Origin: Thiomicrorhabdus sp. zzn3
GTDB lineage: Bacteria > Pseudomonadota > Gammaproteobacteria > Thiomicrospirales > Thiomicrospiraceae
Assembly (NCBI RefSeq): GCF_029767755.1
Contig: NZ_JARUQS010000001.1
Coordinates: 310,001-374,000 of the forward strand
Direction: 5' to 3'
DNA length: 64,000 nucleotides
Part shown: positions 1 through 64,000 of the stretch, in pieces
How positions within the stretch are numbered: the first letter of the stretch is position 1
Layout: the number at the start of each line of letters is the position of its first letter
The notes under the pieces: model-generated
What the model was told of the DNA's origin: nothing
Seen by the model: the letters and a program-made list of their open reading frames with translations, nothing else
Database searches by the model: none
Program-made: the position numbers and the translations under genes

Positions 1-846
1 ATGGACTACAGCAAAATGTTGGTCGAGCATGCCAATTCGGGGGCGGATGTTACCATCGGTTGTATTGAAGTGCCGCGAGAAGAGGCCAAAGGGTTCGGGG
101 TGATGTCGGTCGATGAGAACTTTCGCATCACCAAATTTACCGAAAAACCGGCGGATCCGGATTCCATGCCGGGCAAGCCGGATGTGGCGTTGGCTTCGAT
201 GGGAATTTATGTTTTTTCGACTGAATTTCTGTTTCAGAAGTTGATAGAAGACCGTGACAACCCGGACTCCTCGCGTGATTTCGGTAAGGACATTATTCCT
301 TCGATTATCGAGGACTGGATTGCCCGTGCTTATCCGTTTGTCGATGAAGAAAAAGGAGAGCCGCTTTACTGGCGAGACGTAGGCACTATTGAGTCGTTCT
401 GGAAAGCTAATCTGGATTTGTGTTCGATTGAACCCGAGTTGAATCTATATGATCGCGATTGGCCGATTTGGACCTACCAGGCGCAAATGCCACCTGCCAA
501 ATTTACCTTCGATGATGAGGGGCGACGCGGTGAAGCGATCGATTCATTGGTTGCGGGCGGATGTATTATTTCCGGGGCGCGTATCAAGCGTTCGGTGATC
601 TCCAGCGGCAACCGTATCCACAGTTATTCTTTGATCAAAGATTCCGTGCTGCTGCCGCGTGTGGAAGTGGGACGCAACTGTCGAATTCAGAACGCGGTGA
701 TCGATAAAGGGACTTTTATTCCGGAAGGAACCGTCATCGGTGAAGATCCGGTCGCCGATGCAGAGCGTTTTTATGTGGAAGAGGCTTCAGGAATCGTATT
801 GGTGACGCCGGATATGTTTGGTCAGCGACTGCACATGATTCGTTAA
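1..846 (+). CDS. glgC: Glucose-1-phosphate adenylyltransferase, C-terminal part (cut by window start)
   Basis: Makes ADP-glucose from glucose-1-phosphate and ATP, the committed step of bacterial glycogen synthesis. The 281 visible residues match the second half of the catalytic domain (segments DSSRDFGKDIIPSI and YWRDVGTIESFWKAN) and the C-terminal left-handed beta-helix that carries allosteric control (ISSGNRIHSYSLIKDSVLLP region). Family members are about 420 residues, so roughly 140 N-terminal residues, including the nucleotide-binding GG-x-GTRL loop, lie upstream of the window. The Met at base 1 is therefore internal, not the start. It is the first visible gene of a same-strand glycogen operon. 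A 73-base gap separates it from the GH57 gene. Confidence 0.95.
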   Translation: MDYSKMLVEHANSGADVTIGCIEVPREEAKGFGVMSVDENFRITKFTEKPADPDSMPGKPDVALASMGIYVFSTEFLFQKLIEDRDNPDSSRDFGKDIIPSIIEDWIARAYPFVDEEKGEPLYWRDVGTIESFWKANLDLCSIEPELNLYDRDWPIWTYQAQMPPAKFTFDDEGRRGEAIDSLVAGGCIISGARIKRSVISSGNRIHSYSLIKDSVLLPRVEVGRNCRIQNAVIDKGTFIPEGTVIGEDPVADAERFYVEEASGIVLVTPDMFGQRLHMIR

Positions 847-919
847 TAGATTCGTCTCTTACGTTCGATTATCCGAATTGAGGCGTGCTGGAACTTAGAC
901 GCTTCGGGGGTGGTTTAAG

Positions 920-2635
920 ATGGGAAGCAAAAAAATTAAAGTGGTGCTGTGTTGGCATATGCACCAGCCACACTATCGAGACGGCTTGGACGGCACTTAT
1001 CGTTTGCCGTGGGTGTACCTGCATGCCATTAAAGACTATACCGACATGGTATGGCATTTGGAAAACTGCCCTCGCGCCAAAGTGGTGGTGAATTTTGCAC
1101 CGGTATTGCTGGAACAGTTACAGGATTACGACCAGCAGATGCGTCGCTGGTTGCAAGACGGTTCTGCCATGCAGGATCCGCTGCTTAATCTGCTGGCTGG
1201 TGTGTCCCCGATTCCGCAAACGCCTGATGCTCGCGTTGAACTGGTCAGTGCCTGTCAACGTGCCTATGCACCCACCATGATCAATAGTCTGCCGCATTTT
1301 CGCGAGTTGGTCGACCTGTTGCAGTGCAGCGGGGCTCCGCAAGAACTCAATGAAGTCTGCCTGCACTATCTGAATGATCAGTTTTATATTGATCTTCTGG
1401 TTTGGTATCACCTGGCGTGGATGGGTATCAGTCTGCGTTCCGACCCGCGCGTCGTCCAGTTGATGGATAAAAAGCGTCGGTTTGATGCGAAGGATCGCAG
1501 GCAGCTTGTCGAGATCATGCGTGATGCGATCGCAGGGATTATCCCTCGCTATCGTAAACTCATGGAAAAGCGGCAGATCGAGATTTCCATGACGCCTTAC
1601 GGTCATCCGATCGTGCCTTTGTTGATCGATTTTGCCAGTATGAAAGAGGCGATGCCCGATGCGCCGGTGCCGATCTATCCGAGCTATCCTGACGGTTATG
1701 AGCGCGCCAAGTGGCATATGGAACACGGTTTTGACGTTTTTAGTCGGAATTTCGGGTGCAGGCCCAGCGGGATTTGGCTTTCTGAAGGGGCTGTGAGTAG
1801 CGAAGCGGTCGGTTTGCTGGATGAGTATGGCATTCGCTGGACCGCTTCCGGCGAAGGCGTTTGGCGGCACTCTTGTGAGGCCTCACATATTGATCAACAT
1901 GATTTGCATAGTAAAAGGGCGTTATATCAGCCGTTACAGCATGCTTCGCAAGACTGTGCGCTGTTTTTCCGTGACGACGGTTTATCCGACCTGATCGGGT
2001 TTCAATATAAAGACTGGCATCCGGGAGATGCGGCGAATGATTTTGTGCAACACCTGGAGAATATCGCCAACTTTCTTGGCGATAGGGTGAACGAGCATGT
2101 GGTATCGGTGATTTTGGACGGAGAAAACGCCTGGGAGTATTATCAGGATAACGCCAGTCATTTTCTTGAGGCGCTTTACGATCGACTCAGCGACCACCCG
2201 AAAATAGAGATGACCACCTTCAGCGAGGCTCTCGATAATGGAGCAAAACCCCGCCACCTTCCGGTTTTGAAGGCCGGCAGCTGGGTGTATGGTTCCTTTT
2301 CAACCTGGATTGGCGATGAAGATAAAAATAAAGCGTGGGATCTGCTGGTCGAGGCCAAACAGTGTTTTGACAAAGTAATCGCTTCCGGAAAACTGTCATC
2401 CAAAGACCAGGAAGCGGCCATTCAGCAGTTGGCGGTTTGCGAGGGGTCGGATTGGTTCTGGTGGTTTGGTGATTACAATCCGTCCGACAGTGTGCGGGAT
2501 TTTGACCAACTCTATCGGCGTCATTTGAGAAGGCTTTACGAGATGTTGCAAGAACCGGTGCCCGAATCCCTGGATATTCCCATTTCTCAAGGTGGCGGGG
2601 ATATGGAAAACTCGGGCACCATGCGACGCAATTGA
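920..2635 (+). CDS. Glycoside hydrolase family 57 protein (amylase / 4-alpha-glucanotransferase type)
   Basis: A cytoplasmic alpha-glucan-active enzyme of 571 residues with no signal peptide. GH57 conserved region 1 is seen at residues 13-18 (HMHQPH). The nucleophile region is GIWLSEGA with Glu289, and the acid/base region is LDGENAW with Asp400 and Glu402. GH57 members hydrolyse or transfer alpha-1,4-glucan chains; a few form branches. Which activity this one has cannot be told from sequence alone. Its position between glgC and malQ makes trimming or rearranging of glycogen chains the likely job. A purine-rich stretch (GGGGGTGG, about 906-913) precedes the ATG. The gene is followed after 36 bases by malQ. 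Confidence 0.9.
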   Translation: MGSKKIKVVLCWHMHQPHYRDGLDGTYRLPWVYLHAIKDYTDMVWHLENCPRAKVVVNFAPVLLEQLQDYDQQMRRWLQDGSAMQDPLLNLLAGVSPIPQTPDARVELVSACQRAYAPTMINSLPHFRELVDLLQCSGAPQELNEVCLHYLNDQFYIDLLVWYHLAWMGISLRSDPRVVQLMDKKRRFDAKDRRQLVEIMRDAIAGIIPRYRKLMEKRQIEISMTPYGHPIVPLLIDFASMKEAMPDAPVPIYPSYPDGYERAKWHMEHGFDVFSRNFGCRPSGIWLSEGAVSSEAVGLLDEYGIRWTASGEGVWRHSCEASHIDQHDLHSKRALYQPLQHASQDCALFFRDDGLSDLIGFQYKDWHPGDAANDFVQHLENIANFLGDRVNEHVVSVILDGENAWEYYQDNASHFLEALYDRLSDHPKIEMTTFSEALDNGAKPRHLPVLKAGSWVYGSFSTWIGDEDKNKAWDLLVEAKQCFDKVIASGKLSSKDQEAAIQQLAVCEGSDWFWWFGDYNPSDSVRDFDQLYRRHLRRLYEMLQEPVPESLDIPISQGGGDMENSGTMRRN

Positions 2636-2671
2636 CAGGCACCCTAGCGTAAGGCACAGAGGAGAAAGGCG

Positions 2672-4111
2672 ATGAAACGGAACAGACAGGCAGGCGTATT
2701 GCTTCATCCCACCTCTTTGCCGAACAGCGATAAGCGCCCCGGCCAACTCAATGACCAGGCCTGGCGGTTTTTAGAGTGGATGCAGCAGGCCGGGCTCTCG
2801 ATTTGGCAGATGCTGCCGTTGACCGAGCCGCATGAGGACCGCTCGCCTTATCAGGCGGTGTCCGCCTTTGCTCTGAACCCGGCCTTATTGCCGGAGGGTT
2901 GGCAGCAGATGGTCGACGAAGGGGCGTTTGAACGCTATGTGCAGCATCCCCCGCACTGGCTGGAAGATTATGCCTTGTTTATGGCGATTCGCCATCAGCA
3001 GAATTCGGCTTCCTGGCGCGAATGGCCGCATGCCCTCAAAAAACGCGATGCAGAAGCGTTGGAGACGTTTAAAGAGACGCATCGTTCTGCGATTACCCAG
3101 CTTAAGCGTCAGCAGTTTGCTTTGCATACTTTGTGGCAACGATTTAAGGCGGATGCCAATGCCAAAGGGATCGAACTGTTCGGGGATATGCCGATTTTTG
3201 TTGCTTTCGACAGTGCGGATGTATGGGCCAATCCCGATCAGTTCAAACTGGATGATCAGTTGAACCCGACGGTGGTCACGGGGGTGCCCCCGGATTATTT
3301 TTCCGAAACCGGTCAACGCTGGGGAAACCCGCATTATGATTGGGAAAGGATGCAGGAAACCGGTTTTGACTGGTGGGTAAAGCGCGTCGAATCGGCGTTG
3401 GCGCAGTTTGATCTGTTGCGCATCGATCACTTTCGAGGCCTGGAGGCCTGTTGGGAAATCGATGCCGCCGAAGAAACGGCAATCAACGGCCGCTGGGTGA
3501 AGGTGCCGGGGGAAGCGTTATTGGCGAAGCTGCAGCAAGAGTTTCCAGATCTGCCTTTGGTTGCGGAAGATTTAGGAATTATTACCCCGGAAGTGGTCGC
3601 ATTAAAAGAGCGCTTCGACCTGCCCGGCATGTCGGTGCTGCAGTTCGGCTTCAACGGTTTGCCGGACAATCCGCATTCTTTGGCCGAGCAGGTGGAGCAT
3701 TCGATAACCTATACGGGTACCCATGATAATGATACGACATTGGGTTGGTTCAACTCTTTGGATCAAGGCGCTCAAGCATGGGTTTGGGAACAGTTGTTCG
3801 AAACGGCCAAGAACGATCTTGAGCAGGCGGGCTTGCCGCTGAAAATGCCCTGGCCGTTGATCTCCGCCGCTTTGGACAGCGTCGCCGAGACGGTGATCGT
3901 GCCGATGCAGGATTGGCTGATGCTGGACGGCGAACATCGCATGAACATTCCGGGTACCACCGAGGGTAACTGGTGCTGGCAGTTTGAATGGCAAGCCCTG
4001 CCAGACGAATTAGCCGGCCGAATCCATCGATTGTTGGAACAGACACGGCGCTTGAAATCGTCGGAACCGGGCCAGCATGCAAACCATGAACAGACAATTG
4101 AATTAGATTAA
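2672..4111 (+). CDS. malQ: 4-alpha-glucanotransferase (amylomaltase, GH77)
   Basis: Transfers alpha-1,4-glucan segments between maltodextrins, recycling short chains released from glycogen. The 479-residue length fits GH77. The catalytic set is intact: nucleophile Asp252 in LLRIDHFRGL, acid/base Glu299 in VAEDLG, and the third acid Asp352 in GTHDNDTT. The N-terminal GVLLHPTSLP signature is also present. A clear ribosome-binding site (GAGGAGAAAGG) lies before the ATG. It is third in the glycogen operon, between the GH57 gene and glgB, which argues for glycogen metabolism rather than a maltose regulon; no maltose transporter is present. Confidence 0.95.
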   Translation: MKRNRQAGVLLHPTSLPNSDKRPGQLNDQAWRFLEWMQQAGLSIWQMLPLTEPHEDRSPYQAVSAFALNPALLPEGWQQMVDEGAFERYVQHPPHWLEDYALFMAIRHQQNSASWREWPHALKKRDAEALETFKETHRSAITQLKRQQFALHTLWQRFKADANAKGIELFGDMPIFVAFDSADVWANPDQFKLDDQLNPTVVTGVPPDYFSETGQRWGNPHYDWERMQETGFDWWVKRVESALAQFDLLRIDHFRGLEACWEIDAAEETAINGRWVKVPGEALLAKLQQEFPDLPLVAEDLGIITPEVVALKERFDLPGMSVLQFGFNGLPDNPHSLAEQVEHSITYTGTHDNDTTLGWFNSLDQGAQAWVWEQLFETAKNDLEQAGLPLKMPWPLISAALDSVAETVIVPMQDWLMLDGEHRMNIPGTTEGNWCWQFEWQALPDELAGRIHRLLEQTRRLKSSEPGQHANHEQTIELD

Positions 4112-4132
4112 TTAGCAAAGCTCAGACAGATT

Positions 4133-6367
4133 ATGCCAACACAAACCACCCAACGCCCATCCCTTAATGAAGCCATCCAGCGTTTGCAGCAAGGGCGGCA
4201 TCATGATCCGTTTACCTATTTGGGGTGTCACAAGGTCAGCGTAGAGCGCGGTTCAAATAAAACCGAACAGGCCTGGGTAGTTCGCGAATGGCTGCCTACG
4301 GCGGAAACGGCGGCTATTTTGGATCTGGAGCAACGAGCCATTGCATTGACGCGAGTGGAGGGCAGTGACCTGTTCGAAGTGCATCTAACCGCGCAACAGA
4401 AAACGAATTTACCGCAGCATTATGAAGTTCAATGGTCGGAAGCGGACGGTTCGCAACATCAAACGGTATCGCCCTACACATTTTTACCGCAAATCGGGGA
4501 GTTGGACCTGCATCTGTTTGCCGAAGGGCGTCACTGGCATTTGTATGATGTACTCGGCGCTCATCCGCTCACGGTAGATGGGGTTGCGGGAGTACGTTTT
4601 GCGGTATGGGCTCCGGCTGCGGAACGGGTGTCGGTGGTCGGCGACTTCAACGGCTGGCACGGTTTGCGTCATCCGATGCGCGTGCTGGGCGGTTCCGGGG
4701 TGTGGGAGCTGTTCATTCCTGGACTGCAGTCGGGTGATCTCTACAAGTTTGAAATTCGTAATCGCCATAGCGGGCATTGCCTGGTGAAAACCGACCCTTA
4801 CGCCCAAGCGATGGAAGTTCGCCCATCTACCGGGTGCCATGTTTATCAGTCGGATTATCAGTGGCAAGACCAGGTCTGGCAGGAATCGCGGAAACAGTTT
4901 GATTGGCAGAGGGCACCGATTAATATCTATGAAGTGCACTTGGGTTCTTGGCAGCGAGCCGACGACGGCGGCTTTTTGAGCTACCGAGAGATCGCCCATC
5001 GATTGGTGGAATATGTTAAATGGATGGGCTACACCCATATTGAACTGCTGCCCGTCTCCGAGCACCCGTTGGATCAATCGTGGGGCTACCAAACGACCGG
5101 GTATTTTGCGCCGACCAGCCGATTCGGGTCGCCGGACGATTTTCGTTATTTCGTTGACCATTGTCACCAAAACGGCATCGGCGTGTTTTTGGATTGGGTT
5201 CCGGCCCATTTCCCCAAGGATGAATTCGCCTTGGGACGCTTTGACGGCAGTGCCTTGTATGAACATGAAGATCCCATGAAAGGGGAACATCAGGACTGGG
5301 GAACCTATATTTTCAATTTTGGTCGCAACGAGGTGCGCAATTTTCTGATCAGCAATGCGCTTTACTGGATCAAGGAATTGCATATCGACGGTCTGCGGGT
5401 GGATGCGGTGGCCTCCATGCTCTATCTCGATTATTCGCGGGAAGCCGGTCAGTGGGTGCCGAATGAGTATGGCGGACGCGAAAACCTGGAGGCGATCGAT
5501 TTTTTGCGAGTGCTGAATGAAGAGGTGCATGCCCAGTGTCCGGGCGCCGTGGTCATGGCCGAAGAGTCGACGTCCTGGCCGATGGTGTCGCGTCCGACCT
5601 GGATGGGGGGGCTGGGTTTTTCCATGAAGTGGAATATGGGCTGGATGAACGATACCTTGAGCTATTTTGAAAAAGAGCCGGTGTATCGAGCTTATCACCA
5701 TAACGAACTGACCTTCAGTCAGATGTACGCCTATAGCGAAAACTTCATCCTGCCTTTATCGCATGACGAAGTGGTGCATATGAAAGGGTCGTTGATCGGC
5801 AAAATGCCGGGAGACGACTGGCAAAAAGCCGCAAACCTAAGATTGCTGCTGGCTTATCAGATGCTGAATCCGGGCAAGAAACTGTTGTTTATGGGCGGCG
5901 AATTCGCGCAGTGGAGCGAATGGAACGAATCTCGGGCGCTGGATTGGCATTTGTGCGATGTGCCTTTGAATCGCGGCATTCAGTTGATGGCGCAAGCTTT
6001 GAATCATCTGTATCGTCAGCACCCTTCTCTGTATACTCGGGATTTTGAAAGCCACGGTTTTGAGTGGATCGACTGTCATGATTATCAGCAATCGGTACTG
6101 AGTTTTATGCGTTGTAGTGAAGAGGAAACTCTGATTTGCCTGTTTAATTTTACCCCGGTGCCGCGTACCCATTACCGCGTTGGTTTGCCGCAAAGCGGCC
6201 GCTATCAAGAGCTGCTTAATTCGGATGCGGAAATCTTCGGTGGCGGCAATATGGGCAATGAAGGCGGGGTGCACAGCGATCCTATCGTGTGGATGAATCA
6301 GCCCTGTTCGGCTGAGCTGACACTGCCTCCACTGGGTGTGTTGGTGTTGAAGCGGGTGAGTGATTAA
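4133..6367 (+). CDS. glgB: 1,4-alpha-glucan branching enzyme
   Basis: Creates alpha-1,6 branches in glycogen by cutting and re-attaching alpha-1,4 segments. The 744-residue protein has the long form typical of proteobacteria: an N-terminal extra domain (about 1-115), a CBM48 module (about 125-215, containing RFAVWAPAA and VVGDFNGW), a GH13 barrel and a C-terminal all-beta domain. Catalytic residues are intact: nucleophile Asp424 in GLRVDAVAS, acid/base Glu477 in VMAEEST, and Asp545 in LSHDEVVH. It begins 21 bases after malQ. No strong ribosome-binding site is visible, so expression may depend on coupling. Confidence 0.97.
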
Positions 6368-6541
6368 AAGCCTTGTCATTCTGGGCAGGTTTGTATTTTT
6401 ATGGGCTTGTAAGCCGGAATGAGGAATCGATAACGCCTTTGCACGGCATGAGCTTTGACCAGGCCTGATGCTTTTTGTGGTCGGAAAAATGTTTTTAAAC
6501 CAAGATAACGAAATAATAAAAACCGGGATTGCGGAACCATA

Positions 6542-8059
6542 ATGAAGATTTTGTTTGCCACTTCTGAAGCTCATCCACTGATTAAGACCGGAGGGCTGGG
6601 CGATGTCAGCGGCAGTTTGCCCAACGCGTTGGCGGCGCTTAAACATAAAGTGCGCCTGGTATTGCCTGCTTATCAGGCCGTGATGAAAAAGTTGCCCGAG
6701 AAAAGCCTTAAAAAGGTGGCGGCATTCAGTGTCAGCGGCTGTGGGCGAAGCTTCAATGCACGGGTACTGCAACTCAAAGCCGGGGCGTTTGACGATATTC
6801 AGGTGCCGGTGTGGCTGATTGATATTCCCGAGCTGTTTGATCGACCGGGCAACCCTTATCTGGCCGAAGACGGTCATGACTGGTGGGACAACGGCGAACG
6901 CTTCGGCGTGTTTTCCAAAGTGGTGGCGGAATTGGCGATGGATCGATGCGGGCTCAAGTGGCAGCCCGATGTGGTGCATGTCAACGATTGGCAGACCGGG
7001 CTGGTGAGTGCGCTGTTGAGTGTTGAACCACAACGGCCTAAAACCGTATTTACCGTGCACAACATGGCGTATCCAGGACAGTTTCCGAAGTCGCTGTTTG
7101 ATCTGTTGGAGTTGCCTGCATCGCTGTGGCATATGGACGGTGTCGAGTTTTGGGGGCATTTCTCCATGTTGAAAGCCGGTTTGATCAAGTCGGACTGGGT
7201 GACCACGGTGAGCCCGACCTATGCCAAAGAGATCTGTTTTCCGGAGTTTGCCTACGGATTTGAAGGTGTGTTGCAGATGCGTAAAGAGCAAGGACGGCTC
7301 GTGGGGATTCTTAATGGCATTGACGAACATGTTTGGAGTCCGCAACACGATGAATTAATCGTCCAAAACTACTCGGTCAAAAAGGGACGCGTCAGCGGCA
7401 AGCTTAAAAATAAACGCCATTTGCTCGAGGAACTTTCCTTGGTCAAAGGGTTGCCGGAAAGCGAAATCGAACAGCACATTTCGAGTTGGATGAAAGCGCC
7501 GCTGATCGGACTGGTTGGGCGCTTGGTCGAGCAAAAAGGCATCGATTTGGTATTGCAAGTGTTGCCTGAGCTGCTCGATCAGACGGACGCTAATTTTGTG
7601 TTTGTAGGATCCGGAAACCGGCTTTACGAGGACGCTTTAAAGCAGTTTTCTCAAAACTATCCATATCGAGTTTGGACTTATGTGGGCTATTCGGAAAGCT
7701 TGGCCCACCAAGTGGAAGCGGGAGCAGATCTATTTTTGATGCCTTCGCGATTTGAACCTTGCGGCTTGAATCAAATGTACAGTTTGGCGTATGGCACGCC
7801 TCCGATTGTTCACCATACGGGTGGGCTGGCTGACACCGTTGTCAATGCCACGGATGAAAACCTTAAACAGAGCCTGGCGACCGGATTCGTCTTCTACGAT
7901 CCCAGTCGCCATGCCTTGAAATCGACCTTGTTACACGCGTTACATCTGTTTGCAAAGCCGCGAACCTGGCAGAAGATTCAGAAGACCGGGATGCAGCAGG
8001 AATTCGGCTGGAAAGCCAGCGCAAAGCGTTATGTAAAACTTTATTCGGAGGAGTGTTGA
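6542..8059 (+). CDS. glgA: Glycogen synthase (ADP-glucose, GT5)
   Basis: Adds glucose from ADP-glucose to the growing alpha-1,4 chain. The 505-residue protein has the GT5 N-terminal signature KTGGLGDVSGSLP (residues about 16-28), which binds ADP-glucose, and the C-terminal GT-B motif SRFEPCGLNQMY with the conserved Glu. A 174-base gap separates it from glgB, the largest gap within the glycogen operon; no convincing promoter or terminator was seen there. It is followed immediately by glgP with one base between stop and start. Confidence 0.96.
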   Translation: MKILFATSEAHPLIKTGGLGDVSGSLPNALAALKHKVRLVLPAYQAVMKKLPEKSLKKVAAFSVSGCGRSFNARVLQLKAGAFDDIQVPVWLIDIPELFDRPGNPYLAEDGHDWWDNGERFGVFSKVVAELAMDRCGLKWQPDVVHVNDWQTGLVSALLSVEPQRPKTVFTVHNMAYPGQFPKSLFDLLELPASLWHMDGVEFWGHFSMLKAGLIKSDWVTTVSPTYAKEICFPEFAYGFEGVLQMRKEQGRLVGILNGIDEHVWSPQHDELIVQNYSVKKGRVSGKLKNKRHLLEELSLVKGLPESEIEQHISSWMKAPLIGLVGRLVEQKGIDLVLQVLPELLDQTDANFVFVGSGNRLYEDALKQFSQNYPYRVWTYVGYSESLAHQVEAGADLFLMPSRFEPCGLNQMYSLAYGTPPIVHHTGGLADTVVNATDENLKQSLATGFVFYDPSRHALKSTLLHALHLFAKPRTWQKIQKTGMQQEFGWKASAKRYVKLYSEEC

Positions 8060-8060
8060 A

Positions 8061-10544
8061 ATGCCCAGTCAACTCGAAGCTAAACGACTCGAAGTCATGA
8101 CCGAAATGCTGCAGCATGTAGGAATGAGCAGAGAGGATATTGAAACGGATTTCCTGAAGTACCTTTGCCATACGTTGGGGCGCAGTATTACCTCCGAAGA
8201 CTATTATCTGTTCAAGGCGCTTTCCTATGCGACCCGTGACCGTCTAATGACGCACTGGAAAAAAACCTGGGAGCGCTACAATGCGGAAAAGGGCAAGCGC
8301 GCTTACTACCTGTCGATGGAGTTTCTGATCGGACGTTCGCTGACGAACAATTTACTGAATTTGGGGGTAGAAAACGAAACGGAGCAGGCACTGTACGATT
8401 TGGGACTCAGTCTCGAAGAGATCGAAGAAGCGGAGCGTGATGCCGGTTTAGGAAATGGTGGCCTGGGGCGTTTGGCGGCCTGCTTTATGGACAGCTGCGC
8501 TACGTTGAAATTGCCGGTGATGGGCTACGGTTTACGCTACGAATACGGCATGTTCCGCCAAATCATTCAGAACGGGTTTCAGGTGGAAGAGCCCGATCAC
8601 TGGCTGGGATTAGGGCCTTATCCATGGGAGATTCAGCGAGCCGAATACACCCAGGTGGTGAAGTTCGGTGGCGAATCCAGGCAGTATGTCGATCCGGTCA
8701 CCGGTGAGATGACGGTGCACTGGGAGCATGCCGAAGTGGTGTTGGCCGTGCCGTTTGATGTGCCGATTCCGGGATTCAAAAACGAAACCGTCAATACCTT
8801 GCGGTTATGGTCGGCGATGGCTCAGGAAGGGTTTGACCTGTCCGAGTTTAATGCGGGGTCATACCATGAAGCGGTGGCCAAAAAGGCCGAAGCGGAAAAC
8901 ATCACCATGGTGTTGTATCCGAACGATGCCAGTGAAAATGGTAAGGAGTTGCGTCTTAAACAGCAGTACTTCTTGGTCTCGGCAAGTTTGCAGGATGTGA
9001 TGGGGCAGTGGAAGGCGCGTTATGGCGATTTCACCGATTTTGCCGAAAATAACGCGTTTCAATTGAATGACACTCATCCAAGTTTGGCGGTGGCTGAGCT
9101 GATGCGGCTGTTGGTGGATAAGGAAAAAATGGGCTGGGAAGCCGCTTGGGAGATTACCACTCAAACGATGGCTTATACCAATCATACGTTGTTGCCGGAG
9201 GCCCTGGAAAAATGGCCGGTTTCATTGTTCGGACGTTTGTTGCCACGCCCACTGGAAATTATTTTTGAGATCAACCGACGCTTTTTGAGTCAGGTGGCGA
9301 TGCATTGGCCGGGTGATGTGGCGCGTCAGCGACGTATGTCGTTGATTGATGAGCATAATAATGTCTGTATGGCTTATCTGGCGATTGTCGGTTCTCACTC
9401 GGTCAACGGGGTGGCTGAGCTGCATTCCAATTTGTTGAAGAATGGCTTGTTCAACGATTTCTATGAGCTATGGCCGGAAAAGTTCAATAACAAAACCAAC
9501 GGCGTGACCCAGCGCCGCTGGTTGGCGGGGTGCAATCCGAAATTGCGCGCCTTATTGAAGGCGCATATCGGTGAGGAGTGGATTACCGATTTGAACCAGT
9601 TAAAGCGGATCGAACCTTTGGCCGAGGATGCACGTTTTCAGCAGGCCTGGCATGACGTCAAGCAGTCCAACAAACAGCATTTAGCAGATCTGGTTAAAAA
9701 AGAAACCGGCGTCGAGCTGAACGTCAATTCGATGTTTGATGTCCAGGTTAAGCGAATCCATGAATACAAGCGCCAGTTGTTGAACGTGCTGCATGTGATT
9801 CATCTGTATTCACGTATCAAGCGTGGCGATGCCGAAAACTGGACCAACCGCAGTGTGATTTTCGGCGGCAAGGCGGCTCCCGGGTATGCGATGGCCAAAA
9901 AAATCATCAAATTGATCAATAACGTGGCGCAGGTGGTCAATTCGGATCCAGATGTGGGGGATAAGCTGAAAGTGGTCTTTTTCCCTAATTATCGGGTCTC
10001 GGCCATGGAGGTCATTTGCCCGGGAACGGATCTGTCCGAGCAGATTTCTACAGCAGGTAAAGAGGCGTCTGGAACCGGTAATATGAAGTTCATGATGAAT
10101 GGCGCTTTGACCATCGGCACTTTGGATGGGGCGAATGTAGAGATTCATGAAGCGGTAGGGGATGAGAATTTCTTTCTATTTGGTCTGCATACTCAGGATG
10201 TGGAGGCGCTGCGCAGAGATTACCATCCTCAGAGCTATATCGATCAAAGCTACGATCTGCAAGCAGTGATGGGATTGTTGGAATCAGGTCATTTCAGTCA
10301 ATTTGAACCGGGGATTTTCGACGACATTATCCGCTCGATGAAAAGTCCAAGTGATCCGTGGATGACATTGGCCGATTTCCAGAGTTATATCAATGTTCAG
10401 CAGGATGCCGCACAGGCCTACCAAAACCGTGAAGCCTGGGTGAAGAAAAGTATTATCAACAGCGCGCGCAGCGGTATTTTTTCTACTGATCGTACGATGG
10501 CTGAATACAACCGGGATATCTGGAAACTGACGCCTTTAAACTGA
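8061..10544 (+). CDS. glgP: Glycogen / alpha-glucan phosphorylase
   Basis: Releases glucose-1-phosphate from non-reducing ends of glycogen. The 827-residue GT35 protein has the glycine-rich GNGGLGRLAACFMDS segment near residues 132-146. The PLP-lysine region is EASGTGNMKFMMNGA, with Lys676 as the Schiff-base residue. GGAGGAG (8047-8053) lies 7 bases before the ATG, giving a strong start. It is the last gene of the glycogen operon; a hairpin (10626-10646) and a 393-base intergenic stretch follow. Confidence 0.97.
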   Translation: MPSQLEAKRLEVMTEMLQHVGMSREDIETDFLKYLCHTLGRSITSEDYYLFKALSYATRDRLMTHWKKTWERYNAEKGKRAYYLSMEFLIGRSLTNNLLNLGVENETEQALYDLGLSLEEIEEAERDAGLGNGGLGRLAACFMDSCATLKLPVMGYGLRYEYGMFRQIIQNGFQVEEPDHWLGLGPYPWEIQRAEYTQVVKFGGESRQYVDPVTGEMTVHWEHAEVVLAVPFDVPIPGFKNETVNTLRLWSAMAQEGFDLSEFNAGSYHEAVAKKAEAENITMVLYPNDASENGKELRLKQQYFLVSASLQDVMGQWKARYGDFTDFAENNAFQLNDTHPSLAVAELMRLLVDKEKMGWEAAWEITTQTMAYTNHTLLPEALEKWPVSLFGRLLPRPLEIIFEINRRFLSQVAMHWPGDVARQRRMSLIDEHNNVCMAYLAIVGSHSVNGVAELHSNLLKNGLFNDFYELWPEKFNNKTNGVTQRRWLAGCNPKLRALLKAHIGEEWITDLNQLKRIEPLAEDARFQQAWHDVKQSNKQHLADLVKKETGVELNVNSMFDVQVKRIHEYKRQLLNVLHVIHLYSRIKRGDAENWTNRSVIFGGKAAPGYAMAKKIIKLINNVAQVVNSDPDVGDKLKVVFFPNYRVSAMEVICPGTDLSEQISTAGKEASGTGNMKFMMNGALTIGTLDGANVEIHEAVGDENFFLFGLHTQDVEALRRDYHPQSYIDQSYDLQAVMGLLESGHFSQFEPGIFDDIIRSMKSPSDPWMTLADFQSYINVQQDAAQAYQNREAWVKKSIINSARSGIFSTDRTMAEYNRDIWKLTPLN

Positions 10545-10625
10545 AAAGCGTTTTTCAAGGTTGATTCCTGTGTGCTTACCAAGCAGTTGTCTTGTGAATG
10601 AGTGTGCTCTTTTGTTATTCCTACA

Positions 10626-10646
10626 GCCCACAAGTTCATTGTGGGC
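10626..10646. repeat. Perfect inverted repeat downstream of glgP
   Basis: GCCCACAA (10626-10633), loop GTTCA, then TTGTGGGC (10639-10646): a perfect 8-bp stem about 80 bases after the glgP stop. No T-run follows, so it is not a classical intrinsic terminator. It may stabilise the glycogen mRNA end or be part of a Rho-type ending. The rest of 10545-10880 holds no gene that I can support. Confidence 0.5.
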
Positions 10647-10885
10647 GATCGTTCTGATATTTTGGCTTCTCTTTGATGCGCAGTAGCCAACTATGTTTTC
10701 TTCATCATCTATAACGCGGGAATTCTCAGCAGTATGTTTTAGCTGTCATTGGCTATAGGCTCCTTATCGCACTTGGAATGACGTGTGCTAATCTTCGTGC
10801 GCAAATCTTTAAGTGTTGTGTAATAAAAAGTTCATAATTCCATTTGTACGCATAAGGTTTTTTAAACCCTTAAGTTAGTGGTTTC

Positions 10886-10894
10886 TGTTATAAT
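10886..10894 (+). promoter_or_regulatory. Extended -10 promoter candidate for glmS and the downstream locus
   Basis: TGT followed by TATAAT (10889-10894) matches a perfect -10 with a TGn extension, 44 bases before the glmS ATG. No good -35 hexamer is found at 16-18 bp spacing, which is usual for extended -10 promoters. It is the most convincing promoter between glgP and the sulfate and polysaccharide genes, so it may serve several of them. No glmS ribozyme-like structure was recognised. Confidence 0.5.
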
Positions 10895-10937
10895 TTTTCC
10901 CGTTTTTTCACTTTTATTGTTGGGTAAGTGTTGATTT

Positions 10938-12800
10938 ATGTGCGGAATTGTTGGTGGCATCGCTGAACGAAATATTATTCCGATTTTGTTAGAGGGGCTT
11001 AAGCGTCTTGAGTACCGAGGGTATGATTCTTCCGGGGTGGCGGTTGTTAATGCTAACAATGAAATCGAACGAGTACGAGCACTTGGTAAGATTAAAAATC
11101 TGCGCGAGAAAATCGAATTAGAGCGTGCTCAAGGTGGTGAAGTCAGTGGGCAGGTTGGCATTGCTCACACCCGTTGGGCGACTCATGGTGTTCCGGCAGA
11201 AAATAATGCTCATCCTCATGTCTGTAACAATGCCGTTGCCGTGGTGCATAACGGCATTATCGAAAACTATCAAGCACTCAAAACGCAGCAAGTTGAGCAA
11301 GGCTATCGTTTTACCTCGGAAACTGATACCGAAGTTGTTGCTCATGCTGTTCATCATTACTTTCAGACTTCTGAAAATTTGTTGTCTGCGGTTCAAAAAG
11401 CCGTTTCAGAATTTGAAGGTGCTTATGCATTAGGTGTGATCGCCAAAGACGACCCAAATACGCTGATTGCGGCCCGCAAAGGCAGTCCGTTGGTTATCGG
11501 GATCGGGATTGGTGAGCACTTTATCGCGTCCGATGTCTCTGCACTGCTTCCGGTTACCCAGCAGTTTATTTTTCTTGAAGAAGGTGATATTGCTCACATC
11601 ACCAGAGAAAATGTTGAGATTTACGATGCGAACGGCCAAATTGTTGAGCGCCCTGTTAAGATATCGAATCTTTCCGCACATTCTGTTGAGCTGGGTGAGC
11701 ACCGTCACTACATGCACAAAGAGATCTTTGAGCAGCCACAAGCGGTCATTGATACCTTGGAAGGTCGCATTACCCAGGATCATGTACTCATCTCCGCCTT
11801 TGGTCATCAGGCAGAAGCAATTTTCAAAACGATTAACCAGGTGCAGATTATCGCCTGTGGAACTAGCTATCACGCAGGTTTAGTGGCTAAGTATTGGTTT
11901 GAGGATATTATTGGTCTGCCTTGTCAGGTCGAAGTCGCCAGCGAATACCGCTACCGTAATCCGGTAGTGCAGGATAATACTCTGTTTGTCACTATTAGTC
12001 AGTCGGGTGAGACTGCCGATACGTTAGCCGCCTTGCAACAGGTTAAGGTCCTTAAACGAGAAAAAAATCTTCCAACCCTAACCATCTGTAATGTCCCAGA
12101 ATCGAGTCTCACTCGTGAGTCTGATCTCACCTTCTTAACGCATGCCGGTCCAGAGATTGGCGTGGCATCGACTAAAGCGTTTACGACTCAACTGGTTGCT
12201 TTATCGCTGTTATTAACGGCAGTTGGTAAGTCCTTGCAGCTGATGTCAGAAGAGCAAGAACGTAAAATCGTGCATGGCCTGCAAAAATTACCAGGCCTGA
12301 TTAAAAAGGCATTGGAGCACGAAGATAAAATTATTGAAATAGCGCAATGTTTTGCAGATCGGGAAAGTGCACTCTTCTTAGGACGTGGGACTATGTACCC
12401 GATTGCTTTGGAGGGGGCTTTGAAACTTAAAGAAATCAGTTATATTCATGCCGAAGCCTATCCTGCAGGCGAGCTGAAACACGGCCCGTTGGCATTGATT
12501 GATGAACATATTCCGGTTGTCACTATTGCGCCGCATGATGATTTGCTGGAAAAGCTCAAATCTAATCTTCAGGAAGTGAAAGCGCGAGGAGGACAGATGA
12601 TTGTGTTTGAAGATGAGCAGTCAGGCGTCAGTTCCGAAGCTGGATTTAAAGTCATTAAAGCCACAACCAATGTTGGTCGAATTACCGCACCGATTACCTT
12701 TAATATTCCTTTGCAGCTACTCAGTTATCACGTGGCCTTAATAAAGGGAACGGATGTAGACCAACCTAGAAACTTGGCTAAATCGGTAACTGTTGAATAA
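10938..12800 (+). CDS. glmS: Glutamine-fructose-6-phosphate aminotransferase (isomerizing)
   Basis: Makes glucosamine-6-phosphate from fructose-6-phosphate and glutamine, feeding UDP-GlcNAc. The 620-residue protein starts MCGIVGG, with Cys2 becoming the N-terminal nucleophile of the glutamine amidotransferase domain. Two SIS sugar-isomerase domains follow ([11 protein letters not shown] and [18 protein letters not shown] regions). The C-terminus [13 protein letters not shown] is the conserved family end. Here it opens the same-strand run of PAPS and amino-sugar polysaccharide genes, and cysD begins 10 bases after its stop. UDP-GlcNAc is the precursor for two of the three sugar pathways downstream, so the linkage makes metabolic sense. 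Confidence 0.97.
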
Positions 12801-12810
12801 GAGATTTAAG

Positions 12811-13725
12811 ATGGAATTAAACCAAAAAAGATTGACCCACCTAAAGAAGCTTGAGGCGGAATCGGTTCACATTATTCGTGAAGTCATCGCCGAATTTGAA
12901 AACCCTGCCATGCTCTACAGCATCGGTAAGGATTCATCGGTGATGTTGCACTTGGCGCAAAAAGCGTTTTATCCTGCGCCGCCGCCGTTTCCTTTGGTGC
13001 ATGTAGATACGACCTGGAAGTTTCAGGAAATGATCCAATTTCGTGATCGCCGTGCTCAAGAGGTAGGGATGGATTTGTTGGTGCATATTAATCCTAAAGG
13101 GCCTGAAATGAATATCTCTCCCTTTGAGCACGGTTCCGCTATGCATACAGATATTATGAAAACGGAAGGGTTGCGTCAGGCTTTGGATAAGTATCAGTTT
13201 GATGCGGTTTTTGGTGGTGCGCGTCGTGATGAAGAAAAATCACGTGCTAAAGAGCGCATATACTCTTTCCGCGACAAGAACCATCGCTGGGATCCTAAAA
13301 ATCAGCGTCCGGAATTGTGGGATGTGTACAACGGAAAACACAAAAAAGGCGAATCCATTCGCGTGTTCCCGCTTTCGAACTGGACCGAGCTGGATATTTG
13401 GCAGTACATCTACCTCGAAAATATTGAGATTCCAAGCCTGTATTTTGCAAAAGAACGCCCGGTTGTGGAGTATGGCGGCACCAAGATTATGGTGGACGAT
13501 GAGCGCATGCCTCAAGAGTTGCGTGACACGGCCAAGATGGAGAGGGTGCGCTTCCGTACTTTGGGTTGTTATCCTTTGACCGGTGCGGTTGAATCGAGTG
13601 CGTCGACGTTACCTGAAATTATTCAAGAAATGCTTCTCACCAAAGTGTCGGAGCGTCAAGGTCGATTAATTGACCATGACGAAGCGGGCTCTATGGAGAA
13701 GAAAAAAATTGAAGGGTATTTCTAA
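12811..13725 (+). CDS. cysD: Sulfate adenylyltransferase subunit 2
   Basis: The small catalytic subunit of ATP sulfurylase, forming APS from sulfate and ATP with CysN. The 304-residue protein shows the PP-loop SIGKDSS (37-43) of the N-type ATP pyrophosphatase fold, and the family segments HVDTTWKF and [16 protein letters not shown] chose the ATG at 12811; the reading frame also opens at a TTG at 12793 inside the glmS stop region, which would add six atypical residues. The stop overlaps the cysN start (TAATG). Confidence 0.97.
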
Positions 13726-15164
13726 TGGCACATCAGTCGGACTTAATTGCAACGAATATTGAAGAGTATTTGCATCAGCATGAGAATAAAGAGCTGTTGC
13801 GTTTCATTACCTGCGGTAGCGTGGATGATGGTAAAAGCACGCTGATCGGTCGATTGCTGCATGACAGTAAAATGATTTTTGAAGATCAGCTGGCAGCCAT
13901 CAATAAGGACTCAAAAAAGCACGGTACGACCGGTGATGAAATTGACTTGGCGCTGTTGGTAGACGGCTTGCAGTCTGAGCGGGAGCAGGGGATTACCATT
14001 GATGTAGCCTACCGCTTTTTCTCGACCGACAAACGCAAATTCATCATTGCAGACACTCCGGGCCACGAACAGTATACGCGCAATATGGCAACCGGGGCTT
14101 CGACAGCGGATTTGGCAATCATTTTGATTGACGCTCGACACGGTGTTCAAACGCAAACACGCCGTCACTCGTTTATTACCAAACTATTGGGTCTTAAGCA
14201 TATTGTCGTCGCCATTAATAAGATGGACTTGGTCGAGTACAGTGAAGACCGCTTTAATGAAATTAAGGCAGAGTACACCGAATTTGCCAAAGGGCTGGAG
14301 ATCGAGAATCCAATCTTCGTTCCAATTTCAGCTTTGAAAGGTGACAACGTTGTGAATCCAAGTGAATCAATGGACTGGTATCAAGGCCAGCCTTTGATGA
14401 GCCTGCTGGACGATATTGAAATTGGCGATAACACGAATTTGGACAATTTCCGCTTCCCGGTTCAGTATGTCAATCGTCCGCACCTGAATTTCAGGGGCTA
14501 TTGCGGTACGATTGCGGCGGGAACGGTTTCTGTCGGTGATGCCGTGACGGTGTTGCCGTCGATGAAAACGTCAACAGTGAAGCAAATTCTTCAGCCGGCG
14601 ATTTCGGAAGAGAATATGGCGGTTGGAGAAGGTTTTGCACCGATGGCGGTCACTTTGACGCTGGAAGATGAGATTGATATCAGCCGAGGCGATATGTTGG
14701 TTAAATCGAATGATCTTCCAGAAATGTCGGACAGCTTGAAAGTGCATTTGGTGTGGATGAATGAACAAGCGATGGTGCCTGGTTCCGATTTTCTGATTAA
14801 GCGCGCTACCTCTTTGGTTTCCGGGCGTTTTGTCAGTATCGACCACCAGATTGATGTGAATACATTGGAGAAGCACTATCCGGAAAAATTGGAACTCAAC
14901 CAGATTGCGCAGTGTCAGTTGCAGCTTTCTCAAGTGATTGCATTTGACGATTACGAAACGGTTAAAGGATCGGGTAGTTTTATCGTGATCGATAAATACA
15001 CCCATGCGACCTTGGCGGCCGGCATGATTATCGGCAAAGGTCAGCAAGTTGATTCTGTACAAGGGCAGCGCGAGTATTCTGATTTCGAGAAGGACCTGAA
15101 TGCGTTGATCCGTAAGCACTATCCTGAATGGGGATGTAAGTCGATTTCTGATCTTTTGGGATAA
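13725..15164 (+). CDS. cysN: Sulfate adenylyltransferase subunit 1 (GTPase)
   Basis: The GTPase subunit that drives APS synthesis by CysD. The 479-residue protein carries G1 GSVDDGKS (31-38), G3 DTPGH (110-114) and G4 NKMDL, with EF-Tu-like beta-barrel domains after them. It is not fused to CysC, which is a separate gene downstream, so this is the stand-alone CysN form. Its start overlaps the cysD stop by one base, indicating coupled translation of the two subunits. Confidence 0.97.
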
Positions 15165-15167
15165 CCC

Positions 15168-16892
15168 ATGCTTGTATATGGCGTATTGGCTTCGATTATT
15201 GCTCTGCTGGCTTTGTTGGTATGGGGAAGAGTCCAACCATTTAAACTTTTCGCCGCGCTGCTGCTGATCTATTACACCTTTGACCTCATCCCTTTGCAGG
15301 TAATGTTGGGCAATTTTGTTAATCCGGCACTGATTACCTTGGTTTTTTTGCTGTTGGTAAGCAGTGTCTTGGAGAAAACGAATTTGTTTCAAGCGCTTGC
15401 GCGTTGGTTAGTCGCCTCAAGTGAGAGGGGAACCATGACGAGAATGGGGTCGATCGTAGGTTTTGGGTCGGCTTTTCTAAACAACACCGCAGTGGTGGCA
15501 TCGCTGATGTCGCTGATTGGCAAAACAAAGCGTTTCCCTTCTTCTAAACTGCTGATCCCTTTGTCTTATATCGCCATCTTTGGTGGGACTTTGACGCTGG
15601 TGGGAACTTCGACACACTTAATCATCAATAGCTTTGCGGTTCAGGCAGGCCTGCCCGAATTGGGCATTTTTGATTTTTTGTATGTGGGGTTTTTCATTCT
15701 GTTGTTCGGAACGCTTACCCTAATTGTTTTAGCGCCAAAGTTGTTGCCGAGTATCCAAACTGAAACAGAGCAGCGTTCTGAGTATTTGATTGAAACGAAG
15801 CTGGCGGCCGATTCGGAGTTAGTCGGGTTGTCAATCGAACAGGCCGGTTTGCGTCAATTAGAAGACTTGTATTTGGCGCAAGTGGTGTCTGGAAAAAATA
15901 AGATTGGGCCGGTTTCTCCGCAATATGTGCTTCAGGCTGGAGACCATCTGTTATTTGCGGGAGATATTAAAGCAGCGCCTAAGCTTTTACTGTTTTCGGG
16001 CTTGAGTTTTTTGGATGAAGCCCAGGGAACCAAACATAACCAGTTAGTCGAAGTGGTGGTTTCCCATCAGTCTCCAATGATCGGTTCGACGATTAAAAAA
16101 GCCAATTTTCGCAATAAATTCGATGCAGCAGTGGTGGCCATTCGTCGTGGCGGTCAAGAGTTGGAAGGGCGGTTGGCCCAAGTTATCTTGCAAGCCGGTG
16201 ATGCGTTGGTTTTGGTGACTGGACCGGATTTTGAGAAGCGTGAAAACTTGGATAAGAATTTTTATTTCTACACGCCGCTTGAAACCCAGCAGCATTTAAA
16301 CGTTAAACAGAGCACGTGGGCGGTGTTAGGTTTTGTTTCCGTCATCGGTCTGGCCGCTTTTGGGGTAATTCCTTTAATTAAAGGGCTTATGTTGCTGCTG
16401 GTGGCGTATCTGCTGTTCGGTTTGACCTCCATTCGGGAGTTGCGCCGCAAAGTGCCTTTTGAAATCGCCATGATTGTGGGCGCGGCACTCGGCATTGCCA
16501 AAGTGATGACCGATTCCGGAGCGGCGGATATGATTGCCGATTCCGTATTGTCCACATTCGGTTACTGGGGCGTTTTTGGCAGTTTTATCGGAGTCTATTT
16601 GCTGACTGTGCTGTTGACCGAACTAGTGACCAATAATGCGGCGGCGGCTTTGGGGTTTCCTATCGCCTTGGTGACCGCCGAGGCGCTGGGGGTCAGCCCT
16701 TGGCCATTTGTTATGGCGGTTGCCTACGGGGCGAGTGCCAGCTTCTTAACCCCTTATGGTTACCAAACCAACCTGATGGTGTACTCTCCTGGCGGTTACC
16801 GATTTTTAGATTATGTCAAAATGGGAATGCCCGTCAGTCTGGTCTATGGACTGACTGTACTGTCGTTGGTTCCCGTTTTTTTCCCTTTTTAG
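15168..16892 (+). CDS. SLC13/DASS-type anion permease with two RCK_C domains (probable sulfate importer)
   Basis: An inner-membrane carrier of 574 residues. N-terminal membrane segments (about 1-190) include the family motif around SAFLNNTAVVASLM. Two TrkA-C/RCK_C-like regulatory domains follow (about 205-370), and a second block of membrane segments (about 378-573) contains TELVTNNAAAALGFP. This split layout is typical of the YfbS/SLC13-like group. Its position 3 bases after cysN and 9-12 bases before cysC strongly suggests the substrate is sulfate, but this is contextual; related proteins carry dicarboxylates or other anions. No ABC-type sulfate transporter is present in the window. Confidence 0.85.
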   Translation: MLVYGVLASIIALLALLVWGRVQPFKLFAALLLIYYTFDLIPLQVMLGNFVNPALITLVFLLLVSSVLEKTNLFQALARWLVASSERGTMTRMGSIVGFGSAFLNNTAVVASLMSLIGKTKRFPSSKLLIPLSYIAIFGGTLTLVGTSTHLIINSFAVQAGLPELGIFDFLYVGFFILLFGTLTLIVLAPKLLPSIQTETEQRSEYLIETKLAADSELVGLSIEQAGLRQLEDLYLAQVVSGKNKIGPVSPQYVLQAGDHLLFAGDIKAAPKLLLFSGLSFLDEAQGTKHNQLVEVVVSHQSPMIGSTIKKANFRNKFDAAVVAIRRGGQELEGRLAQVILQAGDALVLVTGPDFEKRENLDKNFYFYTPLETQQHLNVKQSTWAVLGFVSVIGLAAFGVIPLIKGLMLLLVAYLLFGLTSIRELRRKVPFEIAMIVGAALGIAKVMTDSGAADMIADSVLSTFGYWGVFGSFIGVYLLTVLLTELVTNNAAAALGFPIALVTAEALGVSPWPFVMAVAYGASASFLTPYGYQTNLMVYSPGGYRFLDYVKMGMPVSLVYGLTVLSLVPVFFPF

Positions 16893-16904
16893 GATAGTCG
16901 TTTG

Positions 16905-17504
16905 ATGAGCAAGAATGAGAATATCGTTTGGCATGAACACCATGTCAAAAAAGAAGATCGAGCCAAACTCAAACAGCAAGCGCCCTGCATACTTTGGTTT
17001 ACAGGTTTAAGTGGCAGCGGTAAATCGACTGTCGCCAATGCCGTAGAGAGTTTGCTCTTTAAGATGGGAAAACATACGTTTCTATTGGATGGCGATAACG
17101 TTCGTCATGGATTGAATAAAGGGTTGTCTTTCTCGGAGGAAGACCGTATTGAAAACATCCGTCGTGTAGGTGAGGTTGCCAAGTTGTTTACGGATTCGGG
17201 ATTGATCGTATTAACGGCGTTTATTTCTCCGTTTCTGAAAGATCGGGAAATGGTTCGTCAGATGGGAGAGTCGGGTGAATTTATCGAGGTGTTTATCGAT
17301 ACGCCTTTGAATGTCTGCGAGCAGAGAGATCCAAAGGGGCTCTATAAAAAGGCTCGAGCAGGTGAAATAAAAGATTTTACGGGTATCGATTCACCATATG
17401 AGGCTCCAGTCAATCCTGAAATACACATTGTCAACGACGGGATTACGGTTGAGGAAGCCGCCGGTCAGGTAGTGGAGTACCTGAAGCGAAACAATTACAT
17501 ATAG
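16905..17504 (+). CDS. cysC: Adenylylsulfate kinase
   Basis: Phosphorylates APS to PAPS, the sulfuryl donor for sulfotransferases. The 199-residue protein has the P-loop GLSGSGKS (34-41) and the segment [11 protein letters not shown] that binds APS, followed by FISPF and [10 protein letters not shown]. The chosen start is ATG 16905; a TTG three bases earlier opens the frame but is not needed. With CysD/CysN it completes PAPS synthesis. No PAPS reductase gene (cysH) follows, so the PAPS appears meant for sulfation rather than cysteine synthesis. cysQ follows after 70 bases with no clear terminator. Confidence 0.97.
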
Positions 17505-17574
17505 TTTTTTATGGGGCTGATTTACAGTTCCTATATCAAGAATGAAAAATTTAATCAAAAATCAAGACTGAGAC

Positions 17575-18348
17575 ATGATCGAAAAAATTGATATCCAAGA
17601 TGTTGTGCAGCTGGCTAAAAAAGCCGGTGAAGCTGTTATGGACATTTATAGAAAAGACTTTGAGGTCGAGTACAAGGCCGATGAGTCGCCATTGACCTTA
17701 GCGGATAAAACGGCACATAACATTATTGAGGAAGGTTTGCGGGAGTTGGATCGTAAGAACAGTACCGAAATTCCGTTGCTTTCAGAAGAAGGTAAAAACA
17801 TTCGTTATGAGGAACGTAAAAACTGGGAATATTTCTGGTTGGTTGATCCGTTGGACGGAACCAAGGAGTTCGTCAAGAAGAACGATGAATTTACCGTCAA
17901 TATAGCACTGGTTTACAAAGATACTCCCATCTTGGGAGTAGTGTATGCACCAGCTTTGGATGTCTGTTACTGGGCTAAAAAAGGAGCAGGTGCTTTCAAA
18001 GACGGGTTGAAACTACCATTGAAAACGACTGAAGATAGACAGACTTATAAGATTGTTGCAAGCCGTTCGCATATGTCTGAAGAAACCAAAGCGTTTATTG
18101 ATTCGATTGAAACGGATATGCACAAAGAATTGATCTCTATCGGCAGTTCAATGAAGATTTGTCTCGTTGCTGAAGGGGAGGCGGATATTTATCCTAGATT
18201 AGGCCCAACTATGGAATGGGATACAGCTGCTGCGCATGCGATTGTAAATGAGTCCGGCCACAGTTTGAGGAAATATGAGCAAGGCGAATATTTCACCCAT
18301 AAATATAATAAAGAAAATTTGTTGAATGATTGGTTTGTTGTTGTATGA
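17575..18348 (+). CDS. cysQ: 3'(2'),5'-bisphosphate nucleotidase
   Basis: Hydrolyses PAP, the product left when sulfotransferases use PAPS, to AMP and phosphate, which prevents product inhibition. The 257-residue inositol-monophosphatase-fold protein shows metal-binding residues in LLSEEGK (Glu71, Glu72) and DPLDGTKEF (Asp91, Asp94), and the C-terminal WDTAAAHAI segment. Its stop overlaps the rfbB start (ATGA), tying the PAPS genes physically and translationally to the polysaccharide genes. Confidence 0.95.
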
Positions 18349-19439
18349 AAGTTAATTTAAATGAAAAAAGAAAAATATTAGTGACTGGTGGTGCCGGTTT
18401 TATAGGTTCTGCGGTCATTCGTCATTTGATCAATGATACCGATTGTTCAGTTGTGAATCTTGATAAATTGACTTATGCCGGTAATCTTGAATCCCTTGCA
18501 ACTGTCAGTGACAGTCCAAGGTATGCGTTTGAGCAGGTAGATATTTGCGATGCCGAAGAGTTGAAGCGAGTGTTTAGTATTCATAAACCCGATATAGTAA
18601 TGCATCTGGCAGCCGAGTCCCATGTCGACCGTTCAATTGATGGCCCTAATGAATTTATTCAAACCAATATTGTTGGTACTTATACCCTATTGGAGCAGGT
18701 TAGATCCTATTGGAACAGCCTTGAGGGCGAGAAACAAACAAGTTTTAGGTTCCATCATATTTCAACGGATGAAGTTTATGGCGATTTGCCTCATCCGGAT
18801 GAGGTGTCCGGCAAACTTCCTTTGTTTACTGAGACGACCCCCTATGCACCAAGCTCACCCTATAGTGCGAGTAAGGCAGGTTCCGATCACTTGGTTAGAG
18901 CGTGGCAGAAAACATATGGTCTGCCTACCTTAGTTACTAATTGCTCAAACAATTATGGGCCTTACCATTTTCCCGAGAAACTTATCCCCTTGGTGATTTT
19001 AAATGCACTTGAAGGAAAGCCATTACCGGTTTATGGGAAAGGCAATCAGATTCGTGATTGGCTTTATGTAGAAGATCATGCTAGAGCCCTGGTATTGGTC
19101 GCAACTCAGGGAAGTATTGGGGAAACTTATAACATCGGTGGACACAACGAAAAACAAAATATCGAAGTTGTGAAAACAATTTGTTCAATTCTTGATGAAG
19201 TAAAGCCTAAAGGAACTTCATATGCTGAGCAGATTACATTTGTAGCGGATCGTCCAGGACATGATATGCGTTACGCTATAGATGCGGCTAAGATTCAACG
19301 GGATTTGAATTGGTCACCTAGGGAGACCTTTGAAAGTGGTATTAAAAAGACAGTTCAGTGGTATCTGGATAATCAAGATTGGTGTCAGCATGTGCAGGAC
19401 GGCAGTTATAAAAGAGAAAGATTAGGAAGTAAAATATGA
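18345..19439 (+). CDS. rfbB: dTDP-glucose 4,6-dehydratase
   Basis: Converts dTDP-glucose to dTDP-4-keto-6-deoxyglucose. The 364-residue extended short-chain dehydrogenase has the NAD-binding loop TGGAGFIG (14-21), the STDEVYGDL segment and the [10 protein letters not shown] motif (YxxxK). The ATG at 18345, overlapping the cysQ stop as ATGA, is preferred over an upstream in-frame TTG. It is followed by rfbA with another ATGA overlap. No rfbC or rfbD is in the locus, so the product is probably used by the WecE-type aminotransferase at 24482 rather than turned into rhamnose here. Confidence 0.96.
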
Positions 19440-20302
19440 AGGGAATTATATTAGCTGGCGGTTCGGGAACACGACTTTATCCAATAACAAAAGGGGTGTC
19501 TAAACAGTTATTGCCTGTGTATGACAAACCGATGATTTATTATCCGCTGTCAGTTCTTATGTTGGCTGGGATTAAAGATGTCTTAATCATTACTACACCA
19601 GAAGACCAAGCCGGCTTTCAAAGAGTGTTGGGCGATGGTTCTGAGTTTGGAGTTAACCTGAGCTATGCCATTCAGCCTAGTCCAGATGGTCTCGCACAAG
19701 CATTTATTATCGGCGAAGAATTTATTGGTGATGATAGTGTGTGTTTGGTTTTGGGGGACAATATTTTCTGGGGGCAGGGCTTTACTCCTATTTTGAAACG
19801 AGCTGCTAGTCGTGAAACAGGAGCTTCCGTATTTGGTTACCAGGTTAAAGATCCTGAGCGCTTCGGTGTGGTGGCATTTGATGAGAATCAGAAGGCTGTC
19901 AGTATTGAAGAAAAACCGGAAGAGCCAAAATCGAATTATGCGGTAACAGGTTTATATTTTTATGATAACGATGTTGTTGAAATGGCTAAACAGGTTAAGC
20001 CATCTCATCGTGGAGAGCTTGAAATTACGACAATCAATCAAATGTACCTGGAGCGAGGAAGTTTGAATGTTGAACTGCTTGGACGTGGTTTTGCATGGCT
20101 TGATACTGGTACGCATGAGAGTTTGTTGGAAGCGGCAATGTTTGTCGAAACTATTGAAAAAAGACAAGGGTATAAAATTGCTTGTTTAGAGGAGATTGCT
20201 TGGCGTAATAAATGGCTAAGTAATGAACAGGTTATGCAGGTTGGCCAGGCACTATCTAAAAATAGTTACGGGCAATACTTGTTGGAATTGATAAAAGATT
20301 AA
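19436..20302 (+). CDS. rfbA: Glucose-1-phosphate thymidylyltransferase
   Basis: Makes dTDP-glucose from dTTP and glucose-1-phosphate. The 288-residue protein shows the nucleotidyltransferase signature [11 protein letters not shown] (8-18), the [12 protein letters not shown] segment and [11 protein letters not shown]. Its length is normal for RmlA. The start overlaps the rfbB stop by 4 bases. It supplies the substrate for RfbB and so for the dTDP-4-amino sugar branch. A 74-base gap with an inverted repeat separates it from the AT-rich genes that follow. Confidence 0.96.
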
Positions 20303-20323
20303 CTAAATCAGTTGGTTGTATGT

Positions 20324-20362
20324 ATTTTAAAGTAGCGCTTGTTGTAACGGGGTTGCTTTAAA
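20324..20362. repeat. Inverted repeat between rfbA and the AT-rich gene block
   Basis: TTTTAAAG (20324-20331) and CTTTAAAA (20355-20362) form a perfect 8-bp inverted repeat. The stem can be extended by about four pairs including G-U wobbles, with a loop of about 15 bases. No long U-run follows, so terminator activity is doubtful. It lies where base composition shifts to AT-rich. Confidence 0.35.
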
Positions 20363-20376
20363 AAGTAGGTGGGTAA

Positions 20377-21306
20377 GTGAAGTTATCTGTTGTTGGTACA
20401 TTGTATTATTCAGAAAAATATATTGAAGAGTTTTGTTCTAGAGTATCTCGTGAATCACGCAGTTTATTTGGTGATGATTACGAGATTATTCTGGTAAACG
20501 ATGGGTCACCAGATAATAGTTTGAATATTGCTAAAGAAGCGGCGAAAAAAGATTGTCATATTAAAGTGGTCGACTTAAGCAAGAACTTTGGCCACTATAA
20601 GGCAATTATGACAGGTTTGGAGTTTGCTGAGGGTGACCTTGTTTTTCTTCTTGATACTGATCTTGAAGAGCAACCCGAGTGGCTAAGTGTCTTTTATGAA
20701 AGGATGCGTGAAACGGCTTCTGATGTCATTTATGGTGTCCAAGGAGAAAGAAAGGGCGGGCTCTTTGAGAAAGTTAGCGGTAAATTTTTCTATAAACTGT
20801 TTAACTTTTTATCTAAGGTCAAAATTCCAGAAAATTCTGTCACTGCAAGGTTAATGACAAGTTCATACAAAAAGTCATTGTTACAATTCAAGGAGCAGGA
20901 GCTTTTTTTGTTTGGGGTATTTGAACTTGCCGGTTTTAAACAGCTTCCCTATACGGTTAAGAAATTACAGGCTTCACCTACAACCTATAGTTTATCCCGT
21001 AAATTCAGTATTTTTTTTAACGGATTAACGTCATTTAGCGCTTACCCATTGAAGATGATCTTTTTGTTCGGGTTTTCGATTTCACTGATCTCTTTTTTAT
21101 ATTTTTTGTTTATTTTGTTTAATTGGTTTATGTATGAAAAACCAATTCAAGGATGGACATCGATAATTTTATCAATATGGTTTTTTGGCGGCATAATTAC
21201 TCTATCGATAGGCGTGATTGGTATTTATTTGAGTAAGATTTTTATTGAAGTAAAAAATAGGCCTTACACGATTGTAAAAAGTTTTTATCGTGTTGATGAA
21301 AAATAA
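20377..21306 (+). CDS. GT2 polyprenyl-phosphate glycosyltransferase (GtrB/DPM1-like)
   Basis: A membrane-bound GT-A enzyme of 309 residues. The N-terminal domain has DYEIILVNDGSPDNS and the metal-binding LLDTDLEEQPEW (DxD). Two C-terminal membrane helices lie at about residues 222-247 and 262-290. This layout is typical of enzymes that load a sugar on undecaprenyl phosphate for later periplasmic transfer. The start is GTG, with AGGTGGG just upstream. The AT-rich codon use differs from that of rfbA. The large membrane protein at 22211 could be its periplasmic partner; no GtrA-type flippase is nearby. Family assignment is firm; the donor sugar is unknown. Confidence 0.85.
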   Translation: MKLSVVGTLYYSEKYIEEFCSRVSRESRSLFGDDYEIILVNDGSPDNSLNIAKEAAKKDCHIKVVDLSKNFGHYKAIMTGLEFAEGDLVFLLDTDLEEQPEWLSVFYERMRETASDVIYGVQGERKGGLFEKVSGKFFYKLFNFLSKVKIPENSVTARLMTSSYKKSLLQFKEQELFLFGVFELAGFKQLPYTVKKLQASPTTYSLSRKFSIFFNGLTSFSAYPLKMIFLFGFSISLISFLYFLFILFNWFMYEKPIQGWTSIILSIWFFGGIITLSIGVIGIYLSKIFIEVKNRPYTIVKSFYRVDEK

Positions 21307-21315
21307 AAGAAATTT

Positions 21316-22224
21316 ATGAAATATTGTCATTCTTGCCAAACGTCCTATACCGCCAAAGATTTTATTTGCCCTAGTTGTGAAAAAGAAACCAATGTGCTGG
21401 ATGGTGTTTATGTTCATTCCCCGCAATTAGCTCAAGAAAATGACGGATTTGATTCAAGTTTATTTGAAAAGTTAATAATAGAAGAGAGTAACAATTTCTG
21501 GTTCAAGGCAAGAAATGAAATCATTGTCTGGTTCTTAAATCATTATGTTGGCGAAGGCAAAAAAAACTCAGGCTCTCTTGGCAAATATTTAGAGGTAGGC
21601 TGTGGTTCCGGATTTGTTCTTCAAGCAGTAATTGATAACTTTAAAAACAGTGAACTTTATGGTTCGGAAATATTTTTAAACGGACTTCTTTTCGCCAGAG
21701 CTAGAACTCAGGATGCAGTTTTTATGCAGATGGATGCTAGAGAAATTCCGTATGTAAAAGAGTTTAATGTCATTGGTGCTTACGATGTATTAGAGCATAT
21801 TGAGGAAGATAGTAGAGTTATTAAAGAAATATACAATGCCTTACAAGACAATGGCATTTTTATTAGTACAGTGCCACAGCATAAGCGCTTATGGAGTTTT
21901 GCTGATGATATTGCTTGCCATAAAAGAAGGTATGAACCAGGAGAATTAGAAGCTAAATTGCGGGAAAGTGGCTTCAAAATTGTGAGATCTACATCTTTTG
22001 TGACTTTACTGTTACCTTTTATGTACATCTCCAGGATTAAGAGAAATAAAGACCAGTCTATAAAATCCAAAGATTTTTTACGAATTCCTAAGATATTAAA
22101 TAAGATATTTTCTACTGTTATGAAAATCGAACTTTTATTTATAAAGCTTGGATTCAATTTTCCTTTCGGAGGTTCTAGACTAGTTATTGCGATAAAAATG
22201 AGCGACAAAAATGAAGTTTCATAG
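21316..22224 (+). CDS. Class I SAM-dependent methyltransferase with N-terminal zinc ribbon
   Basis: A 302-residue protein. Residues about 4-22 hold two CxxC pairs (YCHSC and FICPSC), a zinc-ribbon-like knuckle. SAM motif I is YLEVGCGSGF near residues 93-102, and an AYDVLEHIEED segment matches the post-motif of glycan methyltransferases. The substrate is unknown; because it sits between a GtrB-like enzyme and a GtrC-like membrane protein, a lipid-linked sugar or glycan end is plausible. It overlaps the next gene by 14 bases. The C-terminal end is hydrophobic and may associate with the membrane. Confidence 0.75.
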   Translation: MKYCHSCQTSYTAKDFICPSCEKETNVLDGVYVHSPQLAQENDGFDSSLFEKLIIEESNNFWFKARNEIIVWFLNHYVGEGKKNSGSLGKYLEVGCGSGFVLQAVIDNFKNSELYGSEIFLNGLLFARARTQDAVFMQMDAREIPYVKEFNVIGAYDVLEHIEEDSRVIKEIYNALQDNGIFISTVPQHKRLWSFADDIACHKRRYEPGELEAKLRESGFKIVRSTSFVTLLLPFMYISRIKRNKDQSIKSKDFLRIPKILNKIFSTVMKIELLFIKLGFNFPFGGSRLVIAIKMSDKNEVS

Positions 22225-23815
22225 AATGGGAAATGTTGCCCGTGTTTATTCTTTTGATAGGCTAATCAAATCTATATTAATATTTCTGGTTTCTTTTATA
22301 TTTGTTGCTTTTTTGCTCAATTATAGCTTTGTATATTGGGATGGATGGGTTGTTCATGATCACGACTACAATTCAATTCTGTTTCTATTTAAACAGTTAG
22401 GTGGAGTGGCCGGATATTATTATGCATCCATCCATTCAGTGCTGGGAAATATTGGTAATGGAGTTTTTTCATACCGGTTGTTGATGGTTTTATTGTTAAT
22501 AACGACGAGTTTCTTTATATATAAGATTTGTTATTTGTCTTCTATATTTAACAAAAATGAATCGCTATATATCTCTACTTTATTCTTATTTTTTCCGTTC
22601 TTAAACTCAAAAATATCAATAATTGTCGTTCCGTATTATTTATCGACTTTTCTTTTTTTTCTGGGTTTCTATCTTGTTGTTAACTCAAGTTATGAAAAGT
22701 CCTTGATTAGAAGGATATTAGTCAATTTAATTTTCTTCTTAAGTTTTTTCACGAACTCTTATATCAGTTTTTATTTATTGGTATTGATTTATCTTTTTTT
22801 CCAAAACCTTAGGATACGTTCAAACGAAAACATCCTTTTTACTATCAGAGATTTTATTTTCAGGTACTTCGACTTTTTAAGCCTGCCAATACTGTTCATT
22901 CTTTTCAAGTTTACTATGATGGTCCCTTCGGGGTTTTATGAAGGCTATAATGATTTGGGCCATATGCAGATAGGTTCAGGTATTAATGCTCTGATTCAGT
23001 CAATGGAAGCTTTGTATCTTGGCATTATTCATTTGGATGGATTTGAATTTTATATTTACGCGCTATCGTTACTGTTGGCAATCAATCTAATTCTTTCTGC
23101 ACGAGAAATCTATTTATCACGTCAAATTAAGGTCAGTGCTTTTTTTAGGAATTCGGGTTTGATTCTGTTGGGTGCCGGCTTAATTGCATTGGCACTTTTT
23201 CCCTATGCTTTTGTTGGGAAAATTCCCGTTGTAAGTGGCTGGAATGATCGGCACTTTTTATTAGTTCCTCTCGGCTTTGCTATTGTTATTCTTTTTATGG
23301 CAAAAGTGATCTACTGGGGGCGGGAAACAATCGTTTCATTGGCAATTTTAGGGATTGTTGGTCTCTTTTCGTATAATATTCTTTTGTCGATATATTCATG
23401 TTTGCGGGACGGTATATATCAGGAATCTATAATGGAAGAATTTAAATCAAATAAAGTTTTTTCCGCGAACAATACTTTTCTTATTTTAAATAAGTCTGAT
23501 ACCCGGATTTTTTGTCACGATCGTCATGTTCACTATTATGAATGGAATGCCTTATTAAGACAGGTATATCCTGAGGCAAATAAATCAATAAATAGTTTCG
23601 AAACCCAATTTAAAAAAACAATGGAAACTCGGTTTCTGGAAACATTCAATGCAAAAAACTATGTTTATAGCGAGCCTACACGACTCTGTTTTAATACTAG
23701 AAAAATCGGCCTTAATGATATTTTTTCAATGTATTTTGATCAAAATTTTAATTACAACTATGTTCAGTTTTCTCTCCCTGAGATAGGTGCTGGTAATCAA
23801 GAAGTCTGTAAATAA
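22211..23815 (+). CDS. Polytopic membrane protein, candidate GtrC-like glycosyltransferase
   Basis: A 534-residue inner-membrane protein with about ten or more hydrophobic segments between residues 15 and 400 and a soluble C-terminal part of about 130 residues. An early segment VYWDGWVVHDHD (about 36-49) puts acidic residues in the first periplasmic loop, as in GT-C enzymes. It is very AT-rich. No specific family was recognised; GtrC-type O-antigen glycosyltransferase is the best guess because a GtrB-like gene lies two genes upstream. Other options are an O-antigen polymerase or another GT-C protein. Confidence 0.5.
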   Translation: MKFHRMGNVARVYSFDRLIKSILIFLVSFIFVAFLLNYSFVYWDGWVVHDHDYNSILFLFKQLGGVAGYYYASIHSVLGNIGNGVFSYRLLMVLLLITTSFFIYKICYLSSIFNKNESLYISTLFLFFPFLNSKISIIVVPYYLSTFLFFLGFYLVVNSSYEKSLIRRILVNLIFFLSFFTNSYISFYLLVLIYLFFQNLRIRSNENILFTIRDFIFRYFDFLSLPILFILFKFTMMVPSGFYEGYNDLGHMQIGSGINALIQSMEALYLGIIHLDGFEFYIYALSLLLAINLILSAREIYLSRQIKVSAFFRNSGLILLGAGLIALALFPYAFVGKIPVVSGWNDRHFLLVPLGFAIVILFMAKVIYWGRETIVSLAILGIVGLFSYNILLSIYSCLRDGIYQESIMEEFKSNKVFSANNTFLILNKSDTRIFCHDRHVHYYEWNALLRQVYPEANKSINSFETQFKKTMETRFLETFNAKNYVYSEPTRLCFNTRKIGLNDIFSMYFDQNFNYNYVQFSLPEIGAGNQEVCK

Positions 23816-23836
23816 TTTCAATGCAATCGAGAGCAG

Positions 23837-24475
23837 GTGCTCTTGGTTGTTGTGCGCATGTTGCTGCGGTTGTTCCCAGCGAATGTATTGGTTTTTTATC
23901 TAAGGTTGGAACGAATATTGTCTTATTTGAATGAAAACGAATTGAGTGAAATGCGGTTTAAATCTTTAGGTGCTAATGTGAAGATTAGTTCTCGAGCATC
24001 TATTTATAATCCTGAATTGATCGAAATAGGCGATAATTCAAGGATAGATGACTTTTGTGTCATCTCCGGGAATTTAAGAATAGGTCGTAATGTTCATATT
24101 ACGCCGCAATGTTTAGTAGCCGGTGGAGAACCTGGGTTGGAAATCGAAGATTTTGTCGCATTGGCATACGGTGTGAAAGTATTTACTCATTCTGACGACT
24201 ACTCTGGCAGAACGATGACAAACTCCACTGTGCCTAAAGAGTATAAGCAAGAAATAAAAATGAGCGTTGTTATCGGCAGGCATTCAATTGTCGGTGCAGG
24301 CTCGATTATTATGCCTGGTGTTAATCTGGGTGAGGGCACTTCAGTTGGTGCAAACAGCTTAGTCTTAAAGTCAACAGAACGATGGTCTGTTGTTGTTGGT
24401 TCTCCCGCAAAAAAAATTAAAGATCGTGAGCGTGGATTGCTCGAGCTGGAAAAGCAATATCTATCTAATGAGTAA
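23837..24475 (+). CDS. Left-handed beta-helix acyltransferase
   Basis: A 212-residue hexapeptide-repeat transferase (repeats such as IEIGDNSRIDDF, LRIGRNVHI and IVGAGSIIMPGV). It has a conserved FTHSDDYSG segment that contributes the catalytic His in this family. It probably transfers an acetyl group from acetyl-CoA. It directly precedes wecE, so N-acetylation of dTDP-4-amino-4,6-dideoxygalactose is a reasonable role (taking the place of WecD, which has a GNAT fold). Related proteins O-acetylate glycans instead. The start is uncertain: GTG 23837 is used here; an in-frame ATG at 23858 would shorten it by seven residues. Confidence 0.75.
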   Translation: MLLVVVRMLLRLFPANVLVFYLRLERILSYLNENELSEMRFKSLGANVKISSRASIYNPELIEIGDNSRIDDFCVISGNLRIGRNVHITPQCLVAGGEPGLEIEDFVALAYGVKVFTHSDDYSGRTMTNSTVPKEYKQEIKMSVVIGRHSIVGAGSIIMPGVNLGEGTSVGANSLVLKSTERWSVVVGSPAKKIKDRERGLLELEKQYLSNE

Positions 24476-24481
24476 AATACA

Positions 24482-25612
24482 GTGATTCAATTTAATATCC
24501 CACCTGTAACAGGGAACGAACAACAGTATGTTCTAAAGACACTTCAAAGTACAAAAATGTCTGGAGATGGTTTTTATGGCAGGATGTGTCAGGAATGGTT
24601 TGAAGACGCCTTAAGTACCTCCAAGACTCTATTGACGCCATCTTGTACAGCCGCTCTTGAAATGGCAGCTTTGTTAATTGATATCCAACCTGGCGACGAA
24701 GTCATAATGCCGAGCTACACCTTTGTGAGTACTGCAAATGCTTTTGCCTTGCGGGGCGCTAAGATTGTTTTTGTTGATATCCGGCCTGATACGATGAATA
24801 TAGATGAAAATCTGATTGAAGCAGCAATTACTTCAAAGACCAAGGCTATCGTTCCGGTGCATTATGCTGGTGTGGGGTGCGAGATGGATGTCATTATGGA
24901 GATTGCCGATCGTCATAATCTAGTTGTTGTGGAAGATGCGGCGCAGGGCATGATGAGCCAATATAAAGGCAAGCCTTTAGGCTCAATTGGTCACTTGGGA
25001 GCTTTTAGTTTTCATGAGACAAAAAACTATACTAGCGGCGGTGAAGGCGGATTGTTGATTGTTAATGATAAACGCTTTTCTGAAAGGGCTGAAATCATTC
25101 GTGAGAAAGGGACAAACCGCAGTCAATTTATCCGTGGTCAGGTGGATAAATATACATGGGTAGATATAGGAAGCAGTTATTTGCCTAGCGAATTTCAGGC
25201 TGCATTTTTATGGGGGCAGTTAGAGAAAGCTGAAGAGATTAATGCTAATCGTTTAAATACGTGGGGGAAATACAGCGAAGCATTTAAGAACCTGGAAGAA
25301 CAGGGCTTGGTCGATTTGCCTGTTGTGCCCAAATATTGTGACCATAATGCTCATATGTTTTATCTGAAATTGAAAAGTATTGAGGAGAGGACGGACTTTA
25401 TTGAGCATTTAAAGGCAAAGGATATCTCTTCTGTTTTTCACTACATTCCTTTGCATTCCTCTCCTGCAGGAAAAAAATACAGCTGTTTTTTTGGACAAGA
25501 TATTTATACAACACGTGAAAGCGAACGTTTGGTTAGGCTTCCAATGTTTTACGGAATGTCTGAAGAGATTGTGGGGAAAGTGATTGACGGGGTTGTTGGA
25601 TATTTCAAATGA
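24482..25612 (+). CDS. wecE: dTDP-4-keto-6-deoxyglucose 4-aminotransferase
   Basis: A PLP-dependent DegT/DnrJ/EryC1/StrS enzyme that converts dTDP-4-keto-6-deoxyglucose to dTDP-4-amino-4,6-dideoxygalactose. It resembles E. coli WecE along its length as I recall that sequence, including LLTPSCTA.LEMAALL, PGDEVIMPS, VEDAAQG, the PLP-lysine region HETKNYTSGGEGG and REKGTNRSQF. The 376-residue length is normal. The start is GTG 24482, giving the expected MIQFN N-terminus. It uses the product of rfbA/rfbB. Its stop overlaps the wzx start (ATGA). Confidence 0.9.
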   Translation: MIQFNIPPVTGNEQQYVLKTLQSTKMSGDGFYGRMCQEWFEDALSTSKTLLTPSCTAALEMAALLIDIQPGDEVIMPSYTFVSTANAFALRGAKIVFVDIRPDTMNIDENLIEAAITSKTKAIVPVHYAGVGCEMDVIMEIADRHNLVVVEDAAQGMMSQYKGKPLGSIGHLGAFSFHETKNYTSGGEGGLLIVNDKRFSERAEIIREKGTNRSQFIRGQVDKYTWVDIGSSYLPSEFQAAFLWGQLEKAEEINANRLNTWGKYSEAFKNLEEQGLVDLPVVPKYCDHNAHMFYLKLKSIEERTDFIEHLKAKDISSVFHYIPLHSSPAGKKYSCFFGQDIYTTRESERLVRLPMFYGMSEEIVGKVIDGVVGYFK

Positions 25613-26877
25613 AGGTCTTAACTTCTGCGTTATTGATTGGGATGGCCCAATTTTCAAAGATTGCTTTGGGATTGTTTCTGATAAAGATCGTCGCTTATTT
25701 TTTAGGGCCGGAAGGCTTGGGGCGATTGGGACACTTAATAAGTCTAGTTGCGTTTTTAACAATTATCTCTGGTGGTGGTATTCAAAATGCTATTGTTAAA
25801 TATGTCTCTGAGTATAGAGCTAAGCCTATTTTCCTGGTCAGTTTTATTAATGCCTCTGCCGGCTATTCGTTGATTGTTTCTTTATTTTTCCTATTTGTAT
25901 TTAGTGTTTTTTCAAAGGAAATAGCTCAATTTTTATTTTCCGATCCAAGCTTATATTGGACTATTGTTGCAGTTAGCTTTTTTCAGATATTGATGGCCTT
26001 TAACAAGTTGGTAGCAAGCGTAGCCAATGGTTTTAAAAATACTAAGGTTTATGCAGTATCGCAGGTGTCAGGGAATTTACTCGCGATCCCCTTAATTTGG
26101 TGGTTGGTCTATGCTTATGGATTCGTAGGTGGGATATTTGCCGTTTTTATAAGTTACCTTACTATGTTTTTACCTTCGCTCTATTTTTATAAGAAATCTT
26201 TTTTATGGAAAATCAGGAAAAGCAGGCGAAAGTTCTTTAAAAAATACGATAGATTATATGGCTTTAGCTTAATGGCGTTGGTTTCGGCCGTGACCTTTCC
26301 TCTTGTCGAGATCTATATTCGTCAGATGATAATCGGTTATTCAGGATATGAAGAAGCGGGTATTTGGCAGGCAGCAATCAAAATATCTTCAGTGTATGTT
26401 GGTTTTTTTGGGTTATTTCTAGCGTATTATTTCGTGCCTAGTATTTCCCCTGAAGAGAATATTCAAAAAATTAAAAGTATGGTGTGGAAATACCTTATTG
26501 TTGTAGGTGGTTTATTCAGCTTGGGGGCGGCCATATTTTACTTAGGGAGAGGGTATTTTATTCCCTTATTACTGTCAGATGAATTTTTGAGTTTGTCTGA
26601 TGTGATTCAGCTTCAATTGATCGGTGATTTCTTCAAGATTCTTGCTTTTGTAATCGGCTTTGTTTTTGTCGCTAAAGCTATTGTTTGGATTTATATCGCC
26701 ATGGAAGTACTGCAAGGCGTATTATTAGTCCTGTTTACATCATTTTTATACGGGGCTGATCCGCAGATTCAAAGCGTGTTCGAAGGCTATATTTTGACAA
26801 ATGTATCGTTTTTGATTGTATTGGCCTCCATTTATTACTGGTATTTAAAATCTTCTAAATTTAAAGGCGGTTGTTGA
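25609..26877 (+). CDS. wzx: Wzx-type polysaccharide flippase
   Basis: A 422-residue inner-membrane protein of the MOP/PST superfamily with about 12 predicted membrane segments. The N-terminus (about residues 1-60) carries the usual features of O-antigen translocases, including an early Gly-rich segment PEGLGRLGHL. It would move undecaprenyl-linked repeat units across the inner membrane. It is translationally coupled to wecE upstream (ATGA) and overlaps the following glycosyltransferase (TGATG). WzxE, which moves a Fuc4NAc-containing unit in E. coli, also sits next to wecE, which fits a unit with the same sugar. Confidence 0.85.
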   Translation: MKVLTSALLIGMAQFSKIALGLFLIKIVAYFLGPEGLGRLGHLISLVAFLTIISGGGIQNAIVKYVSEYRAKPIFLVSFINASAGYSLIVSLFFLFVFSVFSKEIAQFLFSDPSLYWTIVAVSFFQILMAFNKLVASVANGFKNTKVYAVSQVSGNLLAIPLIWWLVYAYGFVGGIFAVFISYLTMFLPSLYFYKKSFLWKIRKSRRKFFKKYDRLYGFSLMALVSAVTFPLVEIYIRQMIIGYSGYEEAGIWQAAIKISSVYVGFFGLFLAYYFVPSISPEENIQKIKSMVWKYLIVVGGLFSLGAAIFYLGRGYFIPLLLSDEFLSLSDVIQLQLIGDFFKILAFVIGFVFVAKAIVWIYIAMEVLQGVLLVLFTSFLYGADPQIQSVFEGYILTNVSFLIVLASIYYWYLKSSKFKGGC

Positions 26878-28130
26878 TGCTTATTATTGCAAATTCCTTT
26901 ACGTTTAATGGAGGGAGTACATTTGTTATAAGGCTTGCTCGAGAGTACGCACGCAGAGGTAAAAAAATTGGCGTATTAGTTCTTGTAAATAAAATCGAAC
27001 CGAACCTTAAAAGTCAGTTAGAGAAAGTGGCTGATGTTTATTTACTAAAAGATTATATTCGAAAGCCTTTTAAATGGACCGACAAATCCCAGCTAGGAAT
27101 TTTTTCTCCAATCATGTTCGCCAGGTTACAAGAAATAATAGGCAATTATGGTGGCCATATTCATGTGATGGGGATTTTCGGTTTGTTGTTTGCGGCAAGG
27201 TTGGCTAAGAGAAGCGGCAACCGGTACGGTGTTTCAGCCGGGATTTACCATCAATACGAGTATATGTTTGACTCGTCAAGTCTCTTGGCCCTCTATGCGC
27301 AGAGACTTTTTAAGTCTTTAGGTTCTGGAGGTGCAGTCTTTCTTAATGAAGCCAATAAAAAATCGTATTCAAAGTTTTTTGATGTGGATTATTCAGAAGC
27401 ACCACTGGTTCCAGTGGGAATAGAAATTCCCCAGGAAACAGGTGTTGGGGATGCAGAGTCCTATAGGATTGTTTCTGTTGGTAATTTATATCCGTTTAAA
27501 ACATATAATTTACACGTTATTAAGCTAATGCCGGAGTTGTTGAAAATAAATGAAAAATTCACTTACGAAATTTATGGTGAAGGCGAGCTTGAGTCGGCAG
27601 CTGATTCCTTAATTCAACAGTTAGGGCTGGAAGGTAAGGTTTTTTTAAAAGCAAGGATTCCTTATAGCCAATTTCCAGAAGTATTGAATGGTGCTTTTTT
27701 GTTTGTGGGAAGTGGGACTGCAATTGTAGAGGCTGCTGCTTTAGGAATTCCGTCTATTGTTGGAATTGAATCGAGTCAAGAAGCTGTAACATTTGGATAT
27801 TTATCAGATATTCCTGGTTTCTCATATAATGAGTTTAACGAGTCTCAGAAGGTAGTTCAGATGAGTGAAACCATTGAGAAAATTGCTCTAGATGCGACTT
27901 TGTGGGAAAAGATTTCACTGGATTGTAGAAGCAAGGCAGGTCAGTTTTCAATTACTCACACAGTTGATGGATTCGAAAAAATAGAAGGCGGGAAAACTTA
28001 TCTAGGTAATAGTGAATTAGGCCAGTATGGAGGTCTGAAATTGTGTTTTTCGTTTCTATTGTTAGGACTAAAACAATTTTTTAGATTGGATAACAGTTTT
28101 TCCCAACGGCGTCATAGAGTAACGGAGTGA
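26877..28130 (+). CDS. GT4-like glycosyltransferase
   Basis: A 417-residue GT-B enzyme, probably cytoplasmic. A glycosyltransferase-1 domain is seen in the C-terminal half: VSVGNLYPFKTY near residue 200, YGEGELESA, and GTAIVEAAALGIPSI with an E-x7-type motif. The frame opens six bases upstream at TTG codons, but ATG 26877 overlapping the wzx stop as TGATG is the better start. An N-terminal GGSTFVIRLAREYARRG segment fits the acceptor domain of GT4. It probably adds one sugar of the repeat unit; which one is not evident. Confidence 0.8.
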   Translation: MLIIANSFTFNGGSTFVIRLAREYARRGKKIGVLVLVNKIEPNLKSQLEKVADVYLLKDYIRKPFKWTDKSQLGIFSPIMFARLQEIIGNYGGHIHVMGIFGLLFAARLAKRSGNRYGVSAGIYHQYEYMFDSSSLLALYAQRLFKSLGSGGAVFLNEANKKSYSKFFDVDYSEAPLVPVGIEIPQETGVGDAESYRIVSVGNLYPFKTYNLHVIKLMPELLKINEKFTYEIYGEGELESAADSLIQQLGLEGKVFLKARIPYSQFPEVLNGAFLFVGSGTAIVEAAALGIPSIVGIESSQEAVTFGYLSDIPGFSYNEFNESQKVVQMSETIEKIALDATLWEKISLDCRSKAGQFSITHTVDGFEKIEGGKTYLGNSELGQYGGLKLCFSFLLLGLKQFFRLDNSFSQRRHRVTE

Positions 28131-28132
28131 AA

Positions 28133-29104
28133 ATGGTAAATGCTTCAAGCCATTTGTTGGTTTCAAAGAAAAAAGCGGTTGTGCTCTTATTTTCGCTATA
28201 TGCGTTTATTCTGAGCTTAATTGTTCTTCCGTTTGCTATTCATGGTGACCAAGAGCACTACATTGCCTTCTATAATGCATTGCCGGGACTCTCGTTTTTC
28301 GAGGGGTACATCGCGCAGAAGAATATGTTGGGCTCAAGTGAGCCAGGTTATTTTATATTTTCGTATCTTTCTTCAGTAGTGTTGAATGTGGATAGGGTGT
28401 TGGTATTTGCTGCATTGAATACTATTTTGGCAGCCTTAATTATTAACTGGATTGCTAATAATAGAGTTTCGATTTTAGTTATTTGTTTAATTTCTATCAA
28501 TTTTTATTTATTGGTCCTTTTCTTTTCGGCTGAACGATTAAAGTTAGCGTTTGTTTTTTTTGTCTTGTATCTAACTTATTTAAGTAGGTTTAGAGTACTG
28601 TTTTTGGTTGGTTCAATTTTTACCCATGTTCAATTGGTTGTTTTCTTGATTTCAAAAGCAATTTTAGACTCTATTTCGAGTCTAAAAATTCTTGCTAATC
28701 TTAAGCTTAATAGAAAAGTCGTTTCAGTTTTGTTTATGGCGTTGTTGGGCATGTCTTTACTGGTGCTTTTGCAAGAGCATCTGATGAGTAAAATGGAGCA
28801 CTATATTTCCCATTCCGGCGTGTTGGGTCTTTTTAAAGTTCTCCTGTTTATGTTGATGTCGCTATATTATGCTTGGCCTAAAAGACTAGAGATTCTTGCT
28901 CTGTTTATACCAATACTTGTTTTTACAGCATTTTTTGGAGGAGAGAGATTTGCGATACTTGGATATTTTGTTTTTATGTTTTATGGGTTGCAGGTAAGCC
29001 GTGGATTAAATTTGGGTGTTATTGCAACATCTTCTTATTTTGCTGTGAAGGGTATTCTATTTTTGGATAATGTATTTGTTTATGGTGATGGCTTTTATCG
29101 TTAA
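28133..29104 (+). CDS. EpsG/Wzy-like polysaccharide polymerase candidate
   Basis: A 323-residue membrane protein with about eight to ten hydrophobic segments. A periplasmic-type loop early in the protein holds HGDQEHYIAFYNALPG and a later SSEPGYFIFSY segment; D..Y...Y and E.GY patterns are typical of EpsG-family polymerases. It could join repeat units flipped by Wzx. The start at ATG 28133 is favoured by GGAG (28124-28127) five bases upstream; a GTG at 28127 overlapping the previous stop is the alternative. A second candidate polymerase or ligase lies at 38502. Confidence 0.6.
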   Translation: MVNASSHLLVSKKKAVVLLFSLYAFILSLIVLPFAIHGDQEHYIAFYNALPGLSFFEGYIAQKNMLGSSEPGYFIFSYLSSVVLNVDRVLVFAALNTILAALIINWIANNRVSILVICLISINFYLLVLFFSAERLKLAFVFFVLYLTYLSRFRVLFLVGSIFTHVQLVVFLISKAILDSISSLKILANLKLNRKVVSVLFMALLGMSLLVLLQEHLMSKMEHYISHSGVLGLFKVLLFMLMSLYYAWPKRLEILALFIPILVFTAFFGGERFAILGYFVFMFYGLQVSRGLNLGVIATSSYFAVKGILFLDNVFVYGDGFYR

Positions 29105-29143
29105 AGATCATAATTTATTAATGTAGTGGGGCAAGGTTTGATT

Positions 29144-30160
29144 ATGGGATGTTATTTAGTTACCGGTGGTACGGGTTCTTTTGGTAAAACAGTCACAGAA
29201 TTTTTACTGTCAAAGCAGAATGTTTCTGAAGTGAGAATTTTTAGTCGAGATGAGGCTAAACAGGATTTGATGCGTACAAAGTACATGGATGATCCGAGGA
29301 TAAAATTTTATATTGGAGATATCCGAGATTTTCAAAGTATTAAGGCGGCTTTAAAAGGCGTGGATTATGTTTTCCATGCGGCGGCTCTAAAACAAGTCCC
29401 TTCTTGTGAATTTTTTCCGATGCAGGCAGTTCAGACAAATGTGCAGGGAAGCGATAATGTCTTACGTGCTTCGATCGAACAGAGTGTAAAACGCGTTGTT
29501 TGTTTAAGTACAGATAAGGCGGTTTATCCGATCAACGCAATGGGAATCAGTAAAGCCATGATGGAAAAAGTGGCTCAGTCTTATGCCCGTCAGCAGTCAG
29601 AAGAAGAAACGGTTATTTCTTGCGTACGTTATGGAAACGTAATGTATTCTCGAGGATCGGTTATCCCGCGTTTTATTGAGCAGATCAAGGAGCAAAAGCC
29701 AATCACGATTACAGAACCTACCATGACCCGTTTCTTAATGGCGCTCCCTGAGGCGGTTGATTTGGTTGACTATGCTTTCAATCATGCAAAGCAAGGCGAT
29801 ATTTTCATTAAAAAAGCGCCCGCTTCAACAGTGGCAGATTTGGCTCAAGCTCTGAAAGAGTTGTTCAATTCAAACGTCGAAACCAAGATTATCGGAATGC
29901 GTCATGGAGAGAAGTTGTACGAGACTCTCGCTTCCAAGGAAGAATTGACCACTGCTCAAGATATGGGGGATTACTTCCGTGTCCAGATGGATAATCGTGA
30001 TTTGAATTATGAGAAGTATTTCACGGATGGAAATCAGGATGAAATCAATTTTGATGATTATCACTCCCACAATACTGAAAGATTGGACGTTGAACAGGTT
30101 AAAGTGTTGCTTATGACGCTTCCTGAGGTGAAGGCCGAAGTTGAGGCGTGGCGAAAATGA
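29144..30160 (+). CDS. capE: UDP-GlcNAc 4,6-dehydratase / 5-epimerase (CapE/FnlA/WbjB-like)
   Basis: First enzyme of UDP-L-FucNAc synthesis, acting on UDP-GlcNAc. The 338-residue SDR protein has the NAD loop TGGTGSFG near residues 7-14. Its catalytic segment is LSTDKAVYPINAMGISKAMMEK, with the Met-x3-Lys in place of Tyr-x3-Lys that is characteristic of CapE/FlaA1-type dehydratases. I chose ATG 29144 because AAGG precedes it at 7 bases; a GTG at 29126 also opens the frame. Stop and next start overlap (ATGA). CapF- and CapG-like enzymes follow directly, making the pathway assignment firm. Confidence 0.92.
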   Translation: MGCYLVTGGTGSFGKTVTEFLLSKQNVSEVRIFSRDEAKQDLMRTKYMDDPRIKFYIGDIRDFQSIKAALKGVDYVFHAAALKQVPSCEFFPMQAVQTNVQGSDNVLRASIEQSVKRVVCLSTDKAVYPINAMGISKAMMEKVAQSYARQQSEEETVISCVRYGNVMYSRGSVIPRFIEQIKEQKPITITEPTMTRFLMALPEAVDLVDYAFNHAKQGDIFIKKAPASTVADLAQALKELFNSNVETKIIGMRHGEKLYETLASKEELTTAQDMGDYFRVQMDNRDLNYEKYFTDGNQDEINFDDYHSHNTERLDVEQVKVLLMTLPEVKAEVEAWRK

Positions 30161-31263
30161 AGGTTTTGATTACGGGAGCAAATGGATTTGTAGCTAAAAA
30201 CCTTCTAGTCCATCTTGCGGAGAGAATGGATATTGAAGTTGTCCCTTTTACTCGCCAGAATGATTTGGACGATCTCGATAATCTTGTTGATGAAGTAGAT
30301 TTTGTTTTTCATCTTGCAGGCGTGAATCGCCCGAAGACAGAAGCCGAGTTTGCAGAAGGGAATGCCGATTTAACTAAAATGCTTTGTGAAGCTTGCTCAA
30401 AAACTGGAAGAAGTATCCCAATTCTTTTTTCTTCCTCCATTCAGGCGACATTGGATAACCCGTACGGGAAAAGTAAATTGGAGGCTGAAAAGGTAATTAG
30501 ATCTTATTCGGAACAGAATAATGTCCCTGTTTATATCTTTAGGCTTCCCAATGTTTTTGGAAAATGGAGTAAGCCTAATTACAACTCCGTCGTTGCTACG
30601 TTTTGCCACAATATAGGGCAGGAGCTTCCCATCCAGATTAATGACCCAAGTCACCTTGTTCGTTTGGTATATGTGGATGATGTGGTCAAACATTTTATTT
30701 CCGTTATGGAGGGCACAGTTCAGCAAAATGGTTTTTGCGAAGTAGCGCCCGTTTATGAGATTACGGTCGGAGAGTTGGCGGATAAGATCTTGTCTTATAA
30801 AGGCAGCAGGGAAAGTTTAGTGACTGAACCTGTCGGTACAGGGCTGGATCGCGCATTACATTCGACCTATTTAAGTTATTTGAAGCCTGAGCAATTTTCC
30901 TATCCGTTGATCAAGCACGGAGACGAGAGAGGCGTGTTTGTCGAAATGCTTAAAACCAAAGACAGTGGCCAATTTTCATTTTTTACAGCACATCCAGGCA
31001 TTACCCGGGGCGGACATTACCATCATACGAAAACCGAAAAGTTTTTAGTGTTGAAAGGAAATGCTCTATTTAAATTCCGAAATGTAGTAACGGATGAATA
31101 TTACGAGCTGGAAACGAACGGTGATGAACCGGTGGTTGTGGAAACTGTGCCGGGATGGACTCATGACATTACCAATGTCGGCGATGAAGAAATGATTGTT
31201 ATGCTGTGGGCTAACGAGATTTTTGACAGAGATAACCCTGATACTTATGCAAAACCGCTTTAA
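30157..31263 (+). CDS. capF: UDP-2-acetamido-2,6-dideoxy-L-talose-forming reductase (CapF/FnlB/WbjC-like)
   Basis: Second enzyme of UDP-L-FucNAc synthesis: epimerises and reduces the CapE product. The 368-residue protein has an N-terminal Rossmann domain (LITGANGFVAKNLL, about 4-17). A C-terminal cupin domain (about 245-368) contains GGHYHHTKTEKFLVLKGN, supplying metal-binding His residues. This two-domain architecture is specific to CapF. ATG 30157 overlaps the capE stop; a GTG nine bases earlier is less likely. Confidence 0.92.
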   Translation: MKVLITGANGFVAKNLLVHLAERMDIEVVPFTRQNDLDDLDNLVDEVDFVFHLAGVNRPKTEAEFAEGNADLTKMLCEACSKTGRSIPILFSSSIQATLDNPYGKSKLEAEKVIRSYSEQNNVPVYIFRLPNVFGKWSKPNYNSVVATFCHNIGQELPIQINDPSHLVRLVYVDDVVKHFISVMEGTVQQNGFCEVAPVYEITVGELADKILSYKGSRESLVTEPVGTGLDRALHSTYLSYLKPEQFSYPLIKHGDERGVFVEMLKTKDSGQFSFFTAHPGITRGGHYHHTKTEKFLVLKGNALFKFRNVVTDEYYELETNGDEPVVVETVPGWTHDITNVGDEEMIVMLWANEIFDRDNPDTYAKPL

Positions 31264-31271
31264 GGATTGAA

Positions 31272-32402
31272 ATGAAGAAATTAAAAGTAATGACCGTGGT
31301 AGGCACGCGACCTGAAATTATCCGTTTGGCTTGTGTGATGAAAAAACTGGATGAGTATTGTGAGCATGTTTTGGTTCATACTGGTCAAAACTACGACTAT
31401 GAGTTGAATGAAATTTTTTTTAACGATTTGGGAATTCGCAAACCGGATTATTTTTTGGGTGCTGCGGGTGCATCAGGTGCAGAAACCATTGGTAATGTGA
31501 TTATCGCGGTCGATAAGGTTTTGGCGGAGGTGCAGCCAGAGGCTTTACTGGTGTTGGGCGATACTAACAGCTGTATGGCGGTGTTGCCGGCCAAGCGTCG
31601 TAAGATTCCGACTTTTCACATGGAAGCAGGCAATCGTTGTTTTGATCAGCGTGTACCAGAAGAGATTAACCGCCGTTTAGTGGACCACATGGCGGATATT
31701 AATTTAACCTACAGCTCAATTGCACGGGATTACTTGTTAAGTGAGGGATTACCTGCAGATATGGTGATTAAAACCGGTAGTCCGATGTTTGAGGTATTAG
31801 ATACCTATCGTGAAGGTATTGAGCAGTCGGATGTGCTGGAGCGTTTAGAGCTTAAAAAACATCAATTTTTTGTTGTGAGTGCTCATCGCGAAGAGAACGT
31901 CGATTCTGATAAAAACTTTTTAAATTTGGTTGAATCGCTGAATACGATTGCGGAAACCTATCAAATGACAGTCATTGTTTCGACTCACCCAAGAACGCAA
32001 AAACGTGTCGATGCTATGGGTGTGACATTTAATCCGTTGGTGCGTTTGTTAAAGCCGCTAGGGTTTAAAGATTACAACAAATTGCAGTTGTGTGCCAAAG
32101 CAGTGTTGTCTGATAGTGGCACGATTAACGAAGAGTCCTCAATCATGAACTTTCCGGCATTAAATTTACGTGAATCTCATGAGCGTCCAGAAGGGATGGA
32201 GGAAGCCGCCGTAATTATGACGGGGTTACATAAAGACCGCATTATGCAAAGCCTGGCGGTAATCGAAGATCAACCGAGAGATAGTGAACGTTTAATTCGC
32301 CAGGTGTATGATTACTCAATGCCGAATGTTTCCGACAAAGTGGTGCGCATTATCCATAGTTATACCGATTATGTTAATCGCGTGGTTTGGAAGAAATATT
32401 AA
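31272..32402 (+). CDS. capG: UDP-L-FucNAc-forming 2-epimerase (CapG/FnlC/WbjD-like)
   Basis: Third enzyme of the pathway, a UDP-GlcNAc 2-epimerase-fold protein of 376 residues producing UDP-N-acetyl-L-fucosamine. Family segments seen: VGTRPEIIRLACVMKKLD at the N-terminus, TGQNYDYELNEIFF, HMEAGNRCFDQRVPEE and SAHREENVD. The CapG group rather than the plain WecB group is supported by the gene order behind capE and capF. AAGGA lies six bases before the ATG. Confidence 0.92.
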   Translation: MKKLKVMTVVGTRPEIIRLACVMKKLDEYCEHVLVHTGQNYDYELNEIFFNDLGIRKPDYFLGAAGASGAETIGNVIIAVDKVLAEVQPEALLVLGDTNSCMAVLPAKRRKIPTFHMEAGNRCFDQRVPEEINRRLVDHMADINLTYSSIARDYLLSEGLPADMVIKTGSPMFEVLDTYREGIEQSDVLERLELKKHQFFVVSAHREENVDSDKNFLNLVESLNTIAETYQMTVIVSTHPRTQKRVDAMGVTFNPLVRLLKPLGFKDYNKLQLCAKAVLSDSGTINEESSIMNFPALNLRESHERPEGMEEAAVIMTGLHKDRIMQSLAVIEDQPRDSERLIRQVYDYSMPNVSDKVVRIIHSYTDYVNRVVWKKY

Positions 32403-32404
32403 TA

Positions 32405-33598
32405 ATGGACGCCTTGCTAATACACCGGTTTTATTCACCTGACTCTCCACCATACGCATCAATTCTTGAAGATATGCGAGGGATGTTATCTTCTCAGGTT
32501 GAGTGTGTGGATATTCTCGCTTCACAACCTTCGTATAAATCTGTAGATAAGTCAAAAGCTTTCGATTGGAAAGTTAAAGATGGATTGGGCGTTGTTTATC
32601 GTTTGCCGGTTTTTAAATTCAATAATCAAAAGGTAAATAAAGCGCTAAATTTCTTCTGGTTCCCATTCGTTGCTTTCTGGTTTGTATTGTTTGGTAAAAA
32701 ATACAAGGTTGTAACGGTCTCGACCTCGCCACCTGTATTACTGGCATTTAGCGTTGCATTGGCCTGTAAAATCAGGGGAATGAAGCTGGTATACCATTGC
32801 ATGGATATTCATCCTGAAATAGGACAGATATCTGGAGAGTTTAAGAAGAAGTGGGTGTTTAATTTTCTTAAAAGATTGGATCAGTTTACATGCCGAGTTG
32901 CGAGTCGGATTATTGTGCTGTCTAAGGATATGCTGCAGAGCTTGTTGCAAAGAGATCCAAGCCTACAAGATAAGATTCAGATTATAAATAATTATAATTT
33001 GGGCGGCGAACAGTTGGGCGAACAGGCGTTTTTCGATCCAAACGACGGCAGGTTTCGAGTTGTTTTTGCAGGTAATATTGGGCGTTTTCAAAACTTGGAT
33101 TTTTTAGTTAAGGCTTTGGCTCAAGCCGACAAAGTCAGTAGTGTTCAGCTCGTTTTTGTTGGAGAGGGAGCCGCTCTAAAGCAATTGAAAAGTCAGGTAA
33201 AGGAATTAAATTTAGAGGAACAGGTTCAGTTTATTCCGCACCAAACAATAGATGTTGCAAAAAGAATTATTAAAGATTCTCAGGTTGCGGTAGTGAGTTT
33301 GCAGGACAAGGTCATCCGTTATGCCTATCCAAGTAAAACTATGACCTATCTTTCTTTAGGTGTTCCAGTACTGGCTCTGGTTGAAGAAGACTCTGAGTTG
33401 GCGGAAACGTTAATTAAACATCAGCTTGGTTGGGTGTGTTCTCCAGAGAATTTATCAAAAATGTCTGATCTGTTTTTAGAAATAAGTCAATCAGCCCATG
33501 AATTCGATGAAAAGACTATTCAAAGCTTTTTTGATAGTAACCTATCTAAGGAAAGCTTTGAATCAAAATTTTTATGTTTGATGAAAGCTGTTATTTGA
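32405..33598 (+). CDS. GT4 glycosyltransferase, probable L-FucNAc transferase (WbuB-like)
   Basis: A GT-B enzyme of 397 residues whose N-terminus (MDALLIHRFYSPDSPPYAS) and C-terminal GT1 domain (FAGNIGRFQNLDFLVKAL, VGEGAALKQL, YPSKTMTYLSLGVPVLA) match the WbuB-type transferases that follow fnlA-fnlB-fnlC in several O-antigen loci. The role inferred from this order is transfer of L-FucNAc to the lipid-linked acceptor. The start is ATG 32405; the frame opens six codons earlier at a TTG within capG. Confidence 0.8.
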   Translation: MDALLIHRFYSPDSPPYASILEDMRGMLSSQVECVDILASQPSYKSVDKSKAFDWKVKDGLGVVYRLPVFKFNNQKVNKALNFFWFPFVAFWFVLFGKKYKVVTVSTSPPVLLAFSVALACKIRGMKLVYHCMDIHPEIGQISGEFKKKWVFNFLKRLDQFTCRVASRIIVLSKDMLQSLLQRDPSLQDKIQIINNYNLGGEQLGEQAFFDPNDGRFRVVFAGNIGRFQNLDFLVKALAQADKVSSVQLVFVGEGAALKQLKSQVKELNLEEQVQFIPHQTIDVAKRIIKDSQVAVVSLQDKVIRYAYPSKTMTYLSLGVPVLALVEEDSELAETLIKHQLGWVCSPENLSKMSDLFLEISQSAHEFDEKTIQSFFDSNLSKESFESKFLCLMKAVI

Positions 33599-33605
33599 GG
33601 AAATA

Positions 33606-34466
33606 ATGAATTATCAACCTATAGTGATTATTGGGGCGCCGCGTTCTGGTACGAATATGTTGCGCGATGTCCTATGTGAATTCCAGGGAGTGGGAACTTG
33701 GCCCTGTGATGAAATTAATTATATCTGGCGACACGGTAATATTCGTTCAGAAACGGACGAGTATACAATAGAAATGGCTCGGCCAGACGTTAAGAAGTTT
33801 ATACGTAAAGAATTCGATCAGTTTGCTAAACAAGAAAATTTAAACTTTTTAATTGAAAAAACGTGTGCGAACTCATTACGTGTACCTTTTGTGGATCAAG
33901 TTGTTCCTGAAGCGAAATATATTTTCATTGTCCGAGATGGTGTCGATGCAGTCGGTTCCGCAACTCTTCGTTGGAAAGCTAAACTGGATATACCCTATAT
34001 TTTGAAGAAGGTTCGTTATGTACCGTGGTCAGATCTGCCATATTATGGGTTTCGTTATATTGGAAGTCGGATTTATAAGTTCTTTTCTAAGGAGCAACGC
34101 TTATCTTTTTGGGGACCTCAGTTTAATGGTTTGAATGAAGCGCTAGATAAATATTCGCTTGAAGAGGTTTGCGCTTTGCAGTGGCAGCGATGCGTAGATC
34201 TTTCGGAAGACGCTTTTCAAAAAATGTCTGACGACAAGATCGTGCGCGTTAAGTATGAAGATTTTGTTTCTAACCCGGTTGATGAGCTTACTCGAATTCT
34301 TCAAGAGTTACATATTCCTTTTGAGACTATTCGGGCTAAAGAAGCGGTAAAATCTGTCACTAGCCGAAGTATTGGAAAAGGACGAAAGGCTTTGAATGAT
34401 GGGCAGTTAAAGGCGGTTTCTGGATTGTTATCAGAAACCCTTCAGAGATATGGTTATGATAGCTAA
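33606..34466 (+). CDS. PAPS-dependent sulfotransferase
   Basis: A cytoplasmic protein of 286 residues predicted to move sulfate from PAPS to a hydroxyl, presumably of a sugar. The 5'-phosphosulfate loop is GAPRSGT (10-16). The 3'-phosphate-binding strand-helix is YIFIVRDGVDAVGSA near residues 100-114. A C-terminal SIGKGRKAL segment resembles the RxGxxG-like co-substrate motif. GAGG stands five bases before ATG. It lies between an L-FucNAc transferase and the phosphoglycosyl transferase and overlaps the latter by 17 bases, so it is part of the glycan pathway. PAPS can come from the cysDNC genes at 12.8-17.5 kb. Confidence 0.85.
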   Translation: MNYQPIVIIGAPRSGTNMLRDVLCEFQGVGTWPCDEINYIWRHGNIRSETDEYTIEMARPDVKKFIRKEFDQFAKQENLNFLIEKTCANSLRVPFVDQVVPEAKYIFIVRDGVDAVGSATLRWKAKLDIPYILKKVRYVPWSDLPYYGFRYIGSRIYKFFSKEQRLSFWGPQFNGLNEALDKYSLEEVCALQWQRCVDLSEDAFQKMSDDKIVRVKYEDFVSNPVDELTRILQELHIPFETIRAKEAVKSVTSRSIGKGRKALNDGQLKAVSGLLSETLQRYGYDS

Positions 34467-35067
34467 AGGGTTGTCTTTTCAATCTGCTTTAACTAAAAGA
34501 GCATTTGATTTTTTTGTGTCTTTATTTGGCTTATTGACGACTTCTCCAATTGTTTTATTGGCTTGGTTCGTTGCTTCCGTCGAAACAAAGTCTAATGGTT
34601 TTTTTATTCAACAACGTGTGGGTAAAAATGGAAAACTCTTTAAAGTAGTTAAAATAAAAACCATGAAACAAGTTGAAGGTGTTGATACGAGTATTACTGC
34701 TTCTAATGATGTGCGGATTACTAAAAGCGGTGCATTTTTTAGAAAAACAAAAATCGATGAGTTGCCCCAATTGTGGAATGTATTGCTTGGACAGATGAGT
34801 TTTGTGGGGCCGAGGCCCGATGTGCCAGGGTATGCAGATCAGTTAGAAGGTGAGGATCGAATTGTTTTGTCTATTCGTCCAGGCATTACGGGACCAGCTT
34901 CATTGAAGTACAAGGATGAGGAGTCATTGCTTGCGGTACAGCCTGATCCAAAGAAATACAATGATGAAGTGATTTGGCCGGACAAAGTAAAGATTAACAG
35001 AGACTATATTAAAAATTATTCTTTTGCCAAAGACATTTATTATATTTGGAAAACCATTGTAGGTTGA
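34450..35067 (+). CDS. Initiating phosphoglycosyl transferase (PglC/WcaJ-type, short monotopic form)
   Basis: Transfers a sugar-1-phosphate to undecaprenyl phosphate to start the repeat unit. The 205-residue protein has one N-terminal re-entrant hydrophobic segment (about 18-42), then the core of the bacterial sugar transferase family: FFIQQRVGKNGKLFKVVKIKTM, RKTKIDELPQLWNVLLGQMSFVGPRPD and SIRPGITGPASLKY. Its length fits the small PglC-like form lacking the WcaJ N-terminal membrane domain. The downstream DegT and dehydratase genes suggest the first sugar may be a diamino-6-deoxyhexose, as in bacillosamine systems. Confidence 0.9.
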   Translation: MVMIAKGLSFQSALTKRAFDFFVSLFGLLTTSPIVLLAWFVASVETKSNGFFIQQRVGKNGKLFKVVKIKTMKQVEGVDTSITASNDVRITKSGAFFRKTKIDELPQLWNVLLGQMSFVGPRPDVPGYADQLEGEDRIVLSIRPGITGPASLKYKDEESLLAVQPDPKKYNDEVIWPDKVKINRDYIKNYSFAKDIYYIWKTIVG

Positions 35068-35068
35068 T

Positions 35069-36244
35069 ATGTTGAATACAAAATTTTCTCCATGGCCTTC
35101 TTTTACGCAGGAAGAAGTGGATGCGGTTTCGAACGTTTTATTGTCTAATAGGGTGAATTATTGGACAGGCCAAGAAGGGCGTGAATTTGAGAAGGAATTT
35201 GCGGTTTGGTGTGGTACAAAATATGCCATTGCAGTGGCAAATGGTACCCTAGCGCTGGATGTAACGTTGAAAGCTATGGGCATTAGCGAGGGGGATGAAG
35301 TGATAGTGACTTCACGCACCTTTTTGGCATCAGTTTCTTCAATTGTAAATGCTGGGGCCAAGCCTGTATTTGCGGATGTGTCGCGCGATTCGCAGAATAT
35401 TACGCCGGAATCGGTGCGCGCGGTGTTATCTCCGAAGACGAAGGCGGTTATGTGTGTGCATTTGGCGGGGTGGCCGTGCGAAATGGATGGCATGATGGCC
35501 TTAGCGGATGAGTTTGGCCTCTATGTTATTGAAGACTGTGCTCAGGCACATGGGGCAAAGTATAAGGGCAGGCCTGTTGGTTCTATTGGACATATTGGTG
35601 CGTGGAGTTTTTGCCAGGATAAGATTATGAGCACTGGAGGCGAAGGCGGTATGGTGACCACCAATGATGAGGCTTTATGGAAGACGATGTGGGCCTATAA
35701 AGATCATGGCAAGTCTTGGGATGCGGTGTATAACACCGAACATCCACCGGGGTTTCGCTGGTTGCATGAATCTTTCGGTACAAACTGGCGTATGACGGAA
35801 ATGCAGGCTGCAATTGGAAGAATTCAGCTTAGAAGAATGCCCGAATGGCATCAAAAACGTTTGGCGTATGCGAATCGCATTTGGCAAACTGCACAATCTC
35901 TAAAAGGGTTACGCGTTCCCGAAGTACCAGGCTGTATCGATCATGCTGCTTATAAATGTTATGTTTTTGTGGAACCGTCCGAGCTGGCTGAAGGTTGGGA
36001 TCGTGATCGTATAATGCGAGAAATAAATGCAATGGGTGTGCCATGTTATTCAGGCTCTTGTTCTGAAGTGTATTTGGAAAAGGCATTTGATGGCACCGAA
36101 TTTAGACCGAATCAGAGATTGCCGGTGGCTAAAGAACTGGGTGAGACGTCATTAATGCTTTTAGTTCATCCGACGTTGTCAGAATCTGAAATAAACTTCA
36201 CCTGTGAGGCTATCATTGCAGTGATGCAAGCTGCAGGAAAATAG
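35069..36244 (+). CDS. DegT/DnrJ/EryC1/StrS aminotransferase
   Basis: A PLP-dependent sugar aminotransferase of 391 residues. PLP-site features: VANGTLALDVTLKA, YVIEDCAQAHGAKYKG and the Schiff-base Lys in FCQDKIMSTGGEGG. It is clearly distinct from the WecE at 24482. Its position before the WbpM/PglF-like dehydratase suggests it aminates UDP-4-keto-6-deoxy-GlcNAc to a UDP-4-amino-4,6-dideoxy-GlcNAc type sugar. The exact product stereochemistry cannot be read from sequence. It starts one base after the preceding stop. Confidence 0.85.
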   Translation: MLNTKFSPWPSFTQEEVDAVSNVLLSNRVNYWTGQEGREFEKEFAVWCGTKYAIAVANGTLALDVTLKAMGISEGDEVIVTSRTFLASVSSIVNAGAKPVFADVSRDSQNITPESVRAVLSPKTKAVMCVHLAGWPCEMDGMMALADEFGLYVIEDCAQAHGAKYKGRPVGSIGHIGAWSFCQDKIMSTGGEGGMVTTNDEALWKTMWAYKDHGKSWDAVYNTEHPPGFRWLHESFGTNWRMTEMQAAIGRIQLRRMPEWHQKRLAYANRIWQTAQSLKGLRVPEVPGCIDHAAYKCYVFVEPSELAEGWDRDRIMREINAMGVPCYSGSCSEVYLEKAFDGTEFRPNQRLPVAKELGETSLMLLVHPTLSESEINFTCEAIIAVMQAAGK

Positions 36245-36251
36245 GTTTTTA

Positions 36252-38162
36252 ATGGTGCCAGTCAAGTATTTACTCTCTCTTCCTCGCTTCCAAAAGCGCC
36301 TGATCTCTATTATGGTAGATGTCATCGGTTTATGGTTTGCGACCATATTTGCAATTTGGTTGCGATTTGGGGAATCGGTATTTCCTATTACCGAATTTGT
36401 TCCGGCGATTGTGTTGTTGCCGGTTGTGGCCTTACCGGTATTTATTAATCAGGGCTTATATCGGGCCGTTATTCGCTATATTGGTCACCGCTTTGCCATT
36501 ACCGTATTAACCTCGGTTTCTATTGTGTTTGCCTTGTGGGCGGCAGCTATATTTATGCTTGATTTGGCGTTTCCCCGTTCGGCGATTGTTATTACTTGGT
36601 TGTTGGCTCTGCTTTATATTTCCAGTACACGTATTTTGGCGCGCTGGTTATTGGCAGAAGGTGCGGTTACGGGCAAATCCAACAAGCATAAAAATGTCGT
36701 TGTATTTGGGGCAGGGGCATCGGGCAAACAGTTGGTGAGTGCGGTTCAAAAAATTCCCTGGATCAAGGTGATCGGCTTTATTGATGATGACCCTAATTTA
36801 CAAAATCATGACATTTATTCGGTAAGGGTGTTTGCTCGCCAAGATTTGGATCGTCTGATTGCCGATTTTAGTGTGGCTGAAGTGTTTATTGCGATTCCTT
36901 CGCTTTCCGCTCTGCAGCGTAAACAGGTGATTGAATGGCTTGAGCCCTATCCGGTGAAGGTTTCTACGTTGCCGGGTATGGATGAAATTGTTTCCGGAAA
37001 AATTTCCTTTTCTGATATTCGCGAGGTGAATATTGAGGATTTGCTCGGGCGAGATCCGGTGCCACCCAAGCCGGAATTACTATCTCAATGCATTACCGAT
37101 CAAGTGGTGCTGATTACCGGTGCCGGCGGGTCGATTGGCTCTGAGCTATGCCGCAAAGTGTTGCGACAAAAGCCGAGTGTTTTAATTTTGTATGAACTGA
37201 GCGAATTGGCGCTTTATACAATCGAGCACGAATTAAAGCAGATGCTGGATCCCAGTCAAACGGAGCTGATTACGATTTTGGGCAGTGTGTTGGATGAAGC
37301 CAAGCTTCGCCGGTTAATGCAGTGTTATAAAGTCAACTCGGTTTATCATGCCGCGGCTTACAAGCATGTGCCAATGGTGGAACACAATATTCGGGAAGGG
37401 ATTGTAAACAATGCGTTTGGCACTCATGTGTGTGCCAAGGCCGCGGCCGATTGCGGTGTACAAAACTTTGTACTCATATCCACCGATAAGGCAGTGCGTC
37501 CTACCAATGTGATGGGGGCCAGCAAACGCTTGGCGGAGATGGTGCTACAGGCATTGCAGGAGGTGTACCCTAACACTCGTTTTGTAATGGTGCGCTTTGG
37601 TAATGTTTTGGGCTCTTCCGGTTCGGTGATTCCTCTTTTTAGAAAGCAGGTTGCTCAGGGAGGACCGGTGACGGTCACCCATAAAGAGATTACCCGTTAT
37701 TTTATGACCATTCCCGAAGCGGCATCCCTGGTGGTACAGGCAGGTTCCATGGGTATCGGCGGCGATGTATTCGTCCTTGATATGGGCGAGCCGGTCAAAA
37801 TCGACGCGCTGGCCAGAAAAGTCATCAAGCTTTCTGGTTTGGAAGTAATGGATGAAAACGGCGATGGCGATATTGAGATTCAATATTCGGGACTGCGTCC
37901 GGGGGAGAAACTTTATGAAGAGCTGTTGATTGGCGATAACGTCGATGGTACCGATCATCCTCGGATTATGAAGGCGCACGAAGAGTTTTTGCCTTACGAT
38001 GTGTTACAGACTGAATTTATAGAGCTGGAAGCCGCTTTAAACCGCTATGACTTCGACTTGGTATTGAATCAGTTGGCAAAAGTGGTGTCGGGCTTTAATC
38101 ATTCGTCGGGCATAGTGGACTATTTGAAGTGCGAAGCAGTCGATAAAATAACGAGGTGGTAG
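36252..38162 (+). CDS. UDP-GlcNAc 4,6-dehydratase, membrane form (WbpM/PglF/CapD-like)
   Basis: A 636-residue inner-membrane protein. Four membrane helices occupy about residues 15-130. A first Rossmann domain (VVVFGAGASGKQLV, about 150-163) and a second catalytic SDR domain follow, with VLITGAGGSIGSELCRK near 290 and LISTDKAVRPTNVMGASKRLAEM, again with Met replacing the usual catalytic Tyr, as is known for this family. It forms UDP-4-keto-6-deoxy-GlcNAc, the likely substrate of the DegT enzyme just upstream. Length and architecture are normal for full-length WbpM. Confidence 0.92.
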   Translation: MVPVKYLLSLPRFQKRLISIMVDVIGLWFATIFAIWLRFGESVFPITEFVPAIVLLPVVALPVFINQGLYRAVIRYIGHRFAITVLTSVSIVFALWAAAIFMLDLAFPRSAIVITWLLALLYISSTRILARWLLAEGAVTGKSNKHKNVVVFGAGASGKQLVSAVQKIPWIKVIGFIDDDPNLQNHDIYSVRVFARQDLDRLIADFSVAEVFIAIPSLSALQRKQVIEWLEPYPVKVSTLPGMDEIVSGKISFSDIREVNIEDLLGRDPVPPKPELLSQCITDQVVLITGAGGSIGSELCRKVLRQKPSVLILYELSELALYTIEHELKQMLDPSQTELITILGSVLDEAKLRRLMQCYKVNSVYHAAAYKHVPMVEHNIREGIVNNAFGTHVCAKAAADCGVQNFVLISTDKAVRPTNVMGASKRLAEMVLQALQEVYPNTRFVMVRFGNVLGSSGSVIPLFRKQVAQGGPVTVTHKEITRYFMTIPEAASLVVQAGSMGIGGDVFVLDMGEPVKIDALARKVIKLSGLEVMDENGDGDIEIQYSGLRPGEKLYEELLIGDNVDGTDHPRIMKAHEEFLPYDVLQTEFIELEAALNRYDFDLVLNQLAKVVSGFNHSSGIVDYLKCEAVDKITRW

Positions 38163-38163
38163 T

Positions 38164-38439
38164 ATGAAAAAGGCGCTGCAAGATTGGATGAAACAGAACC
38201 CGGATAAGGGGGCTAAGCGTGGTAAGAGTAATCAGTTTGAGGCGTATAAAGAAGAGCTCAAGGTCTTATTGCAAGCAGGCTATACCACCCAAAAAATTGC
38301 TCTGTACCTTGAAGAGGTGGAAAAGGTAAAGTTTAAGAAAAAAGATGGGAAAAATGTGATAACCTCCTTGTCCTCTTACTTGCGCGAATTGGCGAAAGTG
38401 CATGGTATTAGCAGAAAGGGCCGAAATCCAACTTCTTAA
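38164..38439 (+). CDS. Small basic protein of unknown function
   Basis: A 91-residue protein rich in Lys, with no signal peptide or membrane segment. After a basic N-terminus (NPDKGAKRGKSNQF) it looks all-helical, with AGYTTQKIALYLEEV and VITSLSSYLRELAKVHGI. The pattern loosely recalls small DNA-binding proteins of plasmid relaxosomes or helix-turn-helix proteins; I cannot name a family. A good ribosome-binding site (GAGGTGG) precedes ATG, and it begins one base after the dehydratase stop, so it is very likely expressed with the glycan genes. A regulator of the locus is possible but unproven. Confidence 0.6.
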   Translation: MKKALQDWMKQNPDKGAKRGKSNQFEAYKEELKVLLQAGYTTQKIALYLEEVEKVKFKKKDGKNVITSLSSYLRELAKVHGISRKGRNPTS

Positions 38440-38501
38440 ATAAAGTGTATTTGTATCCCAATTAATTCAACAAAAATATTTTACTAGGCCATTTATTTAT
38501 C

Positions 38502-39806
38502 ATGCTAGAGAACTACTCACCGTTTAATCGGTTTGGTTTTGTGAAGGGTAAGTGTTCTGAGTATTTCTTGTTGATATTGTTGACGGCATTTTTTATTTCT
38601 ATTGCAGGCCTTTTGAGCTGGGTTAACAGCTTGCTTGTAAGTGTCGTTATTCTCAGCGGAATTGTGCATTGGCATCAAAAATCTAGACCTATTCCTCAAA
38701 GTGTTAAGCATTATTATGCGATAAGCGTTGTCTTTTTTTTATATCTCTGTTTTACAGTTTTTATGTATGAACCATTGGTTTTTTTTGAAAACCGTTTTGA
38801 ACCATTTCGATATCTAGTTCTTTGGTGGCTTGTTTTTTATTTTTTTCTAAACTGGTTTGATGATGAGGCTTTGCTTTTTAAGGCCCTTGTCGTTTCTGGA
38901 TTCTTCCTTTTTGTTTGGGTTGTATTGGTCCTGATTGAGCAGCCACATCGTAGTCGGGGGTTACTTGAAGATCCTATTCAAAGAGGCAACTTAGCGATGT
39001 TGTTGGGCATAATGTCTCTTGTCGCTTTTTTTTACTTTAAAAGAGGGTGGAGATTTTTAGCTTTAGTTGCATTTTTATCGGGTGTTGTTCTTAGTATTCT
39101 TTCGGAGTCTCGTGGAGGCTGGTTGGCTTTGATCATTTCCGTTATCACTATTTTGCTGGTTTTGAGAAGACTGGATGACAAAGATTTCAAGTTAGGGGTT
39201 GGCTTGATTCTTATTTTTGGCTCGATTTTTCTATTGTTTCTTGAACAAACCCCGGTTCCAAGTCGACTTGAAAGAGCATGGTTGGATATATCCACTTATT
39301 TTTCGGGTGAGAATCTGAATACATCTTTGGGTGCACGGTTTGAGATGTGGAAAGTGGCTTTATTGGCTTTTATCGAAAAGCCTGTATTTGGTTGGGGGTT
39401 TGATTCTTTTAACGCTGTTTACAATCACTACTTTGAGGCACATGAAGCGATTAAACCTTCTAAAGCAAGTGGGTGGGGACAACCGCACAATGATTATTTG
39501 CAATTTCTAGTGGAAACCGGTGTGATCGGTTTTGGTTTGTTAATGATTTTTCTTTTGTATCCTCTCAAGGTGTATTTTAATGCACTGATATTAGGGTTAA
39601 AGCAGAATCAACGTAGACTCGTATTTGTTGCCTTATTGGGCATTGTGATGTTGGAATGCTTGTTGGAATTTATGTTAAGTGATCGTAACTTTACATTTCG
39701 ACACACTTTGTACTTTTTTGTAACAGTAAATGTGATGTGTCTGATGTTTATAGCTCGGATTAAAAACGAGAGTTCGGAGGCAAGACTTGAAAAGACTGAT
39801 ATTTGA
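38502..39806 (+). CDS. Wzy_C-family membrane protein (O-antigen ligase or polymerase)
   Basis: A 434-residue inner-membrane protein with about 11-12 hydrophobic segments and one large periplasmic loop (about residues 255-340). The loop contains GARFEMWKVALLAFIEKPVFGWGFDSF and GWGQPHNDYLQFLVETG; the HNDYLQ segment is the hallmark of WaaL/Wzy_C proteins. It either ligates the finished glycan to lipid A core or a protein, or polymerises it. A 62-base AT-rich gap with no clear promoter precedes it. Its last 20 bases overlap the next gene. Confidence 0.85.
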   Translation: MLENYSPFNRFGFVKGKCSEYFLLILLTAFFISIAGLLSWVNSLLVSVVILSGIVHWHQKSRPIPQSVKHYYAISVVFFLYLCFTVFMYEPLVFFENRFEPFRYLVLWWLVFYFFLNWFDDEALLFKALVVSGFFLFVWVVLVLIEQPHRSRGLLEDPIQRGNLAMLLGIMSLVAFFYFKRGWRFLALVAFLSGVVLSILSESRGGWLALIISVITILLVLRRLDDKDFKLGVGLILIFGSIFLLFLEQTPVPSRLERAWLDISTYFSGENLNTSLGARFEMWKVALLAFIEKPVFGWGFDSFNAVYNHYFEAHEAIKPSKASGWGQPHNDYLQFLVETGVIGFGLLMIFLLYPLKVYFNALILGLKQNQRRLVFVALLGIVMLECLLEFMLSDRNFTFRHTLYFFVTVNVMCLMFIARIKNESSEARLEKTDI

Positions 39807-40164
39807 TCTGGATGATACGTTGTGCACAACTTATAAGGGAGATTATCGTAATTCCGAACCTCGTTGGGAAGTAATTGAAAAGCTTAAACATTATCACGCT
39901 CAGGGATTCGAAATTGTGATTTCTACCAGTCGAAATGTGCGAACCTATGAGGGTAATGTTGGGAAGATCAATGCTAATACTTTGCCGTTAGTTATTGAGT
40001 GGCTTGAACGACATGACATTCCTTATGATGAGATTTACATGGCTAAACCTTGGTGTGGGTTTGATGGGTTTTATATTGACGATAAAGCGATCAGGCCTTC
40101 GGAGTTTCTAGAAAAAGATTATGAAGAGTTAAAAGCATTAATTGATGGTGAGAAATGTTTTTAA
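39787..40164 (+). CDS. Small HAD-family phosphatase
   Basis: A 125-residue HAD hydrolase without a large cap domain. Motif I is FDLDDTLC (Asp7, Asp9), motif II is in IVISTSRN, and a late KPWCGFDGFYIDDKAI segment supplies the Lys and Asp pair. Proteins of this size occur in capsule and O-antigen loci, where they dephosphorylate small sugar or polyol phosphates. The start is TTG, well supported by GGAGG (39776-39780) six bases upstream. The next gene overlaps its end by ten bases, so it probably acts with that kinase/nucleotidyltransferase-like protein and the nucleotidyltransferase at 41705. Confidence 0.8.
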   Translation: MKRLIFDLDDTLCTTYKGDYRNSEPRWEVIEKLKHYHAQGFEIVISTSRNVRTYEGNVGKINANTLPLVIEWLERHDIPYDEIYMAKPWCGFDGFYIDDKAIRPSEFLEKDYEELKALIDGEKCF

Positions 40165-41708
40165 TTCCATCCGCTGCATATATAGATCCAGAATTTCAGG
40201 CTGAACTAGGAATGTTGCCCCCGTCTTTGTTGCCCATCGCTAACCAGCGCCTGATTACCTTACAAGTTGGTTCCATAAGAAAATTTTCCGATGAACCTAT
40301 CTACCTTTCGTTGCCGAAAGGTTTTCTTTTAGATGAAAAAGATAAGAATTTATTGCTCAAGCTAAGGGTTCAAATAATATGGGTAGATGCTAGCTTGTCT
40401 CTAGGTGAATCCATTAATCAGGCGTTGACCCAAATTGTTGAAGACGGAAAAGTTTCTATTCTTTATGGGGATACCTTACTAAAGGAGTTGCCCGACAAAA
40501 CGAATTGTGTTGCTATTGCCGAAACGCATGAGAATTACAGCTGGTATGTAGATTCTGAATGTGAAGGAAAACAATTTGTCTGGGCCGGGTACTTCAGCTT
40601 TGACTGCAAGAATGACCTGCTGGAACAGTTAAAAATACAAGGGTTCGATTTTTTGGGATTCGTGCAAAAGTCTCTTGATGAAAAGAAGCTTGTAAGGGAA
40701 AAGGTCTCAAGTTGGTTTGATGCAGGCCACATTAATACTTATTTCAATACAAGAAGCTGTTTAACGTCCGAACGCTGCTTTAATTCAATCAGTATCAATA
40801 AAAATGTCGTGACTAAAAAAGGTTTACACGATGACAAGATCGCTGCTGAGGCATACTGGTTTCAGACTGTTCCTTCAGGAATTAAGCGCCTGACGCCTAA
40901 TTTGATCGAATCGGGAATCGATGCTGATGGCCGAAGTTTTTATAGTATTGAGTATCTTTATTATATGCCGCTTAACGAACTGGCCGTGCATGGCAGGTTG
41001 CCTATTGAGGCGTGGGTTGGAATTTTTGATGCTTGTCTGGAATATTTTGAAGAGGCGAAACAGACACAGGTACCCAGCGAGCTTTTGGGGTATTTGTCCA
41101 TTGAGAGAGAAACCCTATTTAAGCAAAAATCATATCTCAGGGTAAAGGCGTTTGAAAAAAACTCGAGAATTCGCTTTGATCAGCCAGTTTTGTTTAATGA
41201 TCAACCGCTTCCAGCGATTAATCAAATTGTCGATGAATTAATCGGGTTAGCTTTAAAGATTCCTGCCCAATTTTCTGTAATCCACGGTGATTTTTGTTTC
41301 AGCAATATTATCTACGACAGCAGATCGAGGTCGGTTAAGTTGATCGATCCGAGAGGAATTATGTCGAACGGGAGCCAAAGCATCTATGGTGACTTAGTTT
41401 ATGACTATGCAAAGTTTATGCATTCACTTGTGGGCTATTACGACTTTATTATTGCAGGGAGTTACGAATTAAACATTGAAGGACAAAATATCAAGTTTAA
41501 GATAAATGTCCGTGATGATATGGACTCACTATTAAGTTTGATTTTACACAAAGAAATCGTGGAGGGGATTAGTGCTGAATCTGTACTGCCACTCACTATT
41601 TTGCTTTTTTTCTCGATGTTGCCATTACATTCCGATTCGGAAGAAAGGCAATATGCGTTGTTAGCTAATGCATTAAGGTTATACTGCGAATATAAAGGAA
41701 TTAAATGA
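40155..41708 (+). CDS. Two-domain protein: degenerate nucleotidyltransferase-like N-part plus APH-like kinase
   Basis: A 517-residue cytoplasmic protein. The N-terminal ~200 residues look like a sugar nucleotidyltransferase (PPSLLPIANQRLITLQV resembles the substrate loop and first helix) but lack the GxGxR signature, so this part is probably inactive or binds only ligand. The C-terminal ~300 residues carry a phosphotransferase catalytic core, HGDFCFSN (His377, Asp379, Asn384), and the metal-binding LIDPRG (Asp398), as in choline/aminoglycoside kinases. The following gene encodes an intact nucleotidyltransferase and overlaps by 4 bases. Together they could phosphorylate and then nucleotide-activate a small alcohol or sugar for glycan decoration. 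Substrate unknown. Confidence 0.65.
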   Translation: MFLIPSAAYIDPEFQAELGMLPPSLLPIANQRLITLQVGSIRKFSDEPIYLSLPKGFLLDEKDKNLLLKLRVQIIWVDASLSLGESINQALTQIVEDGKVSILYGDTLLKELPDKTNCVAIAETHENYSWYVDSECEGKQFVWAGYFSFDCKNDLLEQLKIQGFDFLGFVQKSLDEKKLVREKVSSWFDAGHINTYFNTRSCLTSERCFNSISINKNVVTKKGLHDDKIAAEAYWFQTVPSGIKRLTPNLIESGIDADGRSFYSIEYLYYMPLNELAVHGRLPIEAWVGIFDACLEYFEEAKQTQVPSELLGYLSIERETLFKQKSYLRVKAFEKNSRIRFDQPVLFNDQPLPAINQIVDELIGLALKIPAQFSVIHGDFCFSNIIYDSRSRSVKLIDPRGIMSNGSQSIYGDLVYDYAKFMHSLVGYYDFIIAGSYELNIEGQNIKFKINVRDDMDSLLSLILHKEIVEGISAESVLPLTILLFFSMLPLHSDSEERQYALLANALRLYCEYKGIK

Positions 41709-42415
41709 TTGTGATACCAATGGCGGGGCTCAGTTCTCGTTTTTATAAGGCTGGTTATACTGTCCCCAAATATGAACTGCCTTTAGGGGATAGAACGGTG
41801 TTTGATCATGCGGTATTGAGTTTTAAACGTTACTTTGAAGATGAGATGTTTTGCTTTGTGACGAGAAAGCATCTCGATGCGAAAAATTTCATAGAAAATT
41901 CTTTGAGTGATTTGGGGGTGAAGTCATTTAAGGTTGTTGAACTTGAGTCAGAAACATTAGGTCAAGCAGATACCGTATATCAGGTAGTCAAAGATATGGC
42001 GGATGAGTCACTGATTATTTTTAACATAGATACTTTCATTCAAGATTATATAAAGCCGAGCTGGCTCGGTGATTGTGATGGTTATCTTGAGGTTTTTCAC
42101 GAAGAGGGAGAACACTGGTCTTTTGCGGTGCCAGGGCCTGAAAACACTGTTTTAAAAACAGCTGAAAAAGAACGTTTGTCAGATTTATGCTCAGATGGGC
42201 TTTACTACTTTAAAAGCAGTAAGGAGTATACCAATTTAGTGAGAGAAGCTATTGACTCTAAGTCGTTTGTCAAAGGCGAGTTATACATTGCCCCTCTGTA
42301 TAACAGGCTGATTTCAAAAGGAAAAATAGTGAAGTATGAGCTGGTTAAGCGAGACAGAATTACGCTTTGTGGAACACCGGAAGAGTACAAGAGAGTAAAG
42401 TCCATTCTGGGTTAA
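41705..42415 (+). CDS. Small sugar/alcohol-phosphate nucleotidyltransferase
   Basis: A 236-residue GT-A-like nucleotidyltransferase. The N-terminal signature AGLSSRFYKAGYTVPKYELPL has the Arg and Lys that bind NTP and phosphate. FNIDTFIQDY provides a metal-binding Asp near residue 102, and GELYIAPLYN is the late acidic segment. Relatives activate phosphocholine, heptose phosphates or hexose phosphates. Its tight overlap with the kinase-like gene (ATGA) and the HAD phosphatase two genes upstream suggest one dedicated activation pathway. The nucleotide (CTP, UTP or dTTP) cannot be told. Confidence 0.8.
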   Translation: MIVIPMAGLSSRFYKAGYTVPKYELPLGDRTVFDHAVLSFKRYFEDEMFCFVTRKHLDAKNFIENSLSDLGVKSFKVVELESETLGQADTVYQVVKDMADESLIIFNIDTFIQDYIKPSWLGDCDGYLEVFHEEGEHWSFAVPGPENTVLKTAEKERLSDLCSDGLYYFKSSKEYTNLVREAIDSKSFVKGELYIAPLYNRLISKGKIVKYELVKRDRITLCGTPEEYKRVKSILG

Positions 42416-42425
42416 GTAGTTATTT

Positions 42426-43217
42426 ATGAGAGTAGCGTTGTGTATTTCAGGGCAAATGCGTTCTTTTGAAGAATGTTATCCAAGCCAGTATCAAAACTTG
42501 ATTGAGATCTTCCAACCCGATGTTTTCATTCATACATGGTCGGACTTAGGGCAATCCATTAGAGAAAAAGTCGCTTCTGACGTGATTACTCCGGAAAGTT
42601 TGGATAATAAATTATCAAAGTTGTATGCACCAAAAAGAATGGTTATTGAAGATTATCATGCTTCTTATTGTGATCTCTTTCATGGTGTCAAGGTCCCCGA
42701 AGTTTTGAAAGAGGCTGAGCCCGTGAGTTATAAGGGGGCGTTGCCGATGTTTTATAAAATCTGGGCTTGTAACCAGCTCTGTTTAGAATATGCATTGGAA
42801 GTTGGTATAAAGTACGATTTGGTGATCCGTCTTAGACCTGATCTCTATATTGATGAACCTCTATCCGAATTTAAGCGTTTGGTTGGTAGAGAAAATGAAC
42901 TGCTGTTAGGACATTTAACAGATGTTTTTGCAAGTGATCGCATCGCAGCCGGTTCTCCAGAGGCAATGAGCTACTATTGTTGTGTGTGGGAAAGGTTGGA
43001 GCAGTATTGGCAAAATCCTTTGCAGGATGGCAATAAAAATAACCACTTAGTCGGTGAACGTTTAATGCGTTGGCATTTACGTTGGTCAAAACTTGAGTAC
43101 CGTTCAATGAGAGCGCTTACTCACATCAAACGATATGATGAATCCATTTCGGCAATACGAAAAAAGTTGTTTAAAAAGAAGGTTAAGCGGTTTTTTAGGG
43201 AGTTAGTGGGCGCATGA
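42426..43217 (+). CDS. Putative glycosyltransferase-like protein
   Basis: A 263-residue protein with no signal peptide. It opens with RVALCISGQMRSFEECY and has LVIRLRPDLYIDEP near residues 136-150, where RxRPD is a recurring motif of uncharacterised glycosyltransferase-like proteins in surface-glycan loci. The C-terminus is strongly basic (IRKKLFKKKVKRFFREL), suggesting membrane association. The function is not established; sugar or phospho-alcohol transfer using the product of the upstream nucleotidyltransferase is one possibility. It overlaps the following sulfotransferase by four bases. Confidence 0.5.
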   Translation: MRVALCISGQMRSFEECYPSQYQNLIEIFQPDVFIHTWSDLGQSIREKVASDVITPESLDNKLSKLYAPKRMVIEDYHASYCDLFHGVKVPEVLKEAEPVSYKGALPMFYKIWACNQLCLEYALEVGIKYDLVIRLRPDLYIDEPLSEFKRLVGRENELLLGHLTDVFASDRIAAGSPEAMSYYCCVWERLEQYWQNPLQDGNKNNHLVGERLMRWHLRWSKLEYRSMRALTHIKRYDESISAIRKKLFKKKVKRFFRELVGA

Positions 43218-43966
43218 ACTTTCAGTATATGAAGTGTTTGATTGGCTATGCATTGAAAAAGCCTATAAAACTATGGCGTTTCATTAAGTTTGGGTATGTT
43301 TGCGGAACTGAAGTCTGTGTCAATGAACAATATAAGGTCGCTTATGTTGTTAACCCGAAGGTTGCTTCAACATCGATTTTGGAGATGCTTTCTGGAGTAA
43401 ATAGAGAACAGCTTCAAGAGCAGGGTGTGGATATCTCAGAGATTAGAAAGAGACTGCAAACCACACCAGTTACTTCATATAACCAATTGCGTGAGCTACA
43501 GGAGCGGGGCTATCTAGTCTTTACCTTTGTTCGAAACCCCTATGAAAGAGCGATTTCTTTTTATAAAAATAAGTTTCGCGATGAGGGAGGGCTTTTTTTA
43601 AAACCGGTGCTTTTCGCTGAACGTTGTGGCTTTGAAAAATGCCGTGGTTTTGAGGATGTTATCAAGCAAGTTATTCAAACACCTTCAAGCATCGGTGATG
43701 CTCACTTTATTCCTCAAACGGATGTTCTATACGGCAAGACTTCCGACTTTGATTTCGATTTTATCGGGCGTCTAGAAAGGTTTGAGCAAGATTATCAAGT
43801 TCTCAGCGGAAAGGTGGGTGGGTTGCCTGAAGTTAAAAAACGCAATACGACCGTTGAATCAAAGTCAATCGATGTGGATGCATGGTTTTCACCGGCCTTA
43901 AAGGCGGAATTTTATAAGAGATTTAATGAAGATTTTAATCGCTTTAATTACCCTGATGATTGTTAA
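43214..43966 (+). CDS. Sulfotransferase family 2-like protein
   Basis: A 250-residue protein resembling carbohydrate sulfotransferases of the HNK-1/chondroitin type. The 5'-phosphosulfate loop is NPKVASTS (47-54), and the 3'-phosphate site is VFTFVRNPYERAISFYKNKF near residues 102-121. It is unrelated in detail to the sulfotransferase at 33606, so two different positions or sugars may be sulfated. It is the last gene of the assembly block before the YjbH-like exporter gene. PAPS supply and PAP removal are encoded upstream (cysD-cysQ). Confidence 0.8.
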   Translation: MNFQYMKCLIGYALKKPIKLWRFIKFGYVCGTEVCVNEQYKVAYVVNPKVASTSILEMLSGVNREQLQEQGVDISEIRKRLQTTPVTSYNQLRELQERGYLVFTFVRNPYERAISFYKNKFRDEGGLFLKPVLFAERCGFEKCRGFEDVIKQVIQTPSSIGDAHFIPQTDVLYGKTSDFDFDFIGRLERFEQDYQVLSGKVGGLPEVKKRNTTVESKSIDVDAWFSPALKAEFYKRFNEDFNRFNYPDDC

Positions 43967-43999
43967 TCCTTCTTCGGAAATTGATTGTGAGACTTTTAA

Positions 44000-46279
44000 G
44001 TGAAAAATTTATGGAATGATAAAAAAAACAAACAAGTAGTATTTTTAGATAAGAGGCATTTCGTACTCGGGCTGTTTTTGATATTGCCTTTTGCAAAAAT
44101 ACAGGCTAATGATAGTAATGAAATTTCAGCTAACACTGTTTATGGTGCAACAGGCTTGCTGACAATTCCTGCCGCTCAGACGTTGGATTATGGAACGATT
44201 TCATTTGGTTACAATAATTTTGTAAACCCCGAATATGTGTCTCTGGGTAATCGTGAAGCGCAAAACTATCTGTTTGGTGTGGGGGTTTTTCCCGGGCTGG
44301 AGGTTTATGGGCGATTGGCGGAAGTACATCGCAAAGATTATGACCCGCATGCGTGGGGCGATTTTGACAGCCGGGATTTGATTGTCAACTTTAAGTATCG
44401 TTTGCCTTTGCCTGAAAGTTGGCCGGCATTTGCCGTGGGTATTCAGGATGCGGCCGGTTTGGCGGTGAAAGAGCGACGTTATTATGCTACTTCGACTTAT
44501 CAAACACCTTATGTGGATGTGACACTGGGTTACGCCAAAAAAGGTGAGGATTCCTGTCATAATGCGATGTTGGAAGGCCTGTTTGGGGGTGTGGATGTTA
44601 AGCTGGCAGAGTATGCCCGTTTGCAAATGGAGCATGATGGTTTTGAACAGCGCGCAGGTGTGGCATTAAAGTGGCAGAAGCCGTTTGGTTGGGATGTGAA
44701 TGTTTCAGCGAGTGGGGTTTTATACTCTTCGTTAACGGATGAAGAACCGAGTTTTTCGATCGGTTTGCAAATTCCGTTGATGGAAAATTCCTCATCTGGC
44801 TATTGGGTTGAACCTGATAATGACGATTCAGTCGTTAGTGATTTATCTCAAGAAGAGAGACAACAAGTCGAATACGTCAAACCACATTCCGATTACCAGC
44901 CCCCATCATTTTATCGGCAAACGCTTGATGCCACAGGTGAGTGGCTGGGAGCGTTTTCGGTGATGACATCGGATGACCTTAGATCACAGGATGAAAATAT
45001 TGCCCCAGTTGCTCGCGATATGCTGGCTGAGCGTGTGCAATGGGCTGAGGATTTTAAAAACCGATTAGTTGAACATGGATTTGAATATATCGCCGTTGGC
45101 TATAAGGCAAAAGAAAATACGCTGACGCTCTCCTATGAAAACCGAGCTTTTGCACATGGTGATTTGGATGCGCTAAAAGCACTGTTTGAGCTTTTGGCTC
45201 AAGAAAAAGCGCTGAAGCAGTTTGAGCGCCTGCAAGTGTTGATATTAAAAGAAAAGCAGCCTTTGATCAAGCTGGATACGCAGGTAAGCTGGCTGCTGGA
45301 AAATGCTGGAAAATCTCCAAAAAACTTGCCGACATGGCAGCAGTTTAAGGTTACGTTTGCCAATCAATTTGACGATACAGGGGTGTTACTGGCTAAAAGT
45401 GAACGTAGCGAATGGTTGGATATAAAACTCTCTCCGGCCTACCGTGCGTATTATGGACATGAAAAAGGTGTTTGGGACTATTCGTTAGCCTTGCGAACTG
45501 ATTTTCAGGTGCCACTGTGGCAAGGTGCTCGCGCAAGCTTTGTGCATGAACTCCCGGTGTCGCATAGTTATAACTATGATCATGGTGAAGTGTTTGAAGA
45601 TAAACGCCACGAAAGCATGTGGCGTCAAGCGATGTTGTATCAGAACTTGCATTTATTACCAGGCCTGTTGAATGCTACGGTTGTGGGTCGTTTGCATATA
45701 TATGATCGCCCTTATAATGCGATTATTAACAGCACGCGGCTGTATGCGTTTGACGGCAGTCACCAGCTGTATGCGCGGGTGGGGCAGCTGTATGGCGAGC
45801 TGTATGGCCCACATGACTATCGGTTAGCGGATCGCGAAGTGCGCATCTTTGGTTATGAATATTTATTAAGCCGTTATAATGTGGCGTTAAATTACGAATA
45901 CGGACAGTATTACGAGCAGGACATTACCAGCAAACTGACTCTGAAATCGTACTTAGGCAATTCGACCGTCAATCTTCAGTATGTCAATTCCGATTTGGGC
46001 TGGGAACGTGTTGGAGTGGGCATTTCTGTGCCGTTATGGGCTAAGAAAAAAGTGACATTAGGTCCTTTGTCGATTTCAGGTGATGAAAACTGGACCCATC
46101 AGATTGCCACGACGATAGACAATCCAATCAATGCCGATGCCAATCTGACTAGCGCTAATGCGGGCTATGTCAATGTTGGTGTTGAACCGAGCGGTACTTA
46201 CCGTCTGCACAACGATTGGATGCAGGGAGGGCGATTGACCCCAGATTACATTTTAAAGAACATTCAACTGCTCTTTTAA
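44000..46279 (+). CDS. YjbH-like outer-membrane polysaccharide protein
   Basis: A 759-residue exported protein. The N-terminus has a long basic stretch followed by a hydrophobic signal (FVLGLFLILPFAKIQA, cleaved near residue 37). The mature part begins with ANTVYGATGLLTIPAAQTLDYGTISFGYNN, the start of the YjbH (DUF940) domain, and ends in Tyr/Phe-rich beta strands with a final LLF typical of outer-membrane barrels. YjbH proteins belong to exopolysaccharide systems and are thought to help secretion at the outer membrane. The start is GTG 44000, with no strong ribosome-binding site. It lies directly behind the second sulfotransferase gene. Confidence 0.85.
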   Translation: MKNLWNDKKNKQVVFLDKRHFVLGLFLILPFAKIQANDSNEISANTVYGATGLLTIPAAQTLDYGTISFGYNNFVNPEYVSLGNREAQNYLFGVGVFPGLEVYGRLAEVHRKDYDPHAWGDFDSRDLIVNFKYRLPLPESWPAFAVGIQDAAGLAVKERRYYATSTYQTPYVDVTLGYAKKGEDSCHNAMLEGLFGGVDVKLAEYARLQMEHDGFEQRAGVALKWQKPFGWDVNVSASGVLYSSLTDEEPSFSIGLQIPLMENSSSGYWVEPDNDDSVVSDLSQEERQQVEYVKPHSDYQPPSFYRQTLDATGEWLGAFSVMTSDDLRSQDENIAPVARDMLAERVQWAEDFKNRLVEHGFEYIAVGYKAKENTLTLSYENRAFAHGDLDALKALFELLAQEKALKQFERLQVLILKEKQPLIKLDTQVSWLLENAGKSPKNLPTWQQFKVTFANQFDDTGVLLAKSERSEWLDIKLSPAYRAYYGHEKGVWDYSLALRTDFQVPLWQGARASFVHELPVSHSYNYDHGEVFEDKRHESMWRQAMLYQNLHLLPGLLNATVVGRLHIYDRPYNAIINSTRLYAFDGSHQLYARVGQLYGELYGPHDYRLADREVRIFGYEYLLSRYNVALNYEYGQYYEQDITSKLTLKSYLGNSTVNLQYVNSDLGWERVGVGISVPLWAKKKVTLGPLSISGDENWTHQIATTIDNPINADANLTSANAGYVNVGVEPSGTYRLHNDWMQGGRLTPDYILKNIQLLF

Positions 46280-46339
46280 GGAGTTAGTAAAAACGATTAT
46301 CTTTAAAAAATTAAATACTTAATTTTAAGAGCGGAGTGA

Positions 46340-46368
46340 TTGACAATCTGTATTTAAGTGGGTGTAAT
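46340..46368 (+). promoter_or_regulatory. Sigma-70-type promoter for the acidic lipoprotein
   Basis: TTGACA (46340-46345) is a perfect -35, and after exactly 17 bases TGTAAT (46363-46368) matches the -10 consensus at five of six positions. The predicted start lies about 60 bases before the lipoprotein ATG. It is one of the best promoters in the window and implies that the lipoprotein is transcribed independently of the glycan operon. Confidence 0.65.
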
Positions 46369-46434
46369 TCATAAGTATTAAATGCTTGGCATTGTTGGTA
46401 ATTTGTATTTTATTTTAATCGGAAGGGGATCATT

Positions 46435-47394
46435 ATGAAGATGAGAAAAATTGTTTTGGCCATGTTTGCTTCAACGGCAATTGCGGGACTTTCTGGGTGT
46501 TTTAGCAGTAGCAGTAGTGGTTCGGATTTGGATACGAACACAGAAAGCGGATCGGTGGTGGACTGGTATTTGCAAAATGCATTTGTTTTTGCAGATTTTA
46601 ATGGAAACAGTCAATACGATGCAGATACAGACGTTGCTGCTGAAGGGTTAACGGATGAAAATGGTGCGTTCACGTTGAATGTTCCGGCTTCTATGGGAAC
46701 AGATTATGTCATCGTCTCTCAAGGTGGTACGGATACGGCTACGGGGGCAACCTTTAATGGTATTCTTAAAGCGACTCCAGGTGCCACAGCGGTTACTCCA
46801 TTAACAACTTTGGTGCAGGCAACAGGCGATGCAGCAGCTGTGCGTTCGTTCCTGGGGCTGGCCGAAGATGCTGATCTTTCTGCAGATCCTGCTACAGATA
46901 AAACCCTTTATGCCGCATCTCAGGCGTTGGTTTATGTTATTTCATCAATCACCAGTTTGATTGATTACGCTACAACTGAGACCGTTGATGCTGCCACAGC
47001 AGAAACAACATACAGTAATTTGGTAACGGCAGCGATTGCTGACGCAATTGCGGCTGGTTCAACGACTTTTGATGTAGCATTTGTAACTCAGACTATTACC
47101 AATGTAGCAACAGATTTGGGTGTTTCGTCTGAGGATGCCGATACTTTAGCGAATAAATCAACTCAAATCGTTAATCAAACTTCTCAGATCATCGATGACA
47201 TCAATGCCGTGGCTACTTTGGATGCAACTTCTGCTCAAACCGTGCAGACTGATGTTGAAACAAGTGTAGAAGCTGTGCTAGAAACAGCTCCTAGCATCAC
47301 GCCGGTTGACGTTTCGGACGATTCATTTATTTCTAATGATGAAGTGGAGTATCTAACTGGTACTGGAACAGATACGGGTGCCGAGACTATTTAA
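46435..47394 (+). CDS. Acidic lipoprotein of unknown function
   Basis: A 319-residue lipoprotein: signal sequence ending in LSGC with Cys22 as the lipidated residue, then a Ser-rich linker. The early mature part contains DFNGNSQYDADTD, an Asp-rich loop like calcium-binding dockerin or EF-hand loops, followed by GLTDENGAFTLNVP as in carboxypeptidase-regulatory-like folds. The rest is rich in Ala, Thr, Asp, Ser and Val. Only three Lys and one Arg occur after Cys22, so the mature protein is very acidic. The residue after Cys is Phe, consistent with outer-membrane sorting. A strong ribosome-binding site (GGAAGGGG) and its own promoter precede it; a strong terminator follows. It lies between the YjbH and Wza-like genes. 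Confidence 0.7.
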   Translation: MKMRKIVLAMFASTAIAGLSGCFSSSSSGSDLDTNTESGSVVDWYLQNAFVFADFNGNSQYDADTDVAAEGLTDENGAFTLNVPASMGTDYVIVSQGGTDTATGATFNGILKATPGATAVTPLTTLVQATGDAAAVRSFLGLAEDADLSADPATDKTLYAASQALVYVISSITSLIDYATTETVDAATAETTYSNLVTAAIADAIAAGSTTFDVAFVTQTITNVATDLGVSSEDADTLANKSTQIVNQTSQIIDDINAVATLDATSAQTVQTDVETSVEAVLETAPSITPVDVSDDSFISNDEVEYLTGTGTDTGAETI

Positions 47395-47415
47395 TGGTTG
47401 TTAAATGGCTTGATT

Positions 47416-47445
47416 AAAAACCTCCTTCGGGAGGTTTTTTTTTTT
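47416..47445 (+). terminator. Intrinsic terminator after the lipoprotein gene
   Basis: AAAAACCTCC (47416-47425), loop TTCG, GGAGGTTTTT (47430-47439), then T to 47445. A GC-rich 5-bp core with a UUCG tetraloop and a long U-run makes a textbook intrinsic terminator. It isolates the lipoprotein transcript from the Wza-like gene. Confidence 0.9.
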
Positions 47446-47548
47446 GCAATGCGCTAAAAAAATTAGGGTTGTGTGGGTTTTTGTCACAAAAAATGCTTAT
47501 ACTCTGTTATTGATTTTAAATTCGACGGTTTTTATCAGGTTTTTAACA

Positions 47549-50044
47549 ATGCGATTCAGTTTTCGTCTTCCGACAGTGGCATTATGGTTTTTGGTGTTGA
47601 TTTCTTGGCAGGTTCATGCGGCTGTGCCTAAGCTTGATCAGGACCAAATCGATTTATTTAAATCATTGCCGAAGGAGCAGCAACAAAAATTGCTGGACTC
47701 ACAGGGCCTGAGTTCGGGTCTTCTCAAGGGCAATTTAAAGCAGGAAGAGGCTACCGAGCCTTTTGTCGATACGGTTAAACCTCTTTTGACTGACGATGAA
47801 GAGCTTCAGGACAATGGTGTTGACACAGTTTATGAAGTGGGAGTTCAACCTCTAAAACGTTTTGGTGCGGAGTTGTTTGCCGGTCAGCCCACCACCTTTG
47901 CGCCGGTTAACGATATCCCGGTACCAACCGACTATATTTTAGGGCCGGGCGATCAGTTGAAGGTTCAGCTTTACGGCGCTAAAAATAACGCTTACGAGCT
48001 GGTTCTGGATCGAAACGGGCAGATTAATTTTCCTGAAATTGGTCCGGTGAACCTGGCTGGCTTGAGCTTTTCCGAAGCGAAGTCCGTCCTGATCAAACGT
48101 ATCGAAAGCTTGGGGATGGGGGTGAATGCCAGCATTACCATGGGGGAACTGCGCTCGTTTCGCATTTTTGTGATGGGCGAATCGAGAACGCCGGGATCTT
48201 ATCTGGTGAGTGGTATGGCGACGATGACGCACGCGTTGTATGTCAGTGGCGGGATTTCAGAGATTGGTTCTTACCGAAACATTCAGCTTAAGCGAAAAGG
48301 CAAACTGATTGCTACGTTGGACTTATATGATCTGTTGGTGCATGGCGATACCCAAGATGATGCCCGCTTACAGCCGGGCGATACCGTTTTTATTCCACCC
48401 GCCGGTAATCTGGTGACTCTGCGTGGTGAAGTGCAGCGTCCAGCGATTTATGAATTAAAAAATGAAAAGACCTTAGCTGATGCCATGCGTTTAGCCGGGG
48501 GCATGAAGCCGACCGCCTTGACTTCAGGTGTTAATATTACGCGGATTGAGCATAATGGGCTGTCAGTAGTTAAAAGTATTGATTTGGCAGTGAGCGATGT
48601 ACGTTCGGTGGAGTTGATTGATGGCGATGAGGTTGAAATAAAGCGCGTTTCCGATGTGCTTAATAGGGTTGTAGAATTGAATGGCAAGGTTCTGCATCCT
48701 GGAGTATATCAGTGGTCAAAAGGATTAACCCTGGGGCAGCTACTGGAAGGGTACGAAGATTTTGAAAGAGAGGCTGATTTAAGCTATCTGGTCATTCTGC
48801 GCCAGAAACAGGTAGGCGCACCTTATGAGGTGGTCAATGCTGATTGGAATGCGATTCGTAAAGGCACGGCGGCTGATGTGATTTTATGGCCTCAGGATCA
48901 GGTGTTTGTACTGGATCGCGATGATGGTGAGGCTAGAAGAGAATTGGTAGGCCGTATTTTAGACAAACTGTATCAACAGGCTACGTCCGAAAATGGCGCC
49001 AGTATCGCCTCGGTGTCAGGTATGGTGCGTTTTCCTGGCGTGTACCCGTTAGGCGATTCGGATCGTGTCAATGATTTGATTCGTGCCGCAGGAGGACTTA
49101 AAGAACAGGCCATGCTGAATGGTACGGATTTGGTTCGTTACGACATTGTGGATGGTGAGAAGCGTGAGGTAGAGCGTATTCACTTTAACCTGATGCAGGC
49201 CCTGAAAGGTGATGAGCAGAATAACTTCAAGCTCAAAGCTTATGATCAGTTAAGCATCAAGCAGGTGTCGGACTGGTCGGACGCCTCACACCAAGTCACG
49301 ATTAAAGGGGAAGTGCGTTACCCTGGAACCTATACGATTGCACCAGGTGAAACGTTGGAGTCTGTTTTACAGCGTGCGGGAGGCTTTAGCGAATGGGCTG
49401 CACCTGAAAACGCGATTTTTATCCGCGAGCAGTTAAAAGCGCAGGAAGAACGGGAGTTGCAGCAACTGGCAATGGAGCTTGAGAAAAACCTGTTACTGGC
49501 GGCACGCCGTGATGCCGGTATTATGGAAAATAATAATGGCCCTGCGATGATTGCAATGGGGGAATCCTTGATTGAAAAGATCAAGCAAACCCCGGCGATT
49601 GGTCGCTTGGTTGTAGGGCTGGATCCGGATAACCCGGCTCGCTATGCCTCGACGATGAAGGTGGAAATGCGCGATAAAGATGTGCTGTATGTGCCCAAAC
49701 GTTCTAATGAAGTGGTGATTATGGGTGAGGTATCACGCACCATTTCGGTGATTCATGAAGAAGGTAAACGCGCCACCGATTATATCGCGATGAGCGGTGG
49801 ACTGACCAAGCGTGCCGACAGCGATTCCATTTACGTGGTACACGGTGACGGTGCGATTGAGCGTTTAGAGCTGGGCTGGTTCAGTACCGATGAAAATCTG
49901 GAAATTCTACCGGGAGACACCATTGTGGTGCCCATGGATGTAGAACGCATCAATCCGATTATTACTTGGACCAATGTGTCTAAGATTTTGGCAAATTTTG
50001 CTGTGTCTGCGGCAACCTTGAAGACCATTGGGGTGTTTGACTGA
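47549..50044 (+). CDS. Large Wza-like polysaccharide export protein with several SLBB domains
   Basis: An exported protein of 831 residues forming or contributing to the outer-membrane polysaccharide channel. The signal peptide is MRFSFRLPTVALWFLVLISWQVHA. A poly-export domain (PTDYILGPGDQLKVQLYG, about 120-190) is followed by repeated SLBB domains, each ending in DxxxIP-like strands (RLQPGDTVFIPPAG, LWPQDQVFVLDR, EILPGDTIVVPMD). It is more than twice the length of E. coli Wza (about 380) because of the extra SLBB copies. The frame is open from 47444, but that TTG lies inside the terminator T-run, so ATG 47549 with the signal peptide is the start. A candidate -10 (TATACT, 47498-47503) lies upstream without a good -35. 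Confidence 0.88.
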   Translation: MRFSFRLPTVALWFLVLISWQVHAAVPKLDQDQIDLFKSLPKEQQQKLLDSQGLSSGLLKGNLKQEEATEPFVDTVKPLLTDDEELQDNGVDTVYEVGVQPLKRFGAELFAGQPTTFAPVNDIPVPTDYILGPGDQLKVQLYGAKNNAYELVLDRNGQINFPEIGPVNLAGLSFSEAKSVLIKRIESLGMGVNASITMGELRSFRIFVMGESRTPGSYLVSGMATMTHALYVSGGISEIGSYRNIQLKRKGKLIATLDLYDLLVHGDTQDDARLQPGDTVFIPPAGNLVTLRGEVQRPAIYELKNEKTLADAMRLAGGMKPTALTSGVNITRIEHNGLSVVKSIDLAVSDVRSVELIDGDEVEIKRVSDVLNRVVELNGKVLHPGVYQWSKGLTLGQLLEGYEDFEREADLSYLVILRQKQVGAPYEVVNADWNAIRKGTAADVILWPQDQVFVLDRDDGEARRELVGRILDKLYQQATSENGASIASVSGMVRFPGVYPLGDSDRVNDLIRAAGGLKEQAMLNGTDLVRYDIVDGEKREVERIHFNLMQALKGDEQNNFKLKAYDQLSIKQVSDWSDASHQVTIKGEVRYPGTYTIAPGETLESVLQRAGGFSEWAAPENAIFIREQLKAQEERELQQLAMELEKNLLLAARRDAGIMENNNGPAMIAMGESLIEKIKQTPAIGRLVVGLDPDNPARYASTMKVEMRDKDVLYVPKRSNEVVIMGEVSRTISVIHEEGKRATDYIAMSGGLTKRADSDSIYVVHGDGAIERLELGWFSTDENLEILPGDTIVVPMDVERINPIITWTNVSKILANFAVSAATLKTIGVFD

Positions 50045-51072
50045 TGAGTGAGTCACTGCAAAAACAATCAAGGCTAAATGAAACCCAGCAGGCCTGCTAT
50101 TCAGGGATTGATCAGAGTGATGAAATCGACTTAGTGGAACTGTTTTCGGTACTCGCTAAAAGAAAATGGTTCATTATCCTGTTTAGCTTAGGGCTGGCCA
50201 TGGTCACAGCGGTGATCGCTTTACAGATTCCCAATCAGTATCAGGCTAAAGTGCTCATGGTGCCTGTCAATTCCGGTTCCGGCGGCGGGCTGTCATCACT
50301 CGCTTCAAAATATGGTGGTTTAGCGAGTATGGCCGGCATAGAGCTGCCTCAGGCTGGCGGGGATATGACCCAGGAAGCGATCAGTGTTTTAAAGTCCAGA
50401 CGCTTTATCAATAGTTTTATTACCGAACATGAGCTCAAACCGGTGTTGTTTTATGAGCAATGGGATGCCGATCAGAAGCAGTGGCGGGTAGAGTCGGAAG
50501 GTTGGGGCACAAGGCTGAAAGCCCTGGCAGGCATTGACACTTCGAAGAAAACGCCGTCTTACCCGGGGAAAGAGGAATTGAGTCCTGGCGAGCCCTCTCT
50601 TTGGGAAGCTTATAAACTTTTTAACCAAGGTATTCTTCAGGTCAGTGAGGATAAGAAAACGGCTGCGATTACTCTGTCGGTAGAATGGTACGATCCCGTT
50701 TTGGCGGCGCAGTGGGCCAATCAGTTGGTTAAGGAGCTGAATGCCAAATTACGCGACGAGACCATTCAGAAATCGCAGAGAACGATTGAATACTTGCAAG
50801 AACAGATTCAGCAGACGAATCTGGTTGAATTGCGTGAAATTCTGTTTGGACTGATAGAAGAGCACGTCAAGAAAATTACCCTAGCGAAAACCCACGAAGA
50901 ATTTGTATTTAAGGTGATTGATCCGGCGGTGGTTCCGGAAGAGAAATCCAAGCCCAAACGAGGGCTGATAGTCGCTGTGGTTTTTGTATTAGGCCTGATG
51001 CTGTCTGTATTTATTGTGCTGATTCAGAATTGGCGAGCGCAAAATAAAGTATTAGACGATTTAAAAAGCTAA
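50044..51072 (+). CDS. Wzz-type chain-length / co-polymerase protein (first copy)
   Basis: A 342-residue inner-membrane protein: N-terminal membrane helix (WFIILFSLGLAMVTAVIALQI, about 39-59), periplasmic domain, C-terminal helix (GLIVAVVFVLGLMLSVFIVL). No C-terminal tyrosine-kinase domain is present, so it is a Wzz rather than a Wzc. It sets the number of repeat units. A Gly/Ser-rich segment (NSGSGGGLSSLASKYGGLASM) follows the first strand. It overlaps the Wza-like gene by one base (TGATG). Confidence 0.9.
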   Translation: MSESLQKQSRLNETQQACYSGIDQSDEIDLVELFSVLAKRKWFIILFSLGLAMVTAVIALQIPNQYQAKVLMVPVNSGSGGGLSSLASKYGGLASMAGIELPQAGGDMTQEAISVLKSRRFINSFITEHELKPVLFYEQWDADQKQWRVESEGWGTRLKALAGIDTSKKTPSYPGKEELSPGEPSLWEAYKLFNQGILQVSEDKKTAAITLSVEWYDPVLAAQWANQLVKELNAKLRDETIQKSQRTIEYLQEQIQQTNLVELREILFGLIEEHVKKITLAKTHEEFVFKVIDPAVVPEEKSKPKRGLIVAVVFVLGLMLSVFIVLIQNWRAQNKVLDDLKS

Positions 51073-51124
51073 AAAAATAGATTGAGAGATTTCTCTTGGG
51101 CAGTTTGTTGCATTAGAGATAATA

Positions 51125-51160
51125 AAAAAGCCCCGCTATCTTAAAGGTGCGGGGCTTTTT
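51125..51160. terminator. Bidirectional terminator between the two wzz genes
   Basis: AAAAAGCCCCGC (starting at 51125) and GCGGGGCTTTTT (51149-51160) pair perfectly around a 12-base loop, with A-runs and T-runs on both sides. It can end the plus-strand transcript of the first wzz and the minus-strand transcript of the second. Confidence 0.92.
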
Positions 51161-51169
51161 ATTTTGCCT

Positions 51170-52291
51170 TTATGTTATTAATTGGACTTGGCTGATGGAT
51201 ACAGGGTTTTGATGGTTTTTAATTGCTCTTCTGATCAGGGCGATAAAGACACCCAGCATCAGACCTAAAACCCCACCAACAGCCACAATCAGAGCTTTTT
51301 TGGGTTTGGCTGGGGAGGCTGGCGGTATGGCATATTGATCCACTGTGACCACGGCAAATTTGTTTACATCGAGCTTAAGTTCTTGTAGCTCGGTTAGGTT
51401 TTGTTGCAGGCCGCGCAACTGGCTAATGAATGGATCGTCATTTTCCCGTTTTCTAAGCGCGTTTAATTCGGCTTCGAGTAGTTTATAGCCCAGATAGTAG
51501 GTTGGCAGCCCTTGGTTGGCGACACCTTGAACATTGATTTGTGGGCCGGCGGACAATGGATCGGCCAGATTTAATGATCTGGCGATGTTAGCCGCTTCTT
51601 CAAGCCGGGCAATTCGATCCAGACGGCGCTCTTTTTCAATTTTTCTTAGGCTGGCGATTCTATCGTGCAGACGCTGTTTGCGGATATTCAGTTCGGATTG
51701 AATATCCTTAAGGTATTGCTGAGCTGTTTTTATCTGTGCAAGTCGCACCAGTTCATTCAAGATGTCTGCCGTTTCTTGAGGGGAACGTTTTAATGCAAGG
51801 TCAATTGAAACTTCATTGCTGGTACTGTTTTTCTTAGGTGTGTGCACACTGATGTCGCTGGAAAATGTTTCAAAGGCTATGTTTCGAATGGCATCTTGCT
51901 CGTTTTTAGCTTTTTTTTCAAAGTCCGGCTGGTATAGGGAAATCAGATTGAATTGGTTGAAAATAGCTTGACTGACATCACGAGATCTCAAGTGTTCAAT
52001 AAAGTTCTTATACACCTCTTCTGGTTGATAGAAATCACTGCCGGTTACAAGGTTTAACGCATTCATCTCTTGCACGTCTTCGACAGAAGGCGGAAGGAAA
52101 TAAGCGGTTGCTTTATAGACAGGCGTGGCTGTAAAGGCATATAGCAATGCAAGGAGGGTGGCAGCAAGAAAGCTGATGATGACAGTCCATTTCTCTTGGA
52201 GTATTCCATTCCATAGTTCAAACAGGTCTATTTCATCGTTATATGTGTTGTTAGAGGCTGGTAAAGAAGGGGCTTGGTTTTCTTGACTCAT
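51170..52291 (-). CDS. Wzz-type chain-length protein (second copy, opposite strand)
   Basis: A 373-residue inner-membrane protein with the Wzz layout: DEIDLFELWNGILQEKWTVIISFLAATLLALLYAF at the N-terminus, a long periplasmic coiled-coil-like region (about 170-300, rich in Arg, Glu and Leu), then the proline-rich PPASPAKPKKALIV lead into the second helix (VGGVLGLMLGVFIALI). ATG 52291 is preferred; a TTG at 52321 would add ten residues. It is clearly different from the first Wzz in its periplasmic part, so the two may set different chain lengths or serve different polymers. It is transcribed toward the first copy. Confidence 0.9.
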   Translation of the reverse strand: MSQENQAPSLPASNNTYNDEIDLFELWNGILQEKWTVIISFLAATLLALLYAFTATPVYKATAYFLPPSVEDVQEMNALNLVTGSDFYQPEEVYKNFIEHLRSRDVSQAIFNQFNLISLYQPDFEKKAKNEQDAIRNIAFETFSSDISVHTPKKNSTSNEVSIDLALKRSPQETADILNELVRLAQIKTAQQYLKDIQSELNIRKQRLHDRIASLRKIEKERRLDRIARLEEAANIARSLNLADPLSAGPQINVQGVANQGLPTYYLGYKLLEAELNALRKRENDDPFISQLRGLQQNLTELQELKLDVNKFAVVTVDQYAIPPASPAKPKKALIVAVGGVLGLMLGVFIALIRRAIKNHQNPVSISQVQLIT

Positions 52292-52492
52292 TGAGTAATT
52301 CCAGTCTGTGTGTATTAGCAAATTTCCGATGTATATTCAGAAAATCAGTGTAGGAAATTCTACTACATATGGCCTTTTTGTGTGGATTTATCCCTTTTTT
52401 ATCTTCTTCAAGTTGGTGTGATTAACAAAATTCTAGTTTCTGAAAGTGGCTGTTTAAGAGTTTTGCTTTTATGATAAAAGTTTATTAGTATT

Positions 52493-52513
52493 AAGTACGT
52501 ACTTTGTAGTACT
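52493..52513. promoter_or_regulatory. AGTAC palindrome cluster upstream of comEA
   Basis: AAGTACGTACTT (52493-52504) is a perfect 12-bp palindrome, followed after three bases by a second palindromic AGTACT (52508-52513). The cluster ends 27 bases before the comEA ATG, where an operator would be expected. The regulator is unknown. The rest of 52292-52492 is AT-rich and holds no gene that I can support. Confidence 0.4.
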
Positions 52514-52540
52514 TTATTTTTTTAGCTTGGAGAAATTAAG

Positions 52541-52798
52541 ATGTTGAATAAAATCTTGGTATTGATTGGTGCTTTCATCGTTTCTGTTAGTGCTTATGCA
52601 AGTCCGGTGAATGTGAATACGGCGTCGCCAGATGAAATTGCTTCGGCTTTAAAGGGGATTGGACCGGCCAAAGCCGCGGCGATTTCTACCTATTGCAAAG
52701 AAATGTCTTGTTCCAAACCGGAAGATTTATTGGCCGTAAAAGGCATTGGAGAGAAGACGCTGGAAAAAATCAAAAGCGATCTTCGTTTTGAAAAATGA
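52541..52798 (+). CDS. comEA: ComEA-type helix-hairpin-helix DNA-binding protein
   Basis: An exported DNA-binding protein of 85 residues. The signal peptide (about 1-20, ending AYA) is followed by the ComEA signature PVNVNTASPDEIASALKGIGPAKA and a second hairpin VKGIGEKTL. In naturally competent Gram-negative bacteria ComEA binds incoming double-stranded DNA in the periplasm and ratchets it through the outer membrane. Two Cys residues (YCKEMSC) could form a disulfide. GGAGA lies before the ATG. The stop overlaps the opening of the ligase frame (ATGA). Confidence 0.85.
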   Translation: MLNKILVLIGAFIVSVSAYASPVNVNTASPDEIASALKGIGPAKAAAISTYCKEMSCSKPEDLLAVKGIGEKTLEKIKSDLRFEK

Positions 52799-52824
52799 AG
52801 TTGATAGAAATTGTTGAGAGCTTT

Positions 52825-53727
52825 ATGAAATCTCGAATTTGGACAGGCCTGGTGGTTTTACCGGGCCTTTTTTGTTTTTGGGCTGCTGCATTATTAGCAA
52901 ATGATACTGCCCCAATTTCTGGTGAACCACCTAAGCTATTGCTGTTGAAGCACTATAATGAAAAACAGGATATAACTGGTTGGCTGATGAGTGAAAAGCT
53001 TGATGGTGTGCGTGCTTATTGGGATGGAAAATATTTAATCAGCCGTCAAGGTAAGCGGTTTGCTGTGCCCGCCTGGTTTACTCAAAACTTTCCACCTTTT
53101 GCATTGGATGGCGAACTGTGGTTAGGGAGGGGGAAGTTTTCCGAGACCGTTGCGATCGTTAATCGGCTTGAACCACATGATGGCTGGAGGGAATTAGGCT
53201 ATTACATTTTTGAGGTGCCAAATCAATCTGGAGGCTTTCTGGCACGTTTATCGGTATTGGAAGACTATTTAGGCCGTTTTCCGGCGCCTTACTTGCACAT
53301 CATTGAGCAGGTGCCAGTCCGGAATAATGATCACGTAAAGCAGTCCTTACAGAATGTGATTCATTCGGGTGGAGAAGGCTTGGTGGTCAGAAACCCAAAG
53401 GTACTTTATGCTGTTGGCCGATCCGATCAGGCGTTAAAGGTAAAATTAAAACAGGACGCAGAATGTACGGTCAGGGGGTATACGCTGGGAAACGGTAAGT
53501 ATACAGGCCAGGTGGGGGCGTTATTATGCCGTTTGACTGACGGGGAGTTTAATCAGCTATCCGCAGATCAAAGAATCATTAAAATCGGTAGCGGCTTGAG
53601 TGATGCGGAGAGAAAACTGCCTCCGCAGATTGGTGCTTTAATCACCTTTCAGTATTCCGGGCTGACCAAAACAGGCCTGCCCAGATTTCCGGTGTTTTTG
53701 AGAATTCGTGAAGATAGAGTCGATTAA
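52825..53727 (+). CDS. ATP-dependent DNA ligase with signal peptide (LigE-like, periplasmic)
   Basis: A minimal ATP-dependent ligase of 300 residues. The adenylation site is SEKLDGVRAYWDG with Lys58 as the nucleophile (KxDG). Other nucleotidyltransferase motifs are FALDGELW, GGEGLVVRNP and LKVKLKQDAECTV, followed by an OB-fold domain ending PVFLRIRED. A hydrophobic leader (VVLPGLFCFWAAALLA) indicates export. LigE enzymes are known from competent Proteobacteria and are predicted to repair nicked DNA in the periplasm. I chose ATG 52825 because it gives a normal signal peptide; an in-frame ATG at 52795, overlapping the comEA stop, would add ten residues with two Glu before the hydrophobic core. 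Confidence 0.85.
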   Translation: MKSRIWTGLVVLPGLFCFWAAALLANDTAPISGEPPKLLLLKHYNEKQDITGWLMSEKLDGVRAYWDGKYLISRQGKRFAVPAWFTQNFPPFALDGELWLGRGKFSETVAIVNRLEPHDGWRELGYYIFEVPNQSGGFLARLSVLEDYLGRFPAPYLHIIEQVPVRNNDHVKQSLQNVIHSGGEGLVVRNPKVLYAVGRSDQALKVKLKQDAECTVRGYTLGNGKYTGQVGALLCRLTDGEFNQLSADQRIIKIGSGLSDAERKLPPQIGALITFQYSGLTKTGLPRFPVFLRIREDRVD

Positions 53728-53731
53728 CCGA

Positions 53732-54913
53732 CTAAGCCTTCATAAACGCATTCATACGATCCAGTGCATTCACCAGATTTTCCATGCTGGTGGCAAAGGA
53801 GATGCGCAGATGTTTATCTGCTCCGAACCCTGAGCCCGGTACGGCTGCAACCAATTGTTCTTCCAATAATGCTGAAGCAAAATCGGTATCGGTTTCAAAC
53901 CCTTTGATCCTCATGGCTTCGGAAATATCCATAAACGCATAAAAGGCGCCGTCGGCGTGAATGCATTTAAAGCCCGGAATCTGATTAACACGCTCTACCA
54001 CATATTCGTGGCGTTTTTTGAATTCCGCCAGCATGGTTTGAATGCACGCTTGGGAGCCGTTCAGCGCTTCGACCGAAGCCGCCTGTGAAATCGAGCATGG
54101 ATTAGAGGTGCTTTGCGACTGCACTTTGCGCATGCCGGTAATGATATCTGCCGGTCCGCCAGCATAGCCGATACGCCAGCCGGTCATCGAATAGGCCTTA
54201 GACACTCCATTCATGACCACGGTGCGGTCGTAAAGCTCCGGGCAGACTTCCAGGATGTTGGTAAATGGCATATCCCCCAGCAGAATATGCTCGTACATGT
54301 CGTCGGAGGCGATAATCACGTCCGGATGCTGTTTTAACACCTCTCCCAAGGCTTTCAGTTCATCGGCTGAGTAAACGGCCCCGGTCGGGTTGGATGGACT
54401 GTTGATGACGACCATGCGGGTGTTAGCGGTGATGGCCGCTTGCAGCTGTTCTGGGGTGATTTTGAAGCCTTGATCAATACCGGCTTCCACAATCACCGGT
54501 ACGCCACCCGCCAATAAGGCCATATCGGGATAAGAAACCCAGTAAGGCGCTGGAATGATCACTTCGTCGCCGTCATTCAACACGGCTTGGCAGAGGTTAA
54601 AGAAACTTTGTTTACCACCGGATGAGACCAGAATTTGGTTGGCGGCATACTCCAGGTGATTGTCACGCTTGAATTTAGCGATAATGGCTTCTTTCAATTC
54701 TGGGGTTCCATCCACTGCGGTGTAACGAGTTTGTCCTTCTTGAATGGCTTTGATTCCGGCCGCTTTGATGTGGTCCGGCGTGTCGAAATCCGGTTCGCCG
54801 GCACCAAGGCTGATAATATCTTTTCCGGCACGTTTCAGTTCGGCCGCTTTGGCGGTAATCACAAGGGTCAGGGAAGGTTTTACTCGATTGACGCGATCAG
54901 ATAGGGTTGCCAT
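53732..54913 (-). CDS. aspC: Class I aspartate-type aminotransferase
   Basis: A PLP enzyme of 393 residues from the aspartate/prephenate aminotransferase group (subgroup I-gamma). Seen: LGAGEPDFDTPDHIKAAG at the N-terminus, NSPSNPTGAVYS, and the PLP-lysine region NGVSKAYSMTGWRIGYAGG. The reaction is amino transfer between aspartate or prephenate and 2-oxoglutarate; which substrate is preferred is uncertain. It is transcribed divergently from uvrB across a 156-base gap and converges with the ligase gene, with only four bases between stops. Confidence 0.92.
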   Translation of the reverse strand: MATLSDRVNRVKPSLTLVITAKAAELKRAGKDIISLGAGEPDFDTPDHIKAAGIKAIQEGQTRYTAVDGTPELKEAIIAKFKRDNHLEYAANQILVSSGGKQSFFNLCQAVLNDGDEVIIPAPYWVSYPDMALLAGGVPVIVEAGIDQGFKITPEQLQAAITANTRMVVINSPSNPTGAVYSADELKALGEVLKQHPDVIIASDDMYEHILLGDMPFTNILEVCPELYDRTVVMNGVSKAYSMTGWRIGYAGGPADIITGMRKVQSQSTSNPCSISQAASVEALNGSQACIQTMLAEFKKRHEYVVERVNQIPGFKCIHADGAFYAFMDISEAMRIKGFETDTDFASALLEEQLVAAVPGSGFGADKHLRISFATSMENLVNALDRMNAFMKA

Positions 54914-54946
54914 GTAGTGTTTCTCTCGAAATAGGGTGGAAGCCTG

Positions 54947-54952
54947 TATAAT
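54947..54952 (+). promoter_or_regulatory. Possible -10 element upstream of uvrB
   Basis: TATAAT matches the -10 consensus exactly and lies in the divergent aspC-uvrB gap, about 118 bases before the uvrB GTG. No -35 of good quality stands at the right spacing. No LexA-type CTG-N10-CAG box was recognised in the gap. Confidence 0.3.
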
Positions 54953-55069
54953 ATTGCAATTTATTTGCAGTGTTCGGCGTGTTTTTCTGCCGAGGTCATA
55001 AAATTGTCATTTTACTGGATTTTAAGCTGGTTTTTAACCGATTTTATAAGCATTTAACGGGATTTTATC

Positions 55070-57115
55070 GTGGCAAAAGCATTTGAGTTGGTATCACAAT
55101 ATCAGCCTGCCGGCGATCAGCCTACGGCGATTGCGGAATTGGTTGAAGGACTGGAGGATGGTGAGGCCTACCAAACCCTGTTGGGGGTGACCGGTTCCGG
55201 TAAAACCTTTACCATTGCCAATGTGGTGCAAACGGTGCAGCGCCCAACGATTATTCTCGCCCACAATAAGACCTTGGCGGCACAGCTTTACGGTGAAATG
55301 AAAGGCTTTTTCCCGAACAATGCGGTGGAGTATTTCGTTTCCTACTACGACTACTATCAGCCGGAAGCCTATGTGCCGGCGTCCGATACCTATATCGCCA
55401 AAGACTCTTCGGTCAACGAGCAGATTGAGCAATTAAGGCTCTCTGCGACCAAAGCCTTAATGGAACGCGAGGATGTGATTTTGATTGCCACCGTGTCCGC
55501 GATCTACGGTTTGGGGGATCCGGAAATGTACCTGAAAATGATTCTGCAACTGCGTCTTGGCGACCAGATCTCTCAGCGCGACATCCTCAGCCGCCTGACC
55601 TCGATGCAGTACAACCGCAACGACATCGAACTGTGGCGCGGAACCTTCCGGGTGCGCGGCGATGTCATCGACGTGTTTCCGGCGGAGGCCGAAGAGTATG
55701 CGGTGCGTATTGAACTGTTTGACGACGAGGTGGAAAGTCTGGCCTGGTTCGATCCGTTGACGGGAGAGGTGATCGCGCGGCCGACACGGGTCACCGTGTA
55801 TCCTAAATCGCACTATGTAACGCCCCGGGAACGTGTATTGCAGACGGTGGATCAGGTCAAGGAAGAGCTCAAAGCGCGTTTGGAGCAATTGCGCTCGATG
55901 AATAAATTGGTGGAAGCGCAGCGACTCGAAGAGCGTACCAAACTCGATATCGAGATGATGCTGGAGTTGGGTTACTGTACCGGCATCGAAAACTACTCGC
56001 GCTATCTCTCCGGGCGCGATGCGGGACAACCGCCGCCGACGTTGATGGATTACTTTCCCCAAAATGCGCTGCTGGTGATTGATGAAAGCCACGTGACCAT
56101 TCCGCAGGTAGGGGGGATGTACAAAGGCGACCGTTCACGTAAAGAAAATCTGGTGGGCTACGGTTTCCGCTTGCCTTCCGCGCTGGATAACCGGCCGTTG
56201 ATGTTCGAGGAGTTTGAACGTTTGATGCCGCAGACGATTTTTGTCTCCGCGACACCGGGTAAATACGAAGCCGAACACTGTTCCAAAATTGTCGAACAGG
56301 TGGTGCGTCCGACCGGCCTGCTGGACCCGGAAATCGAAGTGCGTCCGGCGTTGACTCAGGTGGATGATCTGCTCGGCGAAATCAAGCAGCGCGTCGAGTT
56401 GGATCAACGTATTCTGGTGACCACGCTAACCAAACGTATGGCGGAGAATCTGACCGAATATCTTGAAGATCATCAGGTGCGGGTGCGTTATCTGCACTCC
56501 GATATCGACACCGTGGAGCGGATTGAGATTATCCGTGACCTGCGCTTGGGTGAGTTTGATGTACTGGTAGGGATTAACCTGTTGCGGGAAGGGTTGGATA
56601 TTCCGGAGGTCTCCTTGGTGGCGATTCTGGATGCCGATAAGGAAGGTTTTTTGCGTTCCGACCGCTCCCTGATTCAGACGATCGGGCGTGCAGCGCGTAA
56701 CGTCAACGGTAAAGCCATTCTGTATGCGGATAAAATTACCCGTTCGATGAAAACCGCGATTGATGAAACCGAGCGCCGCCGTGCCAAGCAGATCCAACAC
56801 AATGAAAAACTCGGCATCACCCCGCAGGCGCTGAATAAAAAAGTCAGCGATATTCTGGAGGATTCCCCGTACGCCGGCAAAGCCAGTCGCCCGGCTGCAG
56901 CGAAAAAATCCGCAGAATCCGACGCACATTATCATCCTGACATGGCGCACTTGAAGCCGGCGGAATTGGCGAGTCAGATCAAGAAGCTGGAAAAAGCCAT
57001 GTATAAAGCGGCTAAGGATTTGGATTTTGAAGAGGCCGCTATGTTACGCGACCAGATCAAAACGCTGAAAGGTAAAATGGTTGGTGTGGGCGATTTAGGC
57101 AAACAGCAGTCTTAG
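55070..57115 (+). CDS. uvrB: Excinuclease ABC subunit B
   Basis: The DNA-damage verification helicase of nucleotide excision repair, working with UvrA and UvrC. The 681-residue protein has Walker A GVTGSGKT (39-46). The beta-hairpin region is [21 protein letters not shown]. Helicase motifs in the C-terminal half include [15 protein letters not shown], and the C-terminal UVR domain ([23 protein letters not shown]) binds UvrC. The start is GTG 55070. It is convergent with pilU. Confidence 0.98.
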
Positions 57116-57137
57116 TCGTTTGGATAGAGAGGGGGCG

Positions 57138-57165
57138 CAAAACTGAGCAGGCCTGCCCAGTTTTG
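57138..57165. terminator. Near-perfect palindrome between convergent uvrB and pilU
   Basis: CAAAACTG (57138-57145) and CAGTTTTG (57158-57165) flank the palindromic core GCAGGCCTGC. The whole 28-base element is symmetric except for one mismatch pair. It lies in the 61-base gap between two stop codons, where a bidirectional terminator is expected, but it has no long T-run, so the function is tentative. Confidence 0.5.
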
Positions 57166-57176
57166 AGGAGCATGTC

Positions 57177-58340
57177 TTACACTTCCGTATCATCTTGCAC
57201 GCGGAAACCTTCGCTTCCATCTGCATTAATGATCTCTTCCTCGGCCATTTTCGGCAGCGGCAGCTTACTTTCCAGTTTAATTTTCAAACGCAGGTTATTC
57301 ATTGAGTCGGCATTACGCAGTGCCTCTTCGTAGCTGATTTTCCCCGCTTCATACAGGTCAAACAGCGCCTTGTCGAAGGTCTGCATCTGCTGATCTTCGG
57401 AATCCTGCATCAGTTTTTTGATTCCGCTGATATCCGCCTTAAAAATCAGGTCCTGCATGCGCGGCGTATTGATCATGACCTCCACAGCGGCGACGCGACC
57501 GCCGTCGAGGCTTGGAATTAGGCGCTGCGAAATAATTGCGCGCAAGTTCAAGGACAGATCCATCAAGACATGGTTACGTTGGATCGGAGGGAAGAAGTTG
57601 ATAATACGGTCCAACGCCTGGTTGGTGTTGTTGGCGTGCAGAGTAGACAAACATAAGTGCCCGGTTTCTGCAAACGCGACCGCATGATCCATGGTATCGT
57701 CAGAACGGATCTCCCCAATCAAAATGACGTCCGGAGCCTGGCGCAGCGTGTTTTTCAAGGCGGCATCATAGCTTTCGGTATCCACCCCGACCTCACGTTG
57801 GGTGATGATGCAGTTTTTGTGCGAATGGACGAATTCGATCGGGTCTTCAATGGTAATAATATGGCCGCTGGTTTTCTCGTTGCGGATATCGACCAAGCTC
57901 GCGAGCGTCGTGGATTTACCCGAACCGGTTCCCCCGACGATCAAAATCATGCCGCGTTTGGACATGATCAGCTCTTTCATCACCGGCGGAAGATCCAAAC
58001 TCTCAAAGCTTGGGATTTCTGTGCGGACGGCGCGGATGACCAAGCCTGGGGTGCCGCGCTGGATAAAAATATTGACACGGAAACGCGCGGTCCCGGCAAT
58101 GTGGTAAGCAAAGTTACATTCATTGGTTTCATGGAACTCGGCAAGCTGGCGTTCATTGGTAATCGCATTGACCAACTCGTGGAGCATGGCCGGGGTCAGT
58201 TTATCATCGGTGACATTAACGAAATTACCGTCTTTTTTCATTACCGCCGGACGTCCGGCCGTCAAAAACAGATCCGATCCTTCCTGTTTTGAAAAATAGA
58301 TAAGCAGCTTATGCAGTTCTTCTTTTACGGCATCTGACAT
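57177..58340 (-). CDS. pilU: Type IV pilus ATPase PilU
   Basis: A secretion/retraction ATPase of 387 residues, an accessory partner of PilT in pilus retraction. Walker A is GGTGSGKS (136-143); Asp and His boxes follow in TIEDPIEFVH and AETGHLCLSTLHANN. The C-terminus (beyond about 350) is longer than that of PilT and acidic, as in PilU. The strong ribosome-binding site GGAGG stands five bases before the ATG. It lies 64 bases downstream of pilT on the same strand. Confidence 0.94.
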   Translation of the reverse strand: MSDAVKEELHKLLIYFSKQEGSDLFLTAGRPAVMKKDGNFVNVTDDKLTPAMLHELVNAITNERQLAEFHETNECNFAYHIAGTARFRVNIFIQRGTPGLVIRAVRTEIPSFESLDLPPVMKELIMSKRGMILIVGGTGSGKSTTLASLVDIRNEKTSGHIITIEDPIEFVHSHKNCIITQREVGVDTESYDAALKNTLRQAPDVILIGEIRSDDTMDHAVAFAETGHLCLSTLHANNTNQALDRIINFFPPIQRNHVLMDLSLNLRAIISQRLIPSLDGGRVAAVEVMINTPRMQDLIFKADISGIKKLMQDSEDQQMQTFDKALFDLYEAGKISYEEALRNADSMNNLRLKIKLESKLPLPKMAEEEIINADGSEGFRVQDDTEV

Positions 58341-58404
58341 GAGGGCCTCCGGTCATATTCAAAGGGTATCGATTCAAGGGCTTTCGTTCAGCCATAACCC
58401 AGTT

Positions 58405-59445
58405 TTAGCTCATAAAGGTGTCTTTGTTTACAGCCTTGGTGCGAGCGTTTTCCAGCGAAATGATGCGCGCATTGACCAGACGCTTGAGGTCTTGGTCGAG
58501 GGTTTGCATCCCCAGTTGGTTAGAGGTTTGGATGGTCGAGTACATTTGGGCCACTTTGTCTTCACGAATCAGGTTGCGGATCGCGGCGGTGCCGATCATA
58601 ATTTCATGGGCGGCTACGCGTCCGCCTTCGATGCGCTTCAAAAGCGTCTGCGAGATAACCGCTTTCAGCGACTCGGAAAGCATGGCTCGGACCATGGCTT
58701 TTTCGTTGGCAGGGAAGACATCGATAATACGGTCGACCGTTTTGGCGGCCGAACTGGTGTGCAAAGTACCGAAGACCAAATGCCCCGTTTCCGCGGCGGT
58801 CAAAGCCAGGCGGATGGTTTCCAAGTCACGCATCTCCCCGACCAAGATGATATCCGGGTCTTCACGCAGGGCCGAACGCAGGGCGTTGGAGAAGCTGTGG
58901 GTGTCGCGGTGGACCTCACGCTGGTTAATCAGGCAGCGTTTGGAAGTGTGTACGAATTCGATCGGGTCCTCAATGGTCAAAATGTGTGAGTTTTTGCGTT
59001 CATTCAGATAGTCGATCATCGCCGCCAGGGTGGTCGACTTACCCGAACCCGTTGGCCCGGTCACCAGCACAATCCCGCGTGGGGTTTCGGCAATATTTTT
59101 AAAAATTTCCGGTGCTTTAAGGTCGTCCAGAGTCAGTACCTTGCTGGGGATGGTACGAAATGCCGCTCCCAGTCCGCGGTTTTGCATAAACACATTGGTA
59201 CGGAAACGCGCGATGTTCGGCAATTCAAAAGAGAAATCCAGTTCGTGGTGTTCTTCAAAGGTTTTACGTTGCTCGTCGTTCATGATGTCGTAGATCATTT
59301 TATGCGTTTCTTCATGATCCAACGGCGGTGTGTCGAGACGCTTGACGTCGCCGTCCAATCGAATCATCGGAGGCAGCCCGGCTGAAATATGCAAGTCGGA
59401 AGCGCCTTGGCTTACACTGAATTCTAGGAGTTGAGTGACGTCCAT
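58405..59445 (-). CDS. pilT: Type IV pilus retraction ATPase PilT
   Basis: The motor for pilus retraction, needed for twitching and natural DNA uptake. The 346-residue protein has Walker A GPTGSGKS (130-137), the Asp box TIEDPIEF, the His box TAAETGHLVFGTLHT and the PilT-specific AIRNLIRE motif (288-295). The chosen ATG at 59445 gives the normal N-terminus MDVTQLLEFSV; the frame is open for 18 more codons upstream with unrelated sequence. Confidence 0.97.
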   Translation of the reverse strand: MDVTQLLEFSVSQGASDLHISAGLPPMIRLDGDVKRLDTPPLDHEETHKMIYDIMNDEQRKTFEEHHELDFSFELPNIARFRTNVFMQNRGLGAAFRTIPSKVLTLDDLKAPEIFKNIAETPRGIVLVTGPTGSGKSTTLAAMIDYLNERKNSHILTIEDPIEFVHTSKRCLINQREVHRDTHSFSNALRSALREDPDIILVGEMRDLETIRLALTAAETGHLVFGTLHTSSAAKTVDRIIDVFPANEKAMVRAMLSESLKAVISQTLLKRIEGGRVAAHEIMIGTAAIRNLIREDKVAQMYSTIQTSNQLGMQTLDQDLKRLVNARIISLENARTKAVNKDTFMS

Positions 59446-59712
59446 AATGGTATGTTTCCTCAAAGCGGAATGGCATGGAATTCGGAACCCGTAGGCCATC
59501 CTTTGTTGGTGTAAATAGCCGCTAGGTAAAATCTATTATATAGAAGTTTGCGTGAAAAAAGAAAGCGCCCAACGTCGAGGCGAGGAAGCGGACCATAGGC
59601 TGCAAGAAAGGAAAGCGAAAAAGCGAAAAAGCGGAAAAGGTAGGGAAGGCATGCTGAGGGGCGCCGCCTTTTTATGGCGCTGCCCCAACAGAAGCGACGA
59701 GCAGGAAGTGAG

Positions 59713-60510
59713 TTAGACGGATTGTTTCGGGTTGTCGCCATTTTCTTGTGATTCGCGGCGCTCTTCAGCTCGTCGTTCTTCTTCACGCCGTTCTTTATGA
59801 CGGCGCTCGATCTCTTCCCAGTCGATGTTGTTGCACGCTTCGCATGGTTCTTCAATCAGTTTCAGCCATACGAGAAGTGCGTGGATTTTACAGCCAACAC
59901 AAAAGCCGAGGACGGTTTCCAGCCACATAAAGCCGAGACAGATCCAGACCAAATACAGCGGGATCCAGTAGGGCATGTAGTTATAGGTGGTGGGAATCTC
60001 TGTACTGAACCAGTCGTTCATCCAGTTGGCGAATACTTCAGGGTTGAAGAAGATCAGGCAGGTGACGATAAACGTGGAACCCAGCGACCAGGCAAAACGT
60101 TTAGGAACCAGAGGTTTCCATACCGCTTTATGGTTTTTGGCTAAAAAGCTGGCAATCAGGATGGTTGGAGATAAGCGCGAAGTTGTGACAAACATGCCTG
60201 ATATCATTTCAAACAGGGCGTACCAAAGTACCCAGGTTTGAATCGTGTAATCGTAAGTTCGTCTTACCGCCTCGACCGCATAGATAATTTGGTCATCCCA
60301 GTTGAGTTCATAGGTGTCGACCGCAGTGTTGCCGTCCACTACCCAAGTAGAGCCATACACCACATCAATAAGCGTGTAGAGCATGTAGATAGGGATAAAC
60401 AGTAAGAATCCGGCGCGAATTCTGACCGCAGTATCATTGATAAAGACCGGTTTTTCTTTGGTATCACGGAACCAGAGGTTTTTGAAGGTATCGACGACAG
60501 TGTTCAGCAT
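59713..60510 (-). CDS. DUF4395-like membrane protein
   Basis: A 265-residue inner-membrane protein with about five hydrophobic segments. The segment ETVLGFCVGCKIHALLVWL (about 200-218) with a CxxC pair, and the earlier RLSPTILIASFLAK, match the pattern of DUF4395 proteins, whose function is unknown. A charged C-terminal tail follows (CEACNNIDWEEIERR, then repeats of Glu and Arg, about 220-265), with another CxxC; it probably forms a cytoplasmic helix or coiled coil. ATG 60510 is chosen because GAGGG stands seven bases upstream; the frame is open for 13 more codons. The 267 bases between this gene and pilT hold only an imperfect hairpin near 59656-59685. Confidence 0.65.
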   Translation of the reverse strand: MLNTVVDTFKNLWFRDTKEKPVFINDTAVRIRAGFLLFIPIYMLYTLIDVVYGSTWVVDGNTAVDTYELNWDDQIIYAVEAVRRTYDYTIQTWVLWYALFEMISGMFVTTSRLSPTILIASFLAKNHKAVWKPLVPKRFAWSLGSTFIVTCLIFFNPEVFANWMNDWFSTEIPTTYNYMPYWIPLYLVWICLGFMWLETVLGFCVGCKIHALLVWLKLIEEPCEACNNIDWEEIERRHKERREEERRAEERRESQENGDNPKQSV

Positions 60511-60792
60511 GATATTCCCTCTTTGAAATATGGAAATAAAACATATCACAGGATGGTTATATAAGAAAAATCCGATCTATTTATGTGAGTATAAAATTGC
60601 TTAGTGTAATGCTCGGTTTTTTGTTGGGGCCGCTGAGCAGGAGGTGGCCTGATGGAAGGTGGTGGTTTAACCAGATTTTTTAACGTTTGATGTTACTCCT
60701 TTTTCAAGTGTATGTATATGTAAAACAGCTTGATACTTTTTAACGGGTGTTTCTGGGTTTGGATGTTAGGGAACCTTTGATTTAAGCAGATA

Positions 60793-60817
60793 TTCCTTAG
60801 GCAGAGGTTCCTTAGGC
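60793..60817. repeat. Tandem 10-bp repeat TTCCTTAGGC
   Basis: TTCCTTAGGC occurs at 60793-60802 and again at 60808-60817, a 15-base period, with GGAACC a little upstream. It lies in the 442-base gap between the divergent DUF4395-like and substrate-binding protein genes. It may be a regulator site; no known family was matched. Apart from this repeat and the tandem repeats and -10 at 60891-60923, I see nothing supportable in 60511-60952. Confidence 0.4.
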
Positions 60818-60890
60818 CAAAAAAACAGTCGTGGACAATTCGCCGCGCAGACGGGGCGTTTGTAAAATGCATTGACTTTTAAGGTTACAT

Positions 60891-60923
60891 TCTTTTATAT
60901 GATCTTTTATATGGTTGTATAAT
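60891..60923 (+). promoter_or_regulatory. Tandem operator-like repeats and -10 upstream of the substrate-binding protein gene
   Basis: TCTTTTATATG is present twice in direct orientation (60891-60901 and 60903-60913), a 12-base period, followed by a perfect TATAAT (60918-60923), 29 bases before the ATG. The repeats occupy the -35 zone and no consensus -35 is seen, so an activator binding both copies on about the same helix face is a natural reading. Confidence 0.5.
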
Positions 60924-60952
60924 ATCTGTATATATTTCGGTTTAGGTTAATT

Positions 60953-61969
60953 ATGCTGCTGAATCAATCTGATAGTACGTTATCTGTATTTAAGCGAGTT
61001 TGGTGGAGCTTGGTCGCCAGTATAAGTATCCTTGTACTCGTCTCCAGTGTGGCCGGTTGTACGCAAAAGCCTGAGCCGGATCTACGAATCAGTTCGCTGT
61101 TGTGGCCTGGGTATGAACCTCTGGTGTTGGCTCATCAGTTGGGGTATTTTGAAGGCCAAAACGTTCATGTCCTGGATTACCTTTCCAATACCGATGCCAT
61201 GTCGGCTTTTGAAAATCATAATCTGGAAGCGGGGGCCTTTACCCTGGATGAAGCGTTGCACATGCTCGCAGACGGGGCCGATCTTAAGATTGTTCTGATT
61301 ATGGATTCGTCTTTGGGAGGCGATGTCATTATGGCGAATCCGGGGATAGATTCTGTACGCGAGTTAAAGGGTAAGGCGATTGCGGTTGAGTCTTCTGCGG
61401 TGGGGGCTTATGTTTTAAAGCGGGCTTTGCAGTTAAACCAGATGACGATGTCTGATGTGGATGTCATCCCTACCAATGCAATCGAACAGGTTCACAAATT
61501 TCAAAGCGGTGAAGTCGAAGCCGCAGTCAGCTTTAATCCTTATCAGTTCCAGCTTTCCGAGCTGGGTAAGAAGGTCATTTTCGATTCATCGCAAATCCCG
61601 AATGAGATTTTGGATGTGCTGGTGGTGCGAAATGACATTATCGAGCAGCAACCGGAAAAAGTCAGGCTGATCGTGAAGAACTGGTTCCGTGCGGTTGAGT
61701 ATCAGGCTGAGCATCCGCATCAAGCGGCGACCCATGCCGCGGAGCGTTACAAAATGTCCCCACAGGAATATATCGGTTCCCTTTCCGGGTTGCAGTTTGT
61801 GGATGTGGCAACCAATAAGCGCCTGCTGAACCCGGATAACAGCCCTTTGTTGAATTTAGCGCCGCAAATGCTCGAAAACTTGCAAGCCTTGGGGCTGGTT
61901 AAGGAGGGGGATGATTATGGAGATCGTCTTCTAAAAACGGCGCTGACAACAGAGTTCTTGCCAAAATGA
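60953..61969 (+). CDS. ABC-type substrate-binding lipoprotein (NMT1/SsuA-like) without transporter genes
   Basis: A periplasmic binding protein of 338 residues anchored by a lipobox (SVAGC, Cys36; Thr follows). Class II periplasmic-binding features of the nitrate/taurine/thiamine-precursor group are present: LLWPGYEPLVLAHQLGYFEGQNV, then GAFTLDEALHMLADGADLKIV and ELKGKAIAVESSAVGAYVLKRAL, with VEAAVSFNPY later. The ligand cannot be assigned; the WPGYEP segment resembles aliphatic sulfonate/nitrate binders. No permease or ATPase gene is adjacent. Instead its stop overlaps (ATGA) the start of a membrane GGDEF-EAL gene, suggesting it acts as a ligand sensor for that enzyme. Confidence 0.8.
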   Translation: MLLNQSDSTLSVFKRVWWSLVASISILVLVSSVAGCTQKPEPDLRISSLLWPGYEPLVLAHQLGYFEGQNVHVLDYLSNTDAMSAFENHNLEAGAFTLDEALHMLADGADLKIVLIMDSSLGGDVIMANPGIDSVRELKGKAIAVESSAVGAYVLKRALQLNQMTMSDVDVIPTNAIEQVHKFQSGEVEAAVSFNPYQFQLSELGKKVIFDSSQIPNEILDVLVVRNDIIEQQPEKVRLIVKNWFRAVEYQAEHPHQAATHAAERYKMSPQEYIGSLSGLQFVDVATNKRLLNPDNSPLLNLAPQMLENLQALGLVKEGDDYGDRLLKTALTTEFLPK

Positions 61970-64000
61970 ACCTTTTTTCCAAGCTGCCCATTATTTTCTT
62001 TTTTTTAATCGTTTCTACGCTCAGCAGCGGCTTTGTTACCACCTATTCATTTTGGTTCGGCAGTAAAGAGCAGATGGAAACATTTAAGCTGAACAAGCTT
62101 GAACAGATCAATCAACGACTGGTGGAGCTGCAGGGAACACTTAACGACTTCAATCGGCGCGGAAATGAGCTGGCCATGATCCGCGAGGTATCGAGGCTGA
62201 CCACAAATCGCGAGCTGGAACTGTTGGCGATTGTCGATGCGGACAGATGGGTTTACTACGCAACCCGTGCGGAGCTCCGGCAAAACCGCCTTCCGGAAAG
62301 CTATACCCGATTTGCGAGTCTCAAGGGACAGCTCCATAACGCCGTGCAGGGCAAAGTTCACTACGAAGAGGATGTCCATAAGGTACATGGCGTTTTCCCT
62401 TTGGAAGCACTCAAGGTGGGGGAAAACCGGGGAAGCAAACATTACTATCTTTATGCCATTTTCAGTCTTGAGCGAAGCTGGCAGCATATTCTTTATCATT
62501 TTCAGCAGGAAATGATCAAAGCCGGTGTGTTTCATACGCTGTTTTTCTTTTTGGCTTTCAGTCTTCTCTATTGGGTCATTAAAGGTCGGATCAATAAGAT
62601 CGTTTTCGGGGCACAGACCTTGGCTTCCGGCGACTATCGTCATCGCATCCGATTGCAAGGCGGTGACGAGTTTCAGCAGATTGGCTTAGCCATCGACAAC
62701 ATGGCCGCCGCTTTGGAAAAACAGACTGACCAGCTGATTGAACTGGCTGAAAAAGACGCTTTGACCGGTTTGTATAACCGGTATAAGTTTTTTAAATTGG
62801 TTGAAGATCAGATTGATCTCCATCCGGCGCAGCCATTTGCCATTTTTTTCATTGACCTGGATCGCTTTAAGGTGATTAACGACACTTTGGGGCACGATGT
62901 GGGGGATAAGTACTTGAAAGTGGTTGGGCAGCGCCTGAAACGGGTGTTGAGTAAGGGGGATATGCTTTCACGTTTCGGCGGCGATGAGTTTTGTATTCTC
63001 TTTCATGATATTTTTCCGGTTACGAAAATGGAGCGGCTGGGCGAACAGATTCTTGAATTGTTAAGAGAGCCGGTTATGATTGGCGAGCAGTCGCTGTTCA
63101 GCGGCGCCAGTATCGGAGTGTCACTCTACCCTCAGGACGGACGTGATATTCACGAGTTAATCAAAACCGCCGATATCGCTATGTACCACACCAAGAACGG
63201 TGAAAAAAACAGTCTTCATTTTTATCATGAATTGTTCGACCCTAACGATCCGGGGCTGCTCGAAATGACGGCTCATATTAAGCAGGAGATTGAGCGTGGG
63301 CATGTGTTTGCGTTTTTTCAGCCTCAGATTGATACCCAGTCGGGAAATACCACCGGCTACGAAGCTTTGGCACGAATGAAAGCGAAAGACGGTGGATGGT
63401 TAAGTCCGGCTCAATTTATTCCGATTGTTGAGGAAAACGGCTGGATGATTCAATTTTCGGAAGTGATGTATCGCAATGCACTCAAAACGTATTGTCAGTG
63501 GGTTCGGCGGCAACAATCAGATGATGTGCCGACGCTGTCGCTTAATTTGTCAGCGATTCAGCTGGACCATCCGCGATTTCTGGAGAAGCTCGATGCGATT
63601 CTGCAACAGTTTCCGGAAATGTCTCGCCATATCGAGTTGGAGATTACCGAAGATATCCTCATCAACAATATTGAGGAAAAAATAGCGGTACTGAAAGCCC
63701 TTCGAATCAGAGGTATTCGCATTGCGCTGGATGATTTCGGAACCGGATATTCATCATTGAGTTATCTGAAAAAAATTCCTTTGGACCGGTTAAAAGTGGA
63801 CCAGTCATTTGTGCGCGATATCAATCAGGATATTAACAGTAATGCGATTGTTGAAACCATTATTGATATGGCTCATAACCTGGGGCTGGAGGTGATCTCC
63901 GAGGGGGTGGAAACCGAGGAGCAGCTCTCCTTTTTACAGGCACACAACTGCTATGCGGTACAGGGCTATCTGACGGGAAAACCCCAAGAACGGCTTCCTT
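61966..64000 (+). CDS. Membrane sensor with HAMP, GGDEF and EAL domains (cut by window end)
   Basis: A bifunctional-type cyclic di-GMP enzyme; 678 residues are visible and no stop occurs before the window end. A membrane helix (about 7-29) is followed by a periplasmic sensor region of about 155 residues, a second helix (about 188-206) and a HAMP-like linker. The diguanylate cyclase domain has RFGGDEF (336-342), with no RxxD inhibitory site (SKGD stands in its place). The phosphodiesterase domain has EAL (466-468) and DDFGTGYSSL (from 589). Both catalytic signatures are intact. The C-terminal part of the EAL domain reaches QGYLTGKP, so only a few tens of residues are probably missing. It is translationally coupled to the upstream substrate-binding lipoprotein. 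Confidence 0.92.
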   Translation, partial: MNLFSKLPIIFFFLIVSTLSSGFVTTYSFWFGSKEQMETFKLNKLEQINQRLVELQGTLNDFNRRGNELAMIREVSRLTTNRELELLAIVDADRWVYYATRAELRQNRLPESYTRFASLKGQLHNAVQGKVHYEEDVHKVHGVFPLEALKVGENRGSKHYYLYAIFSLERSWQHILYHFQQEMIKAGVFHTLFFFLAFSLLYWVIKGRINKIVFGAQTLASGDYRHRIRLQGGDEFQQIGLAIDNMAAALEKQTDQLIELAEKDALTGLYNRYKFFKLVEDQIDLHPAQPFAIFFIDLDRFKVINDTLGHDVGDKYLKVVGQRLKRVLSKGDMLSRFGGDEFCILFHDIFPVTKMERLGEQILELLREPVMIGEQSLFSGASIGVSLYPQDGRDIHELIKTADIAMYHTKNGEKNSLHFYHELFDPNDPGLLEMTAHIKQEIERGHVFAFFQPQIDTQSGNTTGYEALARMKAKDGGWLSPAQFIPIVEENGWMIQFSEVMYRNALKTYCQWVRRQQSDDVPTLSLNLSAIQLDHPRFLEKLDAILQQFPEMSRHIELEITEDILINNIEEKIAVLKALRIRGIRIALDDFGTGYSSLSYLKKIPLDRLKVDQSFVRDINQDINSNAIVETIIDMAHNLGLEVISEGVETEEQLSFLQAHNCYAVQGYLTGKPQERLP

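Follow-up and report, generated by a model that had tools for sequence, protein, structure and literature searches.

The region described here lies within a 64,000-nucleotide stretch of the Thiomicrorhabdus sp. zzn3 genome (the window). A run of genes reading glmS-cysD-cysN-SLC13 permease-cysC-cysQ-rfbB-rmlA is followed, with no real gap, by a Wzx/Wzy amino-sugar locus that contains two different sulfotransferases; cysD to cysQ are referred to below as the module. All annotated genes from glmS to position 43966 are encoded on the plus strand, with intergenic gaps of -20 to +74 bases. The features of the locus are as follows.

10938..12800, +, glmS, glucosamine-6-phosphate synthase (amino-sugar supply), first of the gene run; PF01380 and PF13522 over cut-off
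12811..13725, +, cysD, ATP sulfurylase small subunit, start ATG at 12811; TIGR02039 and NF009214 over cut-off
13725..15164, +, cysN, ATP sulfurylase GTPase subunit, P-loop GSVDDGKST; TIGR02034 and NF003478 over cut-off
15168..16892, +, SLC13/DASS-type anion permease containing two TrkA_C stretches; above cut-off for PF03600 and PF02080, below it for TIGR00785
16902..17504, +, cysC, APS kinase, intact P-loop GLSGSGKST; PF01583 at 2e-72, TIGR00455 over cut-off
17575..18348, +, cysQ, 3'(2'),5'-bisphosphate nucleotidase (PAP disposal), DPLDGT and WDTA motifs; TIGR01331 over cut-off
18345..19439, +, rfbB, dTDP-glucose 4,6-dehydratase, start codon overlapping the cysQ stop; TIGR01181 over cut-off
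19436..20302, +, rmlA/rfbA, glucose-1-phosphate thymidylyltransferase; TIGR01207 over cut-off
20377..22224, +, GT2 glycosyltransferase and methyltransferase; PF00535, PF08241
22211..23815, +, 534-aa hydrophobic protein; no Pfam match
23837..25612, +, hexapeptide acetyltransferase and WecE-type aminotransferase (dTDP-4-amino sugar); PF00132, with TIGR02379 and NF008687 over cut-off
25609..26877, +, Wzx flippase; PF01943
26871..28130, +, group 1 glycosyltransferase; PF00534
28127..29104, +, 325-aa hydrophobic protein; no Pfam match
29126..32402, +, FnlA/FnlB(WbcJ)/FnlC-type genes, probable UDP-L-FucNAc synthesis; WbcJ NF047837 and WecB TIGR00236 over cut-off, FnlA below its cut-off
32387..33598, +, glycosyltransferase of group 1/GT4 type; PF00534
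33606..34466, +, sulfotransferase 1, Sulfotransfer_3/1 type; PF13469 at 6e-25, PF00685 at 1e-7
34450..38162, +, PglC-type phosphoglycosyl transferase, DegT aminotransferase and CapD/PglF-type 4,6-dehydratase (initiating amino sugar); PF02397, PF01041, PF02719
38502..39806, +, Wzy polymerase/O-antigen ligase family; PF04932 at 4e-24
39787..43217, +, EcbF/BcbF capsule phosphatase, kinase-like, nucleotidyltransferase-like and DUF7796 proteins; TIGR01689 over cut-off, PF25072
43214..43966, +, sulfotransferase 2, Sulfotransfer_2 type, motifs NPKVASTS and VRNPYERAISF; PF03567 at 4e-20
44000..51072, +, export side: YjbH, a 319-aa protein without family, Wza-type Poly_export/SLBB and Wzz-type chain-length protein; PF06082, PF02563, PF10531, PF02706

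The first-pass annotation had read the cys genes as running into a glycan locus through an ATGA overlap between cysQ and rfbB, with two different PAPS-type sulfotransferases on the same strand, and all of this was borne out. CysD, CysN, CysC and CysQ scored over curated cut-offs, the permease matched PF03600 and PF02080, the cysQ TGA lies at 18346-18348 with an in-frame rfbB ATG at 18345, and both sulfotransferases (33606 and 43214) exceeded Pfam cut-offs. ATP sulfurylase and APS kinase are both present in the polysaccharide locus, with intact P-loops in CysN and CysC, and family profiles identified sugar-nucleotide, transferase, flippase/polymerase and export genes alongside them. Judging from its context, the cargo of the SLC13 permease is probably sulfate. 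The kinase-like protein at 40155 had no family match and was read as a kinase by eye. glmS also lies upstream of cysD in three genomes of the family (G013, G015 and G021), with two to four genes between. A promoter and terminator scan of positions 10400-22300 gave no excess over shuffled sequences, and no Rfam family reached its gathering score within the window.

Sulfotransferases of the locus and their probable acceptor

No PF13469 gene other than that of sulfotransferase 1 was found in the genome; this gene begins 7 bases past a glycosyltransferase gene and overlaps pglC by 17 bases, and sulfotransferase 2 overlaps the DUF7796 gene by 4 bases. Motif-like stretches are visible in both proteins, and those of sulfotransferase 2 are largely kept in a Methyloprofundus homologue. 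The structure models were weak (pLDDT 38 for sulfotransferase 1 and 60 for the AF2 model of sulfotransferase 2), and a fold search with the weak sulfotransferase 2 model returned nothing under E 0.29, the top 12 matches all being sulfotransferases. In a sequence search of the PDB, sulfotransferase 2 gave one match, which was irrelevant, and the best matches of sulfotransferase 1, themselves weak (E 0.002 to 0.004), were to protein-tyrosine sulfotransferase 1.

The PF13469 and PF00685 families act on many acceptors. Together with the matches to a protein-tyrosine enzyme, this leaves room for a scheme in which PAPS is used to sulfate some other target (peptide, lipid or small molecule), the position of the genes in the locus being a matter of convenience. 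We consider such a scheme unlikely, as both sulfotransferase genes are closely surrounded by genes for sugar nucleotides, glycosyltransferases and polymer formation, and in one relative (G013) a sulfotransferase sits between cysQ and a Wzy gene.

The first-pass annotation had also proposed searching related genomes for the same gene set, and in the family (60 genomes, three sulfotransferase families searched) the presence of CysC and of sulfotransferases coincided. A sulfotransferase over cut-off was found in 11 of the 13 genomes with an intact CysC and in 0 of the 47 without, kinship being ignored; when our own genome was excluded, the counts, which likewise ignore kinship, were 10 of 12 and 0 of 47. 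CysH was a weaker predictor of a sulfotransferase (5 of the 12 genomes with CysH, 6 of the 48 without). Among members with a module flank of at least about 10 kb on one side, and excluding our own genome, six of eight had a sulfotransferase no more than 25 kb from the module, with P about 5e-9 under random placement. Cultured strains that carry the module include Thiomicrorhabdus heinhorstiae HH1, strain Milos-T2 and Hydrogenovibrio sp. SC-1.

The correspondence is not complete. Two genomes with CysC, G001 (79 % complete) and G050 (100 %), had no sulfotransferase of the three searched families, and the only one found in G014 is at least 1 Mb away from the module. G052, without CysC, gave a sub-threshold sulfotransferase match, and G022 (85 % complete) holds a module-type cysD-cysN fragment, but neither an intact CysC nor a sulfotransferase was found there. 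Matches resembling APS kinase, at 69-92 bits, in G006, G016, G022 and G028 were not counted as CysC; in the proteins of G006 and G016 the P-loop is replaced by GLPLSGKKV, and the G022 and G028 matches were set aside on score alone.

PAPS might also serve mainly as a signal controlling glycan genes, as has been proposed for Vibrio vulnificus and for E. coli curli; in V. vulnificus, deletions of cysD and cysC are reported to block calcium-induced brp expression and rugosity (PMC6113621). That signalling is the main use of PAPS at this locus is very unlikely, given the direct use implied by two sulfotransferases in the same locus and the fact that CysC and sulfotransferases occur together in the family. 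PAPS could act as a signal in addition.

Sulfur metabolism and the CysDN lineages

The genome (2.37 Mb in 6 contigs, 99.99 % complete) is that of a Thiomicrorhabdus-type sulfur oxidiser, and the SoxY gene, present twice, marks it as Sox-type. The absence of cysH and cysI, first remarked on for the window, extends to the whole genome: the only match to the CysH profile PF01507 was the window's CysD, and there was no match to sirohaem sulfite reductase (PF01077), in a search whose control was positive in 11 of 14 genomes. No Sat (PF01747) was found genome-wide, and the best whole-genome match to AprA scored 29.6 bits against a cut-off of 641.75. The known reductive and oxidative uses of the window's CysDN are thus missing.

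In five relatives (G031, G055, G013, G040 and G047), cysD, cysN and an SLC13 gene lie side by side in cysteine operons, a layout that would suit ordinary assimilatory sulfate activation adjoining the glycan locus by chance. However, the family cysteine operons that were read carry a separate CysDN lineage and an APS-reductase-type CysH, which requires neither CysC nor CysQ, and no intact CysC adjoins them. All seven CysH proteins read, from a family in which 12 genomes have CysH, contain CC..RK and GCEPC, which we take to be the APS-reductase signature. In a tree of CysD and CysN, a 100/99 branch splits 12 rows (11 family module copies and Methyloprofundus) from seven cysteine-operon copies, and the window's CysDN falls inside the module-type clade. 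For Hydrogenovibrio thermophilus S5, APS reduction that bypasses PAPS has been described (PMC5733100). With neither CysH nor a CysI-type reductase found in so complete a genome, cysteine synthesis by known enzymes was rejected as the purpose of the set, and we regard it as highly improbable. On the evidence of its CysDN lineage, separate from that of the relatives' cysteine operons, the module is a dedicated one. Operation of CysDN in reverse, yielding ATP and sulfate from APS, would fit a Sox-type oxidiser but is barely tenable and was rejected, as AprA stayed below cut-off, Sat was not found and that route has no place for CysC and CysQ.

Possible mobility, proposed function and known systems

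Outside the family, the link between module and sulfotransferases was mostly not seen. One Methyloprofundus contig (L107), which comes from a MAG and could reflect a binning error, carries the five module genes followed by homologues of sulfotransferase 2 (L107:10855-11622, 38-39 % identity) and of Wzy, the latter 38 % identical to the window's and located after cysQ and a sulfotransferase. The same permease type occurs in eight other gammaproteobacterial genomes, and in seven of them one or more of cysD, cysN and cysC adjoin it; sulfotransferase profiles found nothing in the 12-20 kb stretches of all eight, nor in three Campylobacterota loci. An apparent SLC13-CysC fusion (L138) was rejected because the two matches occupy different frames. 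In the plasmid search, none of the 332 matching records reached 80 % cover of the module, no plasmid holds most of it, and sulfotransferase 2 gave three distant matches (24-27 % identity), so that a plasmid carrier was not found. The module seems to have moved between lineages.

We consider it likely that this is a Wzx/Wzy surface-polysaccharide locus with a dedicated module for PAPS supply and PAP clearance, serving a sulfated product. A sulfated amino-sugar surface polysaccharide was the role originally suggested, and genome content, the co-occurrence of CysC with sulfotransferases, the separate CysDN clade and the APS-reductase-type CysH of relatives all support it. Because the coat locus holds a full set of sulfate-activation genes and no known enzymes reducing sulfate to cysteine were found, the surface sugar coat very probably carries sulfate. 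The SLC13 permease would import sulfate, CysDN would make APS and CysC PAPS, and the two sulfotransferases, of different families, would act in the cytoplasm, transferring sulfate to sugars of the repeat unit as it grows, with CysQ removing the inhibitory PAP. The repeat unit would be flipped, polymerised and exported through the products of the Wzx/Wzy and Wza/Wzz/YjbH genes, and module and glycan genes may share a transcript.

Sulfate is a waste product of the energy metabolism of chemolithoautotrophic sulfur oxidisers. We regard as evenly balanced the broader proposal that cysD-cysN-SLC13-cysC-cysQ is a horizontally moving sulfation cassette that evolved apart from cysteine synthesis, through which sulfur oxidisers would reuse this sulfate for surface polysaccharides; sulfate activation in the family would then fall into two branches, one yielding APS for cysteine (other CysDN lineages) and one yielding PAPS for glycan sulfation (the window's lineage). 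As no reductive use of PAPS was found in the genome, the organism offers a clean natural case in which PAPS should go to the sulfotransferases (or to signalling), and CysC, CysQ and the permease can be tested there as genes that serve sulfation only, free of the complication of cysteine auxotrophy. Module-type CysDN accompanied by an intact CysC, with no CysH adjoining, is a possible sequence marker for chemolithoautotrophs that make sulfated polysaccharides, and our findings suggest that an entire unit for PAPS supply can be passed from lineage to lineage.

The first-pass remark that sulfated surface glycans are rarely described in such compact bacterial loci is out of date, in view of the clusters published for Cobetia marina (PMC11766843) and Vibrio (PMC11641403). 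In the capsule cluster of C. marina KMM 1449, whose product is reported to be sulfated, cysD, a fused cysN/C, cysQ and a sulfate permease adjoin a sulfotransferase and polysaccharide genes, but the capsule is of the ABC-transporter (kps) type with Kdo priming (PMC11766843). In the window the system is instead Wzx/Wzy, cysN and cysC are separate genes and the run includes an SLC13 permease; searches of the genome found no sulfate reductase. In Vibrio sp. KMM 8419, cysC, cysN and cysD lie in a capsule cluster with sulfotransferases, a combination that its authors describe as a hallmark of sulfated polysaccharide; the main text on the cluster does not contain the word cysQ, the cys genes are second copies and export is of ABC type (PMC11641403). 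The window's set, in contrast, is the only one found in its genome.

NodQ of rhizobia is a CysN-CysC fusion. Rhizobial NodPQ with the sulfotransferase NodH similarly forms a sulfate-activation set serving sulfation, and the sulfated surface polysaccharides of Mesorhizobium loti are reported to depend on nodPQ, but rhizobia have CysDN in addition (reviewed in PMC6192434). In Xanthomonas oryzae, the ATP sulfurylase and APS kinase genes of RaxP/RaxQ/RaxST feed a sulfotransferase, whose proposed acceptor is a secreted leader-peptide substrate and not a polysaccharide (PMC4216712). The synechan (xss) extracellular polysaccharide cluster of Synechocystis also has two sulfotransferases of distinct subfamilies, but its host is a cyanobacterium, and the words PAPS and cysC are absent from the main text searched (PMC8205485). 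PAPS genes with sulfotransferases in capsule clusters (C. marina, Vibrio) and NodPQ in rhizobia are known; what is new here is that no other sulfate-activation set was found in the sulfur oxidiser carrying this one, and that the APS and PAPS branches are split between paralogues.

Sulfation genes within the glycan locus

The window (G000:C1:310001-374000, from a genome of 2,366,806 bases on 6 contigs, 99.99% complete) carries genes in the order glmS-cysD-cysN-SLC13 permease-cysC-cysQ-rfbB-rmlA, and on to a second sulfotransferase gene. The whole run from glmS (10938) to 43966 lies on a single strand with intergenic gaps of -20 to +74 bases. The first-pass annotation had reported an ATGA shared by the cysQ end and the rfbB start, as well as two different sulfotransferases in the locus, and both observations were borne out.

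Genes of the glycan locus (window positions)
10938 (start), plus: glmS, first gene of the run
12811 (start), plus: cysD; CysD curated family over cut-off
between cysD and rfbB, plus: cysN, cysC, cysQ; CysN, CysC and CysQ curated families over cut-off
between cysN and cysC, plus: SLC13-type permease; PF03600 and PF02080 over cut-off, DASS model below its cut-off
after cysQ, plus: rfbB, rmlA; RfbB and RmlA curated families over cut-off
glycan locus: WecE, WbcJ and WecB genes; curated families over cut-off
glycan locus: EcbF/BcbF phosphatase; curated family over cut-off
33606-34466, plus: sulfotransferase 1; PF13469/PF00685
43214-43966, plus: sulfotransferase 2; PF03567
downstream of sulfotransferase 2: YjbH, Wza-type and Wzz-type export genes

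The families suggest a dTDP-4-amino-4,6-dideoxyhexose, UDP-L-FucNAc (FnlA scoring under its cut-off) and an initiating sugar of the bacillosamine type. G+C content is 0.51-0.54 at 1-10000, 0.46-0.47 over the cys genes and 0.33-0.47, mostly <0.43, over the glycan genes at 18001-44000; such low values are usual for exchanged surface-sugar loci. At 39787-42415, gene ends overlap among the EcbF/BcbF phosphatase, a 517-aa protein (kinase-like by eye, with no family match) and a nucleotidyltransferase-like protein, a trio that we would guess to be a small unit attaching a phosphate-linked group to the polymer. An ATP-dependent DNA ligase gene (52795-53727; NF006592 over cut-off) lies just past the polysaccharide export genes.

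CysC and sulfotransferases across the family

Profiles PF01507, PF13469, PF03567, PF01583 and PF00685 were run against 95 genomes: the 60 family members G000-G059, plus 35 from elsewhere in the class. CysC scored >150 bits in 12 of the 60 family genomes, to which we added G011, its CysC cut by a contig end. Sulfotransferases over cut-off were found in 11/13 CysC genomes versus 0/47 others (Fisher 2e-10), and the association persisted with G011 counted as CysC-negative (10/12 versus 1/48; 9e-9), with our own genome excluded (10/12 versus 0/47; 1e-9) and with a sub-threshold G052 match then also counted (10/12 versus 1/47; 1e-8), relatedness being ignored throughout. CysH, separated from CysD by match length and score and present in 12 family genomes, was a poorer predictor (5/12 with CysH versus 6/48 without; P 0.03, relatedness again ignored). 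The pattern was seen both in the window's genus (9/10 with CysC versus 0/22 without) and in the remaining genera (2/3 versus 0/25).

The module itself is commonly linked to a sulfotransferase gene. Nine family modules are flanked on at least one side by roughly 10 kb or more; seven of these had a sulfotransferase within 25 kb (G000, G013, G015, G021, G028, G007 and G047) and two did not (G014 and G050); without G000 the count is 6/8 (P about 5e-9 under random placement). Modules of G001, G011, G022 and G040, on contigs <7 kb, were left out of this count. G015 and G021 share the window's order after cysQ, with rfbB (78%) and then rmlA (85-88%), and genes past rmlA have best matches to the window of ≤61%, or none. 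In G007 a sulfotransferase gene (L045:17876-18721) sits between the module's cysD and cysN.

Four genomes depart from the pattern: no sulfotransferase accompanies CysC in G001 (79% complete) or in G050 (complete); in G005 (82% complete) CysC is present and CysD gave no match, the 4.8 kb CysC contig carrying Wzx-like and sulfotransferase genes; and in G022 (85% complete) a cysD-cysN fragment of the module type occurs without intact CysC or a sulfotransferase. The module most probably represents dedicated PAPS supply and PAP clearance for a predicted sulfated surface polysaccharide, a reading in which our confidence was slightly lowered by the addition of G005 and G022. Support for this reading, which the first-pass annotation had proposed, now exceeds what the sequence of the window could offer.

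Cysteine synthesis and the two paralogous sets

Cysteine synthesis as the role of the module is ruled out for known enzymes: the window CysD is the sole PF01507 match in the whole genome and PF01077 (CysI, Dsr) has none, which extends the reported lack of cysH and cysI genome-wide. Neither PF01747 (Sat) nor AprA over cut-off was found in the genome. Two SoxY genes are consistent with a Thiomicrorhabdus-type sulfur oxidiser, in which the Sox route takes thiosulfate to sulfate (excerpt of PMC10608990).

Relatives carry two paralogous sets. Set A resembles the window genes (cysD 86-89% identity, cysN 73-78%, SLC13 54-71%) and has cysC and cysQ in its neighbourhoods, with no cysH in the stretches read. 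Set B (cysD 65-79%, cysN 48-58%, SLC13 33-34%; ranges from G031, G055, G013, G047 and G040) sits in a cysteine operon, with CysJ, CysI, CysG and CysH by Pfam in G055, CysJ, CysI and CysH in G047, and CysI and CysH in G040. Both sets occur in G013, G040 and G047, and as fragments in G022; G013 and G015 are placed in the window's genus. All seven CysH proteins read (G013, G016, G022, G031, G040, G047 and G055) contain CC..RK and GCEPC, which we take to be the mark of iron-sulfur APS reductases. Hydrogenovibrio thermophilus S5 is described as reducing APS without PAPS (PMC5733100, in part).

In the regions read around set B, no intact CysC turned up. In some cysteine operons an APS-kinase-like gene follows cysN (L174:4333-5058 in G006; L175:8552-8970 in G016, cut by the contig end); its product has GLPLSGKKV where the P-loop would be and a hydrophobic N-terminus, DUF2061-like by eye, fused to the APS-kinase-like domain. 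Named genomes with a related permease adjoining cysDN include Thiomicrorhabdus heinhorstiae HH1, Thiomicrorhabdus sp. Milos-T2 and Hydrogenovibrio sp. SC-1.

Distribution beyond the family and known systems

A permease-alignment scan of 369 genomes of the class gave nine >530 bits, the next score being 447. At least one of cysD, cysN and cysC lay close by in 7/8 high scorers besides our own genome; CysH and sulfotransferase profiles were each seen in 0/8 (stretches of 12-20 kb, two stopping at a contig end). Among 12 control regions of lower permease score, CysC occurred in one and CysD, CysN and sulfotransferases in none. In three Campylobacterota loci (L103, L104 and L106) the set adjoins sugar genes, and no sulfotransferase was detected in the stretches fetched. 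CysC is fused to CysD in two of these, in a single open frame with a full N-terminal CysC and a full C-terminal CysD match, within cysQ/cysN/SLC13 modules (L103:6994-8526, Sulfurospirillum sp. UBA2217; L106:1107-2696, Campylobacterales MAG). CysN-CysC fusions are the familiar kind.

In a Methyloprofundus locus (L107), three sulfotransferase-profile genes (118, 26 and 54 bits) lie upstream of cysD, and homologues of window sulfotransferase 2 (38-39%) and Wzy (38%) lie downstream of cysQ. We therefore call the sulfotransferase link firm only for the window's family; it is seen in Methyloprofundus and absent elsewhere from the stretches fetched.

A CysD+CysN tree (30 rows, 774 columns) was built without the partial rows of G022 (both copies) and G001; among its 12 other rows, L005 and G061 are one gene. 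Eleven set-A rows and Methyloprofundus fall on the same side of a 100/99 branch, and the seven set-B rows are split between two further lineages. The tree joins the Methyloprofundus copy to that of G050 (support 100/98), which suggests that the module may have been transferred between lineages, MAG binning error aside.

Among the matches listed, we found no report of sulfated polysaccharides in Thiomicrorhabdus or Hydrogenovibrio, which does not prove absence from print. Thiomicrorhabdus and sulfotransferase occur together in two papers, one a study of clams and one a survey of groundwater (PMC10601118, PMC11497496), and among those matches only PMC11497496 combines a genus name with a sulfation term. 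The window locus is real and coherent, and belongs to a known kind of system. PAPS genes were put to such use in older examples, rhizobial NodPQ (PMC6192434, in part) and RaxP/RaxQ/RaxST (PMC4216712, in part). The window locus resembles the capsule clusters of Cobetia marina KMM 1449 (PMC11766843) and of Vibrio sp. KMM 8419 (PMC11641403), in which, according to the portions available, PAPS genes lie with sulfotransferases; both capsules are reported to be sulfated.
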